Shown here: positions 1 through 64,000 of the stretch, piece by piece
How positions within the stretch are numbered: the stretch's first letter is position 1
Layout of the letters: the number at the start of each line of letters is the position of its first letter
Assembly (NCBI GenBank): GCA_937957915.1
Contig: CALGNZ010000047.1
Span: forward strand, 124,001 to 188,000
Reading direction: 5' to 3'
From: an uncultured Granulosicoccaceae bacterium
Lineage (GTDB): Bacteria > Pseudomonadota > Gammaproteobacteria > Granulosicoccales > Granulosicoccaceae
DNA length: 64,000 nucleotides
Position numbers and translations under genes: made by a program
Notes under the pieces: model-generated
What the model was told of the DNA's origin: nothing
What the model saw: only the letters and a program-made list of their open reading frames with translations
Database searches by the model: none

Positions 1-369
<369 letters not shown>

Positions 370-417
370 TTACGCGATCGATAAAAACTACTGGGTGCGC
401 TGGCTGACAGCGTCAGA

Positions 418-879
418 TCAGTAGGTCTGGCGTCTTGAAGATACGATGCCTGTGTTAACACCGGCGAACCCCAGGCCTCCGAACAGTCGGGCGTGTTCAA
501 TTTTGACACAGCGATTGGCCACGAAGTCGAGCCCGGCGGCGGTTGCAATGCTTTCTGCCTCTTCGTTTTCGACCCCCAATTGCAACCACAGGCATTTGGC
601 ACCTATAGCCACTGCCTGTCTTGCCAGCTCCGGTGTTTCCTCCGATTTGCGGAAGCAGTCGACAATGTCGATAGATTGCGGTATTGCATCCAGACTTGGA
701 TAGCAGGTTTCACCCAATACCTCTTCATAGCGAGGGTTTACCGGTATGATATTGTATCCGTGGTGCTGCATGTATTTAGCTGCAAAATAGCTGGGTCGGT
801 GGGTAGTATTGGAAACCCCAACGATAGCGATGGTTTTATAGTCGCCCAGTATTTTGCGTAGTGTTCTGATGTCATCCAT
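418..879 (-). CDS. CoA-binding protein (YccU-like)
   Basis: About 153 residues forming one Rossmann-type CoA_binding domain. Visible hallmarks are TIAIVGVS at the N-terminus, RPSYFAAKYMQHHGY, IIPVNPRY, DIVDCFRKSEETPELARQA and a C-terminal AKCLWLQLGVENEEA with a conserved-looking NRCVKIEH. The family binds CoA or nucleotides; its cellular role is not settled. I place the start at the ATG giving MDDIRTLRKIL because it leaves about 16 residues before the first strand, as in YccU. An ATG at 909 and a TTG at 960 would extend it, and none of the three has a clear Shine-Dalgarno. It reads into the metY-type gene and is probably cotranscribed with it. Confidence 0.8.
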   Translation of the reverse strand: MDDIRTLRKILGDYKTIAIVGVSNTTHRPSYFAAKYMQHHGYNIIPVNPRYEEVLGETCYPSLDAIPQSIDIVDCFRKSEETPELARQAVAIGAKCLWLQLGVENEEAESIATAAGLDFVANRCVKIEHARLFGGLGFAGVNTGIVSSRRQTY

Positions 880-977
880 TGTTTGAGCCGGTAGGGTAAT
901 GGTGTGCATTATCACTGAGTATTGATCGCAGTGGCAAACTGAACAGCGCAAAGAGCGCAAAAATGTGAATTCTGATC

Positions 978-1163
978 ATGAGTAACATTCTTCCCTTTCG
1001 CAAGAAATCAGCTGCTGAGAAATCGAAGGGCAAAACCTTGTGTGCCAATAACCATCACAAGTGGAAGGTGCAGACGATGCGAAAATTTGATGTGCGCGAG
1101 GGCAAACTTGTCACCGAGTATCGTTGTCAGCGCTGTGGCAAGCTGAAAACCAAATTGCTTTGA
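978..1163 (+). CDS. Small zinc-ribbon-like hypothetical protein
   Basis: A 61-residue basic protein. It contains one N-terminal Cys-His group (LCANNHHKW) and a C-terminal CQRCGK pair, which together could bind one zinc ion. The middle reads VREGKLVTEYRC. Short proteins of this layout (MSNILPFRKK start, TLC...HKW, YRCxRCG) occur as uncharacterised genes in gammaproteobacteria, from memory. It is divergent from the CoA-binding protein gene, with start codons close together. The gene is too short for firm prediction, but the paired Cys motifs and basic composition look protein-like. No function can be assigned. Confidence 0.65.
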   Translation: MSNILPFRKKSAAEKSKGKTLCANNHHKWKVQTMRKFDVREGKLVTEYRCQRCGKLKTKLL

Positions 1164-1221
1164 AATGTTGTGGGCGCTGCATCTGAGCGGGTCGATGCAC
1201 CGAAGCAATCGTTAGCGGTAA

Positions 1222-2088
1222 CTACGACTTCTGTGCTGAACGCAGTTTGCAAAAATGATTGGCAATATTCTCTCTTGTAGTAACCCATACATCGTCATGT
1301 GCATTTACGTATTTTAAAAAAGACTCCAGTGCCCAGATTCTACCCGGCCTGCCGATGATTCTCAGGTGCAGTCCCACCGACAGCATTTTTGGCGCCTTGC
1401 TACCCTCTCTGTATAAGGTATCGAAACTGTGTTTTGCATATTCAAGCCACATGTCCGGTGTATAGGCAGCATTGATCCACATCTTCATATCGTTGGTGTC
1501 AAGTTGATAGGGCACGATAACCATGTCTGGTTCATCGGTGGCAAAGTATGGCGTGTCGCCGGAGTAATCATCCATGTGATAGCTGTAGCCTTCCTCTGAT
1601 AATAGTCGCCGCGTCCGATCAGTATGAAAATATCTGGACAACCACCCTGCTGGTCGTCGGCCACAGGTAGCTTCAATACTATCGGCGGCACCTTTGATAA
1701 AAGCCCTTTCTTCTGCCTCATCCATTTTAAACTGGTGTACCCAGCGCAAGCCATGTGAGCATGGTTCGTGGCCTAGCTGTACAATTGCCTGTGCCAGCTC
1801 GGGTGCGGCTTCCAGTGATCGGGCGGCGACAGTCCATGTTGCATCGACCTCGTATTTGTCGAGTAACTCAATTACTCGTGGTGCGCCCGCCTTGATGCCA
1901 TACAGGTAGTTACTTTCATTACCGTGATTGCGAATCGCTGATTTGATGAACACACCGAGCTCATCGACAGGCTCCATGCCGCGGTCACCGCGTGCAATGC
2001 TCATTTCAGAGCCTTCTTCTACATTCACAACAAGTGACAATGCGAGCCTGGCGTTGCCAGGCCACTGTATGGATTCGACAGGTAACAC
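1222..2088 (-). CDS. Polysaccharide deacetylase-family hydrolase (PuuE-like)
   Basis: A 288-residue NodB-fold protein of the PuuE/allantoinase-like branch, not a typical chitin deacetylase. Visible motifs are LSLVVNVEEGSE near the N-terminus (where this branch has an acidic metal-binding motif), GHEPCSHGLRWVHQ with the metal-binding histidines, RRPAGWLSR, and SVGLHLRIIGRPGR near the C-terminus. Members of this branch hydrolyse small cyclic amides such as allantoin, so a ring-opening or deamidating role on a small molecule is more likely than sugar deacetylation. It is the last gene of the reverse-strand catabolic cluster, 50 bp after the amidase gene. There is no signal peptide, so it should be cytoplasmic. 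The substrate is unknown. Confidence 0.85.
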   Translation of the reverse strand: MLPVESIQWPGNARLALSLVVNVEEGSEMSIARGDRGMEPVDELGVFIKSAIRNHGNESNYLYGIKAGAPRVIELLDKYEVDATWTVAARSLEAAPELAQAIVQLGHEPCSHGLRWVHQFKMDEAEERAFIKGAADSIEATCGRRPAGWLSRYFHTDRTRRLLSEEGYSYHMDDYSGDTPYFATDEPDMVIVPYQLDTNDMKMWINAAYTPDMWLEYAKHSFDTLYREGSKAPKMLSVGLHLRIIGRPGRIWALESFLKYVNAHDDVWVTTRENIANHFCKLRSAQKS

Positions 2089-2138
2089 TACGGTGATTCC
2101 TTATCATTCAGGTGAACAGAATTCATGGTTATATGGCT

Positions 2139-3437
2139 TTATCTGCGCAGCACATCATCTATCAGGCTGGTTTGTGACAGTAACGTCTTGTCACGACCAC
2201 GCTTACCAATTAGTTGTAAGCCAAGTGGTAAGCCATAGCTGCACTGACCCCAGGGTAACGCGGTAGAAGGTGCTCCGATTAAATTAGCTGCTGCCGTGAA
2301 ATCAGCAAGGTCAACTGGCGCGGCTTCGTTGAAGGAATGAGTGCCTCGAGAAGAGGCCGGAGTCATTATCAAATCTACTGCTGACCAATGTTTCAATGCG
2401 TAAGACTGCAAGTGAGCTATTTGTTCTTTAGCAGTGGCTAATTTTGCCGGATCAAGGTTGCGCCCGAAGGTCAGCAGACCGATTAAGTCACTGGAAAAGC
2501 CTTCGGGGTTTTCCTCTAATGCTGCCTTATGTTCGCGATAGGCCTCATCGACACACAATGTTAAGCCCGCACGACGATTCTGTGTTGGATTATCGAACCA
2601 GTTTACTTCCACCGTTGAAATGTCGTATCGGTTTAGCAGGTCAACTGCGTTGTGGTAACACTCAGTGACTTCGCTGCTGCAATCGGATAGCGCATAGTCT
2701 GAAAGCACACCAATTAGTGGATTCGGTGTCGCTGTAGCCGAGTGTGTAGAATCAATATTAACAAGGCTTGAACCGTAGATCTCCAGGTCGGCTGCGGTGG
2801 CGGCTATTAGACCGATAGTATCCAGCAATCGTGACAGGGGTGTTACGCCATTGTCTGATAGAAGTCCGTTAGTGGGCTTGTAGCCGTAGATACCGCAAAT
2901 TGCTGCGGGGATGCGTACCGACCCCATTGTGTCTGTACCCAATGCCAGTGGTACATAGTTAGCGGCAACCGCGACTGCCGAACCACCGGATGACCCACCC
3001 GGTGAAAATCCATGGCGCTGTGGATGGTGGCATTGGCCAAACCATGGGTTATTGGTACTGGTGCCAAGTGCGGCCTCATGCAGGTTGGCCTTGCCAACCA
3101 TGATGGCTCCCTGCTGTTTGAGCCATGTAATCAGGTGCGCGTCGTGCTTAGCGAGGCGTTGCCGATAGGCCTCGATACCTGCAGTCCAGGGCAAATCAGC
3201 CACTGCGATATTATCTTTCGCTACGAATGGCATGCCGTCCCACGGTCCGATTTCAGTGTTTAGTCTATAACGCTCGGCAGACGCCTGTGCGGCACCTGCT
3301 GCTTCCTGGCTAACCGTGATTATGGCGTTGTGTCGGTCTTGTTGACATCTGTCAATACATTGTGCGGTCACCTCGATAACAGAGCGAGACCCGGTGGCAA
3401 ATGCATGTTGCAACGCTACAGCGGTCAGATCAGCCAT
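2139..3437 (-). CDS. Amidase (amidase signature family)
   Basis: About 432 residues, a normal length for the AS family (GatA/AtzF-like fold). The Ser-cisSer-Lys triad is visible: PFVAKDNIAV carries the lysine, and the Gly-Ser-rich stretch GGSSGGSAVAVAA plus the following GTDTMGSVRIPAA carry the two serines. It hydrolyses an amide to acid and ammonia; the substrate is not predictable. The ATG at 3437 is chosen because GGAG sits 8 bp upstream; a TTG at 3455 is the alternative. It overlaps the end of the PaaK-like gene by 8 bp, so translation is probably coupled. With the PuuE-like and HyuAB genes it gives this cluster three different C-N hydrolase types. Confidence 0.9.
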   Translation of the reverse strand: MADLTAVALQHAFATGSRSVIEVTAQCIDRCQQDRHNAIITVSQEAAGAAQASAERYRLNTEIGPWDGMPFVAKDNIAVADLPWTAGIEAYRQRLAKHDAHLITWLKQQGAIMVGKANLHEAALGTSTNNPWFGQCHHPQRHGFSPGGSSGGSAVAVAANYVPLALGTDTMGSVRIPAAICGIYGYKPTNGLLSDNGVTPLSRLLDTIGLIAATAADLEIYGSSLVNIDSTHSATATPNPLIGVLSDYALSDCSSEVTECYHNAVDLLNRYDISTVEVNWFDNPTQNRRAGLTLCVDEAYREHKAALEENPEGFSSDLIGLLTFGRNLDPAKLATAKEQIAHLQSYALKHWSAVDLIMTPASSRGTHSFNEAAPVDLADFTAAANLIGAPSTALPWGQCSYGLPLGLQLIGKRGRDKTLLSQTSLIDDVLRR

Positions 3438-4821
3438 TGGTGTGTCTCCGGTCAATCAAGCGGATTGGTTTTTGCCGCTGATCTATTTCGGTATAACGAG
3501 CGGTTGATCCGTTGCTCACCAGTTGCAGCTTTACCGCAATACCAAACCCCTGTTTGAGCAACGCCGCATATCGCGTATTAAGCTCACGGCTGTCGGGGTT
3601 ATCGCACTCTACAATGACACGCAGGTCGTCGCGCGCTGAAGCATCTCTTTCAGCGATGCAGACAAACTCACCGCTGAACCCGGCTTCGTTTTGCAGAATT
3701 TTCCCCACAGAGTGGGGGAAAATGTTAATTCCGCGTAGCTTGACCATATTATCGGAGCGGCCAAGAAATCCGTCGATGCGTTTGAATACCATGCCAGTGT
3801 CGTTAGCGCCGCTTCGTTCGGTACTCACATCATGTGTGTTGAAACGAATAACGGGGAAAATGTCATCCTTGTACAGACAGGTGCAAACCATATCTCCTTT
3901 GTCACCGGTGGCGACTGCCTGTGCGGAACTGACATCAAGTAGCTCGAGGTAATGGGCGTCTTCCCAGACATAGAGTCCATTGCGTTCAGGCCCTTCACCA
4001 GCGATGCATCCGGTGTCGCCCACGCCGTACCAGTCGTAGGCTTTTGCACCGCCCCAGGCTTGTTCAACAGCGCTGCGATCCTCCATGCCGAGATGACCGG
4101 AAATCATACGTATGCGAATGTCTTCACCTGGCACCAGGCCCTGCTCTCGAGCGGTATCTGCCAGTTTTCGAATGTAATCAACAAAACCCAAAATGACGGT
4201 GGCACCAAAGTCGTTCATCAACTCCACTTGCCGCACCGATGGCGTTTCCACACCGGTACCAGCTGACACAAACAAGCTGCTGGTAAAATGAGAGATTGCC
4301 TCACGGATATAGTGGCCACCATTGATGGTGCCATGACCATATACCGAATGGACGATATCGCTATCCTGCAACCCCTGCCATTGATACATGCGACTGACGA
4401 GCAGGTTGCCAACTTCGCGACCCTTTGCGCCAAACAGTAGAGTCTGTGGCTTTCCGGTGGTACCAGACGTGGTATGAAAAATCACAGGCACCGGGTTTTT
4501 CTGTTGCGGGTTCCAGCCGGAAAAATCGCCAAATGGAGGCGATTGCTCAATAGAGGTCATGATGTCGGACTTGTCGTAGACCGGCAGTTTTACGATATCT
4601 TCAAGGCTGTTGATATCACCCGGTTCAATGCCGGCACTACCCCAGAGTCGCTGGTAGAAGGGAATGTGCCATCCTCGCTGCATGACACTTTTAAATCTGG
4701 TTTCCTGTTGCTGTCGCAGCTGGTCACGGCTAATGCTGGTGTAGCGATCAATGAACTCGGTACCCAGTGGATACTCTGCGAGCAGCTGCCTGATATCCAG
4801 TTGATCGAAATAAGTATTCAT
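3430..4821 (-). CDS. PaaK-like AMP-forming CoA ligase / adenylate-forming enzyme
   Basis: A 463-residue adenylate-forming enzyme of the phenylacetate-CoA ligase type. The P-loop reads FHTTSGTTGKPQ at about residues 115-125. Other visible hallmarks are WYGVGDTG (A5-like), VIRFNTHDVS, and FLGRSDNMVKLRGINIFP near the C-terminus, followed by a small C-terminal domain. Expected reaction: acid + ATP + CoA to acyl-CoA + AMP + PPi. The start ATG overlaps the end of the MmgE/PrpD gene by 4 bp, with GGAAG upstream. It probably activates a carboxylic acid produced by the neighbouring hydrolases. The acid need not be aromatic, because PaaK relatives act on varied substrates. Confidence 0.85.
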   Translation of the reverse strand: MNTYFDQLDIRQLLAEYPLGTEFIDRYTSISRDQLRQQQETRFKSVMQRGWHIPFYQRLWGSAGIEPGDINSLEDIVKLPVYDKSDIMTSIEQSPPFGDFSGWNPQQKNPVPVIFHTTSGTTGKPQTLLFGAKGREVGNLLVSRMYQWQGLQDSDIVHSVYGHGTINGGHYIREAISHFTSSLFVSAGTGVETPSVRQVELMNDFGATVILGFVDYIRKLADTAREQGLVPGEDIRIRMISGHLGMEDRSAVEQAWGGAKAYDWYGVGDTGCIAGEGPERNGLYVWEDAHYLELLDVSSAQAVATGDKGDMVCTCLYKDDIFPVIRFNTHDVSTERSGANDTGMVFKRIDGFLGRSDNMVKLRGINIFPHSVGKILQNEAGFSGEFVCIAERDASARDDLRVIVECDNPDSRELNTRYAALLKQGFGIAVKLQLVSNGSTARYTEIDQRQKPIRLIDRRHTNG

Positions 4822-6176
4822 GGTGCCGCTTCCAGCAGTTTGGAGACCTTTATGTTTTCGGGGGCATTCAGTACCGCTTCGCCCAAATCAGTTGTCTGTG
4901 TACAGTCACCGATGCCCCAATTGCACAGCATGGCGTATTTTTTTCTGATTTGATCCGCACTTAATGGCCACTCCGGATCTCCCATTGCATCAATAATTTC
5001 CTGTTTGATTGTTGCGCCGTTTTTTAGCTCAATCGAAACAGTGCTGCCAAAGTGCGCCGGGTAGTTTGCGGTGAGCTGCGGACAACTATTGACCGTTGTC
5101 AATTGACGCAGATGTGCAATGTTTGCCTGCGGGAGCGCTTCAGCTTCAAAATCGCGCGGCAACACAGTACCGTTGCAAAGCGCTACAGCTATGCTGTGAT
5201 GTAGTGAAAACCGTGCTTCAGCAGCTGTAGTCGGACTGATCCGATCGCAAAATACTTTTGCATCGTGGTAAGTGTCCACTGTAATAGCTGCGATATCCGC
5301 AACTGCAATGGACTCAGCCTCTGCCTGTCTATTTGGTTCCAGTGTCTCGCGTAGCATAAGCGCAGCGTCAATAGCCGGATGGCAATGACGACACGCGGGC
5401 CAGGGTTTGAAACTCGTTTTCAGTATCGCCCAGTCTGCATCGACAGTAATTTCATCTGCTGAGGGTTGGGCTGCTAATACGCGGTGCCAGCCTTGCTCGC
5501 CTTCAATAATATGCTCGGCTGCGCTGAAGCCATAGCGAGCAGCTTGTGCGGCAGCCATGCCGGTACGGACTGTGTGTACGCTATGCCACTGCTTCGTCAT
5601 GCTATTGCCGTGGCGGGTATGCCACAGTCCGCCTGAGACAGACAGGGCATTGCACAGGGCTGATAGTTGTTGTGTGTTATCGAGGGCGCAGATGGCAGCA
5701 CTGGCAATTGCGGATCCGCCCACGCCTGCCGTACTGGTTGGATGCCAGCGCTGGTAGTGAAATGCATCAAGCGAGTTGCCCAGGCGAATCGCTGCTTCGT
5801 AACCCCGCACTAGTGCCTCCAGCAATGTTCCATAATCGCTATCGTTTTGTAGTGCTGTATACAGTGCTGCAGGTACAACGACCGGGCCCGGGTGCACGAT
5901 TGCAGTACGTGCAAGATCGTCCATTTCAAGCACATTGCCCAATGCCGTGCTGTAAGTGAAAGCAGCGTCATAATCCAGCCTGCCCAGGCCAAAACTTGGT
6001 GTACTGCCAGTGCGCAGACGGAGTTCATGAAGCGACAGTGCCGGTGTTTCGCGCGCCGCACCATAAACGCAGCCTATCCAGTCAAGCACATGCAGCCGTG
6101 CACGTTGCCGGAGTGATGCGTCAATTGGCTGATTGCACCGATCAATCAGTTGGCAAGCCAGAGATTCTGCGGTCAC
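4818..6176 (-). CDS. MmgE/PrpD family protein
   Basis: A 452-residue member of the MmgE/PrpD family, which includes 2-methylcitrate dehydratase, cis-aconitate decarboxylase and iminodisuccinate epimerase. Family-like segments are HVLDWIGCVYGA at the N-terminus, ALGNVLEMDDLARTAIVHPGPVV, VVRGYEAAIR-like text (LVRGYEAAIRLG), WHPTSTAGVGGSAIASAA and KPWPACRHCHPAIDA. The start is GTG, overlapping the CoA-transferase stop codon as GTGA, so translation is likely coupled. In this context it may dehydrate, decarboxylate or isomerise a branched di- or tricarboxylic acid. There is no citrate-synthase-like partner nearby, so the methylcitrate cycle itself is unlikely. Confidence 0.85.
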   Translation of the reverse strand: MTAESLACQLIDRCNQPIDASLRQRARLHVLDWIGCVYGAARETPALSLHELRLRTGSTPSFGLGRLDYDAAFTYSTALGNVLEMDDLARTAIVHPGPVVVPAALYTALQNDSDYGTLLEALVRGYEAAIRLGNSLDAFHYQRWHPTSTAGVGGSAIASAAICALDNTQQLSALCNALSVSGGLWHTRHGNSMTKQWHSVHTVRTGMAAAQAARYGFSAAEHIIEGEQGWHRVLAAQPSADEITVDADWAILKTSFKPWPACRHCHPAIDAALMLRETLEPNRQAEAESIAVADIAAITVDTYHDAKVFCDRISPTTAAEARFSLHHSIAVALCNGTVLPRDFEAEALPQANIAHLRQLTTVNSCPQLTANYPAHFGSTVSIELKNGATIKQEIIDAMGDPEWPLSADQIRKKYAMLCNWGIGDCTQTTDLGEAVLNAPENIKVSKLLEAAP

Positions 6177-7285
6177 GACAGCGTGGTGTTGTTTGTAATA
6201 GCGTGCTCATTCAGCGCAGGTGCTACTGTGCTGACAGATGCGGGTTCCCTGCGAAACTTGATTGCCGATCCGATGACATGTTCGCCGTTGTCACCGGTGA
6301 TTAGCATTGAACGCGCTGTACATTGTTCGCTGCCAAATGCTTCGACGAAATCGAGTACCGGAGCAAAGCAAACGTCTTTATCAGCAAACCACTCAATCCA
6401 GTGATCCAGTGGTTGCTGTAAAAATGTGCTGGTCAGAAAATCGATAGCCGGTTTTTGTGTATCGCCCGCCTCACCAATGCAAATTTCGATGAGGTCGGGT
6501 CTGTCTAATGCGCTGAGTAGATTTCGCACAAACTTCTCCTCGCGGCCACCGATTACCAGATGCCGTCCGTCAGCAGTCGGGTATACCTGATAAAAGGCTG
6601 CACCGCCCAACGAGCGTTGCTGTTGTGACCTGACCGGCACACCGTCAACGATTGACGGGCCGGCGGTGTGCGCACACCAGGGCACCAGACTGTCGTACAT
6701 GGCAATATCAAGGTAGTCGCCAACACCGGATTTTTCGCGCCCGATTATCGCCATAAGTACGCCAGACAATGCGGTCAGAGACGCTGCCATATCGGAGGCA
6801 GCCACACCTGGCACCACCGGCGTTCCGTGTTGATCGTCGTTGACGCTCATGTAGCCAGCATAGGCTTGCACGGCCATATCGTGGGCGGGGTGATTCTGCA
6901 ATGGTCCTTGTTGGCCAAATGCAGAAATAGAACAGTAAATTAATCGAGGATTAATCGAGGACAGTGTTTCGTAATCCACTTTCAGCCGTTTGGCGACCCC
7001 CGGGCGAAACGCTTCGACAAACACATCAGCCTGCTCGATGAGTTGATAGAGTTGCTGTAGTTCGCTGTCACTTTTAAGGTTTAGCGCAATTGATGACTTG
7101 CCCCGGTTCAGGGTACGAAACCAGATCGACTGGCCTGCTTCAAATGGACCCATTTCTCTCGACGGATCGCCGGCCAATGGCTCAACCTTTATTACCGTGG
7201 CACCGTGATCTGCCATCATGGCAGTCATTTGTGGCCCTGGTAAGAACAGTGACAGGTCGACTACTTTGATGCCATCCAGTTTCAT
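6173..7285 (-). CDS. CaiB/BaiF family (class III) CoA-transferase
   Basis: A 370-residue family III CoA-transferase. The N-terminus shows the typical GIKVVDLSLFLPGPQ and ADHGATVIKVEP; NRGKSSIALNL and VFVEAFRPGVAKRL follow, then IYCSISAFGQQGP. The catalytic aspartate should lie in AHDMAVQAYAG, where the family has D-x-x-x-Q. It moves CoA between two carboxylates in the cytoplasm. It is one of two CoA-transferases in the cluster (the other at 15066-16274), which suggests two activation steps or two acids. Translation is probably coupled to the MmgE/PrpD gene behind it, and it follows the acyl-CoA dehydrogenase gene by 2 bp. Confidence 0.88.
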   Translation of the reverse strand: MKLDGIKVVDLSLFLPGPQMTAMMADHGATVIKVEPLAGDPSREMGPFEAGQSIWFRTLNRGKSSIALNLKSDSELQQLYQLIEQADVFVEAFRPGVAKRLKVDYETLSSINPRLIYCSISAFGQQGPLQNHPAHDMAVQAYAGYMSVNDDQHGTPVVPGVAASDMAASLTALSGVLMAIIGREKSGVGDYLDIAMYDSLVPWCAHTAGPSIVDGVPVRSQQQRSLGGAAFYQVYPTADGRHLVIGGREEKFVRNLLSALDRPDLIEICIGEAGDTQKPAIDFLTSTFLQQPLDHWIEWFADKDVCFAPVLDFVEAFGSEQCTARSMLITGDNGEHVIGSAIKFRREPASVSTVAPALNEHAITNNTTLS

Positions 7286-7287
7286 GC

Positions 7288-8511
7288 TTATATCCGGTTT
7301 CGATCGATGTATTGTTTGGCTATGATTATGCGCTGCATTTCATTGGTGCCTTCACCAATGCACATCAGCATGGCGTCTCGATAGAAGCGCTCAATCTCGT
7401 ATTCGGTGGAGTAGCTGTAGCCACCGAAAATTCGCATTGCCTCCTGAGCACAGTAGACACCGGTTTCAGTGGCAAAATATTTTGCCATACCTGCTTCCAT
7501 ATCACAGCGCTCGCCCTGATCAAAACGGTTCGCTGCGTCTTTAATAAGCAGCTTGGATGCTTCCACTTTGGCGGCCATTTCACCCAGCTTCAGCTGAATA
7601 GCCTGGTGTTGGGCAATGGCTTTGCCAAAAGTTGAGCGTTGTTGTGCGTACCGTGTGGCCATCTTCAGTGCACCTTCCGCTATACCGGCGCCGCGCGCTG
7701 CAACATTGATACGACCGAGTTCCAGTCCGCCAAGTACCTGCTGTAAACCGTTGCCTTCGACACCTCCAAGTAATGCAGTTTCGGAGATTTGCCTGTTGTC
7801 CAAAACCAGCTCGCATGAGTCGATCGAACGGTAGCCGAGTTTGGTCAGTTTTTTTGATACTTCATAACCTTCATCTTTTTTACAGATAAAAGCACTCATG
7901 CCTTTGTGTCTTGGTTGTGCATTCACATCTGTCTTGGCCAGCACCATCAGGCAGTTGCCATACAGTGAATTAGTAATCCAGGTTTTTGTGCCATTGAGTA
8001 AATAGCCGTCTGGATTCTTGTCAGCACGAGTCTTAATCGCCTGAAGATCTGTACCTGCATCGGGTTCGGTGAGTGCGATGCCACCGCGTAGCTCCCCGCT
8101 GGCCATGGCTGGAAGCCACTCGGATTTTTGTTCATCCGTACCACATCGTTCTATGGCTGAAGCCATAATCAGATGGGAATTAAAAATGCCCGATGGTGCC
8201 ATCCACGCTGCTGACACTCTGGTTACTATCTTCGCATAGGTGGCTGCCGGTAATCCCAGTCCGCCATAGTCGGGTGAAATGGTGGCTCCAAACAATCCCA
8301 GCTCTTTCATTTGCTCGACCAGTTGGTGCGGGTATTTATCCTCCTGGTCGTATTCGCGTGCAATTGGGGCGACATCATTCCCAACCCATTTGTCGATGGT
8401 ATCGAGAATGGCGTTCTCGTCTTCAGTGGTCCATATTGGCTCGTCTTTCGCCTGCTCTTTTGCGGAAGGCTCTTGATTCGAAAACTCTTGCCTCGAACGT
8501 TCTGTACCCAT
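7288..8511 (-). CDS. Acyl-CoA dehydrogenase
   Basis: A 407-residue FAD-dependent acyl-CoA dehydrogenase of normal length. Visible hallmarks are GIALTEPDAGTDLQAIKTRA (FAD/substrate binding), WITNSLYGNCLMVLAKT, GRINVAARGAGIAEGAL, QRSTFGKAIAQHQAIQ, and a C-terminal RIFGGYSYSTEYEIERFYRD ending in GEGTNEMQRIIIAKQ. The catalytic base is probably the glutamate in the EGTNE-type motif, but this was not aligned. It introduces a trans-2 double bond and passes electrons to ETF. The start ATG shares one base with the stop of the MaoC gene (TGATG). It probably works with the MaoC and enoyl-CoA hydratases of this cluster. Confidence 0.9.
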   Translation of the reverse strand: MGTERSRQEFSNQEPSAKEQAKDEPIWTTEDENAILDTIDKWVGNDVAPIAREYDQEDKYPHQLVEQMKELGLFGATISPDYGGLGLPAATYAKIVTRVSAAWMAPSGIFNSHLIMASAIERCGTDEQKSEWLPAMASGELRGGIALTEPDAGTDLQAIKTRADKNPDGYLLNGTKTWITNSLYGNCLMVLAKTDVNAQPRHKGMSAFICKKDEGYEVSKKLTKLGYRSIDSCELVLDNRQISETALLGGVEGNGLQQVLGGLELGRINVAARGAGIAEGALKMATRYAQQRSTFGKAIAQHQAIQLKLGEMAAKVEASKLLIKDAANRFDQGERCDMEAGMAKYFATETGVYCAQEAMRIFGGYSYSTEYEIERFYRDAMLMCIGEGTNEMQRIIIAKQYIDRNRI

Positions 8512-9026
8512 CAGTAGTTCACCTTGTCTTCGACGCTGTGTCCCTGTTTAGCAATCAGGATTGTTCGTTCAAACGTACAAACAACTTTCTTATGTTGATT
8601 AAAACCGGTGGTAAAGACTTTCACAATGCCTGCGCCCGGACGTGATTTTGATTCACGTTTGTCCAGAACCCTTGTCTCGCTGGTTAATGTGTCTCCGGCG
8701 AATAACGGGTGTGTTAGCTTTATGTCAGTCCAGCCGAGATTGGCAATCGCTTTTTGACTGACATCTGACACGCTCATCCCGACCATGATTGATACCGTTA
8801 GCGGTGATGAAATAACGGTTCGGCCAAATTCTGTTGCCTTGGCGTATTCTTCGTCGAAATGTAGCGGGTGAGTGTTCATTGTTAGCAGAGTAAACCAGGT
8901 GTTATCGGTTTCGGTCACTGTGCGCCCTGGTCGATGCTCATAGATATCGCCAACAGTGAAATCTTCATAATAACGACCAAAGCTCTCTCGATACCGATTT
9001 TCGCCGACCTGCTTTGATGATTGCAT
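8511..9026 (-). CDS. MaoC-like (hotdog) hydratase
   Basis: About 171 residues with a single hotdog-fold MaoC domain. Features include FGRYYEDFTVGDIYEHRPGR, the T-x-x-D-N segment TVTETDNTWFTLLTMNTHPLHFDEEYA, which holds the catalytic Asp/His pair expected for (R)-specific enoyl-CoA or mesaconyl-CoA-type hydratases, and FAGDTLTSETRVLDKRESKS. The ATG at 9026 (MQSSKQVGENRYRES) is preferred; an in-frame TTG at 9125 would overlap hyuA and add an unusual N-terminus. It most likely hydrates a branched unsaturated acyl-CoA. Single-domain members resemble the mesaconyl-CoA hydratase group more than beta-oxidation enzymes, but the substrate is inference. Confidence 0.85.
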   Translation of the reverse strand: MQSSKQVGENRYRESFGRYYEDFTVGDIYEHRPGRTVTETDNTWFTLLTMNTHPLHFDEEYAKATEFGRTVISSPLTVSIMVGMSVSDVSQKAIANLGWTDIKLTHPLFAGDTLTSETRVLDKRESKSRPGAGIVKVFTTGFNQHKKVVCTFERTILIAKQGHSVEDKVNY

Positions 9027-9105
9027 TGACCCGTTCTCTTGTTGAGCGTCAATGACATTATGCCGTTTTGTGGAGGGTAATCCCGGGTAATTTAACGATG
9101 CCGGG

Positions 9106-11157
9106 TCAGCGCACTTCAGCCACAATCAAATTACCCAGTGCATCTACCGTGGCGCTGAAACCCGGCTCAATCCATATAGTGGTATCTGGTTGTTCCAGTA
9201 CACAAGGGCCCGCAACCACTGCATCGACTGGAAGGGTAAGCCGATCATAAATACTGGCGTTGTGAGATTTCCCGTCAAAGTATACTTGTCTGATACCTGT
9301 GATTGCTTCATCAACCGTGTGTATGTTGTCGGGGGCGAGGGTTGACAAGTCGAACTTTGGACGCTTGCCAATTACCGCTGTACGCAAGTTGATAACGCCG
9401 ATTTCTACATTTTCGAGCAGCCTGCCGTAGGTATGCAGGTATCGTCTTTCGAACGCGGCTTTCAGTGAGTCACGGCACAGAGAGGTGACCTCATCGGTGG
9501 TCAGGGAAACATCGACAGTATGTGTCTGCCCCATGTACAACATGTCCAGTGATACGCGATTTTCAATAGACGAAAATTCTGCTTGTGCTTCGTTTAACTG
9601 TTGCGCGCCCTGGTGGCCAAAATCCCTGATCACTGTACACAAACCATCAATGTCTATTGTCGATAGTGGCTCGATATAGGTGCGAACAAAGTCCTGCCGC
9701 ATATCGGCGATGACACATCCCAGCGCTGAGACGATGCCGGGGTATCTTGGAATCAGTGCGCTGGCCAGGCCAATTTCTCGCACCAGTGCACAACTATGCA
9801 GCGCACCGCCACCGCCAAATGGCATGGCTGCAAATTTTCGGGGGTCGTGGCCTCGCTCGATGGAAACCAGTCGAATAGCACCTGCCATGCGAGCATTGGC
9901 AACGTCTATGATGGCTTCAGCTGCTGCCATGACATCCATATTCAACGGCTCTGCTATATGTCTTCTGATTGAATCAGCTGCGGCTTCTGTGTCCAGCTTG
10001 TTAAGCTGACCACCAATCGGGCTGTTGCTGTTAATTCGGCCGAGCACGACGTTGGCGTCGGTGACGGTTGGTCGGTCGTTACCTCGTTGATAGCAAACCG
10101 GGCCGGGTATAGAGCCGGCGCTTTCAGGGCCGATGCTCAACATGCCTTCCGGATCAATCCAGGCTATTGATCCACCGCCCGCGCCGATCGTGGTGATCTC
10201 GATCATCGGTGATCGTATGACCAGTCCAAAATCCACTGATGACTGCGATGCCAGTGCCGCCTCGCCATCGGCTACCACGGAGATATCGAAGCTGGTTCCT
10301 CCCATATCGCAGGTAATCACATTATCAAAGCCGGATTGAGAGGCCAGATAAGCTGATGCGTATACACCAGCGGCAGGTCCGGACAATGCGGTTTTTACCG
10401 GACTTTGTGCGGCGCTGGCTGAATTCATCAAGCCACCGTTAGACTGCACAATTAAAAACTCCCCCGTAAACCCTTCATTTTTTAAACGCTGATCAAGTGC
10501 GGTGAGATAGTTGCCCACCACAGGTTGCAGGTAGGCATTTAGCGCAGTGGTAGAGGCTCTTTCAAACTCTCTGATTTCGGGTAACAGTTCGCTGGATACG
10601 GAAATGTGCTGGTTTGGCCAGAGCTGCTGCAGTATCTTTCTAACCGCTTTTTCATTGTTGTTGTTAGCATGAGCATTAATGAACACCACGGCGATCGATT
10701 CGGCTCCCTGCGCCAGTAATTGTTGCGCAGCATGACGAACCGCACTTTCATCGAGTTGTGTGTGGATGGTTCCATCGGCAAGTGTGCGCTCTGCTACCTC
10801 GATAGACATGGCGCGCTCAATGACCGGATGGTACTGCCCCCACAGGCCCCAGGTGGTTGGTCGGTCGCGACGCCGCATTTGCAGTATGTCGCGGAATCCT
10901 TCGGTAGTAATTAACCCTGCACTTGCCCCCTTGCGTTCCAGCAGTGCATTGGTACCGACCGTGGTGCCGTGAATTATCGCAGCAATCGAGCTGACATCCT
11001 CTACCCCGGCGGCGATTCCGGTAAAAAACCCGTCAGCTTCGCGTCCGCGAGTGGAAGCCACCTTGTGTACCGAACTTTCTCCTGTCTGCTGGTTAATGAC
11101 AAAAATATCGGTAAAAGTGCCACCGACGTCGATACCAATCAAAGTCTGTTTACTCAT
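9106..11157 (-). CDS. hyuA: Hydantoinase/oxoprolinase subunit A (HyuA-like)
   Basis: About 683 residues, the normal length for HyuA. The N-terminus has the ASKHA-type phosphate-1 motif LIGIDVGGTFTDIFV; later segments are IIHGTTVGTNALLERKGA, GLITTEGFRDILQMRRRDRP, CDMGGTSFDISVV, and AMPFGGGGALHSCALVREIG. The family uses ATP to open or carboxylate rings and carbonyls (5-oxoproline, N-methylhydantoin, acetone or acetophenone). It works with the HyuB subunit encoded immediately upstream; the two genes overlap by 8 bp. The ATG at 11157 follows AGGAAG, and a longer reading to 11205 lacks family-like sequence. The cytoplasmic substrate is not known. Confidence 0.92.
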   Translation of the reverse strand: MSKQTLIGIDVGGTFTDIFVINQQTGESSVHKVASTRGREADGFFTGIAAGVEDVSSIAAIIHGTTVGTNALLERKGASAGLITTEGFRDILQMRRRDRPTTWGLWGQYHPVIERAMSIEVAERTLADGTIHTQLDESAVRHAAQQLLAQGAESIAVVFINAHANNNNEKAVRKILQQLWPNQHISVSSELLPEIREFERASTTALNAYLQPVVGNYLTALDQRLKNEGFTGEFLIVQSNGGLMNSASAAQSPVKTALSGPAAGVYASAYLASQSGFDNVITCDMGGTSFDISVVADGEAALASQSSVDFGLVIRSPMIEITTIGAGGGSIAWIDPEGMLSIGPESAGSIPGPVCYQRGNDRPTVTDANVVLGRINSNSPIGGQLNKLDTEAAADSIRRHIAEPLNMDVMAAAEAIIDVANARMAGAIRLVSIERGHDPRKFAAMPFGGGGALHSCALVREIGLASALIPRYPGIVSALGCVIADMRQDFVRTYIEPLSTIDIDGLCTVIRDFGHQGAQQLNEAQAEFSSIENRVSLDMLYMGQTHTVDVSLTTDEVTSLCRDSLKAAFERRYLHTYGRLLENVEIGVINLRTAVIGKRPKFDLSTLAPDNIHTVDEAITGIRQVYFDGKSHNASIYDRLTLPVDAVVAGPCVLEQPDTTIWIEPGFSATVDALGNLIVAEVR

Positions 11158-12937
11158 GGCTTGCGGCTTCCTGCAAGCGGCTGGAGCGCAATCTGCTGGT
11201 GGCACTGTCGTCGATTTTACCGTTGGTTCCGATCACGACACCGTAGGATTCGCGCGCCGCGGTGGTTGAAATAAATCCGTTTTGTACATCCGTCAGCACG
11301 TCTGTAGCGGATCTCTCCAGCGCTTTGCCGTAGCCTCCGCCGCCTGGTGTTTGTAACCTTACCCGCTGTCCTTTCTTTAACTCTATGCCGGTTATCTTTG
11401 ACACCATCTCGGGTGTTTGAGAAAACTGGCCTGTCTCAATGGTGCCGTCAGGTTTTTTACCGTCGAAAGTAAATTTGTTTAACGCCCCCGCCTCACCGTT
11501 GACCACACCCGGTGGTGCGAACTTTCCTCGTTCACCGAACAGAAAGCCTTTCGCATCGCACATTACTTCTATTTCGTAGAGACCACCAAGGCCGCCTCTG
11601 TGTTTACCCGGGCCACCCGAACCATTGCGCAGTGCCCATTGGGTAAAGCGTATCGGGTAGCGGGCCTCCAGTATTTCCACTGGTGGAATGGTGGCCATCG
11701 ATATAGGTGCATTGCCGTGAGACAGTCCGTCGCCCAGTGGATGTCCGCCGTGGCCGCCGCCGAAAAATGAAAACATAACCCAGCGCGATCCCTGCTGCCC
11801 GTCTTCAGTGGTGTGGTGCCCGGCAATTGATAGTGCGTTTATGGTTCCGTAGGCGCAGCCATTGGCCATGTCTGGAATTGCTTTAGATAATGCGACAAAA
11901 ATGACATCGATGACCCGCAGTATCGTTTCGGTGTAGCCGCCAACTGGCCGGGGTGAACGGGCGTCCATCAGGCTGTCGGCCGGAATATTTATAGTGACCG
12001 GATCAAGTACACCGGCGTTCGCAGCTACATCGGTAAATATATGCTTGAGCGCTACGTAAATAGAGGCCTCGGCTGTTGAGCGGGCGATATTGACCGGGCC
12101 ACTGCAAGCGGCTGATGTACCGGTAAAGTCGATAGACAGTGTATTGCCAAGCACCGTGATGCTGACCTTGACGATCAGTTTTTCCGCCGATATGCCATCG
12201 TTGTCGAGATAGTCTACCGCCTCGTAGGTGCCATCAGGTATTTTTGTAATATGGCGCTGCATCTGGGCCGCTGCTCGCTGTCGCAACTCAACCAATACCT
12301 CCAGCAACACAGGAGCGGAGTATTGGCTGATAAGTTCGTTTAAGCGCTCTTCGCCTAATCTGAGTGCAGCCAGCTGTCCGTTAAGATCACCGTGCATTGA
12401 CGTTGGCAACCGTGTGTTTGCGGCAACAATGTTGAGTATATCGTGTTGCAATTCTCCGCCGCGTACCAGCTTGACAGGGGGGATCAGCACTCCTTCCTGA
12501 AATATTTCAGTGGCGGCCGGATTATAGTTGCCAGGTACATTGCCACCGACATCGTGCCAGTGTGCAACCGACGCCATGTAACAAAAAATATCATCGCCGT
12601 TAAAAACTGGCTGCACCAGTTTAAAATCGTTGAGATGGGTGCCACCGTCGTAGGGATCATTGAATAGAAAAACATCACCGGGTTCGGGCAGGCCATGCTC
12701 AGCGGTATATGAAATAACGGCACGTACGGCAAAGGCCATAGCACCGACAAAAACAGGTAAGCCGAACTTTCCCTGCACCAGGGTATCTCCGGTTTTTGCG
12801 TTGTAGAAACCGTGGCTCGCATCATGTGCTTCAGCAATAATCGGATTAAACGCAGCTTTGAACAGTGTGGCATCCATTTCGTCTGCAACCTGCTCAAGTC
12901 TCCCGCGCAAAACTGACAATAATACCGGATCAATCAT
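11150..12937 (-). CDS. hyuB: Hydantoinase/oxoprolinase subunit B (HyuB-like)
   Basis: About 595 residues, typical for HyuB. Visible family segments are MIDPVLLSVLRGRLEQVADEM at the start, LFNDPYDGGTHLNDF, VAHWHDVGGNVPG, DFTGTSAACSGPVN, GGYTETILRVID, FSFFGGGHGGHPLGDG, and a C-terminal LQTPGGGGYGKALERS. The subunit partners HyuA in ATP-dependent cleavage or carboxylation of small cyclic or carbonyl compounds. The start has a strong AGGAG 8 bp upstream and overlaps the LeuD-type stop by 4 bp, so translation is probably coupled. The overlap with an aconitase-type subunit ties this hydrolase to the isomerase step. Confidence 0.92.
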   Translation of the reverse strand: MIDPVLLSVLRGRLEQVADEMDATLFKAAFNPIIAEAHDASHGFYNAKTGDTLVQGKFGLPVFVGAMAFAVRAVISYTAEHGLPEPGDVFLFNDPYDGGTHLNDFKLVQPVFNGDDIFCYMASVAHWHDVGGNVPGNYNPAATEIFQEGVLIPPVKLVRGGELQHDILNIVAANTRLPTSMHGDLNGQLAALRLGEERLNELISQYSAPVLLEVLVELRQRAAAQMQRHITKIPDGTYEAVDYLDNDGISAEKLIVKVSITVLGNTLSIDFTGTSAACSGPVNIARSTAEASIYVALKHIFTDVAANAGVLDPVTINIPADSLMDARSPRPVGGYTETILRVIDVIFVALSKAIPDMANGCAYGTINALSIAGHHTTEDGQQGSRWVMFSFFGGGHGGHPLGDGLSHGNAPISMATIPPVEILEARYPIRFTQWALRNGSGGPGKHRGGLGGLYEIEVMCDAKGFLFGERGKFAPPGVVNGEAGALNKFTFDGKKPDGTIETGQFSQTPEMVSKITGIELKKGQRVRLQTPGGGGYGKALERSATDVLTDVQNGFISTTAARESYGVVIGTNGKIDDSATSRLRSSRLQEAASHE

Positions 12938-13617
12938 GATTGAGACTCCTGACATGTGGGGTGGTGCAGTTTTGTTGTCGGGTTGTTTGAGTTGGCAGCG
13001 GACAGGTCGTATACCCACGGACGAGCAGTTTTGTCATGGACTAAAAACTGATCAATTGCCTGCTTGTGTTTAAGAGTTAGATCTATGGCATTGCTGCCTT
13101 CCAGCAGCATCTGACGTTTGTCTTCATTTAGATTGAATTTGATTTTCAGGTGTTCTGCAGAAAGGTGACAGTGTTGCAGATCAACAACTAACTCGGTGTC
13201 AGCATTAACGGCATCAGTCAGTCGAGCTATCGTGCCCTGGTCAAGCACAATGGGGAGGATCCCGTTGTTAATACAGTTATCAAAGAAAATTGATCCATAG
13301 CTTGTTGCAATTATTATCCTGAAGCCGTATTCGTGCAATGCCCATACGGCATGCTCCCTGGATGATCCACAGCCGAAGTTACTTTTTGCAATCAGTATAC
13401 TTGCACCTTTTGCAGTAGGCTTGTTCAGGACAAATTGCGGATCAGGTGTTCGACCTCCGGTTGACGCATCCAGATAACGCAGGTTTGCAAACAACCCATC
13501 AGCAAGCCCGACTTTTGAGACACTTTTCATCTCACGTGAGGGAATAATCTGATCTGTGTTGATATTGTCAGTCAGCATTAGCACTGCTTTGCCGCTGTGT
13601 CGGGTGATACCTTTCAA
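12934..13617 (-). CDS. LeuD-type isomerase small subunit (3-isopropylmalate dehydratase family)
   Basis: A 227-residue aconitase-superfamily swivelling subunit. Motifs include TDNINTDQIIP, NFGCGSSREHAVWALHEYGF and an extended C-terminus (the usual LeuD is about 200 residues). With the LeuC-type subunit it would isomerise a malate-type substrate by dehydration and rehydration through a [4Fe-4S] centre. The start is unusual: a TTG with a weak GAGAAAAG-like upstream sequence, in the same frame as the LeuC-type gene, whose stop is 39 bp before it. No leuA or leuB lies nearby, so I expect a catabolic isopropylmalate-, citraconate- or dimethylmalate-like substrate rather than leucine synthesis. Confidence 0.85.
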   Translation of the reverse strand: MKGITRHSGKAVLMLTDNINTDQIIPSREMKSVSKVGLADGLFANLRYLDASTGGRTPDPQFVLNKPTAKGASILIAKSNFGCGSSREHAVWALHEYGFRIIIATSYGSIFFDNCINNGILPIVLDQGTIARLTDAVNADTELVVDLQHCHLSAEHLKIKFNLNEDKRQMLLEGSNAIDLTLKHKQAIDQFLVHDKTARPWVYDLSAANSNNPTTKLHHPTCQESQS

Positions 13618-13656
13618 AGGCTTTTCTCGCCGCTCTTGTTGTGCTGGATTAAACAG

Positions 13657-15069
13657 TTAGCCGACATTTGAAAAGTGCAGCCGCAGATCGGAGATTGTCC
13701 CGTTGATTGCTGACAGTGCTACTGTTTCGGGGCTTGCCAGATGCGTTTTGCTGCCCGGGCCCTGGCGTCCTTCGAAATTTCTATTGGTCGATGATATAAC
13801 CCGTTCTTGATCGCCAAAACTGTCGCCACCGGCATAGAAGCACATGGCGCATCCGGATTCATTCCATTCAAATCCGGCTTCCATAAATACCTGGTCGAGC
13901 CCTTCTGCTTCAGCCTGGGTTTTAACCTGAGTCGAGCCGGGAACGCAGATAGCTTTGACACCACTCGCTACCTTGTTATTTTTGAGTATCAGTGCTGCTC
14001 TGCGAAGATCACTCAGACGAGCATTGGTGCATGAGCCGATGTAGGCCGTATCAATGGCTAAATCGGTTAATTTTTGTCCGGCTGCAACATCCATATAGGC
14101 AAGTGCCGCCAGTCGGGTTGGGTCACTATCGCCATTGGCCTTGATCGGTGCAGGTATTGCCTCGTCGATACCAACAGCGTGTTCCGGGCTGGTTCCCCAG
14201 GTGACAGCAGGTGCCAGTGCGCTTACGTCCATATCAATTTCACTGTCGAATTTAGCACCGTCATCGGTGGCAAGGCCTAGCCAGTGTTGCGTTGCTTCGT
14301 TGGTATTGTTGGCGGGTGCATAAGGTCGGCCTAGAACATAATCTACAGTTTTTTGATCCGGTGCAATCAGAGCGGTAAACGCACCCATCTCAACACCCAT
14401 GTTGCAAAGCGTCAATCGTTGTTCTATTTCCATTGACTCAATCACAGGGCCACAGAACTCGATGACATGACCCACTGCGCGTGAAGCGGAGTGTGTAGCA
14501 ATGAGATGCAGAATAATATCTTTAGCCGTCAACCAGGGTGGCTGGGTACCGCTCAGATTGATTCTCAATTGCTTCAGTGCTTTGACACGCAGAGTTTTGG
14601 TTGCCAGGGCATGTTCGCAATCGGTGGATCCGATTCCCCAGGCAAGAGCCCCGAGTCCTCCGAGTGTGCAAGTGTGGCTATCGGGGCAAACAAGAGTAAT
14701 ACCGGGTTGAGCTATACCGAGCTCAGGGGCAATGACGTGCACGATACCCTGGCGGGGGTCGTCAATATCAAACAGGGTTAATCCAAGATCTGTCGTTTGT
14801 TTTCGCATTGCCTCGATGAATACTTCACCACCTGGCATACGCGTTTGCATGGGCCGACCAGGGCTGGTATCAGCGATATGGTCAATCGTGCAAAATACCG
14901 CTGCGGGTTCGACGATAGAGCGCTTATCGGCAACCAGATTGGCGAGTGCAAGAGCCCCGGTGCGCTCATGCAACATGACCCGATCGATCAATACCAGCGA
15001 TGACCCGTCGTCAAACTGCTTTATTTGATGTGATTGCAGGAGCTTGTCGAACAGGGTTGTAGCTGTCAT
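13657..15069 (-). CDS. LeuC-type isomerase large subunit (3-isopropylmalate dehydratase family)
   Basis: A 470-residue aconitase-type large subunit of the expected length. It starts MTATTLFDKLLQSHQIKQF, with TCTLGGLGALAWGIGSTDCEH, MGVEMGAFTALIAPD and YIGSCTNARLSDLRRAA. The [4Fe-4S] ligands are visible as a cysteine in GSCTNARL and a pair in NESGCAMCFYAGGD. It pairs with the small subunit encoded downstream. It lies within the catabolic cluster between the CoA-transferase and HyuB genes and overlaps the CoA-transferase stop by 4 bp. It is best read as a paralog recruited for a branched dicarboxylate, and the exact substrate is not deducible. Confidence 0.87.
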   Translation of the reverse strand: MTATTLFDKLLQSHQIKQFDDGSSLVLIDRVMLHERTGALALANLVADKRSIVEPAAVFCTIDHIADTSPGRPMQTRMPGGEVFIEAMRKQTTDLGLTLFDIDDPRQGIVHVIAPELGIAQPGITLVCPDSHTCTLGGLGALAWGIGSTDCEHALATKTLRVKALKQLRINLSGTQPPWLTAKDIILHLIATHSASRAVGHVIEFCGPVIESMEIEQRLTLCNMGVEMGAFTALIAPDQKTVDYVLGRPYAPANNTNEATQHWLGLATDDGAKFDSEIDMDVSALAPAVTWGTSPEHAVGIDEAIPAPIKANGDSDPTRLAALAYMDVAAGQKLTDLAIDTAYIGSCTNARLSDLRRAALILKNNKVASGVKAICVPGSTQVKTQAEAEGLDQVFMEAGFEWNESGCAMCFYAGGDSFGDQERVISSTNRNFEGRQGPGSKTHLASPETVALSAINGTISDLRLHFSNVG

Positions 15070-16274
15070 GCAACGACGCCGTCGTCGATGAGTTGTTGTA
15101 CATCTTTTTTACTGTAACCGATGGAATCAAGGATAGATCGGGTGTCCTGACCTGCAGACGGAGGATCGTATTGCTTCTCTGCGCGCTGACCGTTGAATTC
15201 CACTGGCAGTTTGGGCAACGCGACGATTTTATCCTGACCAGGCAAGGCAATGTCGTACAGTCCGTTGTGTTTCAGCTGCGGATCATCGTGTAGATGCTCT
15301 GGCTGATTTATCGGTGCAAATGGCAGGCCGGCTTCTATCAACAACGCTGACAGTGCCTCTGAATCCAATGTTGCAAACAAGGCACGTAGCTTTGGAATAA
15401 TGGTGTCGCGGTGTTTCACTCTATCGGCATTGGCGCGATAGTCATCGTTGTTGTGCCACTCGCTCAGTTCAAACACTTCACAGAACCGTTGCCACTGACC
15501 GTCGCTGACGACGCCAACAAACATCTGTCTGTCGGCAGTTTCAAATACATCGTATACGGCCCACGCTGACGTACGTGCCGGCATTGGTGGAGCGGGTGTG
15601 TCGGTCACCGCATATTGAGCCATATGCTGCCCTACCAGAAAAACCGTGGTTTCAAAGAGAGCAGAGGTGATGTGTGCACCCGATTCTTCTGGCGCGCTGC
15701 TGTTTGTTACAGTGCCCGGATGCGAAGCGCGTTGGTCTCGCTCGAGCAGTGCCGCCAGTATGCCGATCACACCGAACATACCACCTGCTATATCAATAAC
15801 GGATGATCCTGCCCGCAGTGGCCTGCCGGGTGGGCCTGTCATATAGGCCAGACCGCCCATCATTTGTGCGACCTCATCCAGTGCCGTTCGCTGTTCATAC
15901 GGGCCGCTTAAAAAACCCTTCGATGACTGGTAGACAATGTCACTGTTGATTGCCTTTACTGACTCGTAGCCAAAGCCCAGTTTGTCCAGTGCACCTGGCC
16001 TGAAGTTTTCAATCATCACATCGGTGTCGGCCAGCAACTTGCGCACAATCTGCTGCCCCTGCTCGCTTTTTATATCAAGGCAAAGGCTCTTCTTGTTGCG
16101 ATTGAACATGGCAAAGTAGCCTGCCCCACTGCCGGGCAGCGAACGTGTTTTATCACCGCCGAGTGGTTCTATCTTGATGACCTCGGCGCCAAGGTCACCC
16201 AGGATCATGCCAACAGACGGGCCCATGACCATGTGCGAGAACTCGATAACTCTGATGTTTTTAAGAAAATTCAT
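15066..16274 (-). CDS. CaiB/BaiF family (class III) CoA-transferase
   Basis: A 402-residue class III CoA-transferase. The N-terminus reads FLKNIRVIEFSHMVMGP and GDLGAEVIKIEPLGGDKTR; then MFNRNKKSLCLDIKSEQG, MIENFRPGALDKLGFGY and IVYQSSKGFLSGPYEQRTALD, where the final acidic residue is a likely catalytic aspartate. It is the first gene of the reverse-strand operon and diverges from the HMG-CoA-lyase-like gene, so its promoter lies in the palindrome-containing intergenic region. It probably generates the CoA thioester that enters the pathway. It is not a close duplicate of the 6173-7285 protein, so the two may use different acids. Confidence 0.88.
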   Translation of the reverse strand: MNFLKNIRVIEFSHMVMGPSVGMILGDLGAEVIKIEPLGGDKTRSLPGSGAGYFAMFNRNKKSLCLDIKSEQGQQIVRKLLADTDVMIENFRPGALDKLGFGYESVKAINSDIVYQSSKGFLSGPYEQRTALDEVAQMMGGLAYMTGPPGRPLRAGSSVIDIAGGMFGVIGILAALLERDQRASHPGTVTNSSAPEESGAHITSALFETTVFLVGQHMAQYAVTDTPAPPMPARTSAWAVYDVFETADRQMFVGVVSDGQWQRFCEVFELSEWHNNDDYRANADRVKHRDTIIPKLRALFATLDSEALSALLIEAGLPFAPINQPEHLHDDPQLKHNGLYDIALPGQDKIVALPKLPVEFNGQRAEKQYDPPSAGQDTRSILDSIGYSKKDVQQLIDDGVVA

Positions 16275-16330
16275 AGGTCCGCTGGTGTTCCGGGGCCGTG
16301 AGCTTGTGTGGGTAGTTGTTGCATACGCCC

Positions 16331-16348
16331 GACTTTACAGGCAAAGTC
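16331..16348. promoter_or_regulatory. Imperfect 18-bp inverted repeat (possible second operator)
   Basis: GACTTTACAGGCAAAGTC is an inverted repeat with pairing at bases 1-6 and 13-18, plus an 8/11 pair. It lies 7 bp left of the perfect palindrome; the two centres are 25 bp apart. It is in the region where the reverse-strand CoA-transferase promoter should lie. It could be a second regulator site or just chance; no binding evidence is available. Confidence 0.35.
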
Positions 16349-16355
16349 ACACAAA

Positions 16356-16373
16356 TGGTATATAGATATACCA
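16356..16373. promoter_or_regulatory. Perfect palindrome, candidate GntR/HutC operator
   Basis: TGGTATATAGATATACCA consists of two exact 8-bp inverted arms (TGGTATAT / ATATACCA) with a 2-bp centre. It lies in the divergent promoter between the CoA-transferase operon and the HMG-CoA-lyase-like operon. GntR-family operators commonly have the form GT-n-AC with A/T-rich centres, and HutC-type sites such as TGGTCTAGACCA are similar. The cluster encodes its own HutC-subfamily regulator at 18324. Binding is inference but the match of site, context and regulator is good. Confidence 0.6.
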
Positions 16374-16414
16374 ATAAAGGTTTAGTCTAAATATGTCAGC
16401 TATCAAAGTGCTCA

Positions 16415-16522
16415 GGTTATCCGGAACGATTAAGTTATCCAGAGCACTTAATTTATCCAGAGCAACCGGGCTATCGAGAGCAACTGGGTTATCCAGAGCA
16501 CCCGGGTTATCCAGAGCAAATA
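16415..16522. repeat. Six tandem 18-bp repeats in the divergent promoter
   Basis: Six units in exact 18-bp register, with core TTATCCAGAGCA (ggTTATCCagagca-type), starting near 16415, 16433, 16451, 16469, 16487 and 16505. The unit starting 16469 has CTATCG, and the first has TTATCCGGAACG. The array ends about 30 bp before the ATG at 16553. Regular spacing at 18 bp is not a whole helical turn, so simple same-face binding is not obvious. Read on the reverse strand it would encode an ALDNPV-type hexapeptide repeat, which I do not treat as a gene. Confidence 0.85.
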
Positions 16523-16552
16523 TGCAAATCACACTGTGCCGGAGCCAATAAC

Positions 16553-17503
16553 ATGGCTGTTGATGTCATTGTTAGCGAGGTCGGTCCGAGAGACGGGTTG
16601 CAGAGCATTGATCAGTTACTCGATCTGGAAACCAAGAAGCGTTGGATTACAGCCGAAGCTGCCGCAGGCGTCACCGAGATAGAGGTCGGGTCGTTTGTTA
16701 ATTACCGTTTGTTGCCGCAGATGAGCGACACCGCAGCGTTAGTTGAGCATGCCAGGCAGATAGAAGGGCTGGCAGTAGCGGTACTTGTGCCTAATCTGCG
16801 AGGGGCGAGTGCGGCGATAGAGGCCGGGGCCAGTAAAATTTCAATACCGGTATCAGCCAGTGAAACGCACTCGCTAAACAATGTGCGGCGTACACATGCA
16901 CAAATGATAGATGAAGTAAGGAATATTCGGGCTGCAATAAACCAGTTACCAGCAGCTGAGCAACCCTATTTCGAGGCGGGGATTGCAACCGCATTTGGTT
17001 GTACTTTGGAAGGCCACGTATCTTTGAGTACGGTGCAGAGGCTTGCAGAGCAGTTACTCGAGGCGGGTGCTGAAGAAGTGGGGTTATCAGATACAACCGG
17101 TTTTGCCAATCCCGCTATGATTAAAAACAGGATTCGTGCTGTGCACAACACGGTTGGGCGCGACAAACTCACCGGTGTTCACTTGCACAACACTCGTGGG
17201 CTGGGTTTGACCAATGCCTTTGCTGCTCTCGATGAGGGAATTACCACGCTTGATTCATCTTTGGCCGGTCTCGGCGGGTGTCCGTTTGCACCGGGGGCCA
17301 GCGGCAATATAGTGACCGAGGATCTTGTATTTATGCTCGAATCAATGGGGTTAAACACAGGCATCGACATTGACGCACTGGTTGCTGTCAGGTCAATTCT
17401 TGAAAGTGCCTTGCCCGCTGAACCCTTGTACGGGTTCATTCCCGATGCGAGCGTGCCATTAGGCTGGTCTGATATTCGCGCGGAGCATGCTGTTGCAAAC
17501 TAG
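16553..17503 (+). CDS. HMG-CoA lyase-like protein
   Basis: A 316-residue TIM-barrel member of the HMGL family. It begins with SEVGPRDGLQSIDQ (metal and substrate contacts) and has EIEVGSFVNYRLLPQMSD, GVHLHNTRGLGLTNAFAA (metal-binding His pair), and a C-terminal GLGGCPFAPGASGNIVTED with the catalytic cysteine. The likely reaction is cleavage of a 3-hydroxy-3-methylglutaryl-CoA-type substrate to acetyl-CoA plus a 3-oxoacid, which suggests a branched C6 acyl-CoA late in the pathway. Start ATG has GGAG 8 bp upstream. It is the first gene of a forward operon with the enoyl-CoA hydratase and regulator. Confidence 0.87.
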   Translation: MAVDVIVSEVGPRDGLQSIDQLLDLETKKRWITAEAAAGVTEIEVGSFVNYRLLPQMSDTAALVEHARQIEGLAVAVLVPNLRGASAAIEAGASKISIPVSASETHSLNNVRRTHAQMIDEVRNIRAAINQLPAAEQPYFEAGIATAFGCTLEGHVSLSTVQRLAEQLLEAGAEEVGLSDTTGFANPAMIKNRIRAVHNTVGRDKLTGVHLHNTRGLGLTNAFAALDEGITTLDSSLAGLGGCPFAPGASGNIVTEDLVFMLESMGLNTGIDIDALVAVRSILESALPAEPLYGFIPDASVPLGWSDIRAEHAVAN

Positions 17504-18299
17504 CGGTCTGAGTAGCAGCAGCGAGTACCTTCGGGTTGAGGTAACCGATACTGTTGCCTCGATTGTGATGGACAGGCCTGAGCGGCTGAATGCCTTTAAC
17601 CGGGCTATGTGGGATGCGTTGACAGAGGTCTGCAATCGTCTCTCGAGTGATGTCTCGGTTAAAGCGGTTGTACTGCGTTCCAGCAGCAATACGGCATTTT
17701 GCGCTGGTGCTGATATATCCGAATTTTCAGAACTGATGGGTGATGCCGGCAAGGTTGAAGCTAACGCCCAATCGATACGCGCCGCATCACATGCATTGCA
17801 AACGCTGTCTCGCCCGACTATTGCCCGAATACAAGGCAGTTGCTTTGGTGGTGGAGCGCTGTTGGCACTGGCATGTGATTTCCGAATAGTGGATAGCAGT
17901 GCGCGATTTGCCATTACACCGGCGAAGCTTGGATTGTGTTACTCGATCAGTGATACCAGTAATTTAGTGAGTACCGTTGGCTTGCCAATGGCGCGTCGAA
18001 TATTATTACTGGCAGAGGTTCTGGATGCGGAGTCAGCGTTGCAGTGTGGCCTCGTCGATCGGATTGCCAGAGATGAATCCATCGATGCTGAAGTGCAGGC
18101 TATGTTGTCGACATTGCAGCAGCACTCGCAATATTCGTTGCGCAATCTTAAAGTCGGTCTGTATCAGGTGAGTCAGGGTCAGACAGAAGATGATACTGAC
18201 TCAATAGCGCGCTTTATTGAGGCGTTTAACGGAGAGGATCTGGCAGAGGGAATGGATGCTTTTCTTTCACGTCGTAAGCCGCAGTTTCCGTTTAGTTAG
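17487..18299 (+). CDS. Enoyl-CoA hydratase/isomerase family protein
   Basis: A 270-residue crotonase-fold protein. Visible motifs are VTDTVASIVMDRPERLNAFNRAM, SSNTAFCAGADISEFSEL (CoA-binding AGAD), IARIQGSCFGGGALLALACDF (oxyanion-hole region), and RFAITPAKLGLCYSIS. It overlaps the lyase gene by 17 bp. A glutamate appears at VDRIARDESIDAE, but the catalytic acids were not aligned, so hydratase versus isomerase is open. Next to an HMGL-like lyase it could be a 3-methylglutaconyl-CoA-type hydratase giving HMG-CoA. Cytoplasmic; no signal sequence. Confidence 0.85.
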   Translation: MLLQTSGLSSSSEYLRVEVTDTVASIVMDRPERLNAFNRAMWDALTEVCNRLSSDVSVKAVVLRSSSNTAFCAGADISEFSELMGDAGKVEANAQSIRAASHALQTLSRPTIARIQGSCFGGGALLALACDFRIVDSSARFAITPAKLGLCYSISDTSNLVSTVGLPMARRILLLAEVLDAESALQCGLVDRIARDESIDAEVQAMLSTLQQHSQYSLRNLKVGLYQVSQGQTEDDTDSIARFIEAFNGEDLAEGMDAFLSRRKPQFPFS

Positions 18300-18323
18300 C
18301 CGGCCATTCCTGAATATCTTTTG

Positions 18324-19190
18324 ATGAAAGCAAACAGTCAGTCTTCAAAGTCTGCGCTACAGGCCATCCCGGAACCTGCGGTAGAGACTCTGTTGCCGTG
18401 GTCGAAGCCTGACAACAATAATCCCACACCACTCTACTACCAGATTTATCAGTTGTACAAACAGCGTATTCTTTCCGGGAGCCTGAAACGAGGTGACAAA
18501 CTCCCCAGTGAGAGCGCGCAGGAAGCGGCCTACAGTGTGTCGCGCATAACGGCGAGGCGTGCTATGGATGAACTGGCAAGGGATGGCCTGGTCACACGTG
18601 AGCGTGGTCGTGGCACTATTGTCAGCTACGCAATGCCACCGTCGACGGTGGCGGCAGATTTTTCCGGCCTTATGGAAAGCCTGATTGCCATAGGCGCCGC
18701 AACTGATGTTGAAGTGCTGTCGTTTGATTACTGTATCGCACCTGCTCATGTGGCAGACGCACTGGAAATTAAGGCGGGGGCATTGGTACAAAATGCCGAG
18801 CGCAAGCGTTCAAAAAATGGCAAGCCACTGTCCTATATTGTGACTTTTTTACCTGAGCGAATCGGTCGGTCATTTGCACGAGCTGATCTGACCGATCAGC
18901 CTATTTTGTCGTTGATTGAGCGATCAGGCCATACCATTGCTGAAGCAGAGCAGTCAGTAACGGCTTTAATAGCTGATAGCCTGTCTGCCAGGGTGCTGGA
19001 GGTAGAGGCCGGCGCGGCGCTGTTAAAAGTCACACGAATTGTCAGAGATCACAACAGAGTGCCGGTGCAATACATCGAGGTGTTCTATCGACCCGATGCC
19101 TACCAGCTGAATATGCGGCTGGGTCGCGTTAACATTGACAATGAGACGCGGCTTTGGGCAGCACAAAGTGCCGGCCCGATTGACCATTAA
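18324..19190 (+). CDS. GntR-family transcriptional regulator, HutC/UTRA subfamily
   Basis: About 288 residues. The N-terminal winged helix is seen in PLYYQIYQLYKQRILSGSLKRGDKLPSE, SRITARRAMDELARDGLV and RERGRGTIV; the C-terminal half (from about residue 110) has a UTRA-type effector domain with VTALIADSLSARVLEVEAGAALLKVTRIV and PVQYIEVFYRPDAYQLNM. HutC relatives usually repress catabolic genes until a pathway metabolite binds. It is the last gene of the forward operon, and the palindrome in the 16.3-kb divergent promoter is its probable target. ATG at 18324; a TTG immediately before would add one residue. Confidence 0.9.
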   Translation: MKANSQSSKSALQAIPEPAVETLLPWSKPDNNNPTPLYYQIYQLYKQRILSGSLKRGDKLPSESAQEAAYSVSRITARRAMDELARDGLVTRERGRGTIVSYAMPPSTVAADFSGLMESLIAIGAATDVEVLSFDYCIAPAHVADALEIKAGALVQNAERKRSKNGKPLSYIVTFLPERIGRSFARADLTDQPILSLIERSGHTIAEAEQSVTALIADSLSARVLEVEAGAALLKVTRIVRDHNRVPVQYIEVFYRPDAYQLNMRLGRVNIDNETRLWAAQSAGPIDH

Positions 19191-19199
19191 CGGGTGTGG

Positions 19200-20498
19200 C
19201 TAGTTGTTGACCACTACGCTGTTTTGCCCGCCTTCGATCGCCTGTGCCAGTGACTTTTGCGCGTTACCAATCATCGCGACGAACGTTTCATCCGGATAGG
19301 TGGTCGCGCCAATACTACCGGTGATATTCAACACTGCAGCGCCGCAGTGAATCGGTGTTTTTGCAATCAGCTGACGAATTCTTTCCAGTACCATAATTGC
19401 GTTGTGGTCACCTACATTGGAGGCCAGAGCGACGAACGTACCGGCATTGTATCTGGCGACCACATCGTTCTTTCGCAACTCGCTTTGCAGCAGCGGTGCA
19501 ATAGTTTTTAATATCTGGTTGCTTACCTCAATACCATGTTCAATAGTTAGTTGGTCAAAGTTGTCGATTTGTAGCATAGCCATGGTCAGGCTGGTGTCGC
19601 CGCGTTGCGCACTGGCGTACATTTTTTCGCCCACTTCGAACAGATAGTCACGATTGTAAACGCCGGTCAGGGTATCTCTGATATTCGAGAATTTGATTTC
19701 TCGGACACGCTCTACTGATTCCACACACTGACGGATTCGGTAGTAAAATTCACTGGTTTGCACTGGTCTGTTTAACACATCATTGGCACCGGCTTTCAAC
19801 ATACGTGCGTTGCGGCTTGAGTCTGCTTCTTCGCATACGGCGATCACACCCAGGTCTTCCCGACGATATTGCTGCCGTAAACTGTTGATCAGCCCCAGTT
19901 CGTCATCCTGTGTGGCACTGTCGTCAATTAATACCAGTGTCACGTCGCGATGATTCTCAAGTTGTCGACGCACTTCTGCCTCAGACCGAACATCGATAAC
20001 GGTATAACGGTGAATATCGAGCATCTCCCTGATCGACTTACGGTTGAAGTCATTGTGCCCGTAAAAGATGATTTTGCGTTCGCTGTTGAGCAGTGTACGT
20101 TTGACGATGTCAGCGATGATGTCCAGATCTTCGTCGCTGCGACGCAGTACACAATCGATGATATGACGGTCCAGCAGTTTTTCCGCGACGGGTTCTGTGA
20201 CGCTGGAAGAGATTGCGATTGTCGGGATCTGGTATTCCTTTAGCGTTTCCAGCACCTCGCCTTCCGGTGCATCGGGCAGTCGCGTATCAACGATTGCCAA
20301 AACATAGTCACTATTTTGTGCGCTTAACAGTTTTCTGACGGCGCTTGACGTATTTACGGCGTCTGCATGGACGCCCAGAGACTCGAAGACCTGCTGTACC
20401 AGCATGTCCCGAACGGCTTGCTCCTGCTCGGCTACCAACACGCGTAGTGTGTTGCCGAAATCATTCCCTGTTATAGACTCTGTATGTAGTGGTTTCAT
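19200..20498 (-). CDS. Double-receiver response regulator with degenerate GGDEF domain
   Basis: A 432-residue PleD-like protein. A first receiver (about residues 18-135) has VLVAEQEQAVRDML and the phospho-acceptor AIVDTRLPD; a second (about 142-260) contains LVLIDDSATQ and ends in NDVLNRPVQTSEFYYRI. The GGDEF-type domain starts at DTLTGVYNRDYLF and has the late ITGSIGATTYPDE. The active-site loop near residue 348 reads RYNAGTFVAL instead of R-x-GGDEF, so cyclase activity is probably lost and the domain may bind GTP or partners instead. It converges with the GntR gene (9-bp gap). Likely a signalling protein without c-di-GMP synthesis. Confidence 0.85.
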   Translation of the reverse strand: MKPLHTESITGNDFGNTLRVLVAEQEQAVRDMLVQQVFESLGVHADAVNTSSAVRKLLSAQNSDYVLAIVDTRLPDAPEGEVLETLKEYQIPTIAISSSVTEPVAEKLLDRHIIDCVLRRSDEDLDIIADIVKRTLLNSERKIIFYGHNDFNRKSIREMLDIHRYTVIDVRSEAEVRRQLENHRDVTLVLIDDSATQDDELGLINSLRQQYRREDLGVIAVCEEADSSRNARMLKAGANDVLNRPVQTSEFYYRIRQCVESVERVREIKFSNIRDTLTGVYNRDYLFEVGEKMYASAQRGDTSLTMAMLQIDNFDQLTIEHGIEVSNQILKTIAPLLQSELRKNDVVARYNAGTFVALASNVGDHNAIMVLERIRQLIAKTPIHCGAAVLNITGSIGATTYPDETFVAMIGNAQKSLAQAIEGGQNSVVVNN

Positions 20499-20736
20499 TC
20501 GTCACGCTATGAAGAAACAGGCACGGTTTAGTGCCATTTGCAGCTGCCCAATTATGCTAAATTGATACCAGCATTCATTTTTAACCGCGCGTGTTTCGTG
20601 CCAAAGTCGAGGTTCCTCTGTTCTTTCATTCCGCGCTAAAGAGAAGCAGGCGTTACCTCGCTTCGACATCGACCGTCAACAGTTACGGTGTTGCCGTGCT
20701 GGCGGTTCCTCCGTCCCTTGCAGTGCGCAGCACAAA

Positions 20737-21375
20737 ATGAAAGGTAATTCTCTTGACTGGATCGTTGAGATGGCCGATTTGCTGCAGCCGTCTGATATTC
20801 CGGAAAAACTACACCGTCCGGTTCGACCGGCAACGCCGGCCTCAGTGCTTATTCCGCTGTTTTATAAAGATGCCGACTGGCACGTGCTCTACATTCGGCG
20901 TGTAACTAATGAGCGTGATCGTCACAGCGGGCAGGTTGCATTCCCTGGTGGAAAACGTGATGTAGCAGATATCACGGCTATCGATGTAGCGCTACGCGAG
21001 GCACATGAGGAAGTTGGTCTGGAGTGCAGCGACATTCAATTACTTGGTGAGCTCGACACGTACCACACCAGTAGTAATTTTGTTGTCACCCCGGTTGTCG
21101 GGGTTATACCGCACCCTTACGACTTTGTTCCCCAGTTATCTGAGGTGGATCGAATCTTTTCAATTCCATTGTCCTATTTGAGCGACCGGCGCAATATCGA
21201 ACTGCGCGACCGACAGTTTCCGTCTGCCGAACTTCGGCGGCAGGTTGAGCTAAAAGTGGTCTATTTCAATCGCTATGATGGAGAAAAGCTGTGGGGTGCC
21301 ACTGCACGTATGACGCTACAATTTCTCAAAGCAGTGAGAGATGGAAAAATAGAACTGCCATCGAACAACCTGTGA
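20737..21375 (+). CDS. Nudix CoA pyrophosphatase (NudL-like)
   Basis: A 212-residue Nudix hydrolase. The characteristic CoA-type box is visible in AFPGGKRDVAD followed by ALREAHEEVGLE, which has the REhxEExG core and the PGGxxDxxD spacing seen in NudL. Further segments are VLIPLFYKDADWHVLYIRR and HRHSGQ-like text (DRHSGQVAFPGG). The family cuts CoA and acyl-CoA to 3',5'-ADP and 4'-phosphopantetheine and needs Mg or Mn. The start ATG gives MKGNSLDWIVEMADLL. It has its own forward orientation between two reverse-strand genes, so it is probably a single transcription unit. Confidence 0.85.
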   Translation: MKGNSLDWIVEMADLLQPSDIPEKLHRPVRPATPASVLIPLFYKDADWHVLYIRRVTNERDRHSGQVAFPGGKRDVADITAIDVALREAHEEVGLECSDIQLLGELDTYHTSSNFVVTPVVGVIPHPYDFVPQLSEVDRIFSIPLSYLSDRRNIELRDRQFPSAELRRQVELKVVYFNRYDGEKLWGATARMTLQFLKAVRDGKIELPSNNL

Positions 21376-21464
21376 GTTGTTGAAGAAGCTCGCTGAGCCG
21401 AGCGCTCGACAACCAGAAGGCTCATTTAAAGGCTCCGGTTGTGGTTGTTCAGCTCTGCACCTGG

Positions 21465-22628
21465 CTATAGTTTTTCTATCGCGCCTTTTATTCGCTCAAG
21501 TCCCTGCAGGAGTTGTGTACGGCTACAGGCAAAGTTCAGGCGCTGATAGCCCGGGTCGCCAAACTGTGCCCCGGGTGACAGGCCAACACCGGCTTTAAGC
21601 AGAAAATCAAATGCATCCTGAACTGGCAGCTCTGAGGTGTTAATCCAGGCCAGGTAGGTGGCTTCGGTATCATCCATCCACAGGCCGGGGGTCTCGTTGA
21701 CGGTTTGCTTTATGACCGACAGGTTTCCTCTGAGATAGTCGATTAGCTGACTGTGCCACTCCCATCCGGATCGATACGCGGCCTCGGCGGCCGTATAGGA
21801 AAGTGTTGGGACAATCGGCACAGTGTAGAGGCAGGCATCGGCAAATCGCTGGCGACGTTCTGGATCGGGTATCACCGCGAATGAGGCATTGGCGCCTGCA
21901 AGGTTAAAGGTTTTGCTTGGAGACATCAGTGTAATGACCTGATTCTGCAGATCTTCAGCAGCAACTGATGTAGTGACGTGTTTTTTTGCAGGATGCAGAA
22001 CCAGATCGCAATGGATTTCGTCGGAAATGATTGTGATGTTGCGGGTATGGCAAATTTCGGTCAGTCGGCGCAATTCCTCACGGCTGAACATCATTCCAGC
22101 AGGGTTGTGTGGGCTGCACAAAAGCAGAATGCGACTTTTTTTCGTAATTGCCTTTTCAAACGCATCAAAATCAATCACCCAGCGACCACCTTCGCCGTTG
22201 CTGCCTTTCTCATAGCTCAGTGGCACATCGACACGGTTTCGGTGTTTTTTCGGTGGCAGCAGGAGCAGTGGATGGTAGACCGGGGTAAAAACCAGTATTT
22301 CGTCGTCCGGTTCACCTGCGGTTTCACAGGCAACTGCAACTGCCGGCACGACACCGGGTACCCAAACCAGCCAGTCGGGATCAATAGTGCATCCGTGGTG
22401 CTCGCGTAAATAGGTCTGGACTGCAGTGTTAAGGCTGGCTGGTGCCTTGGTGTAGCCCAGAATAGCGTGATCGAGCCGCTGCCTGATGAAATCGATTATT
22501 GCCGGCGATGTTTCGAATTCCATATCTGCCACCCACATCGGAATAACATCAGAGTCTCCGTACTTATCCCATTTAAGGGCTCCGGTGCCTCTGCGGTCTA
22601 CAATTTTATCGAAGTCGATTTTGCTCAT
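21465..22628 (-). CDS. PatB/MalY-type aminotransferase (likely C-S lyase)
   Basis: About 387 residues, the usual length for the PatB/MalY group of fold-type I PLP enzymes. Features are KWDKYGDSDVIPMWVADMEFE, LLLCSPHNPAGMMFSREEL (substrate/PLP contacts), ITIISDEIHCDLVLHPAKKH, and the PLP-lysine segment LMSPSKTFNLAGANASFAV. Close relatives often split cystathionine or other C-S substrates to pyruvate, ammonia and a thiol; some are regulators. The ATG at 22628 (MSKIDFDKIV) is chosen; an earlier ATG at 22736 would add sequence unlike the family. It is convergent with the Nudix gene, with about 90 bp between. Confidence 0.87.
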   Translation of the reverse strand: MSKIDFDKIVDRRGTGALKWDKYGDSDVIPMWVADMEFETSPAIIDFIRQRLDHAILGYTKAPASLNTAVQTYLREHHGCTIDPDWLVWVPGVVPAVAVACETAGEPDDEILVFTPVYHPLLLLPPKKHRNRVDVPLSYEKGSNGEGGRWVIDFDAFEKAITKKSRILLLCSPHNPAGMMFSREELRRLTEICHTRNITIISDEIHCDLVLHPAKKHVTTSVAAEDLQNQVITLMSPSKTFNLAGANASFAVIPDPERRQRFADACLYTVPIVPTLSYTAAEAAYRSGWEWHSQLIDYLRGNLSVIKQTVNETPGLWMDDTEATYLAWINTSELPVQDAFDFLLKAGVGLSPGAQFGDPGYQRLNFACSRTQLLQGLERIKGAIEKL

Positions 22629-22816
22629 TTGAACTTGTACGCTTTTCTGTCTGTCACTGATATAGAGTGGCTGTCTGCCACTCGGCAGTAAATTTGTTGC
22701 GATCTTGATCTGCAGTCTGCTAATAAACGGATGCAAATCAGGGATGTGACGAAATGTGACTGTTAATCAAAATGCCATGTGGCATAAATAACGTTGACAC
22801 TATTTGGAGAAACTAA

Positions 22817-23020
22817 ATGTCAGTAGCAAAAGTAACAGAAATTATCGCTTCATCCAAAAAGGGTTTCGATGACGCAGTGCAAAATGGAGTGGCGCGTGCA
22901 GACAAGACACTGAAAAATATCAGCTCCGCGTGGGTCAAAGATCAGAGTGTCCAGGTTGAGAACGGCAAAATTACTGAATACAGAGTGGTGTTGAAAGTAA
23001 CGTTTATTCTCAAGGACTAA
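22817..23020 (+). CDS. Dodecin
   Basis: A complete 67-residue dodecin. The sequence runs MSVAKVTEIIASSKKGFDDAV, with a tryptophan in ISSAWVKDQSVQ, VENGKITEYRVVLKVTFIL and a basic-acidic end. Dodecins assemble as 12-subunit shells binding flavins, and the tryptophan is expected to stack with the flavin. They buffer flavin or protect cells from photo-oxidation. A good GGAG lies just upstream of the ATG (ttggagaaactaaATG). The gene stands alone and is followed by an unusually structured, repeat-rich intergenic region with hairpins. Confidence 0.95.
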   Translation: MSVAKVTEIIASSKKGFDDAVQNGVARADKTLKNISSAWVKDQSVQVENGKITEYRVVLKVTFILKD

Positions 23021-23039
23021 ACCTATAGCGCTCTTTGTG

Positions 23040-23060
23040 CTGACCTGAAAGTCAGGTCAG
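23040..23060. terminator. Hairpin after dodecin (possible terminator)
   Basis: A perfect 9-bp inverted repeat with 3-base loop AAG (arms CTGACCTGA / TCAGGTCAG) starts 20 bp after the dodecin stop. There is no T-run on the forward strand, so it is not a classic rho-independent terminator, though it could be a processing or 3'-end-protecting stem. Confidence 0.45.
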
Positions 23061-23081
23061 GTGCAATACGTGGCACCTCGC

Positions 23082-23138
23082 CGCGTATTGCTCTTCCCGC
23101 GCGTTGCTCTCTCCGCGTATTGCTCTCTCCGCGTATTA
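23082..23138. repeat. 16-bp tandem repeat (about 3.5 copies)
   Basis: Units of 16 bp with consensus CGCGTATTGCTCTCTC begin at 23082, 23098, 23114 and 23130. The second copy has CGCGCG in place of CGCGTA, and the last copy decays after CGCGTATTA. The array is too short for a large satellite and has no spacers, so it is not CRISPR. Confidence 0.8.
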
Positions 23139-23345
23139 CACATCGCGGTGAACTGCAGTCCGTCTGCACTGATAGAGGTATTGGCATTACGGGGGCCAAC
23201 GGCGAGCCAGGTCGCAGCGGGTAAAATTGGTGCAATAGACTGCAGTCGAAGGGCTTTTATTCTATACCGTGGGCACTATACCGCCGAGACCATACCGCGG
23301 GCTTTACGTCGCACGTTTTAGAGAGTGGTATGACGGGATATGACG

Positions 23346-23389
23346 GGTAAAGGGGTGGGATCTGCCGTAACATCTCCCACCAATTTACC
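23346..23389. terminator. Long interrupted hairpin between dodecin and SpoIIE-type genes
   Basis: Arms GGTAAA...GGTGGGA and TCCCACC...TTTACC pair as 6 + 7 bp with a 2/2 mismatch (GG/AA) and a 14-base loop. It lies about 100 bp beyond the stop of the reverse-strand SpoIIE-type gene and 325 bp beyond dodecin. It could be a bidirectional terminator, but no T-run was seen. Confidence 0.4.
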
Positions 23390-23489
23390 GCCATTTATGA
23401 GAAAGTAAGTCTCATTTTGTCGAAATCATCATCCTCAAGGTACAGCTCTGCTACTCTCCGGGCCAGCAGACAGTACCGACCGTACTCTG

Positions 23490-24449
23490 TCAGCAGATTT
23501 TGACTTCAACTATTGAGATATCGTCGTGTGGCTGTATTCCTTTAGAAAACGACTCGAATCGCTGCACCACCTGGCAAAGCCTGTTCTTAGCGCAGCAATG
23601 CGTGGCTATGATTGCCTCGACTGTGTCGCTGTCAAAAATTTCGTCATTCGCTCCACGGGTTTCTATCAGGCCATCGGTAAACCCGTATAGGTGGTGGGGT
23701 TGTGGATAGTGTTTTGCAAAGACGCTAATGTCACAAGTATCCATTTCCTCGATACCCAGTGGCAACAGCGTACTCGGCACACGGTCAACGACTGCCCCGG
23801 ATTCATTGCAGACTACGAGATCTGGCAATCCGGCATTGCAGACCTGCAGTGTGTTTTCATTGCACACCGCCACTGCGGCGCAGCAAAAATGTCCAAACGG
23901 CAGTAGCTGCCTTAACTTGTCGTTTATCTCAGCGATGATTTCCTGCACCGGCAATCCACGATATGCCGTAGCCTGAAAGATTGTCGCCACTGGCGTGGCG
24001 CCAATTGCCGCGGCGATACCGTGGCCGGTCAGATCTGCCAGTAACACATAGGTTTTGCCGCACTGACTTTCACAGGTAATTGCTATATCACCTGAAAAAT
24101 CTCCCTTTGGCTGTTGCCAAATCTGAGTATTGTTTGCCACTGGTGCCTGGTTGACCATATGGTTCAACACGTTAAGCGCCAGATTGGTATCGCGCTGACG
24201 GTTCCTTTTTAGCCTAACCAAACGTTTCGCCAACTGGTAGAAAACGCGAGATCGGGCGATGATTGAATGCCGTGACTGACGCTGACAGAACTGTGCGTAT
24301 ACGAGAATGATGCAGAGCATCAATGCAACACCTGTGAGGACCAGTGGCGCGTAAAACACAGCAATTGCGGTCAGGCCAGCGCCACACAGTAAGGTGGAAA
24401 TCGAGCTCGCATCCAGTCGAGCCCAGTGTTTTTCGGGCATTGGTCGCAC
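23490..24449 (-). CDS. Membrane-anchored SpoIIE-type PP2C phosphatase
   Basis: A 319-residue protein. The N-terminus has two hydrophobic spans (about residues 18-35 and 38-55, around GAGLTAIAVFYAPLVLTGVA), then a basic linker and a SpoIIE/PPM phosphatase domain. Metal-binding and core motifs are visible: KGDFSGDIAI, LLADLTGHGIAAAIGA, VCNAGLPDLV, LYGFTDGLIETRG and a C-terminal HDDISIVEV. These enzymes dephosphorylate Ser/Thr on anti-sigma antagonists or similar partners. No PAS, GAF or HAMP sensor is seen between membrane and phosphatase, so input may come through the membrane segment or a partner. An ATG 9 bp later (MPEK) is also possible. Confidence 0.88.
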   Translation of the reverse strand: MRPMPEKHWARLDASSISTLLCGAGLTAIAVFYAPLVLTGVALMLCIILVYAQFCQRQSRHSIIARSRVFYQLAKRLVRLKRNRQRDTNLALNVLNHMVNQAPVANNTQIWQQPKGDFSGDIAITCESQCGKTYVLLADLTGHGIAAAIGATPVATIFQATAYRGLPVQEIIAEINDKLRQLLPFGHFCCAAVAVCNENTLQVCNAGLPDLVVCNESGAVVDRVPSTLLPLGIEEMDTCDISVFAKHYPQPHHLYGFTDGLIETRGANDEIFDSDTVEAIIATHCCAKNRLCQVVQRFESFSKGIQPHDDISIVEVKIC

Positions 24450-24871
24450 TTTTTTTGTTTTTATTGGCGGCTTGTCAACGTTGCGGGAGTATCGGCAGGA
24501 GCCGGCATAACTAAAAGTAGTTCCAGATGGTTGCTGTCGATCTAGAAATTGCAGCGATTACGGATCATCTGGCACAGGCTATTTTTCACCGACCACACAT
24601 GATTCTAGCTTCGCGCCGAGTTGTAGTCGGGTATAAACCAGATTTCCGGGGTGCTATTCTTGTGAGTACTCGGGAAAGTTGACTACTAACCTTCACAGCA
24701 AAGATCACTAGAATTAAGACGAAATACAAAGCCATATCAGGGTTGTGGCGTTGTTTTTCTATAAACTTTGGCAAAAGTAAACTATATCTAGAAAGCAGAT
24801 ACTCGATCCCGCATGCAATTACCTGCTACACTCCGCACCCTTCAATCTCACTAATAAAGAAAATATTGCTC
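24450..24871. other. Intergenic region (422 bp) without clear gene
   Basis: Divergent region between the SpoIIE-type gene and the RHH-type gene. It is A/T-rich in its right part and holds a CTAGAAATTG-like and TAATAAAGA-type stretch near 24860, probably the RHH-gene promoter/leader. A 62-codon reverse open frame with one hydrophobic stretch at 24586-24774 is not supported by homology or an obvious ribosome-binding site. Confidence 0.5.
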
Positions 24872-25108
24872 ATGGCTAAGAAAAAAGCAGTCAGTAAAAA
24901 GAAAGTTGCTAAAAAAGTTGCTAAGAAAGTGTCGAAGACAGTTTCAAAGAAAAAAGTCTCAAAAAAGAAAGTGAAGGTCGCAGTGGACCGTCGTCAGGTA
25001 AATATTATGCTTGACGAAAAGTCAATCAAAAAGCTGGATAAAGTCCGTGCAAAGCAGGGCTTAACCAGATCAGAATTGATGATTAAGCTGATAAAGGCTG
25101 CTTCCTGA
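24872..25108 (+). CDS. Ribbon-helix-helix protein with lysine-rich histone-H1-like tail
   Basis: 78 residues. The N-terminal half (about residues 1-35) is a Lys/Val/Ser-rich tail of KKxVxKK repeats such as KKKVAKKVAKKVSK, resembling eukaryotic H1 or bacterial KP-rich tails. The C-terminal half, from VDRRQVNIMLDEKSIKKLDKV to LTRSELMIKLIKAAS, is a CopG/Arc-type ribbon-helix-helix domain (strand RRQVNIML, then two helices). The RHH part should bind DNA as a dimer; the tail should bind DNA non-specifically. No toxin gene lies next to it, so a toxin-antitoxin role is not supported. The start at 24872 is chosen over the longer open frame from 24743. Confidence 0.75.
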   Translation: MAKKKAVSKKKVAKKVAKKVSKTVSKKKVSKKKVKVAVDRRQVNIMLDEKSIKKLDKVRAKQGLTRSELMIKLIKAAS

Positions 25109-25244
25109 AGCTTATTTGTAATTGTCGAGCCTGAAAGCTGTTAGCTTGATGCGGATGCTGGCAAATTTTTCGACCGAATCAGTGAAATACTGATTCTCGG
25201 ATAGCCAGCTCCGGAACTGACCGCTCCTCCTTAAAGTAAACCCG

Positions 25245-25916
25245 TCAAACTTGCACAAGACACTCTGGCCCGTCATTTCTGGCATTATTGACGTGGTCAC
25301 CGACCGCCCTGATGTTGAATCGCCCGTTTTCAATGGGCAGTAAGCACTCGTTGACGAAATCTGTATTGTCGTTTTCAATCCATGCTTCTATTGAATCTGG
25401 TTCAATAATCACGGGCTGGCGCTTGTGCACGGCTTGCATTTGTTCGTTGGCATCGGTAGTAATAAGGCAACATTGTTTGTAGCCATCACCGTGTACCTGA
25501 ATAATTGCGGCTAAAGCGATGGCTGGTGCGTCATCGACGGTAATGTAGTGTGCTTGTCTCAATGGTTTGCCGTCCGCATTTTTAGCGGTACGGCTCCACT
25601 CGTAAAACCCGTTGGCGGGTACGATGCCACGGTATCGTCGAATCAGGCTCCGAAATGACGGTTTTTCCCATATCGTTTCGGCTCGCGCATTAAAGAGCGG
25701 GCGTTTGAACTGCCCGTCTTTTGCCCATGGCGGTACAAACCCCCATTGCATCGGGTCGAGTGTTAGTGCGGCTCTGGTTACAGACAGCCCCCACAGTGCA
25801 GCTGTTGGGGAGACATTGTATTTTGGTGTAAACCGGTCTGCCGGCAGCGACAGGCCCAGGTGCTCTAACAGCCACTGAATGCCCTCGTGATCCGAAATAT
25901 TCATACGCCCGCACAT
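25245..25916 (-). CDS. SRAP/YedK-HMCES family protein
   Basis: A 223-residue SOS-response-associated peptidase. It starts MCGRMNIS, where the second-residue cysteine forms a thiazolidine crosslink to abasic sites after removal of Met. Also visible are NARAETIWEKPSFR, GIVPANGFYEW and the later MQAVHKRQPVII, the region of the conserved histidine. The family shields single-stranded DNA abasic sites from cleavage. This matches the catalytic N-terminus exactly, so the start at 25916 is solid. It is convergent with the RHH gene. Confidence 0.93.
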   Translation of the reverse strand: MCGRMNISDHEGIQWLLEHLGLSLPADRFTPKYNVSPTAALWGLSVTRAALTLDPMQWGFVPPWAKDGQFKRPLFNARAETIWEKPSFRSLIRRYRGIVPANGFYEWSRTAKNADGKPLRQAHYITVDDAPAIALAAIIQVHGDGYKQCCLITTDANEQMQAVHKRQPVIIEPDSIEAWIENDNTDFVNECLLPIENGRFNIRAVGDHVNNARNDGPECLVQV

Positions 25917-26284
25917 CTGTCAAACCTCGCGTCTGTCTGCCGCAAGGACGGCTTTATTGAATCGTTGCATATCTGAGTTAATTGACAGCATATGTGATAA
26001 TCAGTGTCTATCCGGATATAAGCATTATTGCGAGCGCATTTTCTTTTGCCAACCATATATTGTTGCCTGGATCGAACCCATGTCCAAATGTGGTGGGTGG
26101 TTCGATAGACAGCAGGCTGTCATGGCTATGTGAACCGCGCGCCCCGTGTTTCTAAACCGCCGATAATTATTACACTATCCGTTACCTGTGATGCCAAATT
26201 GTGTTAAAAAAAGGTAACGACCGATGTGCTGACAATCAGGCTGATCACAGGCTGAGAGGGCACCGTGGACTGATTGAGAAGTCG
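25917..26284. other. Intergenic region (368 bp) without clear gene
   Basis: Lies between the divergent SRAP and cyclic-nucleotide-binding genes. No RNA gene, hairpin or repeat was recognised. An upstream in-frame GTG at 26201 could extend the following gene, but the ATG at 26285 gives a family-like N-terminus. Confidence 0.5.
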
Positions 26285-26749
26285 ATGACACTAAACGAAG
26301 AATCCAATTTCCTGGGCAAGGTACCGCTTTTTCAGGAACTCGAGCCGTCGCGTTTAAAATTACTGGCGTTTACCAGCGAAATGGTCAATTTCCAGAACGG
26401 TGAGATCCTCTTCAAAGCTGGCGAACCTGGTGACTGTGCCTATGTCATCATGAGCGGGGAAGTGGAAATACTGAGTAGTGTCGATGAGGTATCGGTTGTG
26501 GGTGTGTTGCAGATAAATCAGATATTTGGTGAATTGGCCTTACTCAACGACGAGCCTCGAAGTGCGACCCTGAGAGCGAAAGGCGATCTTAAGGTAATGA
26601 AAATCAGTGAATCACTTTTTATGGAGCTGATTCGTGAAAGTTCGGGCCTTGCGTTAAATGTTGTGCGTCAATTGAGTCAAAAGCTGGCTGTGTCGCACCA
26701 ACAGGTAGAGCAGTTGCGAGAACAACTGGGAACCGCCGCGCCGGGTTGA
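26285..26749 (+). CDS. Cyclic nucleotide-binding domain protein
   Basis: 154 residues consisting of one cNMP-binding beta-barrel with a C-terminal helix and no helix-turn-helix. Typical segments are FLGKVPLFQELEPSRLKLL, GEILFKAGEPGDCAYVIMSGEVEI, INQIFGELALLNDEPRSATLRA (phosphate-binding cassette; the Arg/Ala pattern is R-S-A-T) and LVKQLSQKL-like text at the end. The cassette is intact enough for nucleotide binding, but cAMP versus cGMP cannot be told. It lies 200 bp upstream of the glycosyltransferase operon and might sense a nucleotide for that system or for an exporter. A start at 26201 (GTG) is possible but adds unrelated residues. Confidence 0.85.
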   Translation: MTLNEESNFLGKVPLFQELEPSRLKLLAFTSEMVNFQNGEILFKAGEPGDCAYVIMSGEVEILSSVDEVSVVGVLQINQIFGELALLNDEPRSATLRAKGDLKVMKISESLFMELIRESSGLALNVVRQLSQKLAVSHQQVEQLREQLGTAAPG

Positions 26750-26958
26750 CGGAATTGGCTGCCTGTATTGAAACATGTGCTGATAATGATCTCACACGGC
26801 TTACGAATTTATATTGACCTCTGTGGTTTTCGGAATGACAGAACACCCGCGTTTAGCAGGCCTTTTTAAGGTTCAGCCTTACGCATTTGAGTGATCCTCA
26901 CGACACCCTGGTTTCCGCCCAGACACCAGTAAGCAGTTTATTGATTAAATAAAAAAAT

Positions 26959-28194
26959 ATGCGCGAGCAAAGTAACCAGATTATGCAGTTGAACGATGGC
27001 GCTCGTGTGCTGATATACAGCCACGACAGTTTTGGATTGGGTCATCTACGCCGTTGCCGAACGATAGCGCACGCGCTGGTTGAGAAGTATAAGTCTCTAT
27101 CTGTGCTCATTATTTCAGGCTCTCCGATTATCGGTAGCTTTGATTTTCGTGCGCGCGTTGATTTTGTGCGCATACCCGGAGTGATAAAGCTGCATAGTGG
27201 AGAATATACTTCTCTTGCACTTCATATCGATTTACAGCAAACGCTGGCGTTACGCGAGGCAATCATTCTCAGCACGGCCAGGTCTTTCAATCCCGATATA
27301 TTTTTGGTGGACAAAGAGCCGACAGGTTTACAGGGAGAGGTAGTCGAGACATTGCGACAAATGAAACAGCAGGGTTGCGTAAACATACTGGGTTTGCGTG
27401 ATGTAATGGATGATCCACAGTCACTCAAAGAAGAGTGGGAGCGTAAAAAAGCCGTGCCGGTGATAGAGAATAGCTATGATCGCATTTGGGTATATGGCCC
27501 TCGAGAGATGGGTAACCCGATTAGTGCGATTAAGTTATCAGTAGGTACGCTCGAAAAAATTCGCTACACGGGTTACCTTCGCCGCCATGTGCCGGCTGAA
27601 AGAAAACAGCCGAGCCCGGTTGATACCGAGATCCCGTTTTATTTGATAACCACGGGTGGCGGTGGTGATGGCGTAGAGCTGGTCGACTGGGTGTTGCGAG
27701 CGTACGAACAACACAATGTTTTGATGCGAGCCGTTATTGTACTTGGGCCGTTCATGCCTGCTGATGATCAGGTCGAATTCAATGCTCGCGCCAACAAACT
27801 GGACAACGTCGAAGCCCTGACCTTTGACTCAAATATTGAATTTCTAATGCGAGATGCCGTTGGGGTTGTGGCAATGGGTGGGTACAATACTTTTTGTGAA
27901 GTGTTGTCTTTTGATAAAAAGGCCGTTCTGGTGCCGCGTTATACGCCACGTGAGGAGCAACTGGTGCGGGTTCGCAATGCGGCCAAACTGGGGTTGGTAA
28001 ATATGCTTGATGCCAAACGATATCCAGAGGCTTCGTTGATGGCCCGGGCGCTTAATGGTCTGGCGGATCAGCCAAACCCGTCAGCAGTGATGGATCCGGG
28101 AATGCTCGATGGTCTGGATCGGGTGGCAGATCTTGTCGAGCCATTGATTCAGAGTGCCGATCGAGTCGATGGTGCACGGATCGTTAAGGCCTGA
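26959..28194 (+). CDS. GT28-like glycosyltransferase
   Basis: 411 residues with a GT-B layout. The N-terminal domain begins VLIYSHDSFGLGHLRRCRTIAHAL, a donor-side motif typical of MurG/GT28-like enzymes. The C-terminal domain has LITTGGGGDGVELVDWVLRAY, IEFLMRDAVGVVAMGGYNTFCEVLSF and KKAVLVPRYTPREEQLVRVRNA, matching nucleotide-sugar binding in GT28. The cytoplasmic enzyme transfers a sugar from a nucleotide donor; donor and acceptor are unknown. It is the first of three closely spaced genes (next gene 54 bp later). It is not MurG itself, since the sequence differs and there is no cell-wall operon nearby. The start at 26959 lacks a good Shine-Dalgarno. Confidence 0.8.
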   Translation: MREQSNQIMQLNDGARVLIYSHDSFGLGHLRRCRTIAHALVEKYKSLSVLIISGSPIIGSFDFRARVDFVRIPGVIKLHSGEYTSLALHIDLQQTLALREAIILSTARSFNPDIFLVDKEPTGLQGEVVETLRQMKQQGCVNILGLRDVMDDPQSLKEEWERKKAVPVIENSYDRIWVYGPREMGNPISAIKLSVGTLEKIRYTGYLRRHVPAERKQPSPVDTEIPFYLITTGGGGDGVELVDWVLRAYEQHNVLMRAVIVLGPFMPADDQVEFNARANKLDNVEALTFDSNIEFLMRDAVGVVAMGGYNTFCEVLSFDKKAVLVPRYTPREEQLVRVRNAAKLGLVNMLDAKRYPEASLMARALNGLADQPNPSAVMDPGMLDGLDRVADLVEPLIQSADRVDGARIVKA

Positions 28195-28248
28195 ATCGAC
28201 AGGCCGGGCAGGCTTGCCATGCGGACTGAGAAAACAGGTTCAATATAG

Positions 28249-29400
28249 ATGGCAGTCTTTTTCTATGTCCAGCATTTGCTTGGTATTGGCCATTTGCGAC
28301 GTTCTGTCGCTATCGCCAATTGCATCGCAGGCTGTGGTGTTCCCGTTTATCTTGCCAGTGGTGGTACCCCAATTTCCGATCTGCAGCTGGCTGATAATAT
28401 TGAAATGATTCAGTTGCCGCCGGTACGAGCCCGCGCTGGCGATTTTTCAGACCTGGTTGATGAGCACAACGATCAGGTTGATGAAAAATGGTGGCTGCAC
28501 AGACAGCACCAGTTACGTAAAGCATGGACCGCCAGTCGTACCCCGATGCTGATCACTGAATCCTATCCATTTGCCCGCCGTATGATGCGGCAAGAATTGC
28601 TGCCATTGCTTGAGGCGAGTCGGAGTCAGTCTTTTAGCAAGCTAAACATCTGTTCGATCAGAGATATTCCACAGCCAAAGCATAAGCCCCGGCGTGTTGC
28701 CGAAGTTAGCAAGATTCTCAACCAATACTATGATCACGTGCTGGTACATGGCGATAAAAAGGTGGCAACACTGCAGGAGACTTTTCCTGATGTTGTCGCT
28801 GACTGCAAAGATATTTCCATTAGTTACACAGGCTATGTCGATACCCACAGCGCAGAGGTGGAAGCGTCGCCAGTCATCAGTGATGTGTTGGTCTCGGCGG
28901 GTGGCGGAGCTGCAGGTCTGCATATTTATCAGGCAGCTCTTAATGCGGCAGGCGCTGACAACAAGCATCTGTGGCGGCTGCTGATCGGACCTAATATCGC
29001 GGAATCGGATTTTGTCGAACTGCAGGCCGCAAAGAGCGATAATGTTGTCATTGAGCGCAATCGACCTGACTTCAGAGAGGTGTTAAAAGCTTCTACAGTC
29101 TCTGTGTCTCAAGCCGGATACAACACGCTTGTCGATATATTGCGCGCCGATGTTGCATCGGTGCTCGTACCCTATGCCAAATTCGGTGAGGAAGAGCAAA
29201 GTCTGCGTGCCCGAAAGTTTGCTGCATTTGGCAGAGCAGTTGTGCTTGAGGAAAACTCTCTTGACCCTTCATCTATGTTGACCGCTGTAGCCAATGCAAG
29301 GCAACTGAAAGAACACAAAAACTGGCAATCTGTTTTACTGAATATCGATGGAGCAAAGCAATCGGCGGCATTAGTGCAACAATGGCTAAATGCGCTGTGA
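28249..29400 (+). CDS. Second GT28-like glycosyltransferase
   Basis: 383 residues, similar in layout to the preceding gene but diverged: FFYVQHLLGIGHLRRSVAIAN at the N-terminus, VLVSAGGGAAGLHIYQAALNAA, REVLKASTVSVSQAGYNTLVDIL and SVLVPYAKFGEEEQSLRARKFA at the C-terminus. The GIGHLRR and QAGYNT motifs mark the donor and acceptor domains of a GT-B enzyme. Having two related but non-identical GTs side by side suggests successive sugar additions. It overlaps the deacetylase gene by 19 bp and ends in an ordinary LQWLNAL-like tail. The product has no membrane segment. Confidence 0.8.
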   Translation: MAVFFYVQHLLGIGHLRRSVAIANCIAGCGVPVYLASGGTPISDLQLADNIEMIQLPPVRARAGDFSDLVDEHNDQVDEKWWLHRQHQLRKAWTASRTPMLITESYPFARRMMRQELLPLLEASRSQSFSKLNICSIRDIPQPKHKPRRVAEVSKILNQYYDHVLVHGDKKVATLQETFPDVVADCKDISISYTGYVDTHSAEVEASPVISDVLVSAGGGAAGLHIYQAALNAAGADNKHLWRLLIGPNIAESDFVELQAAKSDNVVIERNRPDFREVLKASTVSVSQAGYNTLVDILRADVASVLVPYAKFGEEEQSLRARKFAAFGRAVVLEENSLDPSSMLTAVANARQLKEHKNWQSVLLNIDGAKQSAALVQQWLNAL

Positions 29401-30248
29401 GTCAAAACGCACAGATCTCTGGTGACAAGGGAACCGGGTGGAAGGCTTTTAACTGGAAGAGTCTGGATGATGAGCTCGCACTGTGGTCTCAACAGGGGCG
29501 TAAGGCCACATTTTGGTGGCGTGACGACGATGCCTGTTCGTCTACGGCAGAACTTGAAACACTGTTGCGGATAAGTGAGGAGTTTTCTGTACCTGTGTCA
29601 TTGGCGATAGTGCCGGACAAACTGGAAGATGACTTGTGCGTACAATTGTCGGGTGTTAGTCGAATCAGCGTTCTGCAACATGGTTATGCCCATAACAGTC
29701 ACGCGCCCGCAGCTGAAAAAAAAGCTGAATACGGAGCGCATCGACCAGTTGATGCAATGTTGCATGAACTGGAGCACGGCAGGACGTTACTGCAACACGC
29801 GTTTGGCGATCAATTCCTGTCTGTATTGGTTCCACCGTGGAACAGATACAGTATCGAGTTGCTGCCTCTCCTTTCTGGCCGGGGTTTTAGAGGGCTGAGT
29901 GCAATGTGGGCTCGTTTCGACAATCCTTTATCCATGCAAAACCAGCCGTTTTCAAAGCGACAGTCAGTTCCTGCTGTTTCCCGATTTTTACAGGTTAATA
30001 CCCATATTGATCCGGTTGCATGGCGTTTCGATCGGGGCTTTATTGGTGAAAATGACGCGTTAGGGCAGCTGGTTTGCCATTTGCGATTGCGCAGAGAGTT
30101 TCCTCAGCTGGGCGATGAACCAACTGGGTTGCTGTCACATCATCTTGATCAAACTGAATCTGTGTGGGAATTTTGTCGCCGGTTCGCCGACAAAATAAAT
30201 ATTGATGACAATTGTTGTTGGTTGAGTGCTGGTGACATCTGGCGTTGA
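29382..30248 (+). CDS. Polysaccharide deacetylase-like protein (NodB fold)
   Basis: 288 residues. Motifs expected of NodB-type metal sites are seen as ATFWWRDDDACSS (acidic pair), ISVLQHGYAHNSHAPAA (His pair) and VPPWNRYS (the P-x-W/N core). A further segment is GLLSHHLDQTESVWEFC, where the final histidine may be catalytic. There is no signal peptide, so it may act on a cytoplasmic sugar intermediate, for instance removing an acetyl group from an amino sugar. It completes the forward operon with the two GTs. The N-terminal 35 residues are not family-like, so the true start could lie later. Confidence 0.8.
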   Translation: MAKCAVSQNAQISGDKGTGWKAFNWKSLDDELALWSQQGRKATFWWRDDDACSSTAELETLLRISEEFSVPVSLAIVPDKLEDDLCVQLSGVSRISVLQHGYAHNSHAPAAEKKAEYGAHRPVDAMLHELEHGRTLLQHAFGDQFLSVLVPPWNRYSIELLPLLSGRGFRGLSAMWARFDNPLSMQNQPFSKRQSVPAVSRFLQVNTHIDPVAWRFDRGFIGENDALGQLVCHLRLRREFPQLGDEPTGLLSHHLDQTESVWEFCRRFADKINIDDNCCWLSAGDIWR

Positions 30249-30261
30249 GCGGGGTGTATTG

Positions 30262-30298
30262 ATCTGACCCTGCCTGCAGGCAACGTTCAGATTGTTTT
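30262..30298. terminator. Hairpin with T-rich tail after the GT operon
   Basis: Arms ATCTGA / TCAGAT with an inner palindrome TGCCTGCAGGCA, followed by TGTTTT. It lies just past the deacetylase stop and just beyond the stop of the convergent GT4 gene. It resembles a rho-independent terminator for the forward operon and could serve both directions. Confidence 0.5.
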
Positions 30299-30303
30299 AA
30301 TGG

Positions 30304-31587
30304 TTACTTTACACTCGCCTCAAGCAGATTCTGCAAACGTGACAGGCAGTTGGTGTGTGAAAAGTTCTCATGCAGATTTTCAAAGCCGCGGTTAGCGAGG
30401 TTTTCGCGCAGTCTGCTGTCTCCTATTAGTAGCATTAATGCCTCTGTAAGTTGATCAACGTTGCGCTCTTCTACCAGCCAGCCGTTTTTGCCGTGGTCGA
30501 TTAGTTCAGGTATGCCCGAGATGTTTGTACTCAGGCATGCAAGCTTCTGGCTTTGCGCTTCCATCAATACATTGGGCAGTCCGTCACGGTCGCCGTCCTC
30601 GCCAATAATGCTGGGTAGTACAAACAGGTCCGCATTTTGTAATGCGTTGAGCACCACGCTTTGCGGTTGTCCGCCCATCCAGGTGATCGATTGCTCAATA
30701 CCTAATGAACTGGCCAGATCCTGTAGTTCATCAGTTAGCTCACCACCACCGATATGGATAAACCTCCAATGTAGGTGTGCTGGCAGATTCGCCAGTGAGT
30801 TGAGCAGATATGAGTAACCCTTTTTTGCGACAGTGCGACCCACCGAGAGTAATGTGACCGTCAGTGTTTCGGTGCTGCCATCGGAGTTGTTGCTTCTGTC
30901 TGGTGGATTGTCGAAGCGTGAAAGATCGATGCCGTGGTAGACGAGGTTTACCGTGTTTTCGATCTGAGCAAAAGCCCTCGGTGACCGATCCCCCTTTGTG
31001 AGTTCACTCAGATGCTCAAAGTTGGATCGAGTGCAGGTTACCAGCCACTCGATACTTTGCAGTTTTTCCCGTTTTTCCCAGTCAGGTATCGTCCAGATAT
31101 CCTTGGCGTGAGCGGAAATAGACCAGGGAATAGACGTTAGCAGGCTGGCGTACTGAGTGACCGATGCGGGCGTGTGCATAAAGTGCGCGTAGAAAAAACG
31201 GGCATTGCTCGATACTTCGGTCGCCATTACGCAGCCCTGTCCGAAGCGACGCAAACGGCTGCGGGTCCGATCACGAGAAAAATCTTTAACAAACTGAACT
31301 GCCGCAGGCCAGAATTTACCGCGGGTGAGGCAAAGTAAGAGCGCTTTCAAAACCCGAACTGGTTGCCAATGCAGGTACTCTGGCAGGTACAATACCTCAG
31401 CTGTAATCTCATCGTGAATCGGGTGGGTGGCAGGGTCGTAAGGATGGCGCAGCGACACAATCTGAATGTTAAATCCGTTTCGTTCCAGTTCCCGGATCTC
31501 TTGTGCGATAAATGTTTCAGACAGACGCGGATAACCCTTTAGCACCACACAGAGGGTAGGGAGGCTTTTCGCGTCGAGGTCGGACAT
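30304..31587 (-). CDS. GT4-family glycosyltransferase
   Basis: 427 residues with a GT-B fold. The N-terminus begins LCVVLKGYPRLSETFIAQEI, as in WaaG- or WcaL-like colanic acid enzymes. The C-terminal half has the classic GT4 pattern TLLSVGRTVAKKGYSYLLNSL, WRFIHIGGGELTDELQDL, PSIIGEDGDRDGLPNVLMEAQ (with the E-x7-E pair) and NISGIPELIDHGKNGWLVE. It transfers a sugar from a nucleotide donor to an outgrowing glycan. It is transcribed toward the deacetylase gene, opposite to the GT28 genes. Together with them and the exporter it looks like a glycan-assembly set, although cotranscription is impossible here. Confidence 0.88.
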   Translation of the reverse strand: MSDLDAKSLPTLCVVLKGYPRLSETFIAQEIRELERNGFNIQIVSLRHPYDPATHPIHDEITAEVLYLPEYLHWQPVRVLKALLLCLTRGKFWPAAVQFVKDFSRDRTRSRLRRFGQGCVMATEVSSNARFFYAHFMHTPASVTQYASLLTSIPWSISAHAKDIWTIPDWEKREKLQSIEWLVTCTRSNFEHLSELTKGDRSPRAFAQIENTVNLVYHGIDLSRFDNPPDRSNNSDGSTETLTVTLLSVGRTVAKKGYSYLLNSLANLPAHLHWRFIHIGGGELTDELQDLASSLGIEQSITWMGGQPQSVVLNALQNADLFVLPSIIGEDGDRDGLPNVLMEAQSQKLACLSTNISGIPELIDHGKNGWLVEERNVDQLTEALMLLIGDSRLRENLANRGFENLHENFSHTNCLSRLQNLLEASVK

Positions 31588-32049
31588 CGGCTTTCTCGGT
31601 TCATTCGTGGTAGATTGCCGCAGGACCCCACAACTTGCTGTGTTTAAGCCATTGCGACAGAACTTGTGCTGCTGCCTGCGTGATGCTGCGGGCCGTACAA
31701 ATCGATGGTTTTATGGCGTATAAACCAGTGTGCACACGTTAAACCATCGTTAAAACGTTTTGCCGCGGCACGCTCTTGTCATGCGCCTGCTGCCAGTCAG
31801 TTTCCAGCCAGCCAGAATTACTACGTGCATGTCCCTAGTCTACTGTAGTGGAGCATCAGTGCTTTCGAAAGTTCGCTTTCAGCGCGCTGATAATTCGGTA
31901 ATAATGCAGCAGTATTCAACGTATGAACGACGAAGATTTTCACATTGACAAAAGTACCGACCAGATAGTCGTGGTACTTGATGGGTGAATAGTTAAACTA
32001 AGGTACTCCGTTTTGGCGCTTGTCTGCCATTGCGGACCAGGTAAACACT
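31588..32049. other. Intergenic region (462 bp) without clear gene
   Basis: Divergent promoter region between the GT4 gene and the ABC exporter gene. It contains two imperfect CGTTAAA direct repeats near 31740-31755 but no strong promoter or RNA gene that I can support. A TTG at 32020 is in frame with the exporter but the ATG at 32050 has the better upstream AGG. Confidence 0.45.
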
Positions 32050-34548
32050 ATGGACAGATCGCTTTATCGGTATATCCTGAAGCTCAGCGCCCGGCAGCAG
32101 TTGCTGCTGCTGCTGTTGGTGCTTCTGTCAATGCCGATTGTCTATATCACACTTGAGCTCCCCAAACTGATTGTCAATCAGGCAATTGGTGGTGAAGGCG
32201 TGCCTGACACCCTGTTCGGCTACCCTATGGATCAGATAAAGTACCTGGTAGTGCTTTGTGTCGCGTTCCTGTCAGCGGTTACCATTGCCGGTCTGGTCAA
32301 ATACGTGATAAATGTCATACGCGGCGTCATCGGTGAACAGGTTTTACGACAGTTTCGCGCGTCACTTTATGAACGTGTTTTAAGGTTTCCGCTACCGATG
32401 TTTAAGCGGGTCTCTCAGGGCGAAATCATTCCAATGATTACCGCTGAGACTGAACCGCTGGGTGAGTTCATTGGTGAATCCTTTTCACTGCCCATACAAC
32501 AGGGTGGCCTGCTACTCACCTATCTGATTTTTATATTCTTACAAAACGTCTGGATGGGGCTGGCCGCAGTGTCTCTGTATCCGTTCCAGATGTGGATTAT
32601 CCCCCGTTTGCAAATGGCGGTTAACCGGCTGGCAAAAAAACGGGTTCGAAAAATGCGGGAGATTTCCGCCGAAGTTGGTGAGACCGTGTCAGGCATTGGC
32701 GAAATTCACGGCAACGATACCAGCCGCCGTGAAAGGGCGTATTTCAATAAGAGTCTAAATGACATCTATGAACTGCGGTTTGACATATACAAGCGCAAAT
32801 TCTTTATCAAGTTTCTGAATAATTTTCTTGCACAGTTGACTCCGTTTTTCTTTTACCTCGCAGGCGGTTACTTTGTCATTGTCGGAGAGTTATCTCTGGG
32901 CGCGCTGATTGCGGTTTTGGCAGCTAACAAAGATCTGGCTGGACCGTGGAAAGAGCTTCTTCGGTACTACCAGCGGCGAGAAGATATCCGTGTCAAGTAT
33001 CTGCAGATAGTCGAACAGTTTTCACCGGATACGTTGATGGATGTACAGCTGCTTGACAAAATACCACCAACGCCAGTTGCATTCGCCGGTGAGCTGCAAC
33101 TGCGCAATTTAAGTTATGCAGAAACAGAAAATTCCAACAGTATTAAGCGAATAAATACCAGTATAGATCTTAGCAAGCATATACAAATACTCGGTGACAA
33201 CAACAGTGGTAAATCTGATCTGGCAAGTTTACTGGCACGCTTTTATCACCCAACCAGTGGTTCCATCCTGCTAAACGGCAGCGCAACATCAGCCCTGCCG
33301 CAGGCGGTCACCGGTCGCAGGATCGCATATGCTGGTCAAGTCAGCTATCTATTTTCCGGTAGTATATTTGACAACATTGTATATGGTCTTCAGCACACCC
33401 TGGTCGATCCGGAGTCGGATGATTGGAACGACTATGCAATGGCTGGTGTCGACAATCTAGACTCGCTGAAGGAGAAGGTTATTGATCTGATCGATGAAAT
33501 GGGATACAGCGCGGATCTGTTTCGTTTCGGGATGTCGAGCAGGCTCAAGCGCAATAGCAACGAGTCGGTAGTTTCTGATATCAAGCTCGCTCGGCAGGCT
33601 ATGTTCAAAAAGATAGACAGCGGTGATCTGTCCAGATTGGTTGAGCCTTTTAACAATGATGAATACAACGTCAATATGAGTGTTGCCGAGAATCTGTTGT
33701 TTGGAAACCTGAAGCACGACAGTTACTCAGTGAAAAACCTCTACGAACTTCCGTTGATGAAGAAGGTTCTAAAAGATACAGGGCTCGATGTTGACTTCAA
33801 TCGAATTGGTCTGCAGTTAGCGGAATTGATGGTAGAGCTATTTACCGATGTGGAACCTGGCAGTGAACTATTTGATCAGTTCAGTTTTGTCGGCCCGGAT
33901 GAATTGGCAGACCTGCAAAAATTGTTGTCGAGGCGTGATGCCGGGGGTGGAGGTAAAGCGATAGCCAAATCTGAAAGTGATATCATCGGTTCGCTGCCGT
34001 TCCAGCTTACTGTCTCGAGGCACAGATTGGGTTTGCTTGACGAGTCTCTGCAGCAAAAGATCGTACAGGCGCGAAAGGATCTTACGCAGCAATTGGAAAA
34101 ATCTGATATTGATTACATTCCATTTTCAGCTGATGAGTATCAGCCCTCTTTGTCCGTGCAGGAAAACATTTTGTTTGGGAAGGTGGTTTACGGTCAGGCT
34201 TACGCAGAAGAGAAAGTCATGACTGCTATCGATGAAACGGTCAGTGATATCGGTATTTATCGAAAAATTGTTGCTACTGGCCTCGACTACGAAGTTGGCG
34301 TCGGTGGTGCTCGCTTGAGTGCAGCACTTAGACAGGGGCTGGTACTATGTCGCTGCCTGTTGAAGCAGCCAGATGTGCTCATTGTCAACGAGGCGACTAA
34401 TGCTCTGGATGAAGCGGCGGAACAACGAATTATTCGTGTGCTTAGAGAAAAACAACGGGGCAAATCTCTGGTTCTGGTGTCTGGAACCAACAACCGTGAT
34501 GAGTCCTTCGATCAACATATCACTATGAGTGAAGGGCGTTTGGTATAA
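32050..34548 (+). CDS. Unusual ABC exporter with degenerate, expanded ATPase domain
   Basis: About 832 residues: an ABC exporter membrane domain (about 20-330) followed by an enlarged nucleotide-binding domain. The membrane half has hydrophobic spans, e.g. near QLLLLLLVLLSMPIVYI and GLLLTYLIFIFLQNVWMGL. The Walker A region reads GDNNSGKS at about residue 382. The signature region reads LSAALRQ at about 756 instead of LSGGQ, and Walker B is LIVNEATNALDE (Asp to Asn). The H-loop His is replaced (LVLVSGTNN). Between Walker A and the signature lie about 370 residues, versus 100-130 normally. Three Q-loop-downstream-like motifs occur (SIFDNIVYG 438, SVAENLLFG 544, SVQENILFG 702). Likely a regulatory or weak ATPase exporter. 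Confidence 0.82.
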   Translation: MDRSLYRYILKLSARQQLLLLLLVLLSMPIVYITLELPKLIVNQAIGGEGVPDTLFGYPMDQIKYLVVLCVAFLSAVTIAGLVKYVINVIRGVIGEQVLRQFRASLYERVLRFPLPMFKRVSQGEIIPMITAETEPLGEFIGESFSLPIQQGGLLLTYLIFIFLQNVWMGLAAVSLYPFQMWIIPRLQMAVNRLAKKRVRKMREISAEVGETVSGIGEIHGNDTSRRERAYFNKSLNDIYELRFDIYKRKFFIKFLNNFLAQLTPFFFYLAGGYFVIVGELSLGALIAVLAANKDLAGPWKELLRYYQRREDIRVKYLQIVEQFSPDTLMDVQLLDKIPPTPVAFAGELQLRNLSYAETENSNSIKRINTSIDLSKHIQILGDNNSGKSDLASLLARFYHPTSGSILLNGSATSALPQAVTGRRIAYAGQVSYLFSGSIFDNIVYGLQHTLVDPESDDWNDYAMAGVDNLDSLKEKVIDLIDEMGYSADLFRFGMSSRLKRNSNESVVSDIKLARQAMFKKIDSGDLSRLVEPFNNDEYNVNMSVAENLLFGNLKHDSYSVKNLYELPLMKKVLKDTGLDVDFNRIGLQLAELMVELFTDVEPGSELFDQFSFVGPDELADLQKLLSRRDAGGGGKAIAKSESDIIGSLPFQLTVSRHRLGLLDESLQQKIVQARKDLTQQLEKSDIDYIPFSADEYQPSLSVQENILFGKVVYGQAYAEEKVMTAIDETVSDIGIYRKIVATGLDYEVGVGGARLSAALRQGLVLCRCLLKQPDVLIVNEATNALDEAAEQRIIRVLREKQRGKSLVLVSGTNNRDESFDQHITMSEGRLV

Positions 34549-34852
34549 ATCGGTGTCGACCTGAGAATCTATGGTGTCTGATAGCCACTTCGGACAGATG
34601 ACAGTAGCCGGCCGTTTGAAGTTGACGTGGTTAGAAAAACCCTGATCCCTGCCATATCTGAACCTGCGCTGATTATATACATCGCTGTCAGGGTGTTAGT
34701 AGCATGCAGACTGTGGTGGTGAAAAGACGGGTATCACGTAATAGCCCTGTCTAAGGCCTGTCAGCTACGCACGTATCACATCATTAATCGGACAGACACT
34801 GTTCAGGCACAGCAGGCCACAATGCAGCACGTTATTAATTGGGCTTGCTTCT
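34549..34852. other. Intergenic region (304 bp) without clear gene
   Basis: Lies between the ABC exporter and the outer-membrane-like protein genes. I recognised no RNA gene, repeat or strong promoter; the right part should hold the promoter of the following gene. Confidence 0.4.
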
Positions 34853-35548
34853 ATGTCTGTCAAACTTAAATTGGCTAGTGCGTTTGTTTTATTTGTCTCG
34901 ATGTTTACTACCACCAATATTTTCGCCAATCACGAGCGGGGAGATCGTTATCCCGATCAGCCCTATGATTCTTATCGTCCACTGAGTTTCTACTTAGGTG
35001 GCGGGTACGGTTTTGGTGGTAATGAAGTTGGCCGGTTCGAAGATAGCAGTGGTGAAATTGAAAAGGTTCGAGGCGGCGGTGGTTTGCTGTTGGAAGGCGG
35101 TTTATTGTTGGCAGTTGATCCATCCACCGGTTTGCGTCTGACTGCGGGCTACCAGGCCGATGGCGTTAGCCGTGTGAATGGTGATTCATCGTTTGATCGA
35201 ATGCGCTTCGATTTGACTTTTATTCGTTCAATAGGCCCGCATGAACTGGGCGTCGGTGTTACAACGCACACTTCGGTCGGCTATCAGTGCAACATCAGTA
35301 CAGTGTGTGCTGGTGATATTGATTTTGACTCCGCTGTTGGTTACACACTCGAGTACGCCGTTAATCTGACCAACGGTTATCAATATGGCAAACGCCGATA
35401 TCGAGGCAGATGGAATGCGGGCATGACCGGTTTACGTCTCGGTCTGCGCTTTACTGGCATTGAGTACACACCACGGCTTGCCAACATTGAATCATCAGAC
35501 ATCGTTGACGGTACCTCATTGTCGGCATTTGTTGGTGTGTCGTTCTAG
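34853..35548 (+). CDS. Outer-membrane beta-barrel-like protein
   Basis: 231 residues with a signal peptide (MSVKLKLASAFVLFVSMF then A-rich cleavage near NIFANHERG). The mature part has alternating polar/hydrophobic strands such as LSFYLGGGYGFGG, GLLLEGGLLLAVDPSTGLRL, RFDLTFIRSIGPHELGVGVTT and ends in a hydrophobic TSLSAFVGVSF, whose final phenylalanine suits outer-membrane insertion by the Bam machinery. The two cysteines in QCNISTVCAGD may form a disulfide. No named family is recognised. It sits between the exporter and nudC and might belong to envelope assembly, but this is inference. Confidence 0.72.
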   Translation: MSVKLKLASAFVLFVSMFTTTNIFANHERGDRYPDQPYDSYRPLSFYLGGGYGFGGNEVGRFEDSSGEIEKVRGGGGLLLEGGLLLAVDPSTGLRLTAGYQADGVSRVNGDSSFDRMRFDLTFIRSIGPHELGVGVTTHTSVGYQCNISTVCAGDIDFDSAVGYTLEYAVNLTNGYQYGKRRYRGRWNAGMTGLRLGLRFTGIEYTPRLANIESSDIVDGTSLSAFVGVSF

Positions 35549-35625
35549 CATTTTTTATTTCCCATAGATAAAGCGGGTTGGTGTATGGTCTCTGCTTTGC
35601 TCAAAAAAGCAGGTCCACCCCGACT

Positions 35626-36558
35626 ATGGGACTCCACTACACAGGCGCACCTGTCGATCGCGCAGACGCGTTGCGTAAAGATGACGAACAGATCGATGCA
35701 TTGTGGCTTCGCCATTCAACACTGATTGTGCCGCTCTATCGCCACAATAACTTTGTTGATCGCGAAAACTGCAACGCTGTAATAAAGTCGCGCGCAGAAC
35801 TGGAAACGCTGGGAATCGTGCACGACACTGGCACACTGCTCGGCGTGCGTGATGACGTGGGCTTGTTTGCCGTCGACTGCGATAGCGACAGTGCTGAACA
35901 GTGGATGGCCGCAGAACCACTTGGCGAATTTGCGGATCTGCGCACCACCGGCCCCCTGCTGCCGCAGGATGAAGCAGCGCTGCTAGCCTATGCGAAGGGT
36001 GTCTTGTACTGGCAACAAAACAGCCGATTTTGTGCACGCTGCGGCGGCAATAATCATCTTCAGCATGCTGGCCATGCTATGCATTGTGAGCAATGCGGCA
36101 AGCAGGTATTCCCACGCACGGATCCGGCAGTGATCATGTTAGTCGAAAGAGTGTCGGCGAATGGAGAACGGTGGTGTTTGCTTGGCCGCAGTCCAGCCTG
36201 GCCTGAGGGTGTATATTCGACTTTAGCCGGTTTCGTTGAAACCGGGGAGTCACTTGAGGAGGCTGTTGCCCGAGAAGTTCATGAAGAGGCAGGAATTGTC
36301 GTTAGCAATGCGAGGTATCTTGCCTCACAACCCTGGCCCTTCCCGCAATCGATTATGCTCGGCTTTGTTGCGACTGCGGAAACCGAGGAAATTACGATAG
36401 ATGAAAATGAACTCGCCGAGGCCCGCTGGTTTACCGATCATGAAATCGCAACATTTGGCAGTTGGGGAGAGGAAACATCAGGTCCGAAATTACCCCGGCC
36501 CGATTCGATAGCCAGGTTTTTGATTGAAAGCTGGCGCACAAATAATATTGGCCAGTGA
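35626..36558 (+). CDS. nudC: NADH pyrophosphatase
   Basis: About 310 residues. A four-cysteine zinc site is seen in CARCGGNNHLQ and HCEQCGKQVFPRTDPAVIM, followed by the Nudix box GFVETGESLEEAVAREVHEEAG and the specific SQPWPFPQSIMLGF, which marks NudC. The enzyme cuts NAD(H) between the phosphates and also removes NAD caps from RNA. The ATG at 35626 (MGLHYTGAPVDRADAL) is preferred; a TTG at 35578 would add 16 residues without family likeness. Forward strand, between the outer-membrane-like gene and the convergent methyltransferase gene. Confidence 0.93.
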   Translation: MGLHYTGAPVDRADALRKDDEQIDALWLRHSTLIVPLYRHNNFVDRENCNAVIKSRAELETLGIVHDTGTLLGVRDDVGLFAVDCDSDSAEQWMAAEPLGEFADLRTTGPLLPQDEAALLAYAKGVLYWQQNSRFCARCGGNNHLQHAGHAMHCEQCGKQVFPRTDPAVIMLVERVSANGERWCLLGRSPAWPEGVYSTLAGFVETGESLEEAVAREVHEEAGIVVSNARYLASQPWPFPQSIMLGFVATAETEEITIDENELAEARWFTDHEIATFGSWGEETSGPKLPRPDSIARFLIESWRTNNIGQ

Positions 36559-36571
36559 GCTAGCGGTGGCT

Positions 36572-37459
36572 TCAGCTGGCATGCGTCAAATAGACGTGCG
36601 GTAGTTTGAATCGATCGTTAAATTCGCGCCTGGCACTGCGCCAGAAACGACCGGGTGTGTTTGCGCTCAAACGCACGGGTGCACTAATCTCTTTCAAACC
36701 CAGCCCCCGACAGAGGGTGACCAGGCAGGTTCGGGTAAAGGCATTGATGTGTTCGAGGGGGTGGATGGCATTCATTGACGGGCTCCAGCCACTCGTGCGT
36801 AACGTGTCGGCAACGCCTCTGCCATCTGGTACGCGTAGTAAAAGAACGCCAGACGGCGCAAGCAGTGTCTTTAATTGACTGATAATCTGCGCAGGGTCAG
36901 CGACATGCTCGAGCACCTGGTTTGCGTAGATAAAATCTACACTGGATGCTTCGATGTCACTAAAGTCAGTGGCAATAGACACTCCCATCGACTGTGCATG
37001 GGAAATTCGTTCTGACGAGAGCTCCATGCCGGTAACTTTGTAATTGAATGCTGTAGCCATACGACACCAGTAGCCCCAGCCCATACCGAACTCGACAACG
37101 CGAATATCGTGCGGTGGTTTGTCAATCAAGCGCGCAATGGTCTCGCACTCGGCGGCATATTTTTGAAACAGCTTAGATTTGCTTTGTTGTCGTTTACGCC
37201 GACTCTGATCGGCGTCTATCCACTGGCCGTACAACAGCTCCATTCCGGCCTGATCAAGAATGTGCTGCTGGAAAACCAGTTTGCAAAACTGGCATTCGCA
37301 AATGGTGTACTGATGATTGTGCAGTAGATCGGACTGAACTCTGGACTGGTAAAATGTTTCGAGAAAGCCAGCCATTTCGGGTTGTGAAAACTCGATGTTG
37401 CACAACACCGAAATATCAATGCTGTCGCAGGCCGGGCACTTCTCGCGCGTGGCGAACAC
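36572..37459 (-). CDS. Class I SAM-dependent methyltransferase with N-terminal Cys motif
   Basis: 295 residues. The N-terminus has CPACDSIDISVLC and TICECQFCKLVF, consistent with a small zinc-binding region. The SAM-binding domain starts RVVEFGMGWGYWCRMATAF, has the acidic MELSSERIS, and then the VDFIYANQVLEHVADP segment, typical of class I enzymes such as UbiG-like proteins. The start is a GTG right after the TAA of the upstream permease gene (0-bp gap), so it is the last gene of the peptide-transport operon. That context hints at action on a substrate or product linked to the transporter. The target (small molecule, glycan or protein) is unknown. Confidence 0.82.
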   Translation of the reverse strand: MFATREKCPACDSIDISVLCNIEFSQPEMAGFLETFYQSRVQSDLLHNHQYTICECQFCKLVFQQHILDQAGMELLYGQWIDADQSRRKRQQSKSKLFQKYAAECETIARLIDKPPHDIRVVEFGMGWGYWCRMATAFNYKVTGMELSSERISHAQSMGVSIATDFSDIEASSVDFIYANQVLEHVADPAQIISQLKTLLAPSGVLLLRVPDGRGVADTLRTSGWSPSMNAIHPLEHINAFTRTCLVTLCRGLGLKEISAPVRLSANTPGRFWRSARREFNDRFKLPHVYLTHAS

Positions 37460-38611
37460 TTACTTGTAGGGGTCTGCAGCATCACGCAAGCCATCACCGA
37501 AAAAGTTGAAAGCGAGGATGACGATGATTACGTTGACGACAGGCAGAATCAGCCATGGGTAGAGAGCCACGACGTTGATATCCTGGGCTTCGTTTAACAA
37601 CACGCCCCAGCTGGTTATCGGGGGGCGCAAGCCGAGCCCGAGAAAGCTTAAAGCGGTTTCACCAAGGATCATGCTTGGCACAGACAGTGATGCAGAGGCG
37701 ATAAGATGACTGCTGAAGCCGGGTAGCAAATGCCGTGTGATAATGCGCTTTGGTTTAGCCCCCATTAACTCTGCCGCTGTACAGTAGTCTTCTTCTCTAA
37801 GGGCAAGTAACTTCGATCGGACTGCACGTGCTAGCCCTGTCCAGTCGAGCATCGCTAAAATCACGGTGATGCCAAAGAACACAAGTAGCGGGCTCCAGTT
37901 GACCGGTAGTATCGCGGATAAGGCCATCCACAATGGCAACTCCGGGAAAGATCTGATGACCTCGATGGTACGCTGAACAATAAAATCTACCCAGCCACCG
38001 TAGTAACCAGCCAGGCCGCCCAGCAGAATACCGAACGCGAAACTGATTGCGATGCCGATCAGGCCGATGGTAAGTGAGATACGTGCGCCGTACATGATTC
38101 TGGAAAACATATCGCGACCCAGTCGATCAGTACCAAGCAAATACATATCGGAGTTTTCCGGTGGGCAGATCAAATGGAAATTGCCCTCTACCAGACCCCA
38201 GAACTTGTATGAGTCACCTGAACAGAAAAAGCGGATTGGCTTTGGCTCGGTAGTATCTTCTGTGTACTCGCGCAGAAATGTTTCCATATTCATTTGCACG
38301 CTGCGGTCATATACAAACGGCCCAACAAAGCTTCCTTCATGAAACAGGCGCACTCGTTGTGGTGGGGCGTAAGTCGCATCGTCATTGCCGGTATGCAGGT
38401 TGTATGGCGAGATGATTTCAACGAAAAGTATTGATACATACATGCACAGCAACACCAGGCCCGATATGACTGCCAGGCGGTGTCGCTTGAGTTTCCACCA
38501 CATCAACTGCCACTGTGATGCCAGATATACCTTTTCCTGTTCCGGTGTTAGCTGCTCAATGGAATGAGGGTCAAACGGGGCATCGGAAACAAAATGCTCA
38601 TTCTTATCCAT
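37460..38611 (-). CDS. Peptide ABC importer permease (OppC/YejE-like)
   Basis: 383 residues, longer than OppC because of a periplasmic insertion after the first span (about residues 85-180, with cysteines in FFCSGDSYKFW). The BPD_transp motif region reads EEDYCTAAELMGAKPKRIITRHLLPG near residue 300, followed by ASLSVPSMILGETALSFLGLGL. It is YejE-like in length. Together with the YejB-like permease it forms the channel of the importer. The first gene of the pair overlaps it by one base (TAATG). Five to six membrane spans are apparent. Confidence 0.92.
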   Translation of the reverse strand: MDKNEHFVSDAPFDPHSIEQLTPEQEKVYLASQWQLMWWKLKRHRLAVISGLVLLCMYVSILFVEIISPYNLHTGNDDATYAPPQRVRLFHEGSFVGPFVYDRSVQMNMETFLREYTEDTTEPKPIRFFCSGDSYKFWGLVEGNFHLICPPENSDMYLLGTDRLGRDMFSRIMYGARISLTIGLIGIAISFAFGILLGGLAGYYGGWVDFIVQRTIEVIRSFPELPLWMALSAILPVNWSPLLVFFGITVILAMLDWTGLARAVRSKLLALREEDYCTAAELMGAKPKRIITRHLLPGFSSHLIASASLSVPSMILGETALSFLGLGLRPPITSWGVLLNEAQDINVVALYPWLILPVVNVIIVILAFNFFGDGLRDAADPYK

Positions 38612-39606
38612 TAGCGGTTGTCTCCCTGTAGCCGAACTCTGGGATCGAGAGCGGCCAGTGCGAGATCTGATATCAGCACGCCGACCACAGTGAGGACGGC
38701 TAAAAACATCAGGAAGGTTCCGGCCAGATACATATCCTGACTTTGCAGGGCATCGAGCAGCATTGGTCCTGTGGTTGGCAAGGACATGACAACGGCTACA
38801 ATTTCAGCTCCTGATATTACCTGCGGCAGCAGGTTGCCAACATCGGCTACAAAAAAGTTCATTGCTATTCGCAGCGGGTACTTTCTCATTAGCTTGCCTG
38901 GCGGCAGTCCTTTAGCCCTGGCGGTTGTGACGTACTGCTTTTGTAGTTCGTCGAGCAGATTGGCTCGAATGCGTCGAATCATACCTGCGGTGCCGGATGT
39001 GCCGATGACCACTACCGGTATCCACAAGTGCGCCAGCACATCCTTTACTTTGGCCCAGCTCCATGGAGCATCAATGTACTCCGGTGCCATCAACCCGCCT
39101 ATCGATGTTCCGAAATAGACATTAGCCAAATAAAGCATGATCAGGGCGAGTAAAAAATTGGGTGTTGCCAGGCCAATGAAGCCAAGAAAAGACAGGCCGT
39201 AGTCACCCCAGCTGTATTGGTGAGTCGCCGAATAAATTCCGATGGGAAATGCGATGATCCAGGTAAAAATAATTGTGACAATAGATATCAGTACCGTGAG
39301 TATCATCTTGTCACCGATTACTTCGCGGACAGGTAGCTCGTATTCAAACGAATAGCCAAAGTCCCCCTGCAACATGCCGGTGACCCAGGTGAAGTACTGC
39401 TCCGGCATGGATTTATCCAGTCCGTATTCCTTACGCAAATACTGGATTTTCTCTTCATTAACTGACTCACCCTGGCTTTGCAGTTCGGCGATATAACTTT
39501 CCAGATAGTCGCCGGGGGGAAGCTGGATTATTACAAATACCAGAACGCTGATAATTAGCAGCGTTGGGATCATCGTCAGAATACGACGAATAAGATAAAA
39601 AAACAT
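38611..39606 (-). CDS. Peptide ABC importer permease (OppB/YejB-like)
   Basis: About 331 residues. It starts MFFYLIRRILTMIPTLLIISVLVF, the typical DppB/OppB first span, and contains a periplasmic loop with KYLRKEYGLD-type text (IQYLRKEYGLDKSMP) and the BPD_transp EAA region GLPPGKLMRKYPLRIAMNFF. Six membrane spans are expected. ATG at 39606 leaves 2 bp to the stop of the binding-protein gene; an earlier in-frame codon at 39633 would overlap it. It forms the importer channel with the next gene product. Confidence 0.92.
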   Translation of the reverse strand: MFFYLIRRILTMIPTLLIISVLVFVIIQLPPGDYLESYIAELQSQGESVNEEKIQYLRKEYGLDKSMPEQYFTWVTGMLQGDFGYSFEYELPVREVIGDKMILTVLISIVTIIFTWIIAFPIGIYSATHQYSWGDYGLSFLGFIGLATPNFLLALIMLYLANVYFGTSIGGLMAPEYIDAPWSWAKVKDVLAHLWIPVVVIGTSGTAGMIRRIRANLLDELQKQYVTTARAKGLPPGKLMRKYPLRIAMNFFVADVGNLLPQVISGAEIVAVVMSLPTTGPMLLDALQSQDMYLAGTFLMFLAVLTVVGVLISDLALAALDPRVRLQGDNR

Positions 39607-39608
39607 AG

Positions 39609-41543
39609 TTAACGCCGTTCTTTGGAAAACCAAAAAGTATCAGGTTGATAAACACCAAAGTAGGCCGTTACCGATATATCGTAGATACCTTCTTCTGGCA
39701 CATTATTGAGGTGTTTATTCACTACTACTGGCTGCTTCACACCATTGACAATGCCGATGCTGAAGATCTGGTCAGTGTTTATTGCGAGCATGTTGTGCCA
39801 GATTGCTTCGCGTTCTGAATCGGTGGTTGCCATACGCCAGTCATCGTAAAGCTTCACCAGTTCTTTGCCTTCAGGTAAATCGGGTGCCTCTCCGGCCCTG
39901 CCACCAGTTTCAATGTATTCACCCCACTTGGGCCATTGGTACTGGTACTTACTGGTCGGGGAAATCCAGCGCGGTATAGAGTTAGCGGAGGGCAGGCCGT
40001 TTTCGAGGCCACCCCAGATTGCCATCATCGCCTCTCCGGAAAATACACGGCTGCGAAATACCTCTCGCTGCGAGGGCACGCTAAAAAGTTTAACGCCAAT
40101 TTTCAACCAGCTATCGTGTATCAACTCCAGTACATCAGTTTGTTCAGTGCTCTCGCCTGCGGTTTGGACCGGTATTTCAAGTGGCCTGCCGTCTGGAAGC
40201 TTGCGGATTCCACGATCGTCACGCTCGGTCAGGCCAATACCATCCAGAAGTTTATTTGCGGCTGCAATGTCAAACTGGCTCCAGGTCTCCGCGTACTCGG
40301 GTTTGTACAGGCTGCTTTCACTGATGACGGTGTTATTACTGGGCTTAGCCAGTCCAAAATATACAACCTGGTTTATCTGTTTGCGATTAACACCCATTGA
40401 CAGTGCCCGCCGGAAGTCGGCGTTACGCATCAGTGCCTTAAACTCCGGGTCATTGGTATTAAGGTTAGGGTACAAAGCCAGTTGTGCGCCTTTAGCAGTA
40501 GACCAAAGGTGTACAAGGTAGGGGTGATTTTTTGTTCCCTTTTTCAGGAACGGGTAGTTATCGAGTCTGATATAACGTGCCTGTAAATCAGCTTCGCCAG
40601 CACCGGCTTTTGCGGCTATCAGTTTGTTTGATGCAATTGCTATCACGACATCGTCGATATAGGGCAATTGCTTACCAGTGCTGTCTACGCGGTGAAAGAA
40701 GGGATTGCGGTTAAACACAAAGCGGTCAGAGGGAGGCTTTGTAGTGTTGCGCCATGGCTGTAATGTAGGCAATTCCGGGTTGCTTTGTTTGTAGGGTCTG
40801 TCTTTGCCATGGTGCACTGCCATCCAGTTTCGCTTGCCAGACTCTGTAACCATTTTTGCCATGGCCTCATCACCAGCGTACTTTTTATGAAATTTCTTCA
40901 GGTAATGAGCGGGCTTGTACAGATACAGCGGATTCGGGCCTGCAATAGCCGGCAGAAAATACGGGTTGCTGTTTTTCCACGTATAACGCACGGTGCGATC
41001 GTCAATGATTTCAAACGCTGGCAATTCTCCTTCCACCATTAAAGCGCTTTCCATTCTGCCTTCGGCCAGTTCGCTGTTGAGAATGATGTCTTCCCAAAAG
41101 TATCTGAAGTCTTCACTGGTAAAGGCCGCACCATCGGACCATTTATGACCGGTTCTCAGAACGAAGGTGAATATACGGTCATCCTCCACTTCAAATGACT
41201 CGAGTATGTCGGCCTGTAATTCCTGGTTTCTGTCGTAGGCTATAAGGCGTGCATAGCCATATATTGTCATCTGCCGTATATCTTTGGCCTTGCCCATTAA
41301 CAAACGCATTGCACCACCGTATTCGCCTGGTCCCTGGCCTTCGCCAAATGTAACCACCCGTGGATTTGCCGGCAGACGTTCTTCAACCGGTGGCAGCTCG
41401 CCGGCTGCTATTGCATCCTCAAGTGAAGGTGCGCCTGTCCAGTTAGAGGAGAGTGCTTGTGTTGACAAAAATAAAAATCCGACAGCAATTACACATTGCC
41501 CGATTGGCGACACGATTTTCTTTATGGGCTGATATTTCTTCAT
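39609..41543 (-). CDS. Peptide ABC importer substrate-binding protein (SBP_bac_5)
   Basis: About 644 residues including a signal peptide (MKKYQPIKKIVSPIGQ... with a hydrophobic core up to TQALSSN). The mature protein has family 5 features: GYARLIAYDRNQELQADILESFE, RTGHKWSDGAAFTSEDFRYFWED, FRRALSMGVNRKQINQVVYF. It is a YejA/OppA-like periplasmic protein that binds oligopeptides or similar compounds; at this size a large ligand is possible. The ATG at 41543 is chosen because a full signal peptide follows; an earlier in-frame codon at 41639 gives no signal. It follows the ATPase gene by 58 bp. Confidence 0.92.
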   Translation of the reverse strand: MKKYQPIKKIVSPIGQCVIAVGFLFLSTQALSSNWTGAPSLEDAIAAGELPPVEERLPANPRVVTFGEGQGPGEYGGAMRLLMGKAKDIRQMTIYGYARLIAYDRNQELQADILESFEVEDDRIFTFVLRTGHKWSDGAAFTSEDFRYFWEDIILNSELAEGRMESALMVEGELPAFEIIDDRTVRYTWKNSNPYFLPAIAGPNPLYLYKPAHYLKKFHKKYAGDEAMAKMVTESGKRNWMAVHHGKDRPYKQSNPELPTLQPWRNTTKPPSDRFVFNRNPFFHRVDSTGKQLPYIDDVVIAIASNKLIAAKAGAGEADLQARYIRLDNYPFLKKGTKNHPYLVHLWSTAKGAQLALYPNLNTNDPEFKALMRNADFRRALSMGVNRKQINQVVYFGLAKPSNNTVISESSLYKPEYAETWSQFDIAAANKLLDGIGLTERDDRGIRKLPDGRPLEIPVQTAGESTEQTDVLELIHDSWLKIGVKLFSVPSQREVFRSRVFSGEAMMAIWGGLENGLPSANSIPRWISPTSKYQYQWPKWGEYIETGGRAGEAPDLPEGKELVKLYDDWRMATTDSEREAIWHNMLAINTDQIFSIGIVNGVKQPVVVNKHLNNVPEEGIYDISVTAYFGVYQPDTFWFSKERR

Positions 41544-41601
41544 GTTATTGAGATTTCCCCACCGCATCGGTGTTGTCCGGTGTAGATAATGATTGTAAGG
41601 G

Positions 41602-43521
41602 TTAAACAGTAGAGCCAACGCGAACAAAGTGACGGTCACCCATGTCGCGGAAATCAGTTGGCTGGTTCAGTGAATAGCTTTCCGGCCATAACTCCGAATC
41701 AGCCCCGCTGGCGCCATCGAGGGCTGCGAAATTCAGCGGCTTGGTCGGGTCTGGATGCGGTACCGCAGCCAGTAGAGATTTTGTATAGGGATGGATTGGG
41801 TTATCAAACAGTTGTTGTTTGGTTGCCAGTTCTACCAGGTTGCCTTTACACATTACCGCTATGCGATCAGCGATATAATTCACCACTGCGAGATTGTGGG
41901 TGATGAAAAGATAGGTAAGCCCCAGTTCCTGTTGCAGGTCTTTCAGCAGATTGAGTACTTGTGCCTGAATTGAAACATCGAGTGCGGATACCGGTTCGTC
42001 GCATACGATCAGTTTTGGCTTCAGTGCGAGCGCACGGGCAATACCAATTCGCTGCCGTTGGCCACCTGAAAAGCTATGTGGGTAGCGACTTAAAAATCGT
42101 GGATCCAGGCCAACCAAACGAATTAACGATTTGGCCCATTCTCTTTGATAGTCTTCATCACCGATATCGTGAATGATCAGAGGCTCACGAAGTATATCAA
42201 GCACAGTCATTCGTGGATTGAGGCTTGCGAATGGGTCCTGAAATACCAGCTGCATCTTGCGCCTGAAACGGGTCAGATCGTCGTCTCGCAATGTTTCCAG
42301 TTGTATGCTTCCTTCGTCCTCGCAGTGGAAGACAATGTCACCCTGATCGGGAGATTGCGCCAGCATCAGCATCTTGCTGAGTGTGGTCTTGCCACAGCCA
42401 CTTTCTCCGACCAGTCCAAAACATTCGCCCCGATCTATCGTGAACGACACATCATCTACCGCTTTCACTTTGCTGGACTTACCGCTACTAAACATACCGG
42501 TATTTCTGATCGTAAATGATTTACTGAGATGGTTGACGACGAGGTGTGGCCCTTCGGGTACTGTTCCGGCGGGTTTTTGATCTTCGAGCATGGTATCGAG
42601 GCTGTACTCAGCTTCGCGCACTGGCGTCAACCGCTCACCTGGTTTCATATCGAAATGAGGCACGGAGTGCAGTAGCGCCTTCAGGTACGGATGCCCCGGT
42701 GCACTGAAAATTTTATCAACCGGGCCGCTCTCGGTGATTTCACCGTGATACATCACGACTACCCGATCGGCAACATTCGCAACTACGCCGAGATCGTGCG
42801 TAATAATCAGTACAGCCATATTCAGCTTTAGCTGTAGCTGGTTAATGAGTTCCAGGATACGAGCCTGCATGGTTACATCGAGTGCTGTTGTTGGCTCGTC
42901 GGCAATGAGCAGCGCGGGGTGACACACCATTGCCATGGCAATCATTGCACGTTGCCGCAGTCCACCAGACAGTTCAAACGGATACATTCGCATTGCGCGT
43001 GATGGATGCGGAAACCCGACCTGTTCCAGCATGTGTTCGGTCGCTGACATGCCGTCATGTTTGCTAAAACTGCGATGCAGGAATAGCGCTTCGCTGATCT
43101 GATCGCCAATGGTGTGTACCGGCGACAGGGAGGTCATTGGTTCCTGAAAAATAATGGAAATACTACCGCCGCGAATCGCTCGCATAGATTTGCTGTCGCG
43201 CGGGAGCTGTGCGATATCAACTACCCGATTGTTTTGGTCTGGGTCAGCAAACAGAATGTTGCCGTCGCTAATTTGTGCGATCTTCGGCAGGATGCCTAAA
43301 ATGGCCTGCGCAGTTACCGATTTTCCAGATCCGGATTCGCCTACCAGGGCCAGTGTTTCACCGCGTTCAATAGAGAGGGATACATCCCTGACTGCGGTGA
43401 TGTTGCCGCCGTGAATAGTGAAGTCAATAGACAGGTTATTAACCTGCAGCAGCAGATCCGGATTTACTGAGAAAGGGCTGGTTTCACCATCGCTTACCTC
43501 GCTTGATCTCTTGCCCTGCAC
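41602..43521 (-). CDS. Peptide ABC importer ATP-binding protein (fused DppD-DppF / YejF-like)
   Basis: 639 residues with two complete ABC domains in tandem. The first has Walker A GESGSGKSVTAQ, FELSGGLRQRAMIAMAM and LLIADEPTTALDVTMQARI; the second has GESGCGKTTLSKM, HSFSGGQRQRIGIARAL and LIVCDEPVSALDVSIQAQV. Each domain ends with an oligopeptide C-terminal segment (HPYLKALLHSVPHFD and HPYTKSLLAAVPHPD). Fusion of both ATPases is typical of YejF. It is the first gene of the operon (ATPase, binding protein, two permeases, methyltransferase). Start is GTG at 43521; upstream in frame no ATG occurs before a stop. Confidence 0.93.
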   Translation of the reverse strand: MQGKRSSEVSDGETSPFSVNPDLLLQVNNLSIDFTIHGGNITAVRDVSLSIERGETLALVGESGSGKSVTAQAILGILPKIAQISDGNILFADPDQNNRVVDIAQLPRDSKSMRAIRGGSISIIFQEPMTSLSPVHTIGDQISEALFLHRSFSKHDGMSATEHMLEQVGFPHPSRAMRMYPFELSGGLRQRAMIAMAMVCHPALLIADEPTTALDVTMQARILELINQLQLKLNMAVLIITHDLGVVANVADRVVVMYHGEITESGPVDKIFSAPGHPYLKALLHSVPHFDMKPGERLTPVREAEYSLDTMLEDQKPAGTVPEGPHLVVNHLSKSFTIRNTGMFSSGKSSKVKAVDDVSFTIDRGECFGLVGESGCGKTTLSKMLMLAQSPDQGDIVFHCEDEGSIQLETLRDDDLTRFRRKMQLVFQDPFASLNPRMTVLDILREPLIIHDIGDEDYQREWAKSLIRLVGLDPRFLSRYPHSFSGGQRQRIGIARALALKPKLIVCDEPVSALDVSIQAQVLNLLKDLQQELGLTYLFITHNLAVVNYIADRIAVMCKGNLVELATKQQLFDNPIHPYTKSLLAAVPHPDPTKPLNFAALDGASGADSELWPESYSLNQPTDFRDMGDRHFVRVGSTV

Positions 43522-43858
43522 CGCGCCTTCGCCGGTTTGAGAATCGATTGTCGAAATGACCTTTTCCTCTTTCGGATAGTTCTACTACCAGGGGCATCAT
43601 CAGCTCGGGTAAATTTCCGCAGCTGTGCTTGTCCCTGTCGTTTGGGCGTACTTCATACAGTGTGCCTGTTGACACAGGTTTGGTCGGTCAACTTTCGAGC
43701 GTTACCCGGCACTCGCCCGCTGGGGCGTAGTCTAGCGTGATTAATTGCCGGGAATTTACCTATTTGCTGCTTACACTTTGTAAAACACTTGGTCCACTGC
43801 TGGAAATTACGTTGATCTGCCTACATTACAATGATACTAGGTCAGATGGAGCGATCCA
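43522..43858. other. Divergent intergenic region (337 bp)
   Basis: Promoter region for the peptide-transport operon (reverse) and the 191-residue protein gene (forward). I could not recognise a clear -35/-10 pair, operator palindrome, RNA gene or repeat. GGAG lies 8 bp before the forward ATG at 43859. Confidence 0.45.
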
Positions 43859-44434
43859 ATGAACGAAAAGCACAAAGACGAATTTAGCAGCTCTGAAGAC
43901 AAATTTTCCGAGCTGGGGCAACAGGCGGGAGCCCTGCTGGGTCAATTGTTAGCCAGTGCCGAGCAGTTTGGGCGGCACATGTCGAAAGAGAGTCAGGCAT
44001 GGTCAGAATCCCAGCCGTCAACAGAGTCGTTTGCATCTGCGTTAAGGCAGGCTGGTGACGAGTTCCGGGAAACCGCTAATCGCGCAGCGGAAAGCATGTC
44101 GGATTCGTTGCGCAGCAACCCGAACAACTCCAATGAAACGATGGCTGAAACGGATGACGCAGCTGATATTAAGCCGGGCAATGTTCGCAAGATCGGCGGT
44201 GCTGCGACGGCAGGTGCGCGGCGGTCGAATGCAGATGAAACGGGCGAGCAGCCATCTGCTGCCGGTGAAGCGCCGTCGATGACCAGTAACGCTGCTCATC
44301 GCGCAGCGCAGCTGGCTGAGATGTTTCGCAATGATCCCGGGTTGTCAGACCTCAGTGCTGACGAATTCGATGCGCTTAAAACACTGTTGGAAAAACAGTA
44401 TCGCGATATTCGCGAGTTCCAGCGCACGAAGTAA
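43859..44434 (+). CDS. Hydrophilic, probably disordered protein of unknown function
   Basis: 191 residues, very polar (rich in Ser, Asp/Glu, Ala, Asn and Gln) with no signal peptide or membrane span. An N-terminal helix-like SELGQQAGALLGQLLASAEQF and a C-terminal AHRAAQLAEMFRNDPGLSDL plus ADEFDALKTLLEKQYRDI look structured; the middle (about 60-150) looks disordered. A good GGAG precedes the ATG by 8 bp. No family is recognised. It is between the transporter operon and gor and reads away from both. Confidence 0.65.
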   Translation: MNEKHKDEFSSSEDKFSELGQQAGALLGQLLASAEQFGRHMSKESQAWSESQPSTESFASALRQAGDEFRETANRAAESMSDSLRSNPNNSNETMAETDDAADIKPGNVRKIGGAATAGARRSNADETGEQPSAAGEAPSMTSNAAHRAAQLAEMFRNDPGLSDLSADEFDALKTLLEKQYRDIREFQRTK

Positions 44435-44616
44435 ACTGTCAGGCTGTTTTGGCCGCCGCTCAGGCGCGCGGCGGAACCTCTATTGCGAATATTGCGAACG
44501 CTCTGCCATTGCGGGAATGCACTACTTTGAGCGGGCTCACAGCGACCTTGTAAATCGTTTTCGCTGTGGCCCGCCTGACTTATGTCTGTCTGCCAGAGCA
44601 GGCTTTGTTGACTACC

Positions 44617-45966
44617 TTAGACCAGCGTTACCAATTCCTCAGAACTGGTCGGGTGGATAGCGACGGTGTCGTCAAAATCCTTTTTTGTCGCTCCCATCTT
44701 TAAAGCGACGGCAAAACCCTGCAACATCTCGTCGACGCCCTCGCCAATCATGTGAATGCCCACCACTTTTTCATCAGCGCCTTGCACAACCAGCTTCATG
44801 GCAGTTTTTTGTGGATGCCGGGTAAAAGCGTGGTACATCGGTGTGAAGGTGGCGTTATAGCACTTGATATCATCACCGAATTTTTCACGCGCCTGATTTT
44901 CCGTTAAACCAACTGCGCCTATAGGGGGGTGGCTAAACACGATCGAGGCAATGTTGGAGTAGTCGAGATGTCGATCCGACATGCCCCCAAAAAGGCGATC
45001 TGACAGCCTGCGCCCGGCTGCAATGGCGACAGGAGTCAGCTGCGCTCGGCCGGTGACGTCACCTATAGCGAATATGTTGTCGACATTAGTTGCCTGCCAT
45101 TTATCGGTTGGTATATAGCCGCGCTGATCCACCTCAATGCCGGCTGCCTGTGGATTGAGCTCTTTACTCAGAGGTCGTCTGCCAATTGCCCAGATGACCT
45201 GATCGTAAGGCCCTAATTGCTCACCGCCTTGCTTCGGCACAATTGCGATTTGGTCGCCAACTTTTTGCAGACTGTCGATTTCGGTGTTGTTAACAATTTG
45301 CAGCCCGTCGTCATGCATGATCTGGGTTAGCGTAGAGGACAGGATGTCGTCAAATTCGCGCAGGAAGTGTTGCTTGCGGATAATCAGATTTACATCGCTG
45401 CCAAGCGCGTGCAGCATGCCCGCCAGTTCAACGGCGATGTAGCCGGCACCGATCACTGCAACCTTCTTTGGTTGGGTTTTCAGTTCGAAGAATCCATCGG
45501 AACTAATGCCGAGTTCGGCTCCCGGGATGTTTGGAACATCGGGTGTGCCGCCGGGGGCCAGCAGAATTCTCTCAGCGGTAACCTGTTTGTCTCCGACCTG
45601 CACGGTGTGAGCATCAAGCAGGCTTCCGTGGCCATTGAGCATGTCGACGTTTTCGCCGGTCAGGTTCTTTTCGTAGATGCCGTTGAGGCGCCGGATATAG
45701 TTTTCACGATCTTCAACCAGTTGTGTCCAGTTGAAGCCTTTTTGTTCGACATCAAAGCCGTAGCCCTCTGCATCTCGAATCGCATGGGCGATGTGCGCTC
45801 CGTACCACATGATTTTTTTCGGCACACAACCTCGGTTGACGCAAGTACCACCGTAGCGGTCAAATTCAACGACAGCGCATTTGGCGCCATGGCGTGCAGC
45901 TCGTCTGCTGGCGGCGACGCCACCACTGCCTCCGCCAATTGCAACCAGATCGTATTGATAGCTCAA
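44617..45966 (-). CDS. gor: Glutathione-disulfide reductase
   Basis: 449 residues, normal length. It starts [20 protein letters not shown] (FAD-binding GxGxxG), then the redox-active [17 protein letters not shown], the NADPH-binding [22 protein letters not shown], the second FAD motif [22 protein letters not shown], and a C-terminal [13 protein letters not shown] with the catalytic histidine. It reduces oxidised glutathione with NADPH in the cytoplasm. The ATG at 45966 fits the family start exactly. The gene is alone on the reverse strand. Confidence 0.93.
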
Positions 45967-46272
45967 AGAAATCTCCTAAGTTAAGGCAGTATTGACAGAA
46001 AGGGGTGGACTTGGTTCGGTTTAAAAGCTTTGTGACTGGGCTTGAAAACTAAACAAAAAAGACAATATAGCAGCTGAGTCAGTACAATTCGTCTGCGAAA
46101 GTATTTTAAACACGTTGAGCTGTAGCCAGTTGTTGCAAGTTAGCCTGACTCTGCTAATCAGTAATTAGCGGGGTAGGCCGCCGCGGTCTGCAGCGATGAT
46201 ATTATCACTGTTACACGTTGCAGACCTGATGGCGCAGCAGCAAGTTTAATAATCGGCAACTGCGTTTCTGCG
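45967..46272. other. Intergenic region (306 bp) without clear gene
   Basis: Divergent region between gor and ubiA. It is A/T-rich near gor, with no RNA gene, repeat or clear promoter that I can support. Confidence 0.4.
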
Positions 46273-47214
46273 ATGAGTCTTCCCACCGCAAGTACCGCTG
46301 TATTTAGTTCTACAAAAATGGCTGTGCGACCCTCTTTGATGAATATGCCCTCTCTGATAAACGAACGTGTTGGCCACTACGTAAAGCTTGTAAGGGCTGA
46401 TAAGCCCATCGGCGCGCTGCTACTGCTGTGGCCCATGTTGTGGGCGCTGTGGTTTGTCTCGTCAGGAAACCCTGATGGAGCTGTGCTGCTTGTCTTTTTG
46501 TCTGGCACATTTTTAATGCGATCTGCCGGCTGTGCCATCAATGACTACGCAGATCGGAATATCGACGGGGCCGTAGCAAGGACTCGCTCGCGTCCGATTG
46601 TAACGGGCGCTGTATCCCCGCGAGAGGCGCTGCTGGTGGCGGCGTTTCTGGCGCTTGTGTCTTTTCTACTGGTGCTGACCATGAATCGATTGACGATCTT
46701 GCTATCGTTTGTCGGTGTGGTTCTGGCTGCGGCGTATCCTTTTTCCAAGCGAGTTACCTACTGGCCGCAACTGGTGCTTGGTTTGGCTTTCGGATGGGCG
46801 GTTCCGATGGTTTGTGCGGCACAAACAGGTCATATTGGCGCCACCGGCTGGTTGATTTATCTGGCGGCTATTATCTGGGCGTTTGCCTATGACACTATTT
46901 ACGCCATGGTTGATCGCGACGATGATCTGTTGCTTGGTGTGAAATCGACGGCAATTCGCCTTGGGCAGTATGATGTAGCGGCGGTTGCCATTGCGCAGGC
47001 ACTGGTACTGTTGATTGTGTTGCTGGTTGGTCTGTCACAGAGTCCTGGCTGGTTCTTTCTGACCGGAATGTTAATCGCTGCAGCAGTTGCTCTGTGGCAG
47101 CTTTATTTGATTCGCCACCGTGATCCGAAAACCTGCTTCAGGGCTTTTCTGGCCAACAATTATTTGGGGGCTGCTATCTTTTCAGGGATCGCATGCCAGT
47201 ACCTGGCTGATTGA
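46273..47214 (+). CDS. ubiA: 4-hydroxybenzoate polyprenyltransferase
   Basis: 313 residues, a membrane prenyltransferase of the UbiA type. The substrate-binding aspartate motifs are SAGCAINDYADRNIDGAVART and TIYAMVDRDDDLLLGVKSTA, and many hydrophobic spans are present (e.g. IGALLLLWPMLWALWF and ALVLLIVLLVGL). It attaches the polyprenyl tail to 4-hydroxybenzoate, the committed step of ubiquinone synthesis, at the inner membrane. Several in-frame ATGs occur early (residues 1, 16, 23, 25). MPSLINERVGHYVKLVRADKP is the family-like segment, so the true start may be downstream of 46273. Confidence 0.92.
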   Translation: MSLPTASTAVFSSTKMAVRPSLMNMPSLINERVGHYVKLVRADKPIGALLLLWPMLWALWFVSSGNPDGAVLLVFLSGTFLMRSAGCAINDYADRNIDGAVARTRSRPIVTGAVSPREALLVAAFLALVSFLLVLTMNRLTILLSFVGVVLAAAYPFSKRVTYWPQLVLGLAFGWAVPMVCAAQTGHIGATGWLIYLAAIIWAFAYDTIYAMVDRDDDLLLGVKSTAIRLGQYDVAAVAIAQALVLLIVLLVGLSQSPGWFFLTGMLIAAAVALWQLYLIRHRDPKTCFRAFLANNYLGAAIFSGIACQYLAD

Positions 47215-47336
47215 TCCTGATTGACCGGGTGGTTTGTTATTCCATTGAAAACCATTCACTGGAATCGCAACCATCCAGCCAAATTCTCGGCTATCGCTTT
47301 GAAACTCAACTTTTTTACTAATGAAGCAGACCAGGC

Positions 47337-49079
47337 ATGCGTGATTTACTACAGCAGCTTATACATCGCCAGCATGCAGCCATCGCTGGTGACCAAACAG
47401 ATAGCGATAGACTGAATGCAGAGCGGGAGAACCTGACATCGCTGGTGCTCGCAGATGCTGCTCTGGCCAAAGCCGATTCGGTGTTTCCGGAGCATCCGCT
47501 ACAGATTGTGGTGATCGGGCCTACTCAGGTTGGCAAGAGTTCCGTTGCCAATATGCTGATTGGCCAGAACCTGGCAGATGCGAGCCCAATAGCCGGTTAT
47601 ACCGTGCACTGTCAGGGGTTTTACCTGACTAACAAAGAAGCGTCCGGCATTGATGCAGACTGGCTAAATAATATTTTTGATGGACAGTTGCAGCGATCAC
47701 AGGAATCCCTGGATCGGGATTTACTGTCGGAATATTCCCTGTCAATTGTAACGCCACAAAATCAGCTACAGAACCTGGTGGTGTGGGATACGCCGGACTT
47801 CGATTCGGTTGATTCTTTGAACTACAGCGTGCCGGTGCTGCGAGCAATCGCAATGGCAGATCTGGTGGTGTTTGTTGTCAGCAAGGAAAAGTATGCAGAC
47901 AAATCTGTTTGGAATCTGTTGCGGCTGCTGCGAGACCTGAATGTACCTCTGATACCAGTGATGAATAAAACGCCGGTTTCAATTCGCGATGAACTGGCGG
48001 AGTCTTTTCGATCCAAATATGCGCGCATCGCAGATGCAGGCGAAGTGGCAGAGCTGCGATTTGTCGATGACTATCGAGAACAGATGGATCAATCGTTCAG
48101 CAGCGATGACGTGCAACAGTTGCACGCAGAAATATCCTCGGTGGCGAGCCGTCGCAACCCCGAGGTGCTGAGCAATTCAGCGCACGACTTTGTGAAATTA
48201 CATTGGGATGACTGGACCGCACCGGTCACGGCGGAACATCAGTTGCGAGCGCAGTGGAAGAGCGATGTTGATCTGGTTTGCGACGAGGCAATTCGGCTGT
48301 ACCAGAGTGAGTATTTGCAACACGATCGGTACAAGGAAACCTTTCAGCTGGCATTGGCCGAGCTACTTACCTTGTTAGAAGTGCCCGGGTTGGCGGAGCC
48401 AATAACCAGGCTTAGAAGCCTGGTTACCTGGCCGGTGCGCAAATTGAAGCAGGCGGCGGAATCTCATCAGTCTGCGTCGTCCGGAATTAAGGACGACCGC
48501 AGCGAAGAGCGGCGATTGCTTGAGCAGTTGGCTGAGCATGCAATGACACAGCTTGCTGCAAAATGTGCAGAACGGCAGTCGGACCCTGCTTACTGGACAC
48601 CGCTTGTAAACAGTCTGGCAGCAAAACAACCTGAGTTGGTGAACAACTACCATCGGGCCCTCGACAGTTATCAAATTATGTTGCAGGGCGAGGTAGAACG
48701 AGCTGCTCAATCGTTGTATAAAAAGTTACAGGAGCAGCCGGCAACTCTGAACAAGCTGAGAGCGGCGCGAGTCACTGCTGATGCTGCGGCAATTGTTTTG
48801 GCCGTCAAGTCGGGAGGTCTGGGTGCTGTGGACCTGGTGCTGGCGCCAGCAATGTTGTCACTGACAACGATGCTGACAGAGGGTGCGTTGGGCAAGTATA
48901 TGGACAATGTGCAAAATGACTTGCGTAAATATCAACAACGCGAAATGACAACACTGATCAACAAGAAGTTGCGTCAGCGACTAAAGTCGATTGCGTCGGA
49001 TTCTGATCGTAGCGACGAACTCTACATCAGTGAAAAGCAACTATCGGAAATTGCCGAGTCGATTGGACTACGGGCGTGA
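47337..49079 (+). CDS. Dynamin-like / SAR1-like GTPase 1
   Basis: 580 residues. The G domain is intact: G1 GPTQVGKSS at 61-69, G3 WDTPDFDS at about 150-157, and G4 NKTP at 210-213 (N-K-T instead of NKxD). A long C-terminal part (from about 290) is helical, with coiled-coil-like text, and contains a hydrophobic stretch around residues 470-510 (DAAAIVLAVKSGGLGAVDLV), suggesting membrane contact. Such a size and layout resembles bacterial dynamin-like proteins that remodel membranes. RBS-like AGG lies just upstream of the ATG. It is followed by a second GTPase gene 129 bp later; the two may work together. Confidence 0.75.
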   Translation: MRDLLQQLIHRQHAAIAGDQTDSDRLNAERENLTSLVLADAALAKADSVFPEHPLQIVVIGPTQVGKSSVANMLIGQNLADASPIAGYTVHCQGFYLTNKEASGIDADWLNNIFDGQLQRSQESLDRDLLSEYSLSIVTPQNQLQNLVVWDTPDFDSVDSLNYSVPVLRAIAMADLVVFVVSKEKYADKSVWNLLRLLRDLNVPLIPVMNKTPVSIRDELAESFRSKYARIADAGEVAELRFVDDYREQMDQSFSSDDVQQLHAEISSVASRRNPEVLSNSAHDFVKLHWDDWTAPVTAEHQLRAQWKSDVDLVCDEAIRLYQSEYLQHDRYKETFQLALAELLTLLEVPGLAEPITRLRSLVTWPVRKLKQAAESHQSASSGIKDDRSEERRLLEQLAEHAMTQLAAKCAERQSDPAYWTPLVNSLAAKQPELVNNYHRALDSYQIMLQGEVERAAQSLYKKLQEQPATLNKLRAARVTADAAAIVLAVKSGGLGAVDLVLAPAMLSLTTMLTEGALGKYMDNVQNDLRKYQQREMTTLINKKLRQRLKSIASDSDRSDELYISEKQLSEIAESIGLRA

Positions 49080-49208
49080 ATACAAAGCCAGTTGTGGTTA
49101 GTATTGAATAGTCCTCTATGCCGCCAGTCCATAGCCTTTTCGTGCGTTGTTGCAGAGTCTTGATAGCGTTCGTGTCAGCGACATCGATTTATAGATCAAG
49201 GTGTAAAT

Positions 49209-50906
49209 ATGTCTGATCGTGAAGTACGTGAGCTATACGAGGATGGAATATCTTTTCGTCGGGAGTTGATCGCCAGGCACTGGCTTGCGGATACCGACAC
49301 AGGGTCGGCTGACCCCTTGCAGTACAGCCCGGGTGATCTGTTTGCCAGCGCAGACAGACCGTTGGTAGTTGGCCTGTTTGGAGGTACTGGTGTTGGCAAG
49401 AGTTCGTTACTGAATCGACTGGCTAATGCGGATATTGCTCGTACCGGAGTAGTCAGGCCGACGTCGATGGAAATTACCGTGTATCTGCACGAGAGTGTTG
49501 AAATTAATGCGCTGCCAGCGCATTTCCCGCGTGAAAATATCTCTGAAAACCGCCATCTTCATCAGCGTTTTGCCAGCGTTATGTGGGTTGATATGCCAGA
49601 TTTCGACAGCGATGAGACGCAAAATCGAGAACAGGTACAGCAATGGCTGCCGCATATCGATTTGTTGATCTATGTCGTTTCACCGGAGCGCTATAAAGAT
49701 CAGCAGGGCTGGCAATTACTACAGCAACACGGCTACCGCCATGCCTGGCTGTTTGTGATGAACCACTGGGATCGCGCGCAGGAAGTGCAGCACTCGGACT
49801 TTAACGAACTACTGGTCAGGGCCGGCTTTGAGTTACCAAAAATATTTCGTACCGTCTGCAGTGGTGAATTCCATTCGCAAGATGAATTTGAACAGCTTTC
49901 GGAATACGTGTCCAAGTTGTCGGAACGCAAATATATTTCATTACTCGATGAAAGAGGGTGGTTGAATCGCTTGCATGCGCTAGGTGGTGATATAGATGAG
50001 TGCATCGCACTGTTGGAAACTGCAAAAACCGGCGCTGTGCTCAGTGATGTCTTCACGCATGAGATGCAGCAAATGGAGGCCTCCGCCATCAGTAATCTGG
50101 CACTGCCGTTTAAAAACTACAGTGAACGATTTAGTGTGGCCAGGATATCCCCGATTCAAACTGTTTATAAATCACTGAGGGGAGGTTCCCCGGGTTCCAG
50201 TGATGAGGCGGTGGCCTCGCAGCTTGCCACTGGCAACGATGTTGAAGCATTGTGGGATGATTGGTCGACCACCCGTCTTGAAGATGCGCTGCTTAGATTC
50301 AGTCAGTCTAAAGAACTGCATGGTTACCCTGCCAGCCGTTTGCTGCCGGCAACTGATGAGCTAAAACGTTCGGCGGTACTGCGCATAAAAGAAAAGCTCC
50401 AGGAAAATTTGAATAGGGCTTTGTTGAAGCCTGGTACGCAATGGCAGCGTTTGGCAGTGTCAGTTGCCGGTTACCTGCAACTGTTGCTACCTTTACTCGT
50501 GGTGTTATGGATTGTTTACAGAGCATTAGAAGGATTTATAAGCGGCGCTGCAGACCGCACCGCCTATGTTGGTATGGATTTTCTGGTCAACGGTTTAATA
50601 CTTGGCGGAATCAGCTGGCTGGTGCCGTGGCTGCTGGCGCATTTGCTAAAACCATCGATCCCCGGGTCCGTTAACGCGGCATTGCACAGTGCTGTGAGTT
50701 CAGCGGTGAACCAGACCAAAGGTGAAGTTGCTGTAGACTTTGACTCAATTGCTGCCGAGAAGGATGAGTTACTCAGGCGTGGCGTACCACTTCAGCAAAA
50801 GATAAGACATTTGTGTAACCGCACATCGATACTGCAGGATACCGAGTTGAATAAACTCGTGTTGCCACACGGCCAGCAACAGGAGCAGTCTGGCGAAACC
50901 GGTTAA
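49209..50906 (+). CDS. Dynamin-like / SAR1-like GTPase 2, with C-terminal membrane spans
   Basis: 565 residues. The G domain has G1 FGGTGVGKSSLLN (58-66 core), G3 DMPDFDS, and G4 NHWD. Two C-terminal hydrophobic spans (LLLPLLVVLWIVYRALEGF and FLVNGLILGGISWLVPWLL) are present before a short cytoplasmic tail. A good AAGGTG lies before the ATG. It differs from the first GTPase in sequence but shares layout, so the pair looks like a co-functioning heteromer rather than recent duplicates. Membrane remodelling, division or stress response are plausible; none is shown. It converges with comF (20-bp gap). Confidence 0.75.
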   Translation: MSDREVRELYEDGISFRRELIARHWLADTDTGSADPLQYSPGDLFASADRPLVVGLFGGTGVGKSSLLNRLANADIARTGVVRPTSMEITVYLHESVEINALPAHFPRENISENRHLHQRFASVMWVDMPDFDSDETQNREQVQQWLPHIDLLIYVVSPERYKDQQGWQLLQQHGYRHAWLFVMNHWDRAQEVQHSDFNELLVRAGFELPKIFRTVCSGEFHSQDEFEQLSEYVSKLSERKYISLLDERGWLNRLHALGGDIDECIALLETAKTGAVLSDVFTHEMQQMEASAISNLALPFKNYSERFSVARISPIQTVYKSLRGGSPGSSDEAVASQLATGNDVEALWDDWSTTRLEDALLRFSQSKELHGYPASRLLPATDELKRSAVLRIKEKLQENLNRALLKPGTQWQRLAVSVAGYLQLLLPLLVVLWIVYRALEGFISGAADRTAYVGMDFLVNGLILGGISWLVPWLLAHLLKPSIPGSVNAALHSAVSSAVNQTKGEVAVDFDSIAAEKDELLRRGVPLQQKIRHLCNRTSILQDTELNKLVLPHGQQQEQSGETG

Positions 50907-50926
50907 CCTGGTCTGGTTTGTGACGA

Positions 50927-51631
50927 TCACGGAGTGCGCGCAAATGCCCATACATCGACTCGACTGGCGCCTGCTGCAAGTAGTGACCGTGCCAGTGTGG
51001 AGCAGGTAGCCCCGGTCGTATAGACATCGTCGACGACCGCAATTGTTCTGCCCGCTACAGCGTTGTTTACCAAAAACGCACGTCGCATATTTCTCGCCCG
51101 CGCGCGCGCACCGAGTGCTGCCTGCCGATCACCGGCGATGACTCGTGTTGCAGCTGACTCCTCCAGCGGTATGTGCAGACGTTTGGAAAGGTGCCGGGCA
51201 ATGATCCGGGCCTGGTTAAATCCTCGCTGGCGGTAGCGCGAACTGTGCAGAGGGATTGGAATGAGGCGATCGGGAAGCGTGGTATATCGGGTTTGCACTG
51301 ACTGAAAAAGCAGCTCTCCAATTAACCGGCCGTACTTGGTGTCGTCCGCGTACTTGAGGCGGCGGATCATAAAATCGGCTGGCGGCCGATACAAATAAGG
51401 GATGACAGATTCACTGATCGGTCCTCGGCTCGCAATGCATCCGCCACACCTGAGGACAGACCCCCGGGCGTCCATCGGGGCTGGTAGTGGTAGTGCACAG
51501 ACATGGCAGCACTGCGAATTACGCGGCAAATTGACAAGACAAGCCGAACACAGGTCCAGTGCACCGGTTGCCTGGTCGTCGCAAAGTACACAGGTTGACC
51601 GGGTAAATTGGCTGTAAAGAAATTGAAGCAT
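50927..51631 (-). CDS. comF: ComF family phosphoribosyltransferase-like protein
   Basis: About 234 residues. The N-terminal cysteine pairs CVLCDDQATGALDLCSAC and CCHVC ... CGGC form a double zinc site. The C-terminal PRTase fold has the 13-residue motif TIAVVDDVYTTGAT, with PRPP-binding residues. ComF (GntX) proteins are linked to DNA uptake in competence and to the use of DNA as nutrient; molecular role is not firm. The ATG at 51631 (MLQFLYSQF) is preferred over 51652. Confidence 0.88.
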   Translation of the reverse strand: MLQFLYSQFTRSTCVLCDDQATGALDLCSACLVNLPRNSQCCHVCALPLPAPMDARGSVLRCGGCIASRGPISESVIPYLYRPPADFMIRRLKYADDTKYGRLIGELLFQSVQTRYTTLPDRLIPIPLHSSRYRQRGFNQARIIARHLSKRLHIPLEESAATRVIAGDRQAALGARARARNMRRAFLVNNAVAGRTIAVVDDVYTTGATCSTLARSLLAAGASRVDVWAFARTP

Positions 51632-51979
51632 GTGTTTTGACAACCCTGTCACAGATTAATGTGAACCATTTGATGCAAACCTAGGTTACAAAGGTGTTGG
51701 CAAGCATAAATAGGTCGTCTAATTGTTGATACATGTACAAAAAGTTGTGTTAGCATTAATACAGCCGTGTACGTATTTTGATATTAGTCGCTAGGATAAC
51801 TATCAGTAACGCGTAAAAGGTGGTGTGGAGTAGCTGAACAACTGAAAAATAACAGCTACTGATGCAGCAAAAAACAAGTAGAGCGCGTTCAATCGTGTAA
51901 TCTATGGGCGGACAGGGTCAGTTTGTTAGTCACTTGTCCAAATCCTGTTCAACAAGCAATCGCAAATCGGAGTGATTCA
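51632..51979. other. Divergent promoter region (348 bp)
   Basis: Between comF and the OmpA-like lipoprotein gene. It includes an A/T-rich stretch at 51720-51790 with a TTGATA-like element but no convincing -10 at ideal spacing. No RNA gene or repeat was recognised. GGAG lies about 7 bp before the lipoprotein ATG. Confidence 0.4.
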
Positions 51980-52642
51980 ATGCAAACAAAACTCCTGTCT
52001 GTCGCTATAGCTGCTGCGCTGCTGACCGGCTGCGGCACGCTCTCGGGCGGCAGTTCTTCGGAAGCCATAGAGGCTACGTCCAGTTATATAGCTGACGCAA
52101 GGGGCAATGTCGTTGCCCACGGTGGTGGGTGTACCAGATCTAGTGGATGGTCAACGGATTCAGCAAGTGCTGCCTGTGAGGGCGGTGAAGATGAGAAAAT
52201 GGCAGATAAAGCGCCTGAGCCAGTGAAAGCTGCTGAAGCGCCACCTCCGCCACCTCCTCCGCCACCACCAGCACCGGAAGCACCAGCGAAGGTAGAGAAA
52301 GTAGTACTGAGTGGTCGAGCTCTTTTCCCGTACGATTCAGCTGAGCTTACCTCTCAGGGTGATGAAGAAATGGGCGCTTTGATCTCCAAGCTGCAAAGCT
52401 ACCAGGATATCGAATTGGTCGACGTAGTCGGTCATGCAGATAGCCGCGGGTCACTCGAATACAATCAGGCACTGTCTGAGCGTCGAGCTGAGACTGTTAA
52501 GGGCAAGCTCGAGGCTTCTTTCCCCCAGGTGCCAATTACTGCATCAGGTTTGGGCGAAACAGCACCGGTTGCGAGCAACGACACGGAAGAAGGACGTCGT
52601 TTGAATCGACGTGTTGAAATTCGGGTTGAAGCAATCAACTAG
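51980..52642 (+). CDS. OmpA-family lipoprotein
   Basis: About 220 residues. A lipoprotein signal peptide ends in LLTGC (Cys18), so it is lipid-anchored. A short region with a Cys pair (GGGCTRSSGWSTDSAS, then AACEGG) follows; a proline-rich linker (nine-plus Pro) then leads to a C-terminal OmpA peptidoglycan-binding domain with LFPYDSAELTSQGDEEM, VVGHADSRGSLEYNQALSE and NRRVEIRVEA. It anchors the outer membrane to peptidoglycan. The ATG at 51980 has GGAG. A strong terminator follows the gene. Regulation was not recognised. Confidence 0.93.
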   Translation: MQTKLLSVAIAAALLTGCGTLSGGSSSEAIEATSSYIADARGNVVAHGGGCTRSSGWSTDSASAACEGGEDEKMADKAPEPVKAAEAPPPPPPPPPPAPEAPAKVEKVVLSGRALFPYDSAELTSQGDEEMGALISKLQSYQDIELVDVVGHADSRGSLEYNQALSERRAETVKGKLEASFPQVPITASGLGETAPVASNDTEEGRRLNRRVEIRVEAIN

Positions 52643-52666
52643 TTTGGCTGTAGCTGGTAGTTAATG

Positions 52667-52695
52667 AAAACGGCGGCCTTTGGCCGCCGTTTTTG
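52667..52695 (+). terminator. Rho-independent terminator
   Basis: A 12-bp arm pair AAAACGGCGGCC / GGCCGCCGTTTT with a TTT loop and a T-rich tail, 25 bp after the lipoprotein stop. It is a strong rho-independent terminator; the complementary A-run may also serve the radC gene from the other side. Confidence 0.92.
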
Positions 52696-52757
52696 TTTGT
52701 GCCCGTTGAATTGCCAGGATGGCTAGTGTCCGATAATTTTCGCAGTGTTTTGGGAAG

Positions 52758-53432
52758 CTACACTTCGCCTCTCTCTGCCAGTGACACCTGGTATCCGTCA
52801 CCGACGATAATATGGTCCAATACACGGATCTCTACCAGTGCCAGTGCCTGCTTTAGTTTTGCGGTTATTTCGATATCTGCACGGCTGGGTTCTGCTACGC
52901 CGGAGGGGTGGTTGTGGGCGAGAACTACCGCGGCTGCGTTGGCAGCAAGCGCTGCTTTGACGACCTCGCGGGGGTAGACTGATGCAGAGTTTATGGTGCC
53001 GTTAAACATCGCCTGATAACGGATCAATCGATGCCGATTGTCTAAAAACAGACAAGCGAAAACTTCGTGTTCCAATTGCCGCATGTGCAGAGATATAACA
53101 CTTTTCACGGCTTCGGGCGATTCCAGAAACTCGCGATCTCCGGCTCTGCCGGTTTCGTAGCGACGCGCCATTTCGAGTATTGCCGACAGTTGTGCGTATT
53201 TTGCGGGGCCGAGCCCCTTCGTGTCGCAAAAAGATTTTTCGTCGGTATGCAACAGGGCAACCAATCCGCCATGACTCTCGATTAAGTCGTGAGCTATTTG
53301 CAGTGCGGTGCGACCCGGGGTTCCGGTTCTAAGAAAAATAGCCAGAAGTTCTGCGTCTGACAGGGCGTTGGCACCGTGGTTGAGTAACTTTTCACGGGGC
53401 TGTTCACTACGGGGTACATCTGATAATGCCAT
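52758..53432 (-). CDS. radC: RadC family protein (JAMM/MPN domain)
   Basis: 224 residues. An N-terminal helix-hairpin-helix-like region ([22 protein letters not shown]) is followed by a JAB/MPN domain with a metal-binding pattern: the conserved [19 protein letters not shown], with HxH and the Ser/Asp ligands. The molecular role in bacteria is unclear despite the name. It reads toward the lipoprotein terminator and diverges from coaBC. Order radC - coaBC matches gammaproteobacteria. Confidence 0.92.
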
Positions 53433-53658
53433 CTGCAGAAGTTTCTGTTACCAAATTAGTAATTGCCAGCTACCCTGTCACATATCGGGTTTGCCGGAAC
53501 CGATCTCCGCGGTCGACGGATCCGTCATAGCAGGGAATGACCTATCTTATTTTCAATTGGTTACAATCTCCGCATCGCTCAACCTTTTGCTTCGGGTCGG
53601 GTTGTGCTTCATTTCCACTCTACTTTTACCCGCGAAAAGCTCGTGAGATTCTCTACTT

Positions 53659-54933
53659 ATGTCTCTTAATAAAGCCAATATTGTACTCGGCGTTACCGGA
53701 GGTATTGCCGCCTACAAAGCCCCGGAGATTGTGCGGCGACTCATCGACAAAGGGGCAAGCGTTCGTGTTGTGATGACTGCATCTGCCTGCGATTTTGTAA
53801 AGCCGCTGGTGTTTCAGGCGGTCAGTGGTCATCCGGTTGGTGTTGATCTGCTGGATGAGGCAGCGGAAGCGGCGATGGGTCACATTGAGCTTGCCCGTTG
53901 GGCCGATGCCGTATTGGTTGCGCCTGCAACGGCAAATACTCTGGCGAGAATGACAGCAGGCGCAGCAGACGATTTGCTCACAACTATTTGTCTGGCAACG
54001 CGCGCACCCTGTTGGGTGGCGCCGGCTATGAATTCAGTAATGTGGGAGCATCCGGCAACAGCGACCAATATAACAACACTGCAGTCTCGAGGTGTGCGAG
54101 TGCTGGGCCCGGGCATTGGATCTCAAGCCTGTGGTGAAACCGGCGCTGGTCGATTGCTTGAACCGGATGATATTGTCAGCTCGCTTGAACAGCAATTCGC
54201 AGCAGCTGGTGAAGAGCGTGTATTGATGGATGCAAAAGACGCCTGTGTTGTTAATGCAGAGCCGATGTTGTTAGCTGATTCGCACGTGCTTATAACTGCA
54301 GGCCCAACGCGCGAGGCACTGGACCCCGTGCGCTTTCTAACCAATCACAGCAGTGGCAAAATGGGTTTTGCGCTGGCTGAAGCGGCAGTTGATGCCGGTG
54401 CCAGTGTAACGTTGATTGCCGGCCCGGTGAGGCTTGAAACGCCTGGTGGCGTTACCCGTATCGACGTAGTCAGTGCACTGGATATGCATAAGGCGGTGTT
54501 GCGGCATGCACCAAACAACGATATTTTCATATCAGTTGCAGCCGTTGCTGATTATCGTGTGGCAAAACAACAAGCGCACAAGATTAAAAAGTCCGAAGGC
54601 GAGATGACTCTGCAAATGGTGCGCAACCCGGATATTCTGGCGGAAGTGGCGGCGCTTGAAGCGCGCCCGTTTTGCGTGGGGTTCGCCGCCGAAACAAAAG
54701 ACTTGGACATCTATGCCCGCGGTAAACTCACGAAAAAAAATCTCGATATGATCGTTGGCAACCTCGTTGGACAAGCTACCGGGGGGTTCAACACGGATGA
54801 CAACGCCGTCGAAGTATACTGGCCAAATGATGGCTATGCATCGTTTGCCTCTCGGTCCAAGCGTTTACTGGCTAATGATTTGATTACTTTGTTGAGCCAG
54901 CGATACCGTGCTCATCAAGATCCGGTCAACTAG
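53659..54933 (+). CDS. coaBC: Bifunctional phosphopantothenoylcysteine decarboxylase/synthase
   Basis: 424 residues with two domains. The N-terminal CoaC part has [21 protein letters not shown], the FMN/active-site histidine region [10 protein letters not shown] and [15 protein letters not shown]. The C-terminal CoaB part has [28 protein letters not shown] and [11 protein letters not shown] with [11 protein letters not shown]-type text ([12 protein letters not shown]). It makes 4'-phosphopantetheine from phosphopantothenate and cysteine for coenzyme A. It starts the coaBC-dut-algC-argB set; dut follows closely. Confidence 0.95.
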
Positions 54934-54970
54934 CAACCCGCTAGGCTTGCACGCCTACGAGGCAGATGTT

Positions 54971-55423
54971 GTGAAAAATATTCAATTAAAAATTATCGAT
55001 TCAAGAGTCGGGTCGTCGATACCGCTGCCGGAACTGGCAACGGATGGGTCAGCCGGTATGGATCTGCGTGCCTGTATCGACGATACACTGACCCTGCAGC
55101 CGGGAGTGGTCGAACTGATTCCGACTGGCTTTGCCATCTATATTGCAGATCCGGGCTATGCAGCAATGATTTTGCCCCGATCCGGCCTGGGCCATAAGCA
55201 TGGCATTGTGCTGGGCAATCTGGTCGGCTTGATTGATTCTGATTATCAGGGGCAGCTTTTTGTCTCCTGCTGGAATCGCTCAACCTCGGTCTACAAGATT
55301 GAGGTGGGCGATCGCATTGCGCAATTAGTGGTGGTGCCTGTACAGCGACCCGAATTTGAGGTGGTGCAGGAATTTACCGCGACCAATCGCGGTGATCAGG
55401 GTTTTGGTTCTTCGGGGCGCTAG
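54971..55423 (+). CDS. dut: dUTP diphosphatase
   Basis: About 150 residues. Motifs in order: [10 protein letters not shown] (motif 1), [11 protein letters not shown] (motif 2), [13 protein letters not shown] (motif 3), and the terminal [10 protein letters not shown] (motif 5, closing over the active site). It hydrolyses dUTP to dUMP and pyrophosphate. The GTG start at 54971 ([10 protein letters not shown]) is chosen because it has GAGG 8 bp upstream and the classic Dut beginning; a GTG at 54908 would overlap coaBC by 26 bp. Confidence 0.93.
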
Positions 55424-55543
55424 TATGAAAATGACCGGCGAACCAACGCGGTATAACATTGGCGGGTTTCGTGCTGTTATCACCAATTACCAGTATTGCC
55501 ATACGGTTTTATTCAACACATCTGGTTCACTAGGGGTAGTGAT

Positions 55544-56920
55544 ATGACATCAATTGATTCATCGATTTTCCGCGCATATGACATCCGTGGGGTTGTCGCT
55601 GACGCGCTGACTCCCGCTGCAGTGGAGCAGATCGGGCGCTCCTTTGGCAGTGAGGCGCTGGCTCGTGGGCAAAAGTCCGTGGTGCTCGCACGCGATGGCC
55701 GGCTATCCGGGCCTGATTTGATACAGGCACTGGCGACTGGTATTCAAAGTACTGGTTGTGATGTGATCAATATCGGTATGGTGCCAACGCCGGTGCTTTA
55801 CTTTGCTACTTATCATCTGGAAACCGGAACCGGCATCATGGTGACCGGCAGCCACAATCCGCCTGAGTATAACGGGCTGAAAATGATGATTGGCGGCGAC
55901 ACATTGTTTGGTGAGGGCATTCAACAGTTGTATCAGCGTCTGGTCAAAGACGATCTTGCGAGCGGTGCTGGTAGCTACTCGGAAACTTCCGTGCTTGATG
56001 CCTATCTCGAGCGCATCATTGGTGACATCAAAATCTCTCGCAAAATGCGAGTCGCTACCGATTGTGGTAACGGTGTGGCTGGCGTATGTGCGGCAGAGCT
56101 GTTCCGGAAACTGGGCTGCGAAGTCCACGAATTGTTCTCGGAGGTTGACGGAAACTTTCCCAACCATCATCCCGATCCCGCAAAAGTGGAAAATCTGCAG
56201 GATATCTCGGCGTTGGTAGAAAGCGAGCAGCTTGAGCTTGGCCTTGCATTTGATGGTGATGGTGATCGAGTTGGTGTCATTGATGACCGTGGGCAGATTA
56301 TCTGGCCGGACCGACAGATGATTTTGTATTCCAGAGACATACTCGAACGCAATCCTGGTGCAAAAATTATTTATGACGTGAAGTGCTCCCGACTGCTGCC
56401 AGCAGCGATCAAAGAAGCAGGTGGAGAGCCGGAAATGTGGAAAACCGGGCATTCATTTGTAAAGGCCAGAATCAAAGAGACCGGTGCGGCACTGGGTGGG
56501 GAGATGAGTGGTCATATCTTCTTTAAAGAGCGCTGGTACGGGTTTGATGACGCGTTGTACTCCGCCGCACGTTTGCTGGAAATAGTGTCTCGTGATCCGC
56601 GCAAGGTTAGCGAGATCTTTGGCGAGATCCCTGATAGCGTTAATACGCCCGAACTCGGGGTGAAATTTGCCGAAGGTGAGCACCACAAGTTTATGAGTGC
56701 CTTTGTCGATACCGCCAAGTTTGATGGTGCAACATTAACCACAATTGATGGCTTAAGGGCTGATTTCGACGACGGCTGGGGATTGGTCAGAGCGTCTAAC
56801 ACCACACCATCACTTGTAATTCGTTTCGAAGCTGACTCACAATCTGCACTGGAACGAATTCAGGACAGCTTTCGCACCGCCATGCAAGCGGTTGACAGCG
56901 ATCTTGATCTGCCTTTTTGA
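55544..56920 (+). CDS. algC: Phosphomannomutase/phosphoglucomutase
   Basis: About 458 residues of the alpha-D-phosphohexomutase family. The catalytic serine is in MVTGSHNPPEYNGLKM; the Mg site is AFDGDGDRVGVI; sugar-binding GGEMSGHIFF is present, and the C-terminal phosphate-binding loop reads VRASNTTPSLVIRFE. It interconverts mannose-6-P/mannose-1-P and glucose-6-P/glucose-1-P, feeding LPS and exopolysaccharides. ATG at 55544 follows GGGG. It sits between dut and argB as in other gammaproteobacteria and ends in a strong terminator. Confidence 0.94.
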   Translation: MTSIDSSIFRAYDIRGVVADALTPAAVEQIGRSFGSEALARGQKSVVLARDGRLSGPDLIQALATGIQSTGCDVINIGMVPTPVLYFATYHLETGTGIMVTGSHNPPEYNGLKMMIGGDTLFGEGIQQLYQRLVKDDLASGAGSYSETSVLDAYLERIIGDIKISRKMRVATDCGNGVAGVCAAELFRKLGCEVHELFSEVDGNFPNHHPDPAKVENLQDISALVESEQLELGLAFDGDGDRVGVIDDRGQIIWPDRQMILYSRDILERNPGAKIIYDVKCSRLLPAAIKEAGGEPEMWKTGHSFVKARIKETGAALGGEMSGHIFFKERWYGFDDALYSAARLLEIVSRDPRKVSEIFGEIPDSVNTPELGVKFAEGEHHKFMSAFVDTAKFDGATLTTIDGLRADFDDGWGLVRASNTTPSLVIRFEADSQSALERIQDSFRTAMQAVDSDLDLPF

Positions 56921-56940
56921 ACTATCCCCGCGCAGATTGA

Positions 56941-57957
<1,017 letters not shown>

Positions 57958-57963
57958 GCTACC

Positions 57964-58004
57964 GCCCCACTTGCCTTTTCGTACAGGGCAAATGTCAGTG
58001 GGGC
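57964..58004. terminator. Nested inverted repeat after argB
   Basis: Arms GCCCCACT / AGTGGGGC enclose a second TTGCC / GGCAA stem. It lies 7 bp after the argB stop and 22 bp from the DUF4124 stop, so it may terminate both convergent genes. A long T-run is lacking. Confidence 0.45.
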
Positions 58005-58025
58005 TCTAGCATAGAGTGCGTCTGT

Positions 58026-58718
58026 CTATTCGTTCATGCTGGCGCTTTCGGTGGCGGTGAACAGTTCCCTGTACCGGTCAAGGTCGCTATCAAATTTGGC
58101 AGCCACTTGCCTGCGTTCTTTGAGCTTTGATTTGATCAGGGCATTGGTGCTGTTGATACTGCGTAGGACTGCCACTCTGTCAGAGTCGAGGGAGGCGCTG
58201 TGTCTCAGTCCTTGTGTTTTTCGGTAGTTGATCTTGTTTTCGATAGACAACAGACGATTGTTTAGAATAACCAGCTGATCATGCATGCGAGACACGGTTG
58301 CATCGATATGGCCGATGCGTTTCTCTCGAGACCTTAGCAGATCATCCTCGCTGGGAAACGACTTGATAAGTGCCTGGTCGCGTTGCTGGCGTTGATCCTC
58401 GAGTTCTTTTTTTGCAGCCATCAGCCGCTCTTCCTCGGCGCTCGGAATCCGCTTGACGGTAACACCGTGGCTGTTCAAAACCTGTGTCGAGTTATCGTAA
58501 TTAGCAGGAGGTGGTTTGTCCTGATAAGAAATATTGCCGCTCTCATCCACCCACTTGTACCAACGGGCATCAGCCGGGTTGATCGTGAACAATGCAAGAG
58601 CCGTCACAAACAGCAGTGTACCAAGTGCTCTAAGCCCCCAATGGTCGCCTGCCAGTGATGCGCGGTCCAGCGCCTGCGCAGTGTGGCGAGCATTTGTATT
58701 TTTGATTAATTCATTCAC
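58026..58718 (-). CDS. DUF4124 domain protein
   Basis: 230 residues. A membrane or signal-anchor span near residues 28-48 (GTLLFVTALALFTINPADA) is followed by a DUF4124 domain: RWYKWVDESGNISYQDKPPP. The rest (about 90-225) is helical with a likely coiled coil (e.g. EEERLMAAKKELEDQRQQRD and RELFTATES). DUF4124 proteins are mostly periplasmic with unknown role. The start could be later than residue 1, since the first 25 residues are polar. It converges with argB. Confidence 0.8.
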   Translation of the reverse strand: MNELIKNTNARHTAQALDRASLAGDHWGLRALGTLLFVTALALFTINPADARWYKWVDESGNISYQDKPPPANYDNSTQVLNSHGVTVKRIPSAEEERLMAAKKELEDQRQQRDQALIKSFPSEDDLLRSREKRIGHIDATVSRMHDQLVILNNRLLSIENKINYRKTQGLRHSASLDSDRVAVLRSINSTNALIKSKLKERRQVAAKFDSDLDRYRELFTATESASMNE

Positions 58719-58782
58719 TTTTGTAAAACCCGATGTGGTACTACGCTCACGGTGAGATTTGATTGGCGCTACTTATGTATAG

Positions 58783-58796
58783 CGGGAGATCCCGCA
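58783..58796. promoter_or_regulatory. Perfect short inverted repeat in a divergent promoter
   Basis: GCGGGA-GA-TCCCGC lies between the divergent DUF4124 and xthA genes (start codons about 225 bp apart). It could be a regulator-binding site or a small hairpin; no regulator is known here. Confidence 0.3.
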
Positions 58797-58943
58797 GATA
58801 ATTGAATCGCCGGGCCGTAAAGTGGCTTTGTTTTTAATTTGTAATTTAAACCCTGTGCACAAGGAAAGGTTAGTGCTGTTCGCAGGCACTATTTGACGCC
58901 ATGATTTGTGCCAAAATGTGACTTCATAGACAGGGTCTCTCTC

Positions 58944-59723
58944 ATGCGCATCGTAACTCTCAACTGCAACGGCATACGCGCTGCTGCTAAAAAAGGGGTT
59001 TTTGACTGGTTGAAGAAACAAGACGCAGATGTCGTCTGCCTGCAGGAAACCAAAGCCCAGGCACATCAGCTGGACGATGAGGGCTTTCATATCGAGGGCT
59101 ATACGCGATATCTGCATGACGCTCAGAAGCCGGGCTATAGCGGCACTGCGGTGTATTGCAGGCAGCCTCCACGTCGGGTTATTTATGGCATCGGTGATGA
59201 GCTGGTTGATCGCGAGGGCAGGTACCTGGAAGCCTGTTACGGGAATTTGTCTGTGGTGTCACTGTATATGCCATCGGGCTCATCCGGTGATGAGCGGCAG
59301 GCGTTCAAAATTCGCATGATGGACTTGATGCTGCCGCACTTGCTAAAACTAAAAAAACGCCGGCGTCAGTACGTCATTTGTGGAGACTGGAATATTGCCC
59401 ACACCAACGAGGACATTCGCAACTGGAAAGGCAATAAAAAGAACTCCGGGTTTTTACCGGAGGAGCGTGAATGGCTAACGACCCTGTTCGATAAGCATCG
59501 TTATGTCGATACCTTTCGTGCGCTGCCACAGCAGGAGCACGAGTATACCTGGTGGTCGAATCGCGGTCAGGCCTGGGCCAACAACACCGGATGGCGTATC
59601 GACTACCAGATAGCCACGCCGGGTATAGGCGCCAAAGTCATCAGTACCAGCATCTATCGTGAAGATCGTTTTTCTGATCACGCACCGTTTTCTGTCGACT
59701 ATGACTTTGCGATAGAAGATTGA
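58944..59723 (+). CDS. xthA: Exodeoxyribonuclease III
   Basis: About 259 residues, AP endonuclease fold. Visible motifs: MRIVTLNCNGIRAAAKKG (Asn metal contact), VVCLQETKAQ (Glu ligand), GYSGTAVYCR, ICGDWNIAHTNEDIRNW, WWSNRGQAWANNTGWRIDYQIA and SDHAPFSVDYDF (catalytic His/Asp). It cuts at abasic sites and degrades one strand of duplex DNA 3' to 5'. The ATG at 58944 is the family start. Its TGA overlaps the TTG start of ampG. Confidence 0.93.
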   Translation: MRIVTLNCNGIRAAAKKGVFDWLKKQDADVVCLQETKAQAHQLDDEGFHIEGYTRYLHDAQKPGYSGTAVYCRQPPRRVIYGIGDELVDREGRYLEACYGNLSVVSLYMPSGSSGDERQAFKIRMMDLMLPHLLKLKKRRRQYVICGDWNIAHTNEDIRNWKGNKKNSGFLPEEREWLTTLFDKHRYVDTFRALPQQEHEYTWWSNRGQAWANNTGWRIDYQIATPGIGAKVISTSIYREDRFSDHAPFSVDYDFAIED

Positions 59724-61249
59724 AGAATCTGTATTTTGGCGACGATCTGTGGGCAAGATTGCGCGAGCCGCGCATAGCGACGCTTTTCTTTCTGGGTTTT
59801 TCCGCTGGCCTGCCCATCCTGTTGATTTTCTCAACCCTGTCTTTGTGGCTTGGTGAGGCCGGTGTGGAAAAGTCTGCTGTTACCTACTTTAGCTGGGCGG
59901 CCCTGGGTTACTCATTCAAATTTGTATGGGCGCCACTAGTCGACAAAATACCTATACCCTTTATTGGTCTGAGCCTTGGCAGACGTCGTAGCTGGCTGCT
60001 GGTTTCGCAGATTGCTATTGCATTGTCGATACTGGCAATGGCATTAATTGATCCGCTGCACGGGCTGCAGGGAATGGCATTTGCGGCAGTGTTTTTAGGT
60101 TTTTCATCAGCCACGCAGGATATCGTCATAGATGCCTTTCGCATAGAGTGCGCTGATGAAGAAATACAGGCGCTTTTGTCCTCCACCTATATTGCGGGTT
60201 ACCGGGTGGGGATGGTTGCCGCTGGTGCAGGCAGCCTTTTTCTGGCCGAAGAATTTGGCAGCACTATGAACGCGTACTCGTATGAGGCGTGGCGACTGAC
60301 TTATCTGTGTATGGCGGCTCTGGTTGGTGTCGGGGTATTGACCACATTGCTGTGCAAAGAGCCTGAGCAACGTGGTTCAAACGTCTATCCCTACAGTGCG
60401 TCGGACTATTGCCGTTTTTTACTGCTGTTTCTGGTGTCAGTGGCGGGGTTTGTTGCGGTATTTATCCTGTGGCCAAAGCTTTCGGAGTCTTCCGGTCGCT
60501 TGCTGCAGTTTGCCAGTAGCACAATAACCCTGCTTGCGGCTCTGAGCCTGGCCGTTACTGTGGCGATCACCGGCCGGCATTTTGGTCTTGTCAACAGTGA
60601 GATGGTCTCGGACGGTTACGTCAGACCGGTACAGGATTTTTTTAAACGCTACGGAAAATTGGCAATGTGGGTGTTGTTACTCGTCGGCTTTTACCGGGTT
60701 TCAGACATTGTAATGGGGACGATTGCCAATGTGTTTTACCAGGATATTGGCTTCACAAAAAAGGAAATCGCTGCAGTCGCCAAATTATTTGGCCTGATCA
60801 TGACTATTGTCGGCAGTTTTGCCGGTGGGTTTCTGGTACTCCGATATGGCGTGCTGAGGGTATTGATTGCGGGTGTGGTTCTATCTGCTTCAAGCAATGC
60901 ATTGTTTATGTGGCTGGCGGTTGCGGAGCCTACTTTAGTCGGTTTAAAAATGGTAATCGCAGCTGATAATTTTAGTGCCGGGTTGGCGGTTGCCGCATTC
61001 ATAGCCTGGCTGTCCAGTTTGACAAATATATCTTTCACTGCTGTCCAGTACGCAATTTTCAGTTCAGTGATGACACTTTTTCCAAAATTGCTGGGGGGCT
61101 ATTCCGGTACCGTTGTCAGTGGCATCGGCTATCCAAAATTCTTTCTAATGACGGTACTTATCAGTGTGCCTATCGTTGTTTTGATAATGTACATCGGCAG
61201 GCACACAGTGCCAACTGTGACGAAAGTTGTAGCTGGCTCTGCTGAATGA
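59720..61249 (+). CDS. ampG: AmpG-type muropeptide permease (MFS)
   Basis: 509 residues with about 12-14 hydrophobic spans. The N-terminus reads IATLFFLGFSAGLPILLIFSTLSLWL; later segments are YSFKFVWAPLVDKIPIPFIG, LGRRRSWLLVSQIAIAL, FLGFSSATQDIVIDAFRIE and a C-terminal PKLLGGYSGTVVSGIGYPKFF. The transporter imports GlcNAc-anhydroMurNAc peptides for cell-wall recycling. The start is a TTG that overlaps the xthA stop (TTGA), so translation is coupled. Confidence 0.9.
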   Translation: MKNLYFGDDLWARLREPRIATLFFLGFSAGLPILLIFSTLSLWLGEAGVEKSAVTYFSWAALGYSFKFVWAPLVDKIPIPFIGLSLGRRRSWLLVSQIAIALSILAMALIDPLHGLQGMAFAAVFLGFSSATQDIVIDAFRIECADEEIQALLSSTYIAGYRVGMVAAGAGSLFLAEEFGSTMNAYSYEAWRLTYLCMAALVGVGVLTTLLCKEPEQRGSNVYPYSASDYCRFLLLFLVSVAGFVAVFILWPKLSESSGRLLQFASSTITLLAALSLAVTVAITGRHFGLVNSEMVSDGYVRPVQDFFKRYGKLAMWVLLLVGFYRVSDIVMGTIANVFYQDIGFTKKEIAAVAKLFGLIMTIVGSFAGGFLVLRYGVLRVLIAGVVLSASSNALFMWLAVAEPTLVGLKMVIAADNFSAGLAVAAFIAWLSSLTNISFTAVQYAIFSSVMTLFPKLLGGYSGTVVSGIGYPKFFLMTVLISVPIVVLIMYIGRHTVPTVTKVVAGSAE

Positions 61250-61276
61250 GTGTATTCAGTATCTGATGTCTACACG

Positions 61277-62032
61277 TTACCGGTAGTTATCGGTAACCAG
61301 TCTGAGTTCATTTTTAGCATTGTGCCCGGCAGCAGTTTCTTCGTCCGCCGTGACCTGCTGCGTATTCGAGCTGTTTCTGCCAGCGGATTGAGCTTCTGCG
61401 TTCTCATCGTCGACCGGTTGCCGATGAGGCCACCAGGCCTTTCCTGCTATCGCCTGATTCATTGCCTCCACCAGTTTGTTCATGAATTGCTCACGCCCGT
61501 TGTTGTTCATAAGCCATTCGCGAAATAAAGGCTCGGTACTGATACCACCTGGAGGCCCCTGCCGCATAATCCATTCGATACGATATTTTGGCCTCATGTC
61601 CCGCCAGACTATAAGGCCCACCAGAAGGCTTATTGACACTGGAATATACACGGGCGCAAATTGACGCGATTCTTCATCCATGATGTCGATGACAAAGGTA
61701 AAAAGTAAGATTAGTGATGCCAGTATAATCAGCCCTGCGCAGATTCTGCGTGTGCGCGCGCTGGCATGATAAAAATCCTTATTGAGGCTGATCATGTGTT
61801 CGAACATGTATGTTTTTAGTACACGGTCGAATGGGTCAATATGAGAGATACGGGTGTCGGTGACCAATACCGGTCCTTCCCGAAATATTTCTTTTTCCCC
61901 GGGAAACAAACTGATGGGTCTGGGTTTGCTGTCCCACCAATCCTTAAGTTCTTTGCGTTTTGAGATAGATGCTGATAGTGACTTTTTAGCGCCTCTCTTT
62001 GTTATCAGCAAGATTGATTTGATTTTTTTCAT
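61277..62032 (-). CDS. Two-TM membrane protein of unknown function
   Basis: About 251 residues. Two close hydrophobic spans lie near residues 112-155 (CAGLIILASLILLFTFVIDI, VYIPVSISLLVGLIVW). Both ends face the cytoplasm: a basic N-terminal KKIKSILLITKRGAKKSLS, and a long polar C-terminal tail rich in Asn, Gln, Asp and Ala. The middle part GPVLVTDTRISHIDPFDRVLK before the spans resembles PH-like or membrane-associated small domains, but no family is certain. The ATG at 62032 is 5 bp after the methyltransferase stop; an ATG at 62050 would overlap it. Cotranscribed with the methyltransferase. Confidence 0.65.
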   Translation of the reverse strand: MKKIKSILLITKRGAKKSLSASISKRKELKDWWDSKPRPISLFPGEKEIFREGPVLVTDTRISHIDPFDRVLKTYMFEHMISLNKDFYHASARTRRICAGLIILASLILLFTFVIDIMDEESRQFAPVYIPVSISLLVGLIVWRDMRPKYRIEWIMRQGPPGGISTEPLFREWLMNNNGREQFMNKLVEAMNQAIAGKAWWPHRQPVDDENAEAQSAGRNSSNTQQVTADEETAAGHNAKNELRLVTDNYR

Positions 62033-62037
62033 ATGTA

Positions 62038-62715
62038 CTAGTTGCCACATCTATAAATCTGTGTTGGCGGCATGTTTTTCCATACAGTTTTGGTTTTATA
62101 GACGGTGTTGAAGTGGGTGGGCAAGCTATCGATAAAGTGCCTGCCGCGACGCCTGGTTTTGGCACCGAGATAGACGATTGATACAAATGATCCTCCAGGG
62201 GCGAGCACAGAGGAAAGTGTTTCAAGCAGTATATTCTGATCTTCCGGATCGAAAATGGTCCAGGGCAGGCTCGATACGATACAGTCACAATGATCTGCCT
62301 CGTGTTTGTTCAGATAGTGCCTAATGCTCTGCGCTGTGTCGTGATACACCTCAGCCTGTGGGCAACGGTCTTTTGTGGCCTGTACAAAAACCTTGTTGAG
62401 CTCGAGGGCAAAGAAGGTCGTGTCGCTGCCAATCTTCTTAATGATCTGCTCTGTGAATACGCCGGTGCCGGGGCCCAGTTCTACCACCGTTTTGGCATTG
62501 TCCAGGTTGGCAAGTGACATCACACTATTGGCAACATATTTTGAGGATGGGGCGATTGCGCCAATTGACCCCGGTGTTTTCATTGTTTGTCGAGCAAAGT
62601 CGAGTAGATTGAACTTTGGCTCGATCTTTTGCCTGACCTTGGATTGACCTGCAAGGGGTCTGTGTGTGATCGATCCTGGCGCGGTCCGGGACTGATCAAT
62701 AACGGGTGGGGGCAT
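62038..62715 (-). CDS. Phospholipid N-methyltransferase-like (PmtA-type) SAM methyltransferase
   Basis: 225 residues. The SAM-binding domain shows TVVELGPGTGVFTEQIIKKIG and FFALELNKVFVQATKDRCP, preceded by the distinctive GSIGAIAPSSKYVANSV, and DCIVSSLPWTIFDP follows. This pattern is shared by PmtA-type phospholipid methyltransferases and rRNA adenine methyltransferases; the ELGPGTGVFT-IAPSS combination points to PmtA. It could convert phosphatidylethanolamine toward phosphatidylcholine. The first 25 residues are not family-like. Confidence 0.8.
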   Translation of the reverse strand: MPPPVIDQSRTAPGSITHRPLAGQSKVRQKIEPKFNLLDFARQTMKTPGSIGAIAPSSKYVANSVMSLANLDNAKTVVELGPGTGVFTEQIIKKIGSDTTFFALELNKVFVQATKDRCPQAEVYHDTAQSIRHYLNKHEADHCDCIVSSLPWTIFDPEDQNILLETLSSVLAPGGSFVSIVYLGAKTRRRGRHFIDSLPTHFNTVYKTKTVWKNMPPTQIYRCGN

Positions 62716-62921
62716 CGTGGAAACCTTATTAATATTTTAGCGGTACTGGCTTGCGGTCGGCTCTGCTTTGCCCGATATCACAGACTCTAACAGACGGTGG
62801 CAGACGTGGAACCTGATCTGAGTGAAAACTTCTCCATCAAGTTCGCTCTGCCGAAGTTGTAGAACGCACTTACATTTGGCGAGTTGCCTGCCTGGCGCTT
62901 TTGCTCGCAAAAAACAGGCTG

Positions 62922-63416
62922 TTAACTATCAGCTGGTGATTCGACAGTCATTGCACCCACCACATCGAACGGTATGGGGGTGGACCAGTTTTCAATTCTT
63001 ACTGTGCCGGCCAACTCATAGTCGAGGTTCAAAGACTGGCCTTCCAGTAATGTTTTTAACGTCGACACCAGTCGATCAAGTCCGGCGGTCACATCGAGCG
63101 TCAATTCTCCATCGCTGTTTGCTGGAATCGAAACTGCCTGTTTGCTTTTTCCGTTGGCAATGTCGGATCCGTTGAATCGTGCGACGAAATCAATTGATTC
63201 AACAGGTAGTTCGAAATTGTTCGGGTTGCTTACTTTCAGCGTGAAACGAAGTTTTTGTTCGGTCAGACTGACATTCAGCGGTCTGACATCGACCAATTCG
63301 ATCTCGGGTTTTACCGGTTTGGCAGGTAATATCGAGCACGCAGTTATCCACAGCATAGACGCTGTTAACAGCAACCGAATTGCCGATTGAATAGTCACCA
63401 GGTTACTCCAGACCAT
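62922..63416 (-). CDS. LEA type 2 family lipoprotein
   Basis: About 164 residues. An N-terminal signal with a lipobox-like ITACS (Cys about 27) is followed by KPEIELVDVRPLNVSLTEQKLRFTLKVSNPN and FELPVESIDFVARFNGSDIANG, which match the LEA14/WHy-type immunoglobulin-like domain. In bacteria such proteins are periplasmic or outer-membrane lipoproteins of unclear role. The ATG at 63416 (MVWSNLVTIQSA) is preferred since upstream residues are not a signal peptide. The gene stands alone. Confidence 0.85.
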   Translation of the reverse strand: MVWSNLVTIQSAIRLLLTASMLWITACSILPAKPVKPEIELVDVRPLNVSLTEQKLRFTLKVSNPNNFELPVESIDFVARFNGSDIANGKSKQAVSIPANSDGELTLDVTAGLDRLVSTLKTLLEGQSLNLDYELAGTVRIENWSTPIPFDVVGAMTVESPADS

Positions 63417-63630
63417 GATAGAGCCCGCAGGTTGCGTGCAGCCACGATACTGTCCCAAATTCAAATCACTAGTGTAACACGCCGGGCGCAAGTGAAGTCT
63501 GACCAGCAAGTTATGATAGGGAGCTAAAGGTCGTATTTTCAGCAGTCGCTGCGTGGACCATTGTGCTGGATGTGGGGCATGAATCTGTCAGTGTCGCAAC
63601 GTTGACAGACCGGGGGAGATGAGCTGAAGC

Positions 63631-63650
63631 CCCCGATGGATGCATCGGGG
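63631..63650. terminator. GC-rich hairpin before the right-edge gene end
   Basis: Arms CCCCGATG / CATCGGGG with GATG loop, about 18 bp beyond the stop of the HDOD-like gene. Likely part of a terminator for that reverse-strand gene; no long T-run is seen. Confidence 0.45.
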
Positions 63651-63668
63651 ACCCCGGGTAGTGTGGTA

Positions 63669-64000
63669 CTAGTGCAGCAAGGTGTGCAGCGCTTTCAATT
63701 CAGCGGCTGCCTGTTGCAAAATTTGCTTGGGATTTTGCAGATCTATGCCGGCTTGCTGCAGTTTTCTTGGCAACAGCAGATTGACGACACTGGGTATCGA
63801 CTTGTTTTCGCCCTCTGGCATTTCGCTTTCGATTACCAGAAGTGCTGCGGTAACCAGGTCGGCATAACTGATGTCGCCAGTATGGTTGCGATAAAAATCT
63901 CGCGCTGACTCAACCGCTTCGATGAAGTTCTGGTTGAATCCCCAGGCACTCAGCAACCACATGCCAACGAATTCCCGCAGGTTTCTGACGGAAGCGTGCA
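63669..64000 (-). CDS. HDOD-like domain protein, C-terminal part
   Basis: Partial gene; the visible part has about 110 codons and continues beyond the right edge. The end has the HDOD-like SAWGFNQNFIEAVESARDFYR and HTGDISYADLVTAALLVIESEM, followed by SIPSVVNLLLPRKLQQAGID and a helical AELKALHTLLH tail. HDOD proteins act in signalling and often couple to GGDEF or CheY domains. The ATG at 63962 is not the true start because reading continues upstream (RNLREFVG before it). Confidence 0.6.
   Translation of the reverse strand, partial: HASVRNLREFVGMWLLSAWGFNQNFIEAVESARDFYRNHTGDISYADLVTAALLVIESEMPEGENKSIPSVVNLLLPRKLQQAGIDLQNPKQILQQAAAELKALHTLLH

Follow-up and report, generated by a model that had tools for sequence, protein, structure and literature searches.

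A composite fifteen-gene cluster in an uncultured Granulosicoccaceae bacterium, with a possible role in the catabolism of amide, imide, or lactam rings

Results

Two divergent runs of tightly packed genes

The window analyzed here is the whole 64,000-nucleotide stretch taken from contig CALGNZ010000047.1 of an uncultured Granulosicoccaceae bacterium (GCA_937957915.1), and all coordinates refer to it. ORF calling and translation give 15 intact, uninterrupted genes at 1222–19190. Twelve lie on the minus strand in one tightly packed run, from the CoA-transferase gene CaiB1 (15066–16274) to a PuuE-like gene (1222–2088), and neighbors in this run, as listed, overlap or are separated by at most 50 bases. 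Divergent from them, on the plus strand, are HMGL-like, ECH, and GntR/UTRA genes (16553–19190), the first two with a 17-base overlap. HyuA, HyuB, and MaoC probably begin downstream of their listed starts: judged by where the family match begins, better ATGs are 11157, 12937, and 9026, respectively, and the revised MaoC start would leave a gap of 79 bases between HyuA and MaoC. Pfam and NCBIfam bear out the original prediction of fifteen genes of named families in every case. Since all fifteen are strong family matches, matches by chance are not an issue; the weakest best Pfam match is that of the PaaK-like ligase (6.6e-10), a protein that reaches 3.0e-49 in NCBIfam. A search of the 20 kb preceding the window (locus L009) with the reference proteins gave no match at 1e-8.

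The GntR/UTRA (HutC-type) regulator is encoded at 18321–19190 (plus strand; PF00392, 2.3e-18; PF07702, 4.9e-28). The divergent promoter region holds a near-perfect palindrome, AATGGTATATAGATATACCAAT (16354–16375), a candidate operator and the only such site in the window, where 0.02 matches to its 18-base core with up to three mismatches would be expected by chance. Across 166 loci, every occurrence of the pattern is in a copy of the window's own sequence, and congeners lack it; in two loci, L020 and L173, the corresponding region contains palindromes that do not resemble it, and the palindrome therefore says little about coregulation. The earlier claim that the genes stand under one GntR regulator goes further than the sequence shows: there is one GntR/UTRA gene, and the lone operator-like palindrome is not kept in congeners.

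LeuCD, CaiB1, and an HMGL-like lyase

The LeuC-type aconitase large subunit (13657–15069, minus strand; PF00330, 1.3e-143), a proposed alkylmaleate hydratase, carries the motifs SCTN at 346 and GCAMC at 406 and is accompanied by a LeuD-type small subunit (12934–13617, minus strand; PF00694, 2.4e-29). CaiB1 (15066–16274, minus strand; PF02515, 4e-101) is a family III CoA-transferase, proposed to act on (R)-alkylmalate, whose closest solved structure is succinate-hydroxymethylglutarate CoA-transferase (9br6, 7.2e-53). The HMG-CoA-lyase-like protein (HMGL; 16553–17503, plus strand; PF00682, 9.1e-46), a proposed (R)-citramalyl-CoA-type lyase, has the catalytic motifs GPRDGLQ, HLHNTRG, and GGCPFAPGA.

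These proteins could in principle be read as a leucine-pathway isopropylmalate isomerase (LeuCD) within a conventional cluster for leucine/HMG-CoA or fatty-acid degradation. LeuD scores above the TIGR00171 equivalog cut-off (187.5 bits, cut-off 116.25), and the HMGL protein scores above that of the HMG-CoA lyase family subfamily model PRK05692 (264 bits, cut-off 246) and is the sole match of its kind found in an assembly that is 89% complete. However, LeuC falls below the leucine-pathway equivalog TIGR00170 (490.5 bits, cut-off 560.25) and the genome encodes a second LeuC elsewhere, 42% identical to that of the cluster; these two observations lead us to disfavor the leucine-pathway assignment of LeuCD. 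The fifteen proteins also include no carboxylase, the acyl-CoA dehydrogenase scores 69.5 bits against an isovaleryl-CoA dehydrogenase model with a cut-off of 545, and the ring openers and amidase would be left without a role, all of which makes a leucine or fatty-acid cluster very improbable. The aconitase family named in the original prediction is correct, but its isomerase role is a family-level description, and the enzyme is no less likely to be a hydratase.

Among the matches listed for the HMGL gene, 80 loci were chosen, some of which stop at contig ends; at 40% identity or more, 73 of these 80 have CaiB1, 61 LeuC, and 61 LeuD. No LeuC is seen in 19, HyuA at 40% or more is present in four, and a close PuuE in two. 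These presence counts rely on tblastn; a separate ORF caller missed genes (60 loci in the HMGL group versus 80). HMGL-CaiB pairs without LeuCD occur in Burkholderia and Roseomonas. The Allorhizobium LeuC adjoins a peptide synthetase.

Proposed ring-opening hydrolases and amidase

Two subunits belong to the ATP-dependent hydantoinase/lactamase family: HyuB (11150–13018, likely ATG 12937, minus strand; PF02538, 3.3e-161) and HyuA (9106–11205, likely ATG 11157, minus strand; PF01968, 1.2e-93). Both lie below the cut-off of 1000 bits of the caprolactamase CapAB models, HyuA with 552.2 bits against the alpha model (NF050156) and HyuB with 313.6 bits against the beta model (NF050157). The PuuE-like protein (1222–2088, minus strand; PF01522, 2.6e-12) has a polysaccharide-deacetylase fold and is a proposed cyclic imidase. 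It is below the cut-off of the PuuE allantoinase model TIGR03212 (248.5 bits, cut-off 424.6), and among solved structures its match to PuuE allantoinase (3cl6, 2.6e-64) is stronger than that to 3qbu (1.5e-19), which PMC9304392 gives as the structural relative for a fungal imidase; this counts against the imidase reading. An amidase-signature hydrolase (2139–3455, minus strand; PF01425, 5.2e-81) is a proposed half-amidase.

We compared HyuA neighborhoods in a sample of 398 genomes drawn evenly, own genome included, with no more than two candidates per genome scored. HyuA at 56–59% identity is found in seven other genomes, where its neighbors include an isochorismatase, an ICL/PEPM lyase, and an FAD oxidoreductase (each 7/7) and LeuCD (6/7). 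Seven paralogues of 41–44% identity (two lie on sequences of only 9.3 and 12.9 kb) have neither isochorismatase (0/7) nor LeuC (0/7) nearby (Fisher p = 0.0006 for isochorismatase and 0.005 for LeuC, values that ignore kinship). In three of the six LeuCD-positive loci, LeuC is only 36–38% identical to that of Sulfitobacter, so it need not act on the same substrate. By tblastn, two plasmid loci (L107 and L109) also have the HyuAB-LeuCD-isochorismatase-lyase set.

Hydantoinase and allantoinase belong to the HyuAB and PuuE families, and HyuAB in other genomes has isochorismatase-type amidases and FAD oxidoreductases as neighbors, as would suit a substituted hydantoin or other ureide that HyuAB opens to an N-carbamoyl amino acid, the amidase decarbamoylates, and the dicarboxylate steps receive as an amino acid. 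The breakdown of N-methylhydantoin uses similar kinds of enzymes. Against such a substrate, the fifteen proteins include no ammonia-lyase, transaminase, or amino-acid oxidase, the PuuE-like protein is below the allantoinase cut-off, and the two FAD oxidoreductases scored from beside HyuAB best match flavocytochrome c, with L-aspartate oxidase much weaker. We consider a ureide substrate improbable.

A set resembling the itaconate/methylsuccinate cluster

The MaoC-type hydratase (8511–9125, likely ATG 9026, minus strand; NF038241, 5.2e-69) is of the RipB/Ich kind and a proposed alkylfumaryl-CoA hydratase; it scores 231.7 bits against the itaconyl-CoA hydratase model NF038241 (RipB_Ich; cut-off 340), versus 356.1 for Paraburkholderia RipB, and its closest solved structure is beta-methylmalyl-CoA dehydratase (8hgn, 1.5e-31). 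Neither the acyl-CoA dehydrogenase (ACAD; 7288–8511, minus strand; PF00441, 3.3e-46), a proposed alkylsuccinyl-CoA dehydrogenase, nor the second family III CoA-transferase, CaiB2 (6173–7285, minus strand; PF02515, 2.6e-98), proposed to act on alkylsuccinate, passes an equivalog cut-off, the best mesaconate transferase model giving CaiB2 189.6 bits (cut-off 700). The ACAD is 56–70% identical to ACADs encoded near CaiB and at least one of MaoC, MmgE, and CitE, in loci known from their genes alone, and CaiB2 is 45–55% identical to CaiB proteins near an ACAD homologue in Variovorax, Aminobacter MSH1, Tistrella, and two further loci (L163 and L164).

The MmgE/PrpD protein (4818–6176, minus strand; PF03972, 1.8e-38; PF19305, 1.3e-31), a proposed epimerase or isomerase of a branched C4-dicarboxylate, has IDS epimerase (2hp3, 2.6e-22) as its nearest solved structure. 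It is 43% identical to a Tistrella copy that adjoins PaaK-like and amidase genes and 26–28% identical to the MmgE of five-gene-like clusters in Azospirillum and Pseudosulfitobacter, which are known by gene make-up; used as a marker within the order, it has only 36–38% homologues, in 7 other genomes of 48. The PaaK-like adenylate-forming CoA ligase (3430–4821, minus strand; PF14535, 6.6e-10) falls below the phenylacetate-CoA ligase model TIGR02155 (165.2 bits, cut-off 646.3). Its 53–55% homologues sit between MmgE and amidase genes, and the next plasmid-borne homologue (37%, Variovorax SRS16) lies among unrelated genes. The enoyl-CoA hydratase/isomerase family protein (ECH; 17487–18299, plus strand; PF00378, 2.9e-47) has a 52% homologue that also adjoins HMGL elsewhere (L019/L175).

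No CitE-type (S)-citramalyl-CoA lyase is encoded among the fifteen genes, and the genome's best match, on another contig, scores 137.8 bits (cut-off 375). A second branch would therefore need the HMGL protein to take its product, and the stereochemistry may differ. With the MaoC score below the cut-off and this lyase absent, we rejected full membership in the plain itaconate cluster and keep it as the closest relative.

Modules that recur separately

The cluster is pieced together from three modules that recur elsewhere as separate units: HyuAB, LeuCD, CaiB1, and HMGL (module 1); PuuE, CaiB2, ACAD, and MaoC (module 2); and MmgE, the PaaK-like ligase, and the amidase (module 3). None of the other loci examined has the full fifteen-gene set. 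The order HyuAB-LeuDC-CaiB1|HMGL is the same in two congeners and in a Rhizobiaceae genome (L020), in which an isochorismatase adjoins HyuA. The two congeners with an HMGL gene keep only the HyuAB-LeuCD-CaiB1-HMGL part, without modules 2 and 3, which speaks against the expected co-conservation of the full set and means that the modules may serve different substrates.

The window could thus hold three unrelated catabolic modules side by side (alkylmaleate/lactam, methylsuccinate-type, and ligase/amidase), each with its own substrate. Besides the congeners, this would fit the Tistrella homologues of parts of the cluster, which are scattered across plasmid pTM2, and the LeuCD-CaiB1-HMGL core, which mostly occurs without ring openers. 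Other neighborhoods point the opposite way. PuuE homologues occur in four other genomes of the 398-genome sample, three of which have ACAD (58–70%), MaoC (71–75%), CitE, and CaiB genes within 20 kb; one such group stands beside another imide-type module (L163), and one PuuE locus (L165) additionally carries MmgE-PaaK-amidase and ECH, with a HyuAB-LeuCD-lyase cluster on a different contig of the same genome (G386, locus L139). PuuE homologues also adjoin the LeuCD-HMGL core (L054 and L068), and in the window the modules lie in a single run whose genes overlap or almost touch. We regard three unrelated modules as unlikely, though a serious contender.

Discussion

We lean, with modest confidence, toward a pair of catabolic operons for amide, imide, or lactam rings with a branched C4-dicarboxylate skeleton. 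From the gene families, packing, catalytic motifs, and recurrent neighborhoods described above, we infer a pathway that is predicted throughout: in each reaction and the way it runs, in its substrate and regulation, and in having a single lyase serve both branches. HyuAB (with ATP) and the PuuE-like hydrolase would open rings, and the amidase would release ammonia from the half-amide. An unsaturated product (an alkylmaleate of the citraconate type) would be hydrated by LeuCD to an (R)-alkylmalate, converted to its CoA ester by CaiB1, and cleaved by the HMGL-like lyase to an acyl-CoA and a 2-oxoacid, which for a methyl substituent would be acetyl-CoA and pyruvate. A saturated product (an alkylsuccinate) would be epimerized by MmgE/PrpD, and CaiB2 would turn it into a CoA ester; ACAD would then dehydrogenate this ester and MaoC would add water, so that the branches would meet at a citramalyl-CoA-type ester. 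Candidate substrates are alkylmaleimides or alkylsuccinimides, tetrapyrrole fragments included. Several points count against this pathway: it leaves the PaaK-like ligase and ECH without a step, and the fifteen-gene cluster contains no transporter (an Opp-type ABC transporter at 37460–43521, 18 kb away, was not adopted as part of it). HyuAB consumes ATP, which would be unneeded for an activated imide. The recurrent neighborhoods of the parts agree with the predicted degradation of a cyclic, branched nitrogen compound, but the full set is not co-conserved.

A broader and much more speculative proposal, which we think has a small chance of being right, is that natural alkylmaleimides and related lactams, for the most part fragments of chlorophyll, haem, and bilins, are degraded by an undescribed pathway widespread among bacteria and made up of HyuAB, LeuCD, and an alkylmalate lyase (CaiB with HMGL, or ICL/PEPM). 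In the window this pathway would be coupled to a methylsuccinate-type route, allowing joint use of the saturated and the unsaturated rings. If so, the bacteria concerned would complete tetrapyrrole breakdown in nature. The main reading above, for its part, would connect the ring openers HyuAB and PuuE relatives with a clearly defined chemical outcome. Since its modules are found again in many Proteobacteria, the annotation of many genomes would follow from a single substrate assignment, which could also show which organisms recycle cyclic imides, perhaps including pigment fragments and pollutants of the imide type. Literature searches, which left most subscription journals outside their reach, found no description of the whole cluster and no paper that joins HyuAB, isochorismatase, and LeuCD in one gene cluster, links a cyclic imide hydrolase to a polysaccharide deacetylase, or treats citramalyl-CoA lyase, CoA-transferase, and isopropylmalate dehydratase together in catabolism.

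Parts of the cluster resemble several systems. The HyuAB-isochorismatase-LeuCD-ICL/PEPM clusters of Sulfitobacter, Azospirillum, Roseomonas, and Paraburkholderia share HyuAB (55–60% identity), LeuCD, and a GntR gene; they differ in having an ICL/PEPM-type lyase in place of CaiB1 and HMGL, an isochorismatase in place of the amidase-signature enzyme, their own transporters, and mostly an FAD oxidoreductase. The end steps of nicotinate fermentation are a dimethylmaleate hydratase followed by a dimethylmalate lyase. The proposed hydration of an alkylmaleate by a LeuCD-family enzyme and subsequent cleavage would be similar, whereas the window would use CoA activation and HMGL and has no nicotinate genes among the fifteen. 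Chloroflexus uses a family III CoA-transferase for (R)-citramalate and an HMGL-like (R)-citramalyl-CoA lyase, a pair likened here to CaiB1 and HMGL by description and from another metabolic context. PMC8307300 lists both enzymes, succinyl-CoA:(R)-citramalate CoA-transferase and (R)-citramalyl-CoA lyase, with their EC numbers.

In Aspergillus nicotinate catabolism, a cyclic imidase distantly related to PuuE, of the deacetylase-fold group (HxnM), and an amidase-type hydrolase (HxnN) open and deamidate a cyclic imide to a dicarboxylate (PMC9304392). The PuuE-like protein and amidase of the window are comparable, but HxnM/HxnN are fungal, act on a six-membered hydroxyglutarimide, and are described there without a CoA branch, and the window's PuuE-like protein is nearer to allantoinase than to 3qbu.

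The closest relative is the itaconate/methylsuccinate cluster (Ict, Ich, Ccl, Mcd, and Msi; PA0878-PA0883 and Cupriavidus necator), whose route through CaiB, MaoC, CitE, ACAD, and MmgE/PrpD proteins has been solved in Cupriavidus and Pseudomonas (PMC12290011 and PMC9875883). The original statement that no standard pathway has the full set is thus right for the whole, but CaiB, MaoC, ACAD, and MmgE/PrpD together are this make-up. At the family level, the window shares CaiB, an Ich-like MaoC, ACAD, and MmgE/PrpD in one operon; it differs in lacking a CitE-type Ccl, in its lower-scoring MaoC, and in an MmgE apparently of another subfamily, and it adds ring openers, an amidase, LeuCD, a second CaiB, and HMGL. 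In PMC9875883, the Pseudomonas cluster supported no growth on (R)-citramalate or citraconate and did not let Pseudomonas putida use them; the LeuCD-CaiB1-HMGL steps of the window, by contrast, would provide a predicted route for precisely these two compounds.

An intact, composite catabolic cluster

Calling and translating the open reading frames of the window gave fifteen intact genes at 1222-19190, and family profile searches confirmed the gene families claimed for them. Twelve lie on the minus strand, from a PuuE-like gene to CaiB1 (one of two family III CoA-transferases), and, as called, overlap or are separated by gaps of at most 50 bases; genes for an HMG-CoA-lyase-like protein (HMGL), ECH and a GntR/UTRA regulator diverge from them. 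Residues expected for catalysis in these families are present in LeuC (SCTN, GCAMC), LeuD (GCGSSREHA), HMGL (GPRDGLQ, HLHNTRG, GGCPFAPGA) and MmgE (HPTST, MTKQWH). The cluster is real, intact, composite and catabolic. The window covers 124001-188000 of contig C47 in a 5.38 Mb assembly of 201 contigs (completeness 89%).

The cluster itself contains no transporter gene. Opp-type peptide ABC transporter genes (37460-43521: a binding protein, two permeases and one reading frame with two ATPase domains) lie 18 kb away, and 47337-50906 holds two neighboring dynamin-like/MMR_HSR1 GTPase genes. Adjoining the cluster, 19200-20498 encodes a response regulator that combines receiver domains with GGDEF. 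The latter domain may be catalytically inactive because its signature appears degenerate: in a by-eye reading of the translation, AGTF replaces the GGEEF motif.

The one GntR/UTRA gene, the last of the plus-strand group, encodes a putative regulator of the cluster. The divergent promoter region contains a near-perfect palindrome (16354-16375), absent from the two same-genus genomes with an HMGL gene (the congeners), and, between it and the HMGL start, a short array of tandem 18-base repeats, each about TTATCCAGAGCAACCGGG (16416-16519). Five of the six window matches to the 14-base core of these repeats (at most two mismatches) fall within the array, with 0.37 expected per whole window.

Conservation of the gene set

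The complete fifteen-gene set occurs at none of the other loci examined and splits into modules: HyuAB, LeuCD, CaiB1 and HMGL (module 1); PuuE, the second CoA-transferase CaiB2, ACAD and MaoC (module 2); and MmgE, a PaaK-like ligase and an amidase (module 3). Among the other 47 genomes in the order, two have HMGL at an E-value of 1e-90 or better (78-80% identity). The original prediction proposed conserved co-occurrence as a check, and the full set is not kept: these congeners have the module 1 layout, HyuAB-LeuDC-CaiB1 divergent from HMGL, in the gene order of the window (HyuA 74-77%, HyuB 77%, LeuD 58-59%, LeuC 72-73% and CaiB1 72-73% identity), and their fetched stretches, reaching about 8 kb beyond HyuA, contain no match to PuuE, amidase, PaaK, MmgE, window-type CaiB2, ACAD or MaoC. 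In one of the two stretches the contig ends 1 kb beyond ECH, and a different CaiB adjoins HyuA. No MmgE match at 1e-40 occurs genome-wide in either congener.

Related layouts occur beyond the order: isochorismatase-HyuA-HyuB-LeuD-LeuC-CaiB1 divergent from HMGL-GntR in a Rhizobiaceae locus (the first gene encoding an isochorismatase-family amidase, hereafter isochorismatase), and HyuB-HyuA-isochorismatase, GntR and HMGL-CaiB1-LeuC-LeuD in Polaromonas. On Tistrella plasmid pTM2, an unannotated HyuA homologue (3159-5275 of the compared locus) matches as two pieces in different frames, which suggests that either the gene or its deposited sequence contains a frameshift.

HyuAB with LeuCD and a lyase

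HyuA and PuuE were surveyed in 398 evenly drawn genomes of the phylum, including the window's own, with at most two HyuA candidates scored per genome. Seven other genomes have HyuA at 56-59% identity; all seven loci (14.6 to 20 kb each) carry isochorismatase, an ICL/PEP-mutase-type lyase and a Sulfitobacter-type FAD oxidoreductase, and six carry LeuCD, the LeuC being 36-72% identical to that of Sulfitobacter (three at 36-38%). Eighteen further HyuA matches lie at 40-44%; at the seven of these loci taken for comparison, two of them short (9.3 and 12.9 kb), neither isochorismatase nor LeuC was found. Fisher tests of close versus distant loci, which ignore kinship, gave 0.0006 for isochorismatase and 0.005 for LeuC. 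Annotated plasmids of Sulfitobacter, Azospirillum, Roseomonas and Paraburkholderia bear clusters of this kind, which also include GntR and genes for TRAP or branched-chain ABC transporters; the one in Roseomonas also has an MmgE/PrpD gene, and the one in Paraburkholderia lacks the FAD oxidoreductase. These neighborhoods place window-type HyuAB in a putative pathway that combines amide hydrolysis with a C-C lyase and, in most cases, LeuCD. The recurrent HyuAB-LeuCD-lyase association would be new, and no description of it was found in the portions of the literature searched.

A recurrent LeuCD-CaiB1-HMGL core

Three aligned HMGL proteins served as the query for a scan of contigs, and the best 80 of a larger number of matches, all with at least 60% identity, were taken. 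In this sample, chosen for HMGL and with several loci that end early, homologues with at least 40% identity were found for CaiB1 (73 of 80), LeuC and LeuD (61 each), GntR (10), HyuA (4), HyuB (3), PuuE (2) and ECH (1). By these counts, the LeuCD-CaiB1-HMGL unit recurs in Proteobacteria, in most cases unaccompanied by the ring openers of the window. HMGL-CaiB pairs without LeuCD occur in Burkholderia stagnalis and Roseomonas mucosa (50-58% identity), so the pair is not everywhere bound to LeuCD.

In sphingomonads and others (pJE1, pTomTYG65b, Acidiphilium JZ-6), the core lies with isochorismatase and with two PuuE relatives, more distant ones, arranged in tandem. JZ-6 has a second set of HyuAB, CaiB, HMGL and isochorismatase about 6 kb from the core, and pTomTYG65b and pJE1 each add another LeuCD plus an ICL/PEP-mutase-type lyase. 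Such tandem pairs directly adjoin an isochorismatase-family gene in L013 (5185-7681), L018 (36422-38965) and L163 (about 4400-6930), next to LeuCD/HMGL or the lyase; they form a second recurrent module of imide type, possibly encoding a two-subunit hydrolase. At seven other core loci (L024, L033, L045, L079, L085, L095, L097) the core is accompanied by proteins of one group, represented in L024 by DUF1838 (PF08894), and several of these loci also have a further group that matches no Pfam family; a different feeder pathway is possible there.

Modules 2 and 3

PuuE homologues at 1e-75 or better occur in four other genomes of the 398. Three of these 20-kb loci carry MaoC (71-75%), ACAD (58-70%), CitE and CaiB genes, and the fourth (L166) has none of these. 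L163, from the same class as the window, reads PuuE-CitE-MaoC-ACAD-CaiB-CaiB, with ICL/PEPM, ETF-ubiquinone oxidoreductase, two PuuE relatives and isochorismatase nearby. The order MmgE-PaaK-like ligase-amidase recurs in Tistrella (43, 53 and 34% identity) and in L165 (41, 55 and 37%), the latter with ECH, ACAD, MaoC and PuuE within 10 kb; another contig of the L165 genome holds a HyuAB-LeuCD-isochorismatase-lyase cluster. Window MmgE shares 43% identity with its Tistrella counterpart, 35-36% with those of Aminobacter SR38 and Chelatococcus, and only 26-28% with those in the clusters of Azospirillum and Pseudosulfitobacter; among solved structures, IDS epimerase is the nearest to it.

Proposed pathway

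The recurrent neighborhoods of the modules support the general prediction that the cluster degrades a cyclic, branched nitrogen compound. All of the reactions below are inferences. HyuAB and PuuE would open a lactam or imide ring, and the amidase would release ammonia. An alkylmaleate branch would start with LeuCD, continue with CaiB1, for which succinate-hydroxymethylglutarate CoA-transferase is the nearest solved structure, and then use HMGL; an alkylsuccinate branch would use MmgE, CaiB2, ACAD and MaoC, and both would converge on a 3-hydroxyacyl-CoA with a tertiary alcohol. HMG-CoA lyase cleaves this kind of bond, LeuCD-type hydration of citraconate yields (R)-citramalate, and an HMGL-like (R)-citramalyl-CoA lyase operates in Chloroflexus. 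What the data suggest is the type of bond and the type of skeleton, rather than any particular compound. Methylsuccinimide or citraconimide would be the simplest fit, and maleimides derived from tetrapyrroles would be an attractive natural source, to which the sequence gives no specific pointer; mono- and dipyrrolic chlorophyll products are reported from plants (PMC7318184).

Comparison with known systems

A precedent for the ring opening comes from Aspergillus, where two enzymes convert a cyclic imide to a dicarboxylate: a cyclic imidase from the broader PuuE/deacetylase-fold group and a hydrolase of amidase type (PMC9304392); the structural relative named there is 3qbu, whereas the PuuE-like protein of the window is nearer to allantoinase. 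Two (R)-citramalate enzymes appear by EC number only in the available part of PMC8307300. Wild-type Pseudomonas putida KT2440 could use none of the branched dicarboxylates offered to it, and P. putida carrying PA0878-PA0883 failed to grow on (R)-citramalate or citraconate (PMC9875883), so module 1 would add the missing branch.

Plasmids of Azospirillum (with amidase and TRAP genes), Pseudosulfitobacter, Variovorax and Aminobacter MSH1 also carry homologues of MaoC and ACAD alongside CaiB and CitE genes, with MmgE in two cases, and share the gene make-up of the five-gene itaconate/methylsuccinate cluster, the closest solved relative. There, methylsuccinate isomerase activity was demonstrated for MmgE/PrpD and methylsuccinyl-C4-CoA dehydrogenase activity for ACAD (PMC12290011). 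Four MaoC proteins were scored against the curated Ich model and Paraburkholderia RipB alone reached its cut-off, so window MaoC (nearest solved structure, beta-methylmalyl-CoA dehydratase) belongs to a sister group, with a putative action on methylsuccinate. The view that no standard pathway has this full set holds for the set as a whole, but the make-up of module 2 resembles that of the itaconate/methylsuccinate cluster. What would be new is the joining of imide or lactam opening to two CoA routes for branched dicarboxylates, and the window differs from the Sulfitobacter, Azospirillum, Roseomonas and Paraburkholderia clusters in having CaiB1 and HMGL where those have the ICL/PEP-mutase-type lyase.
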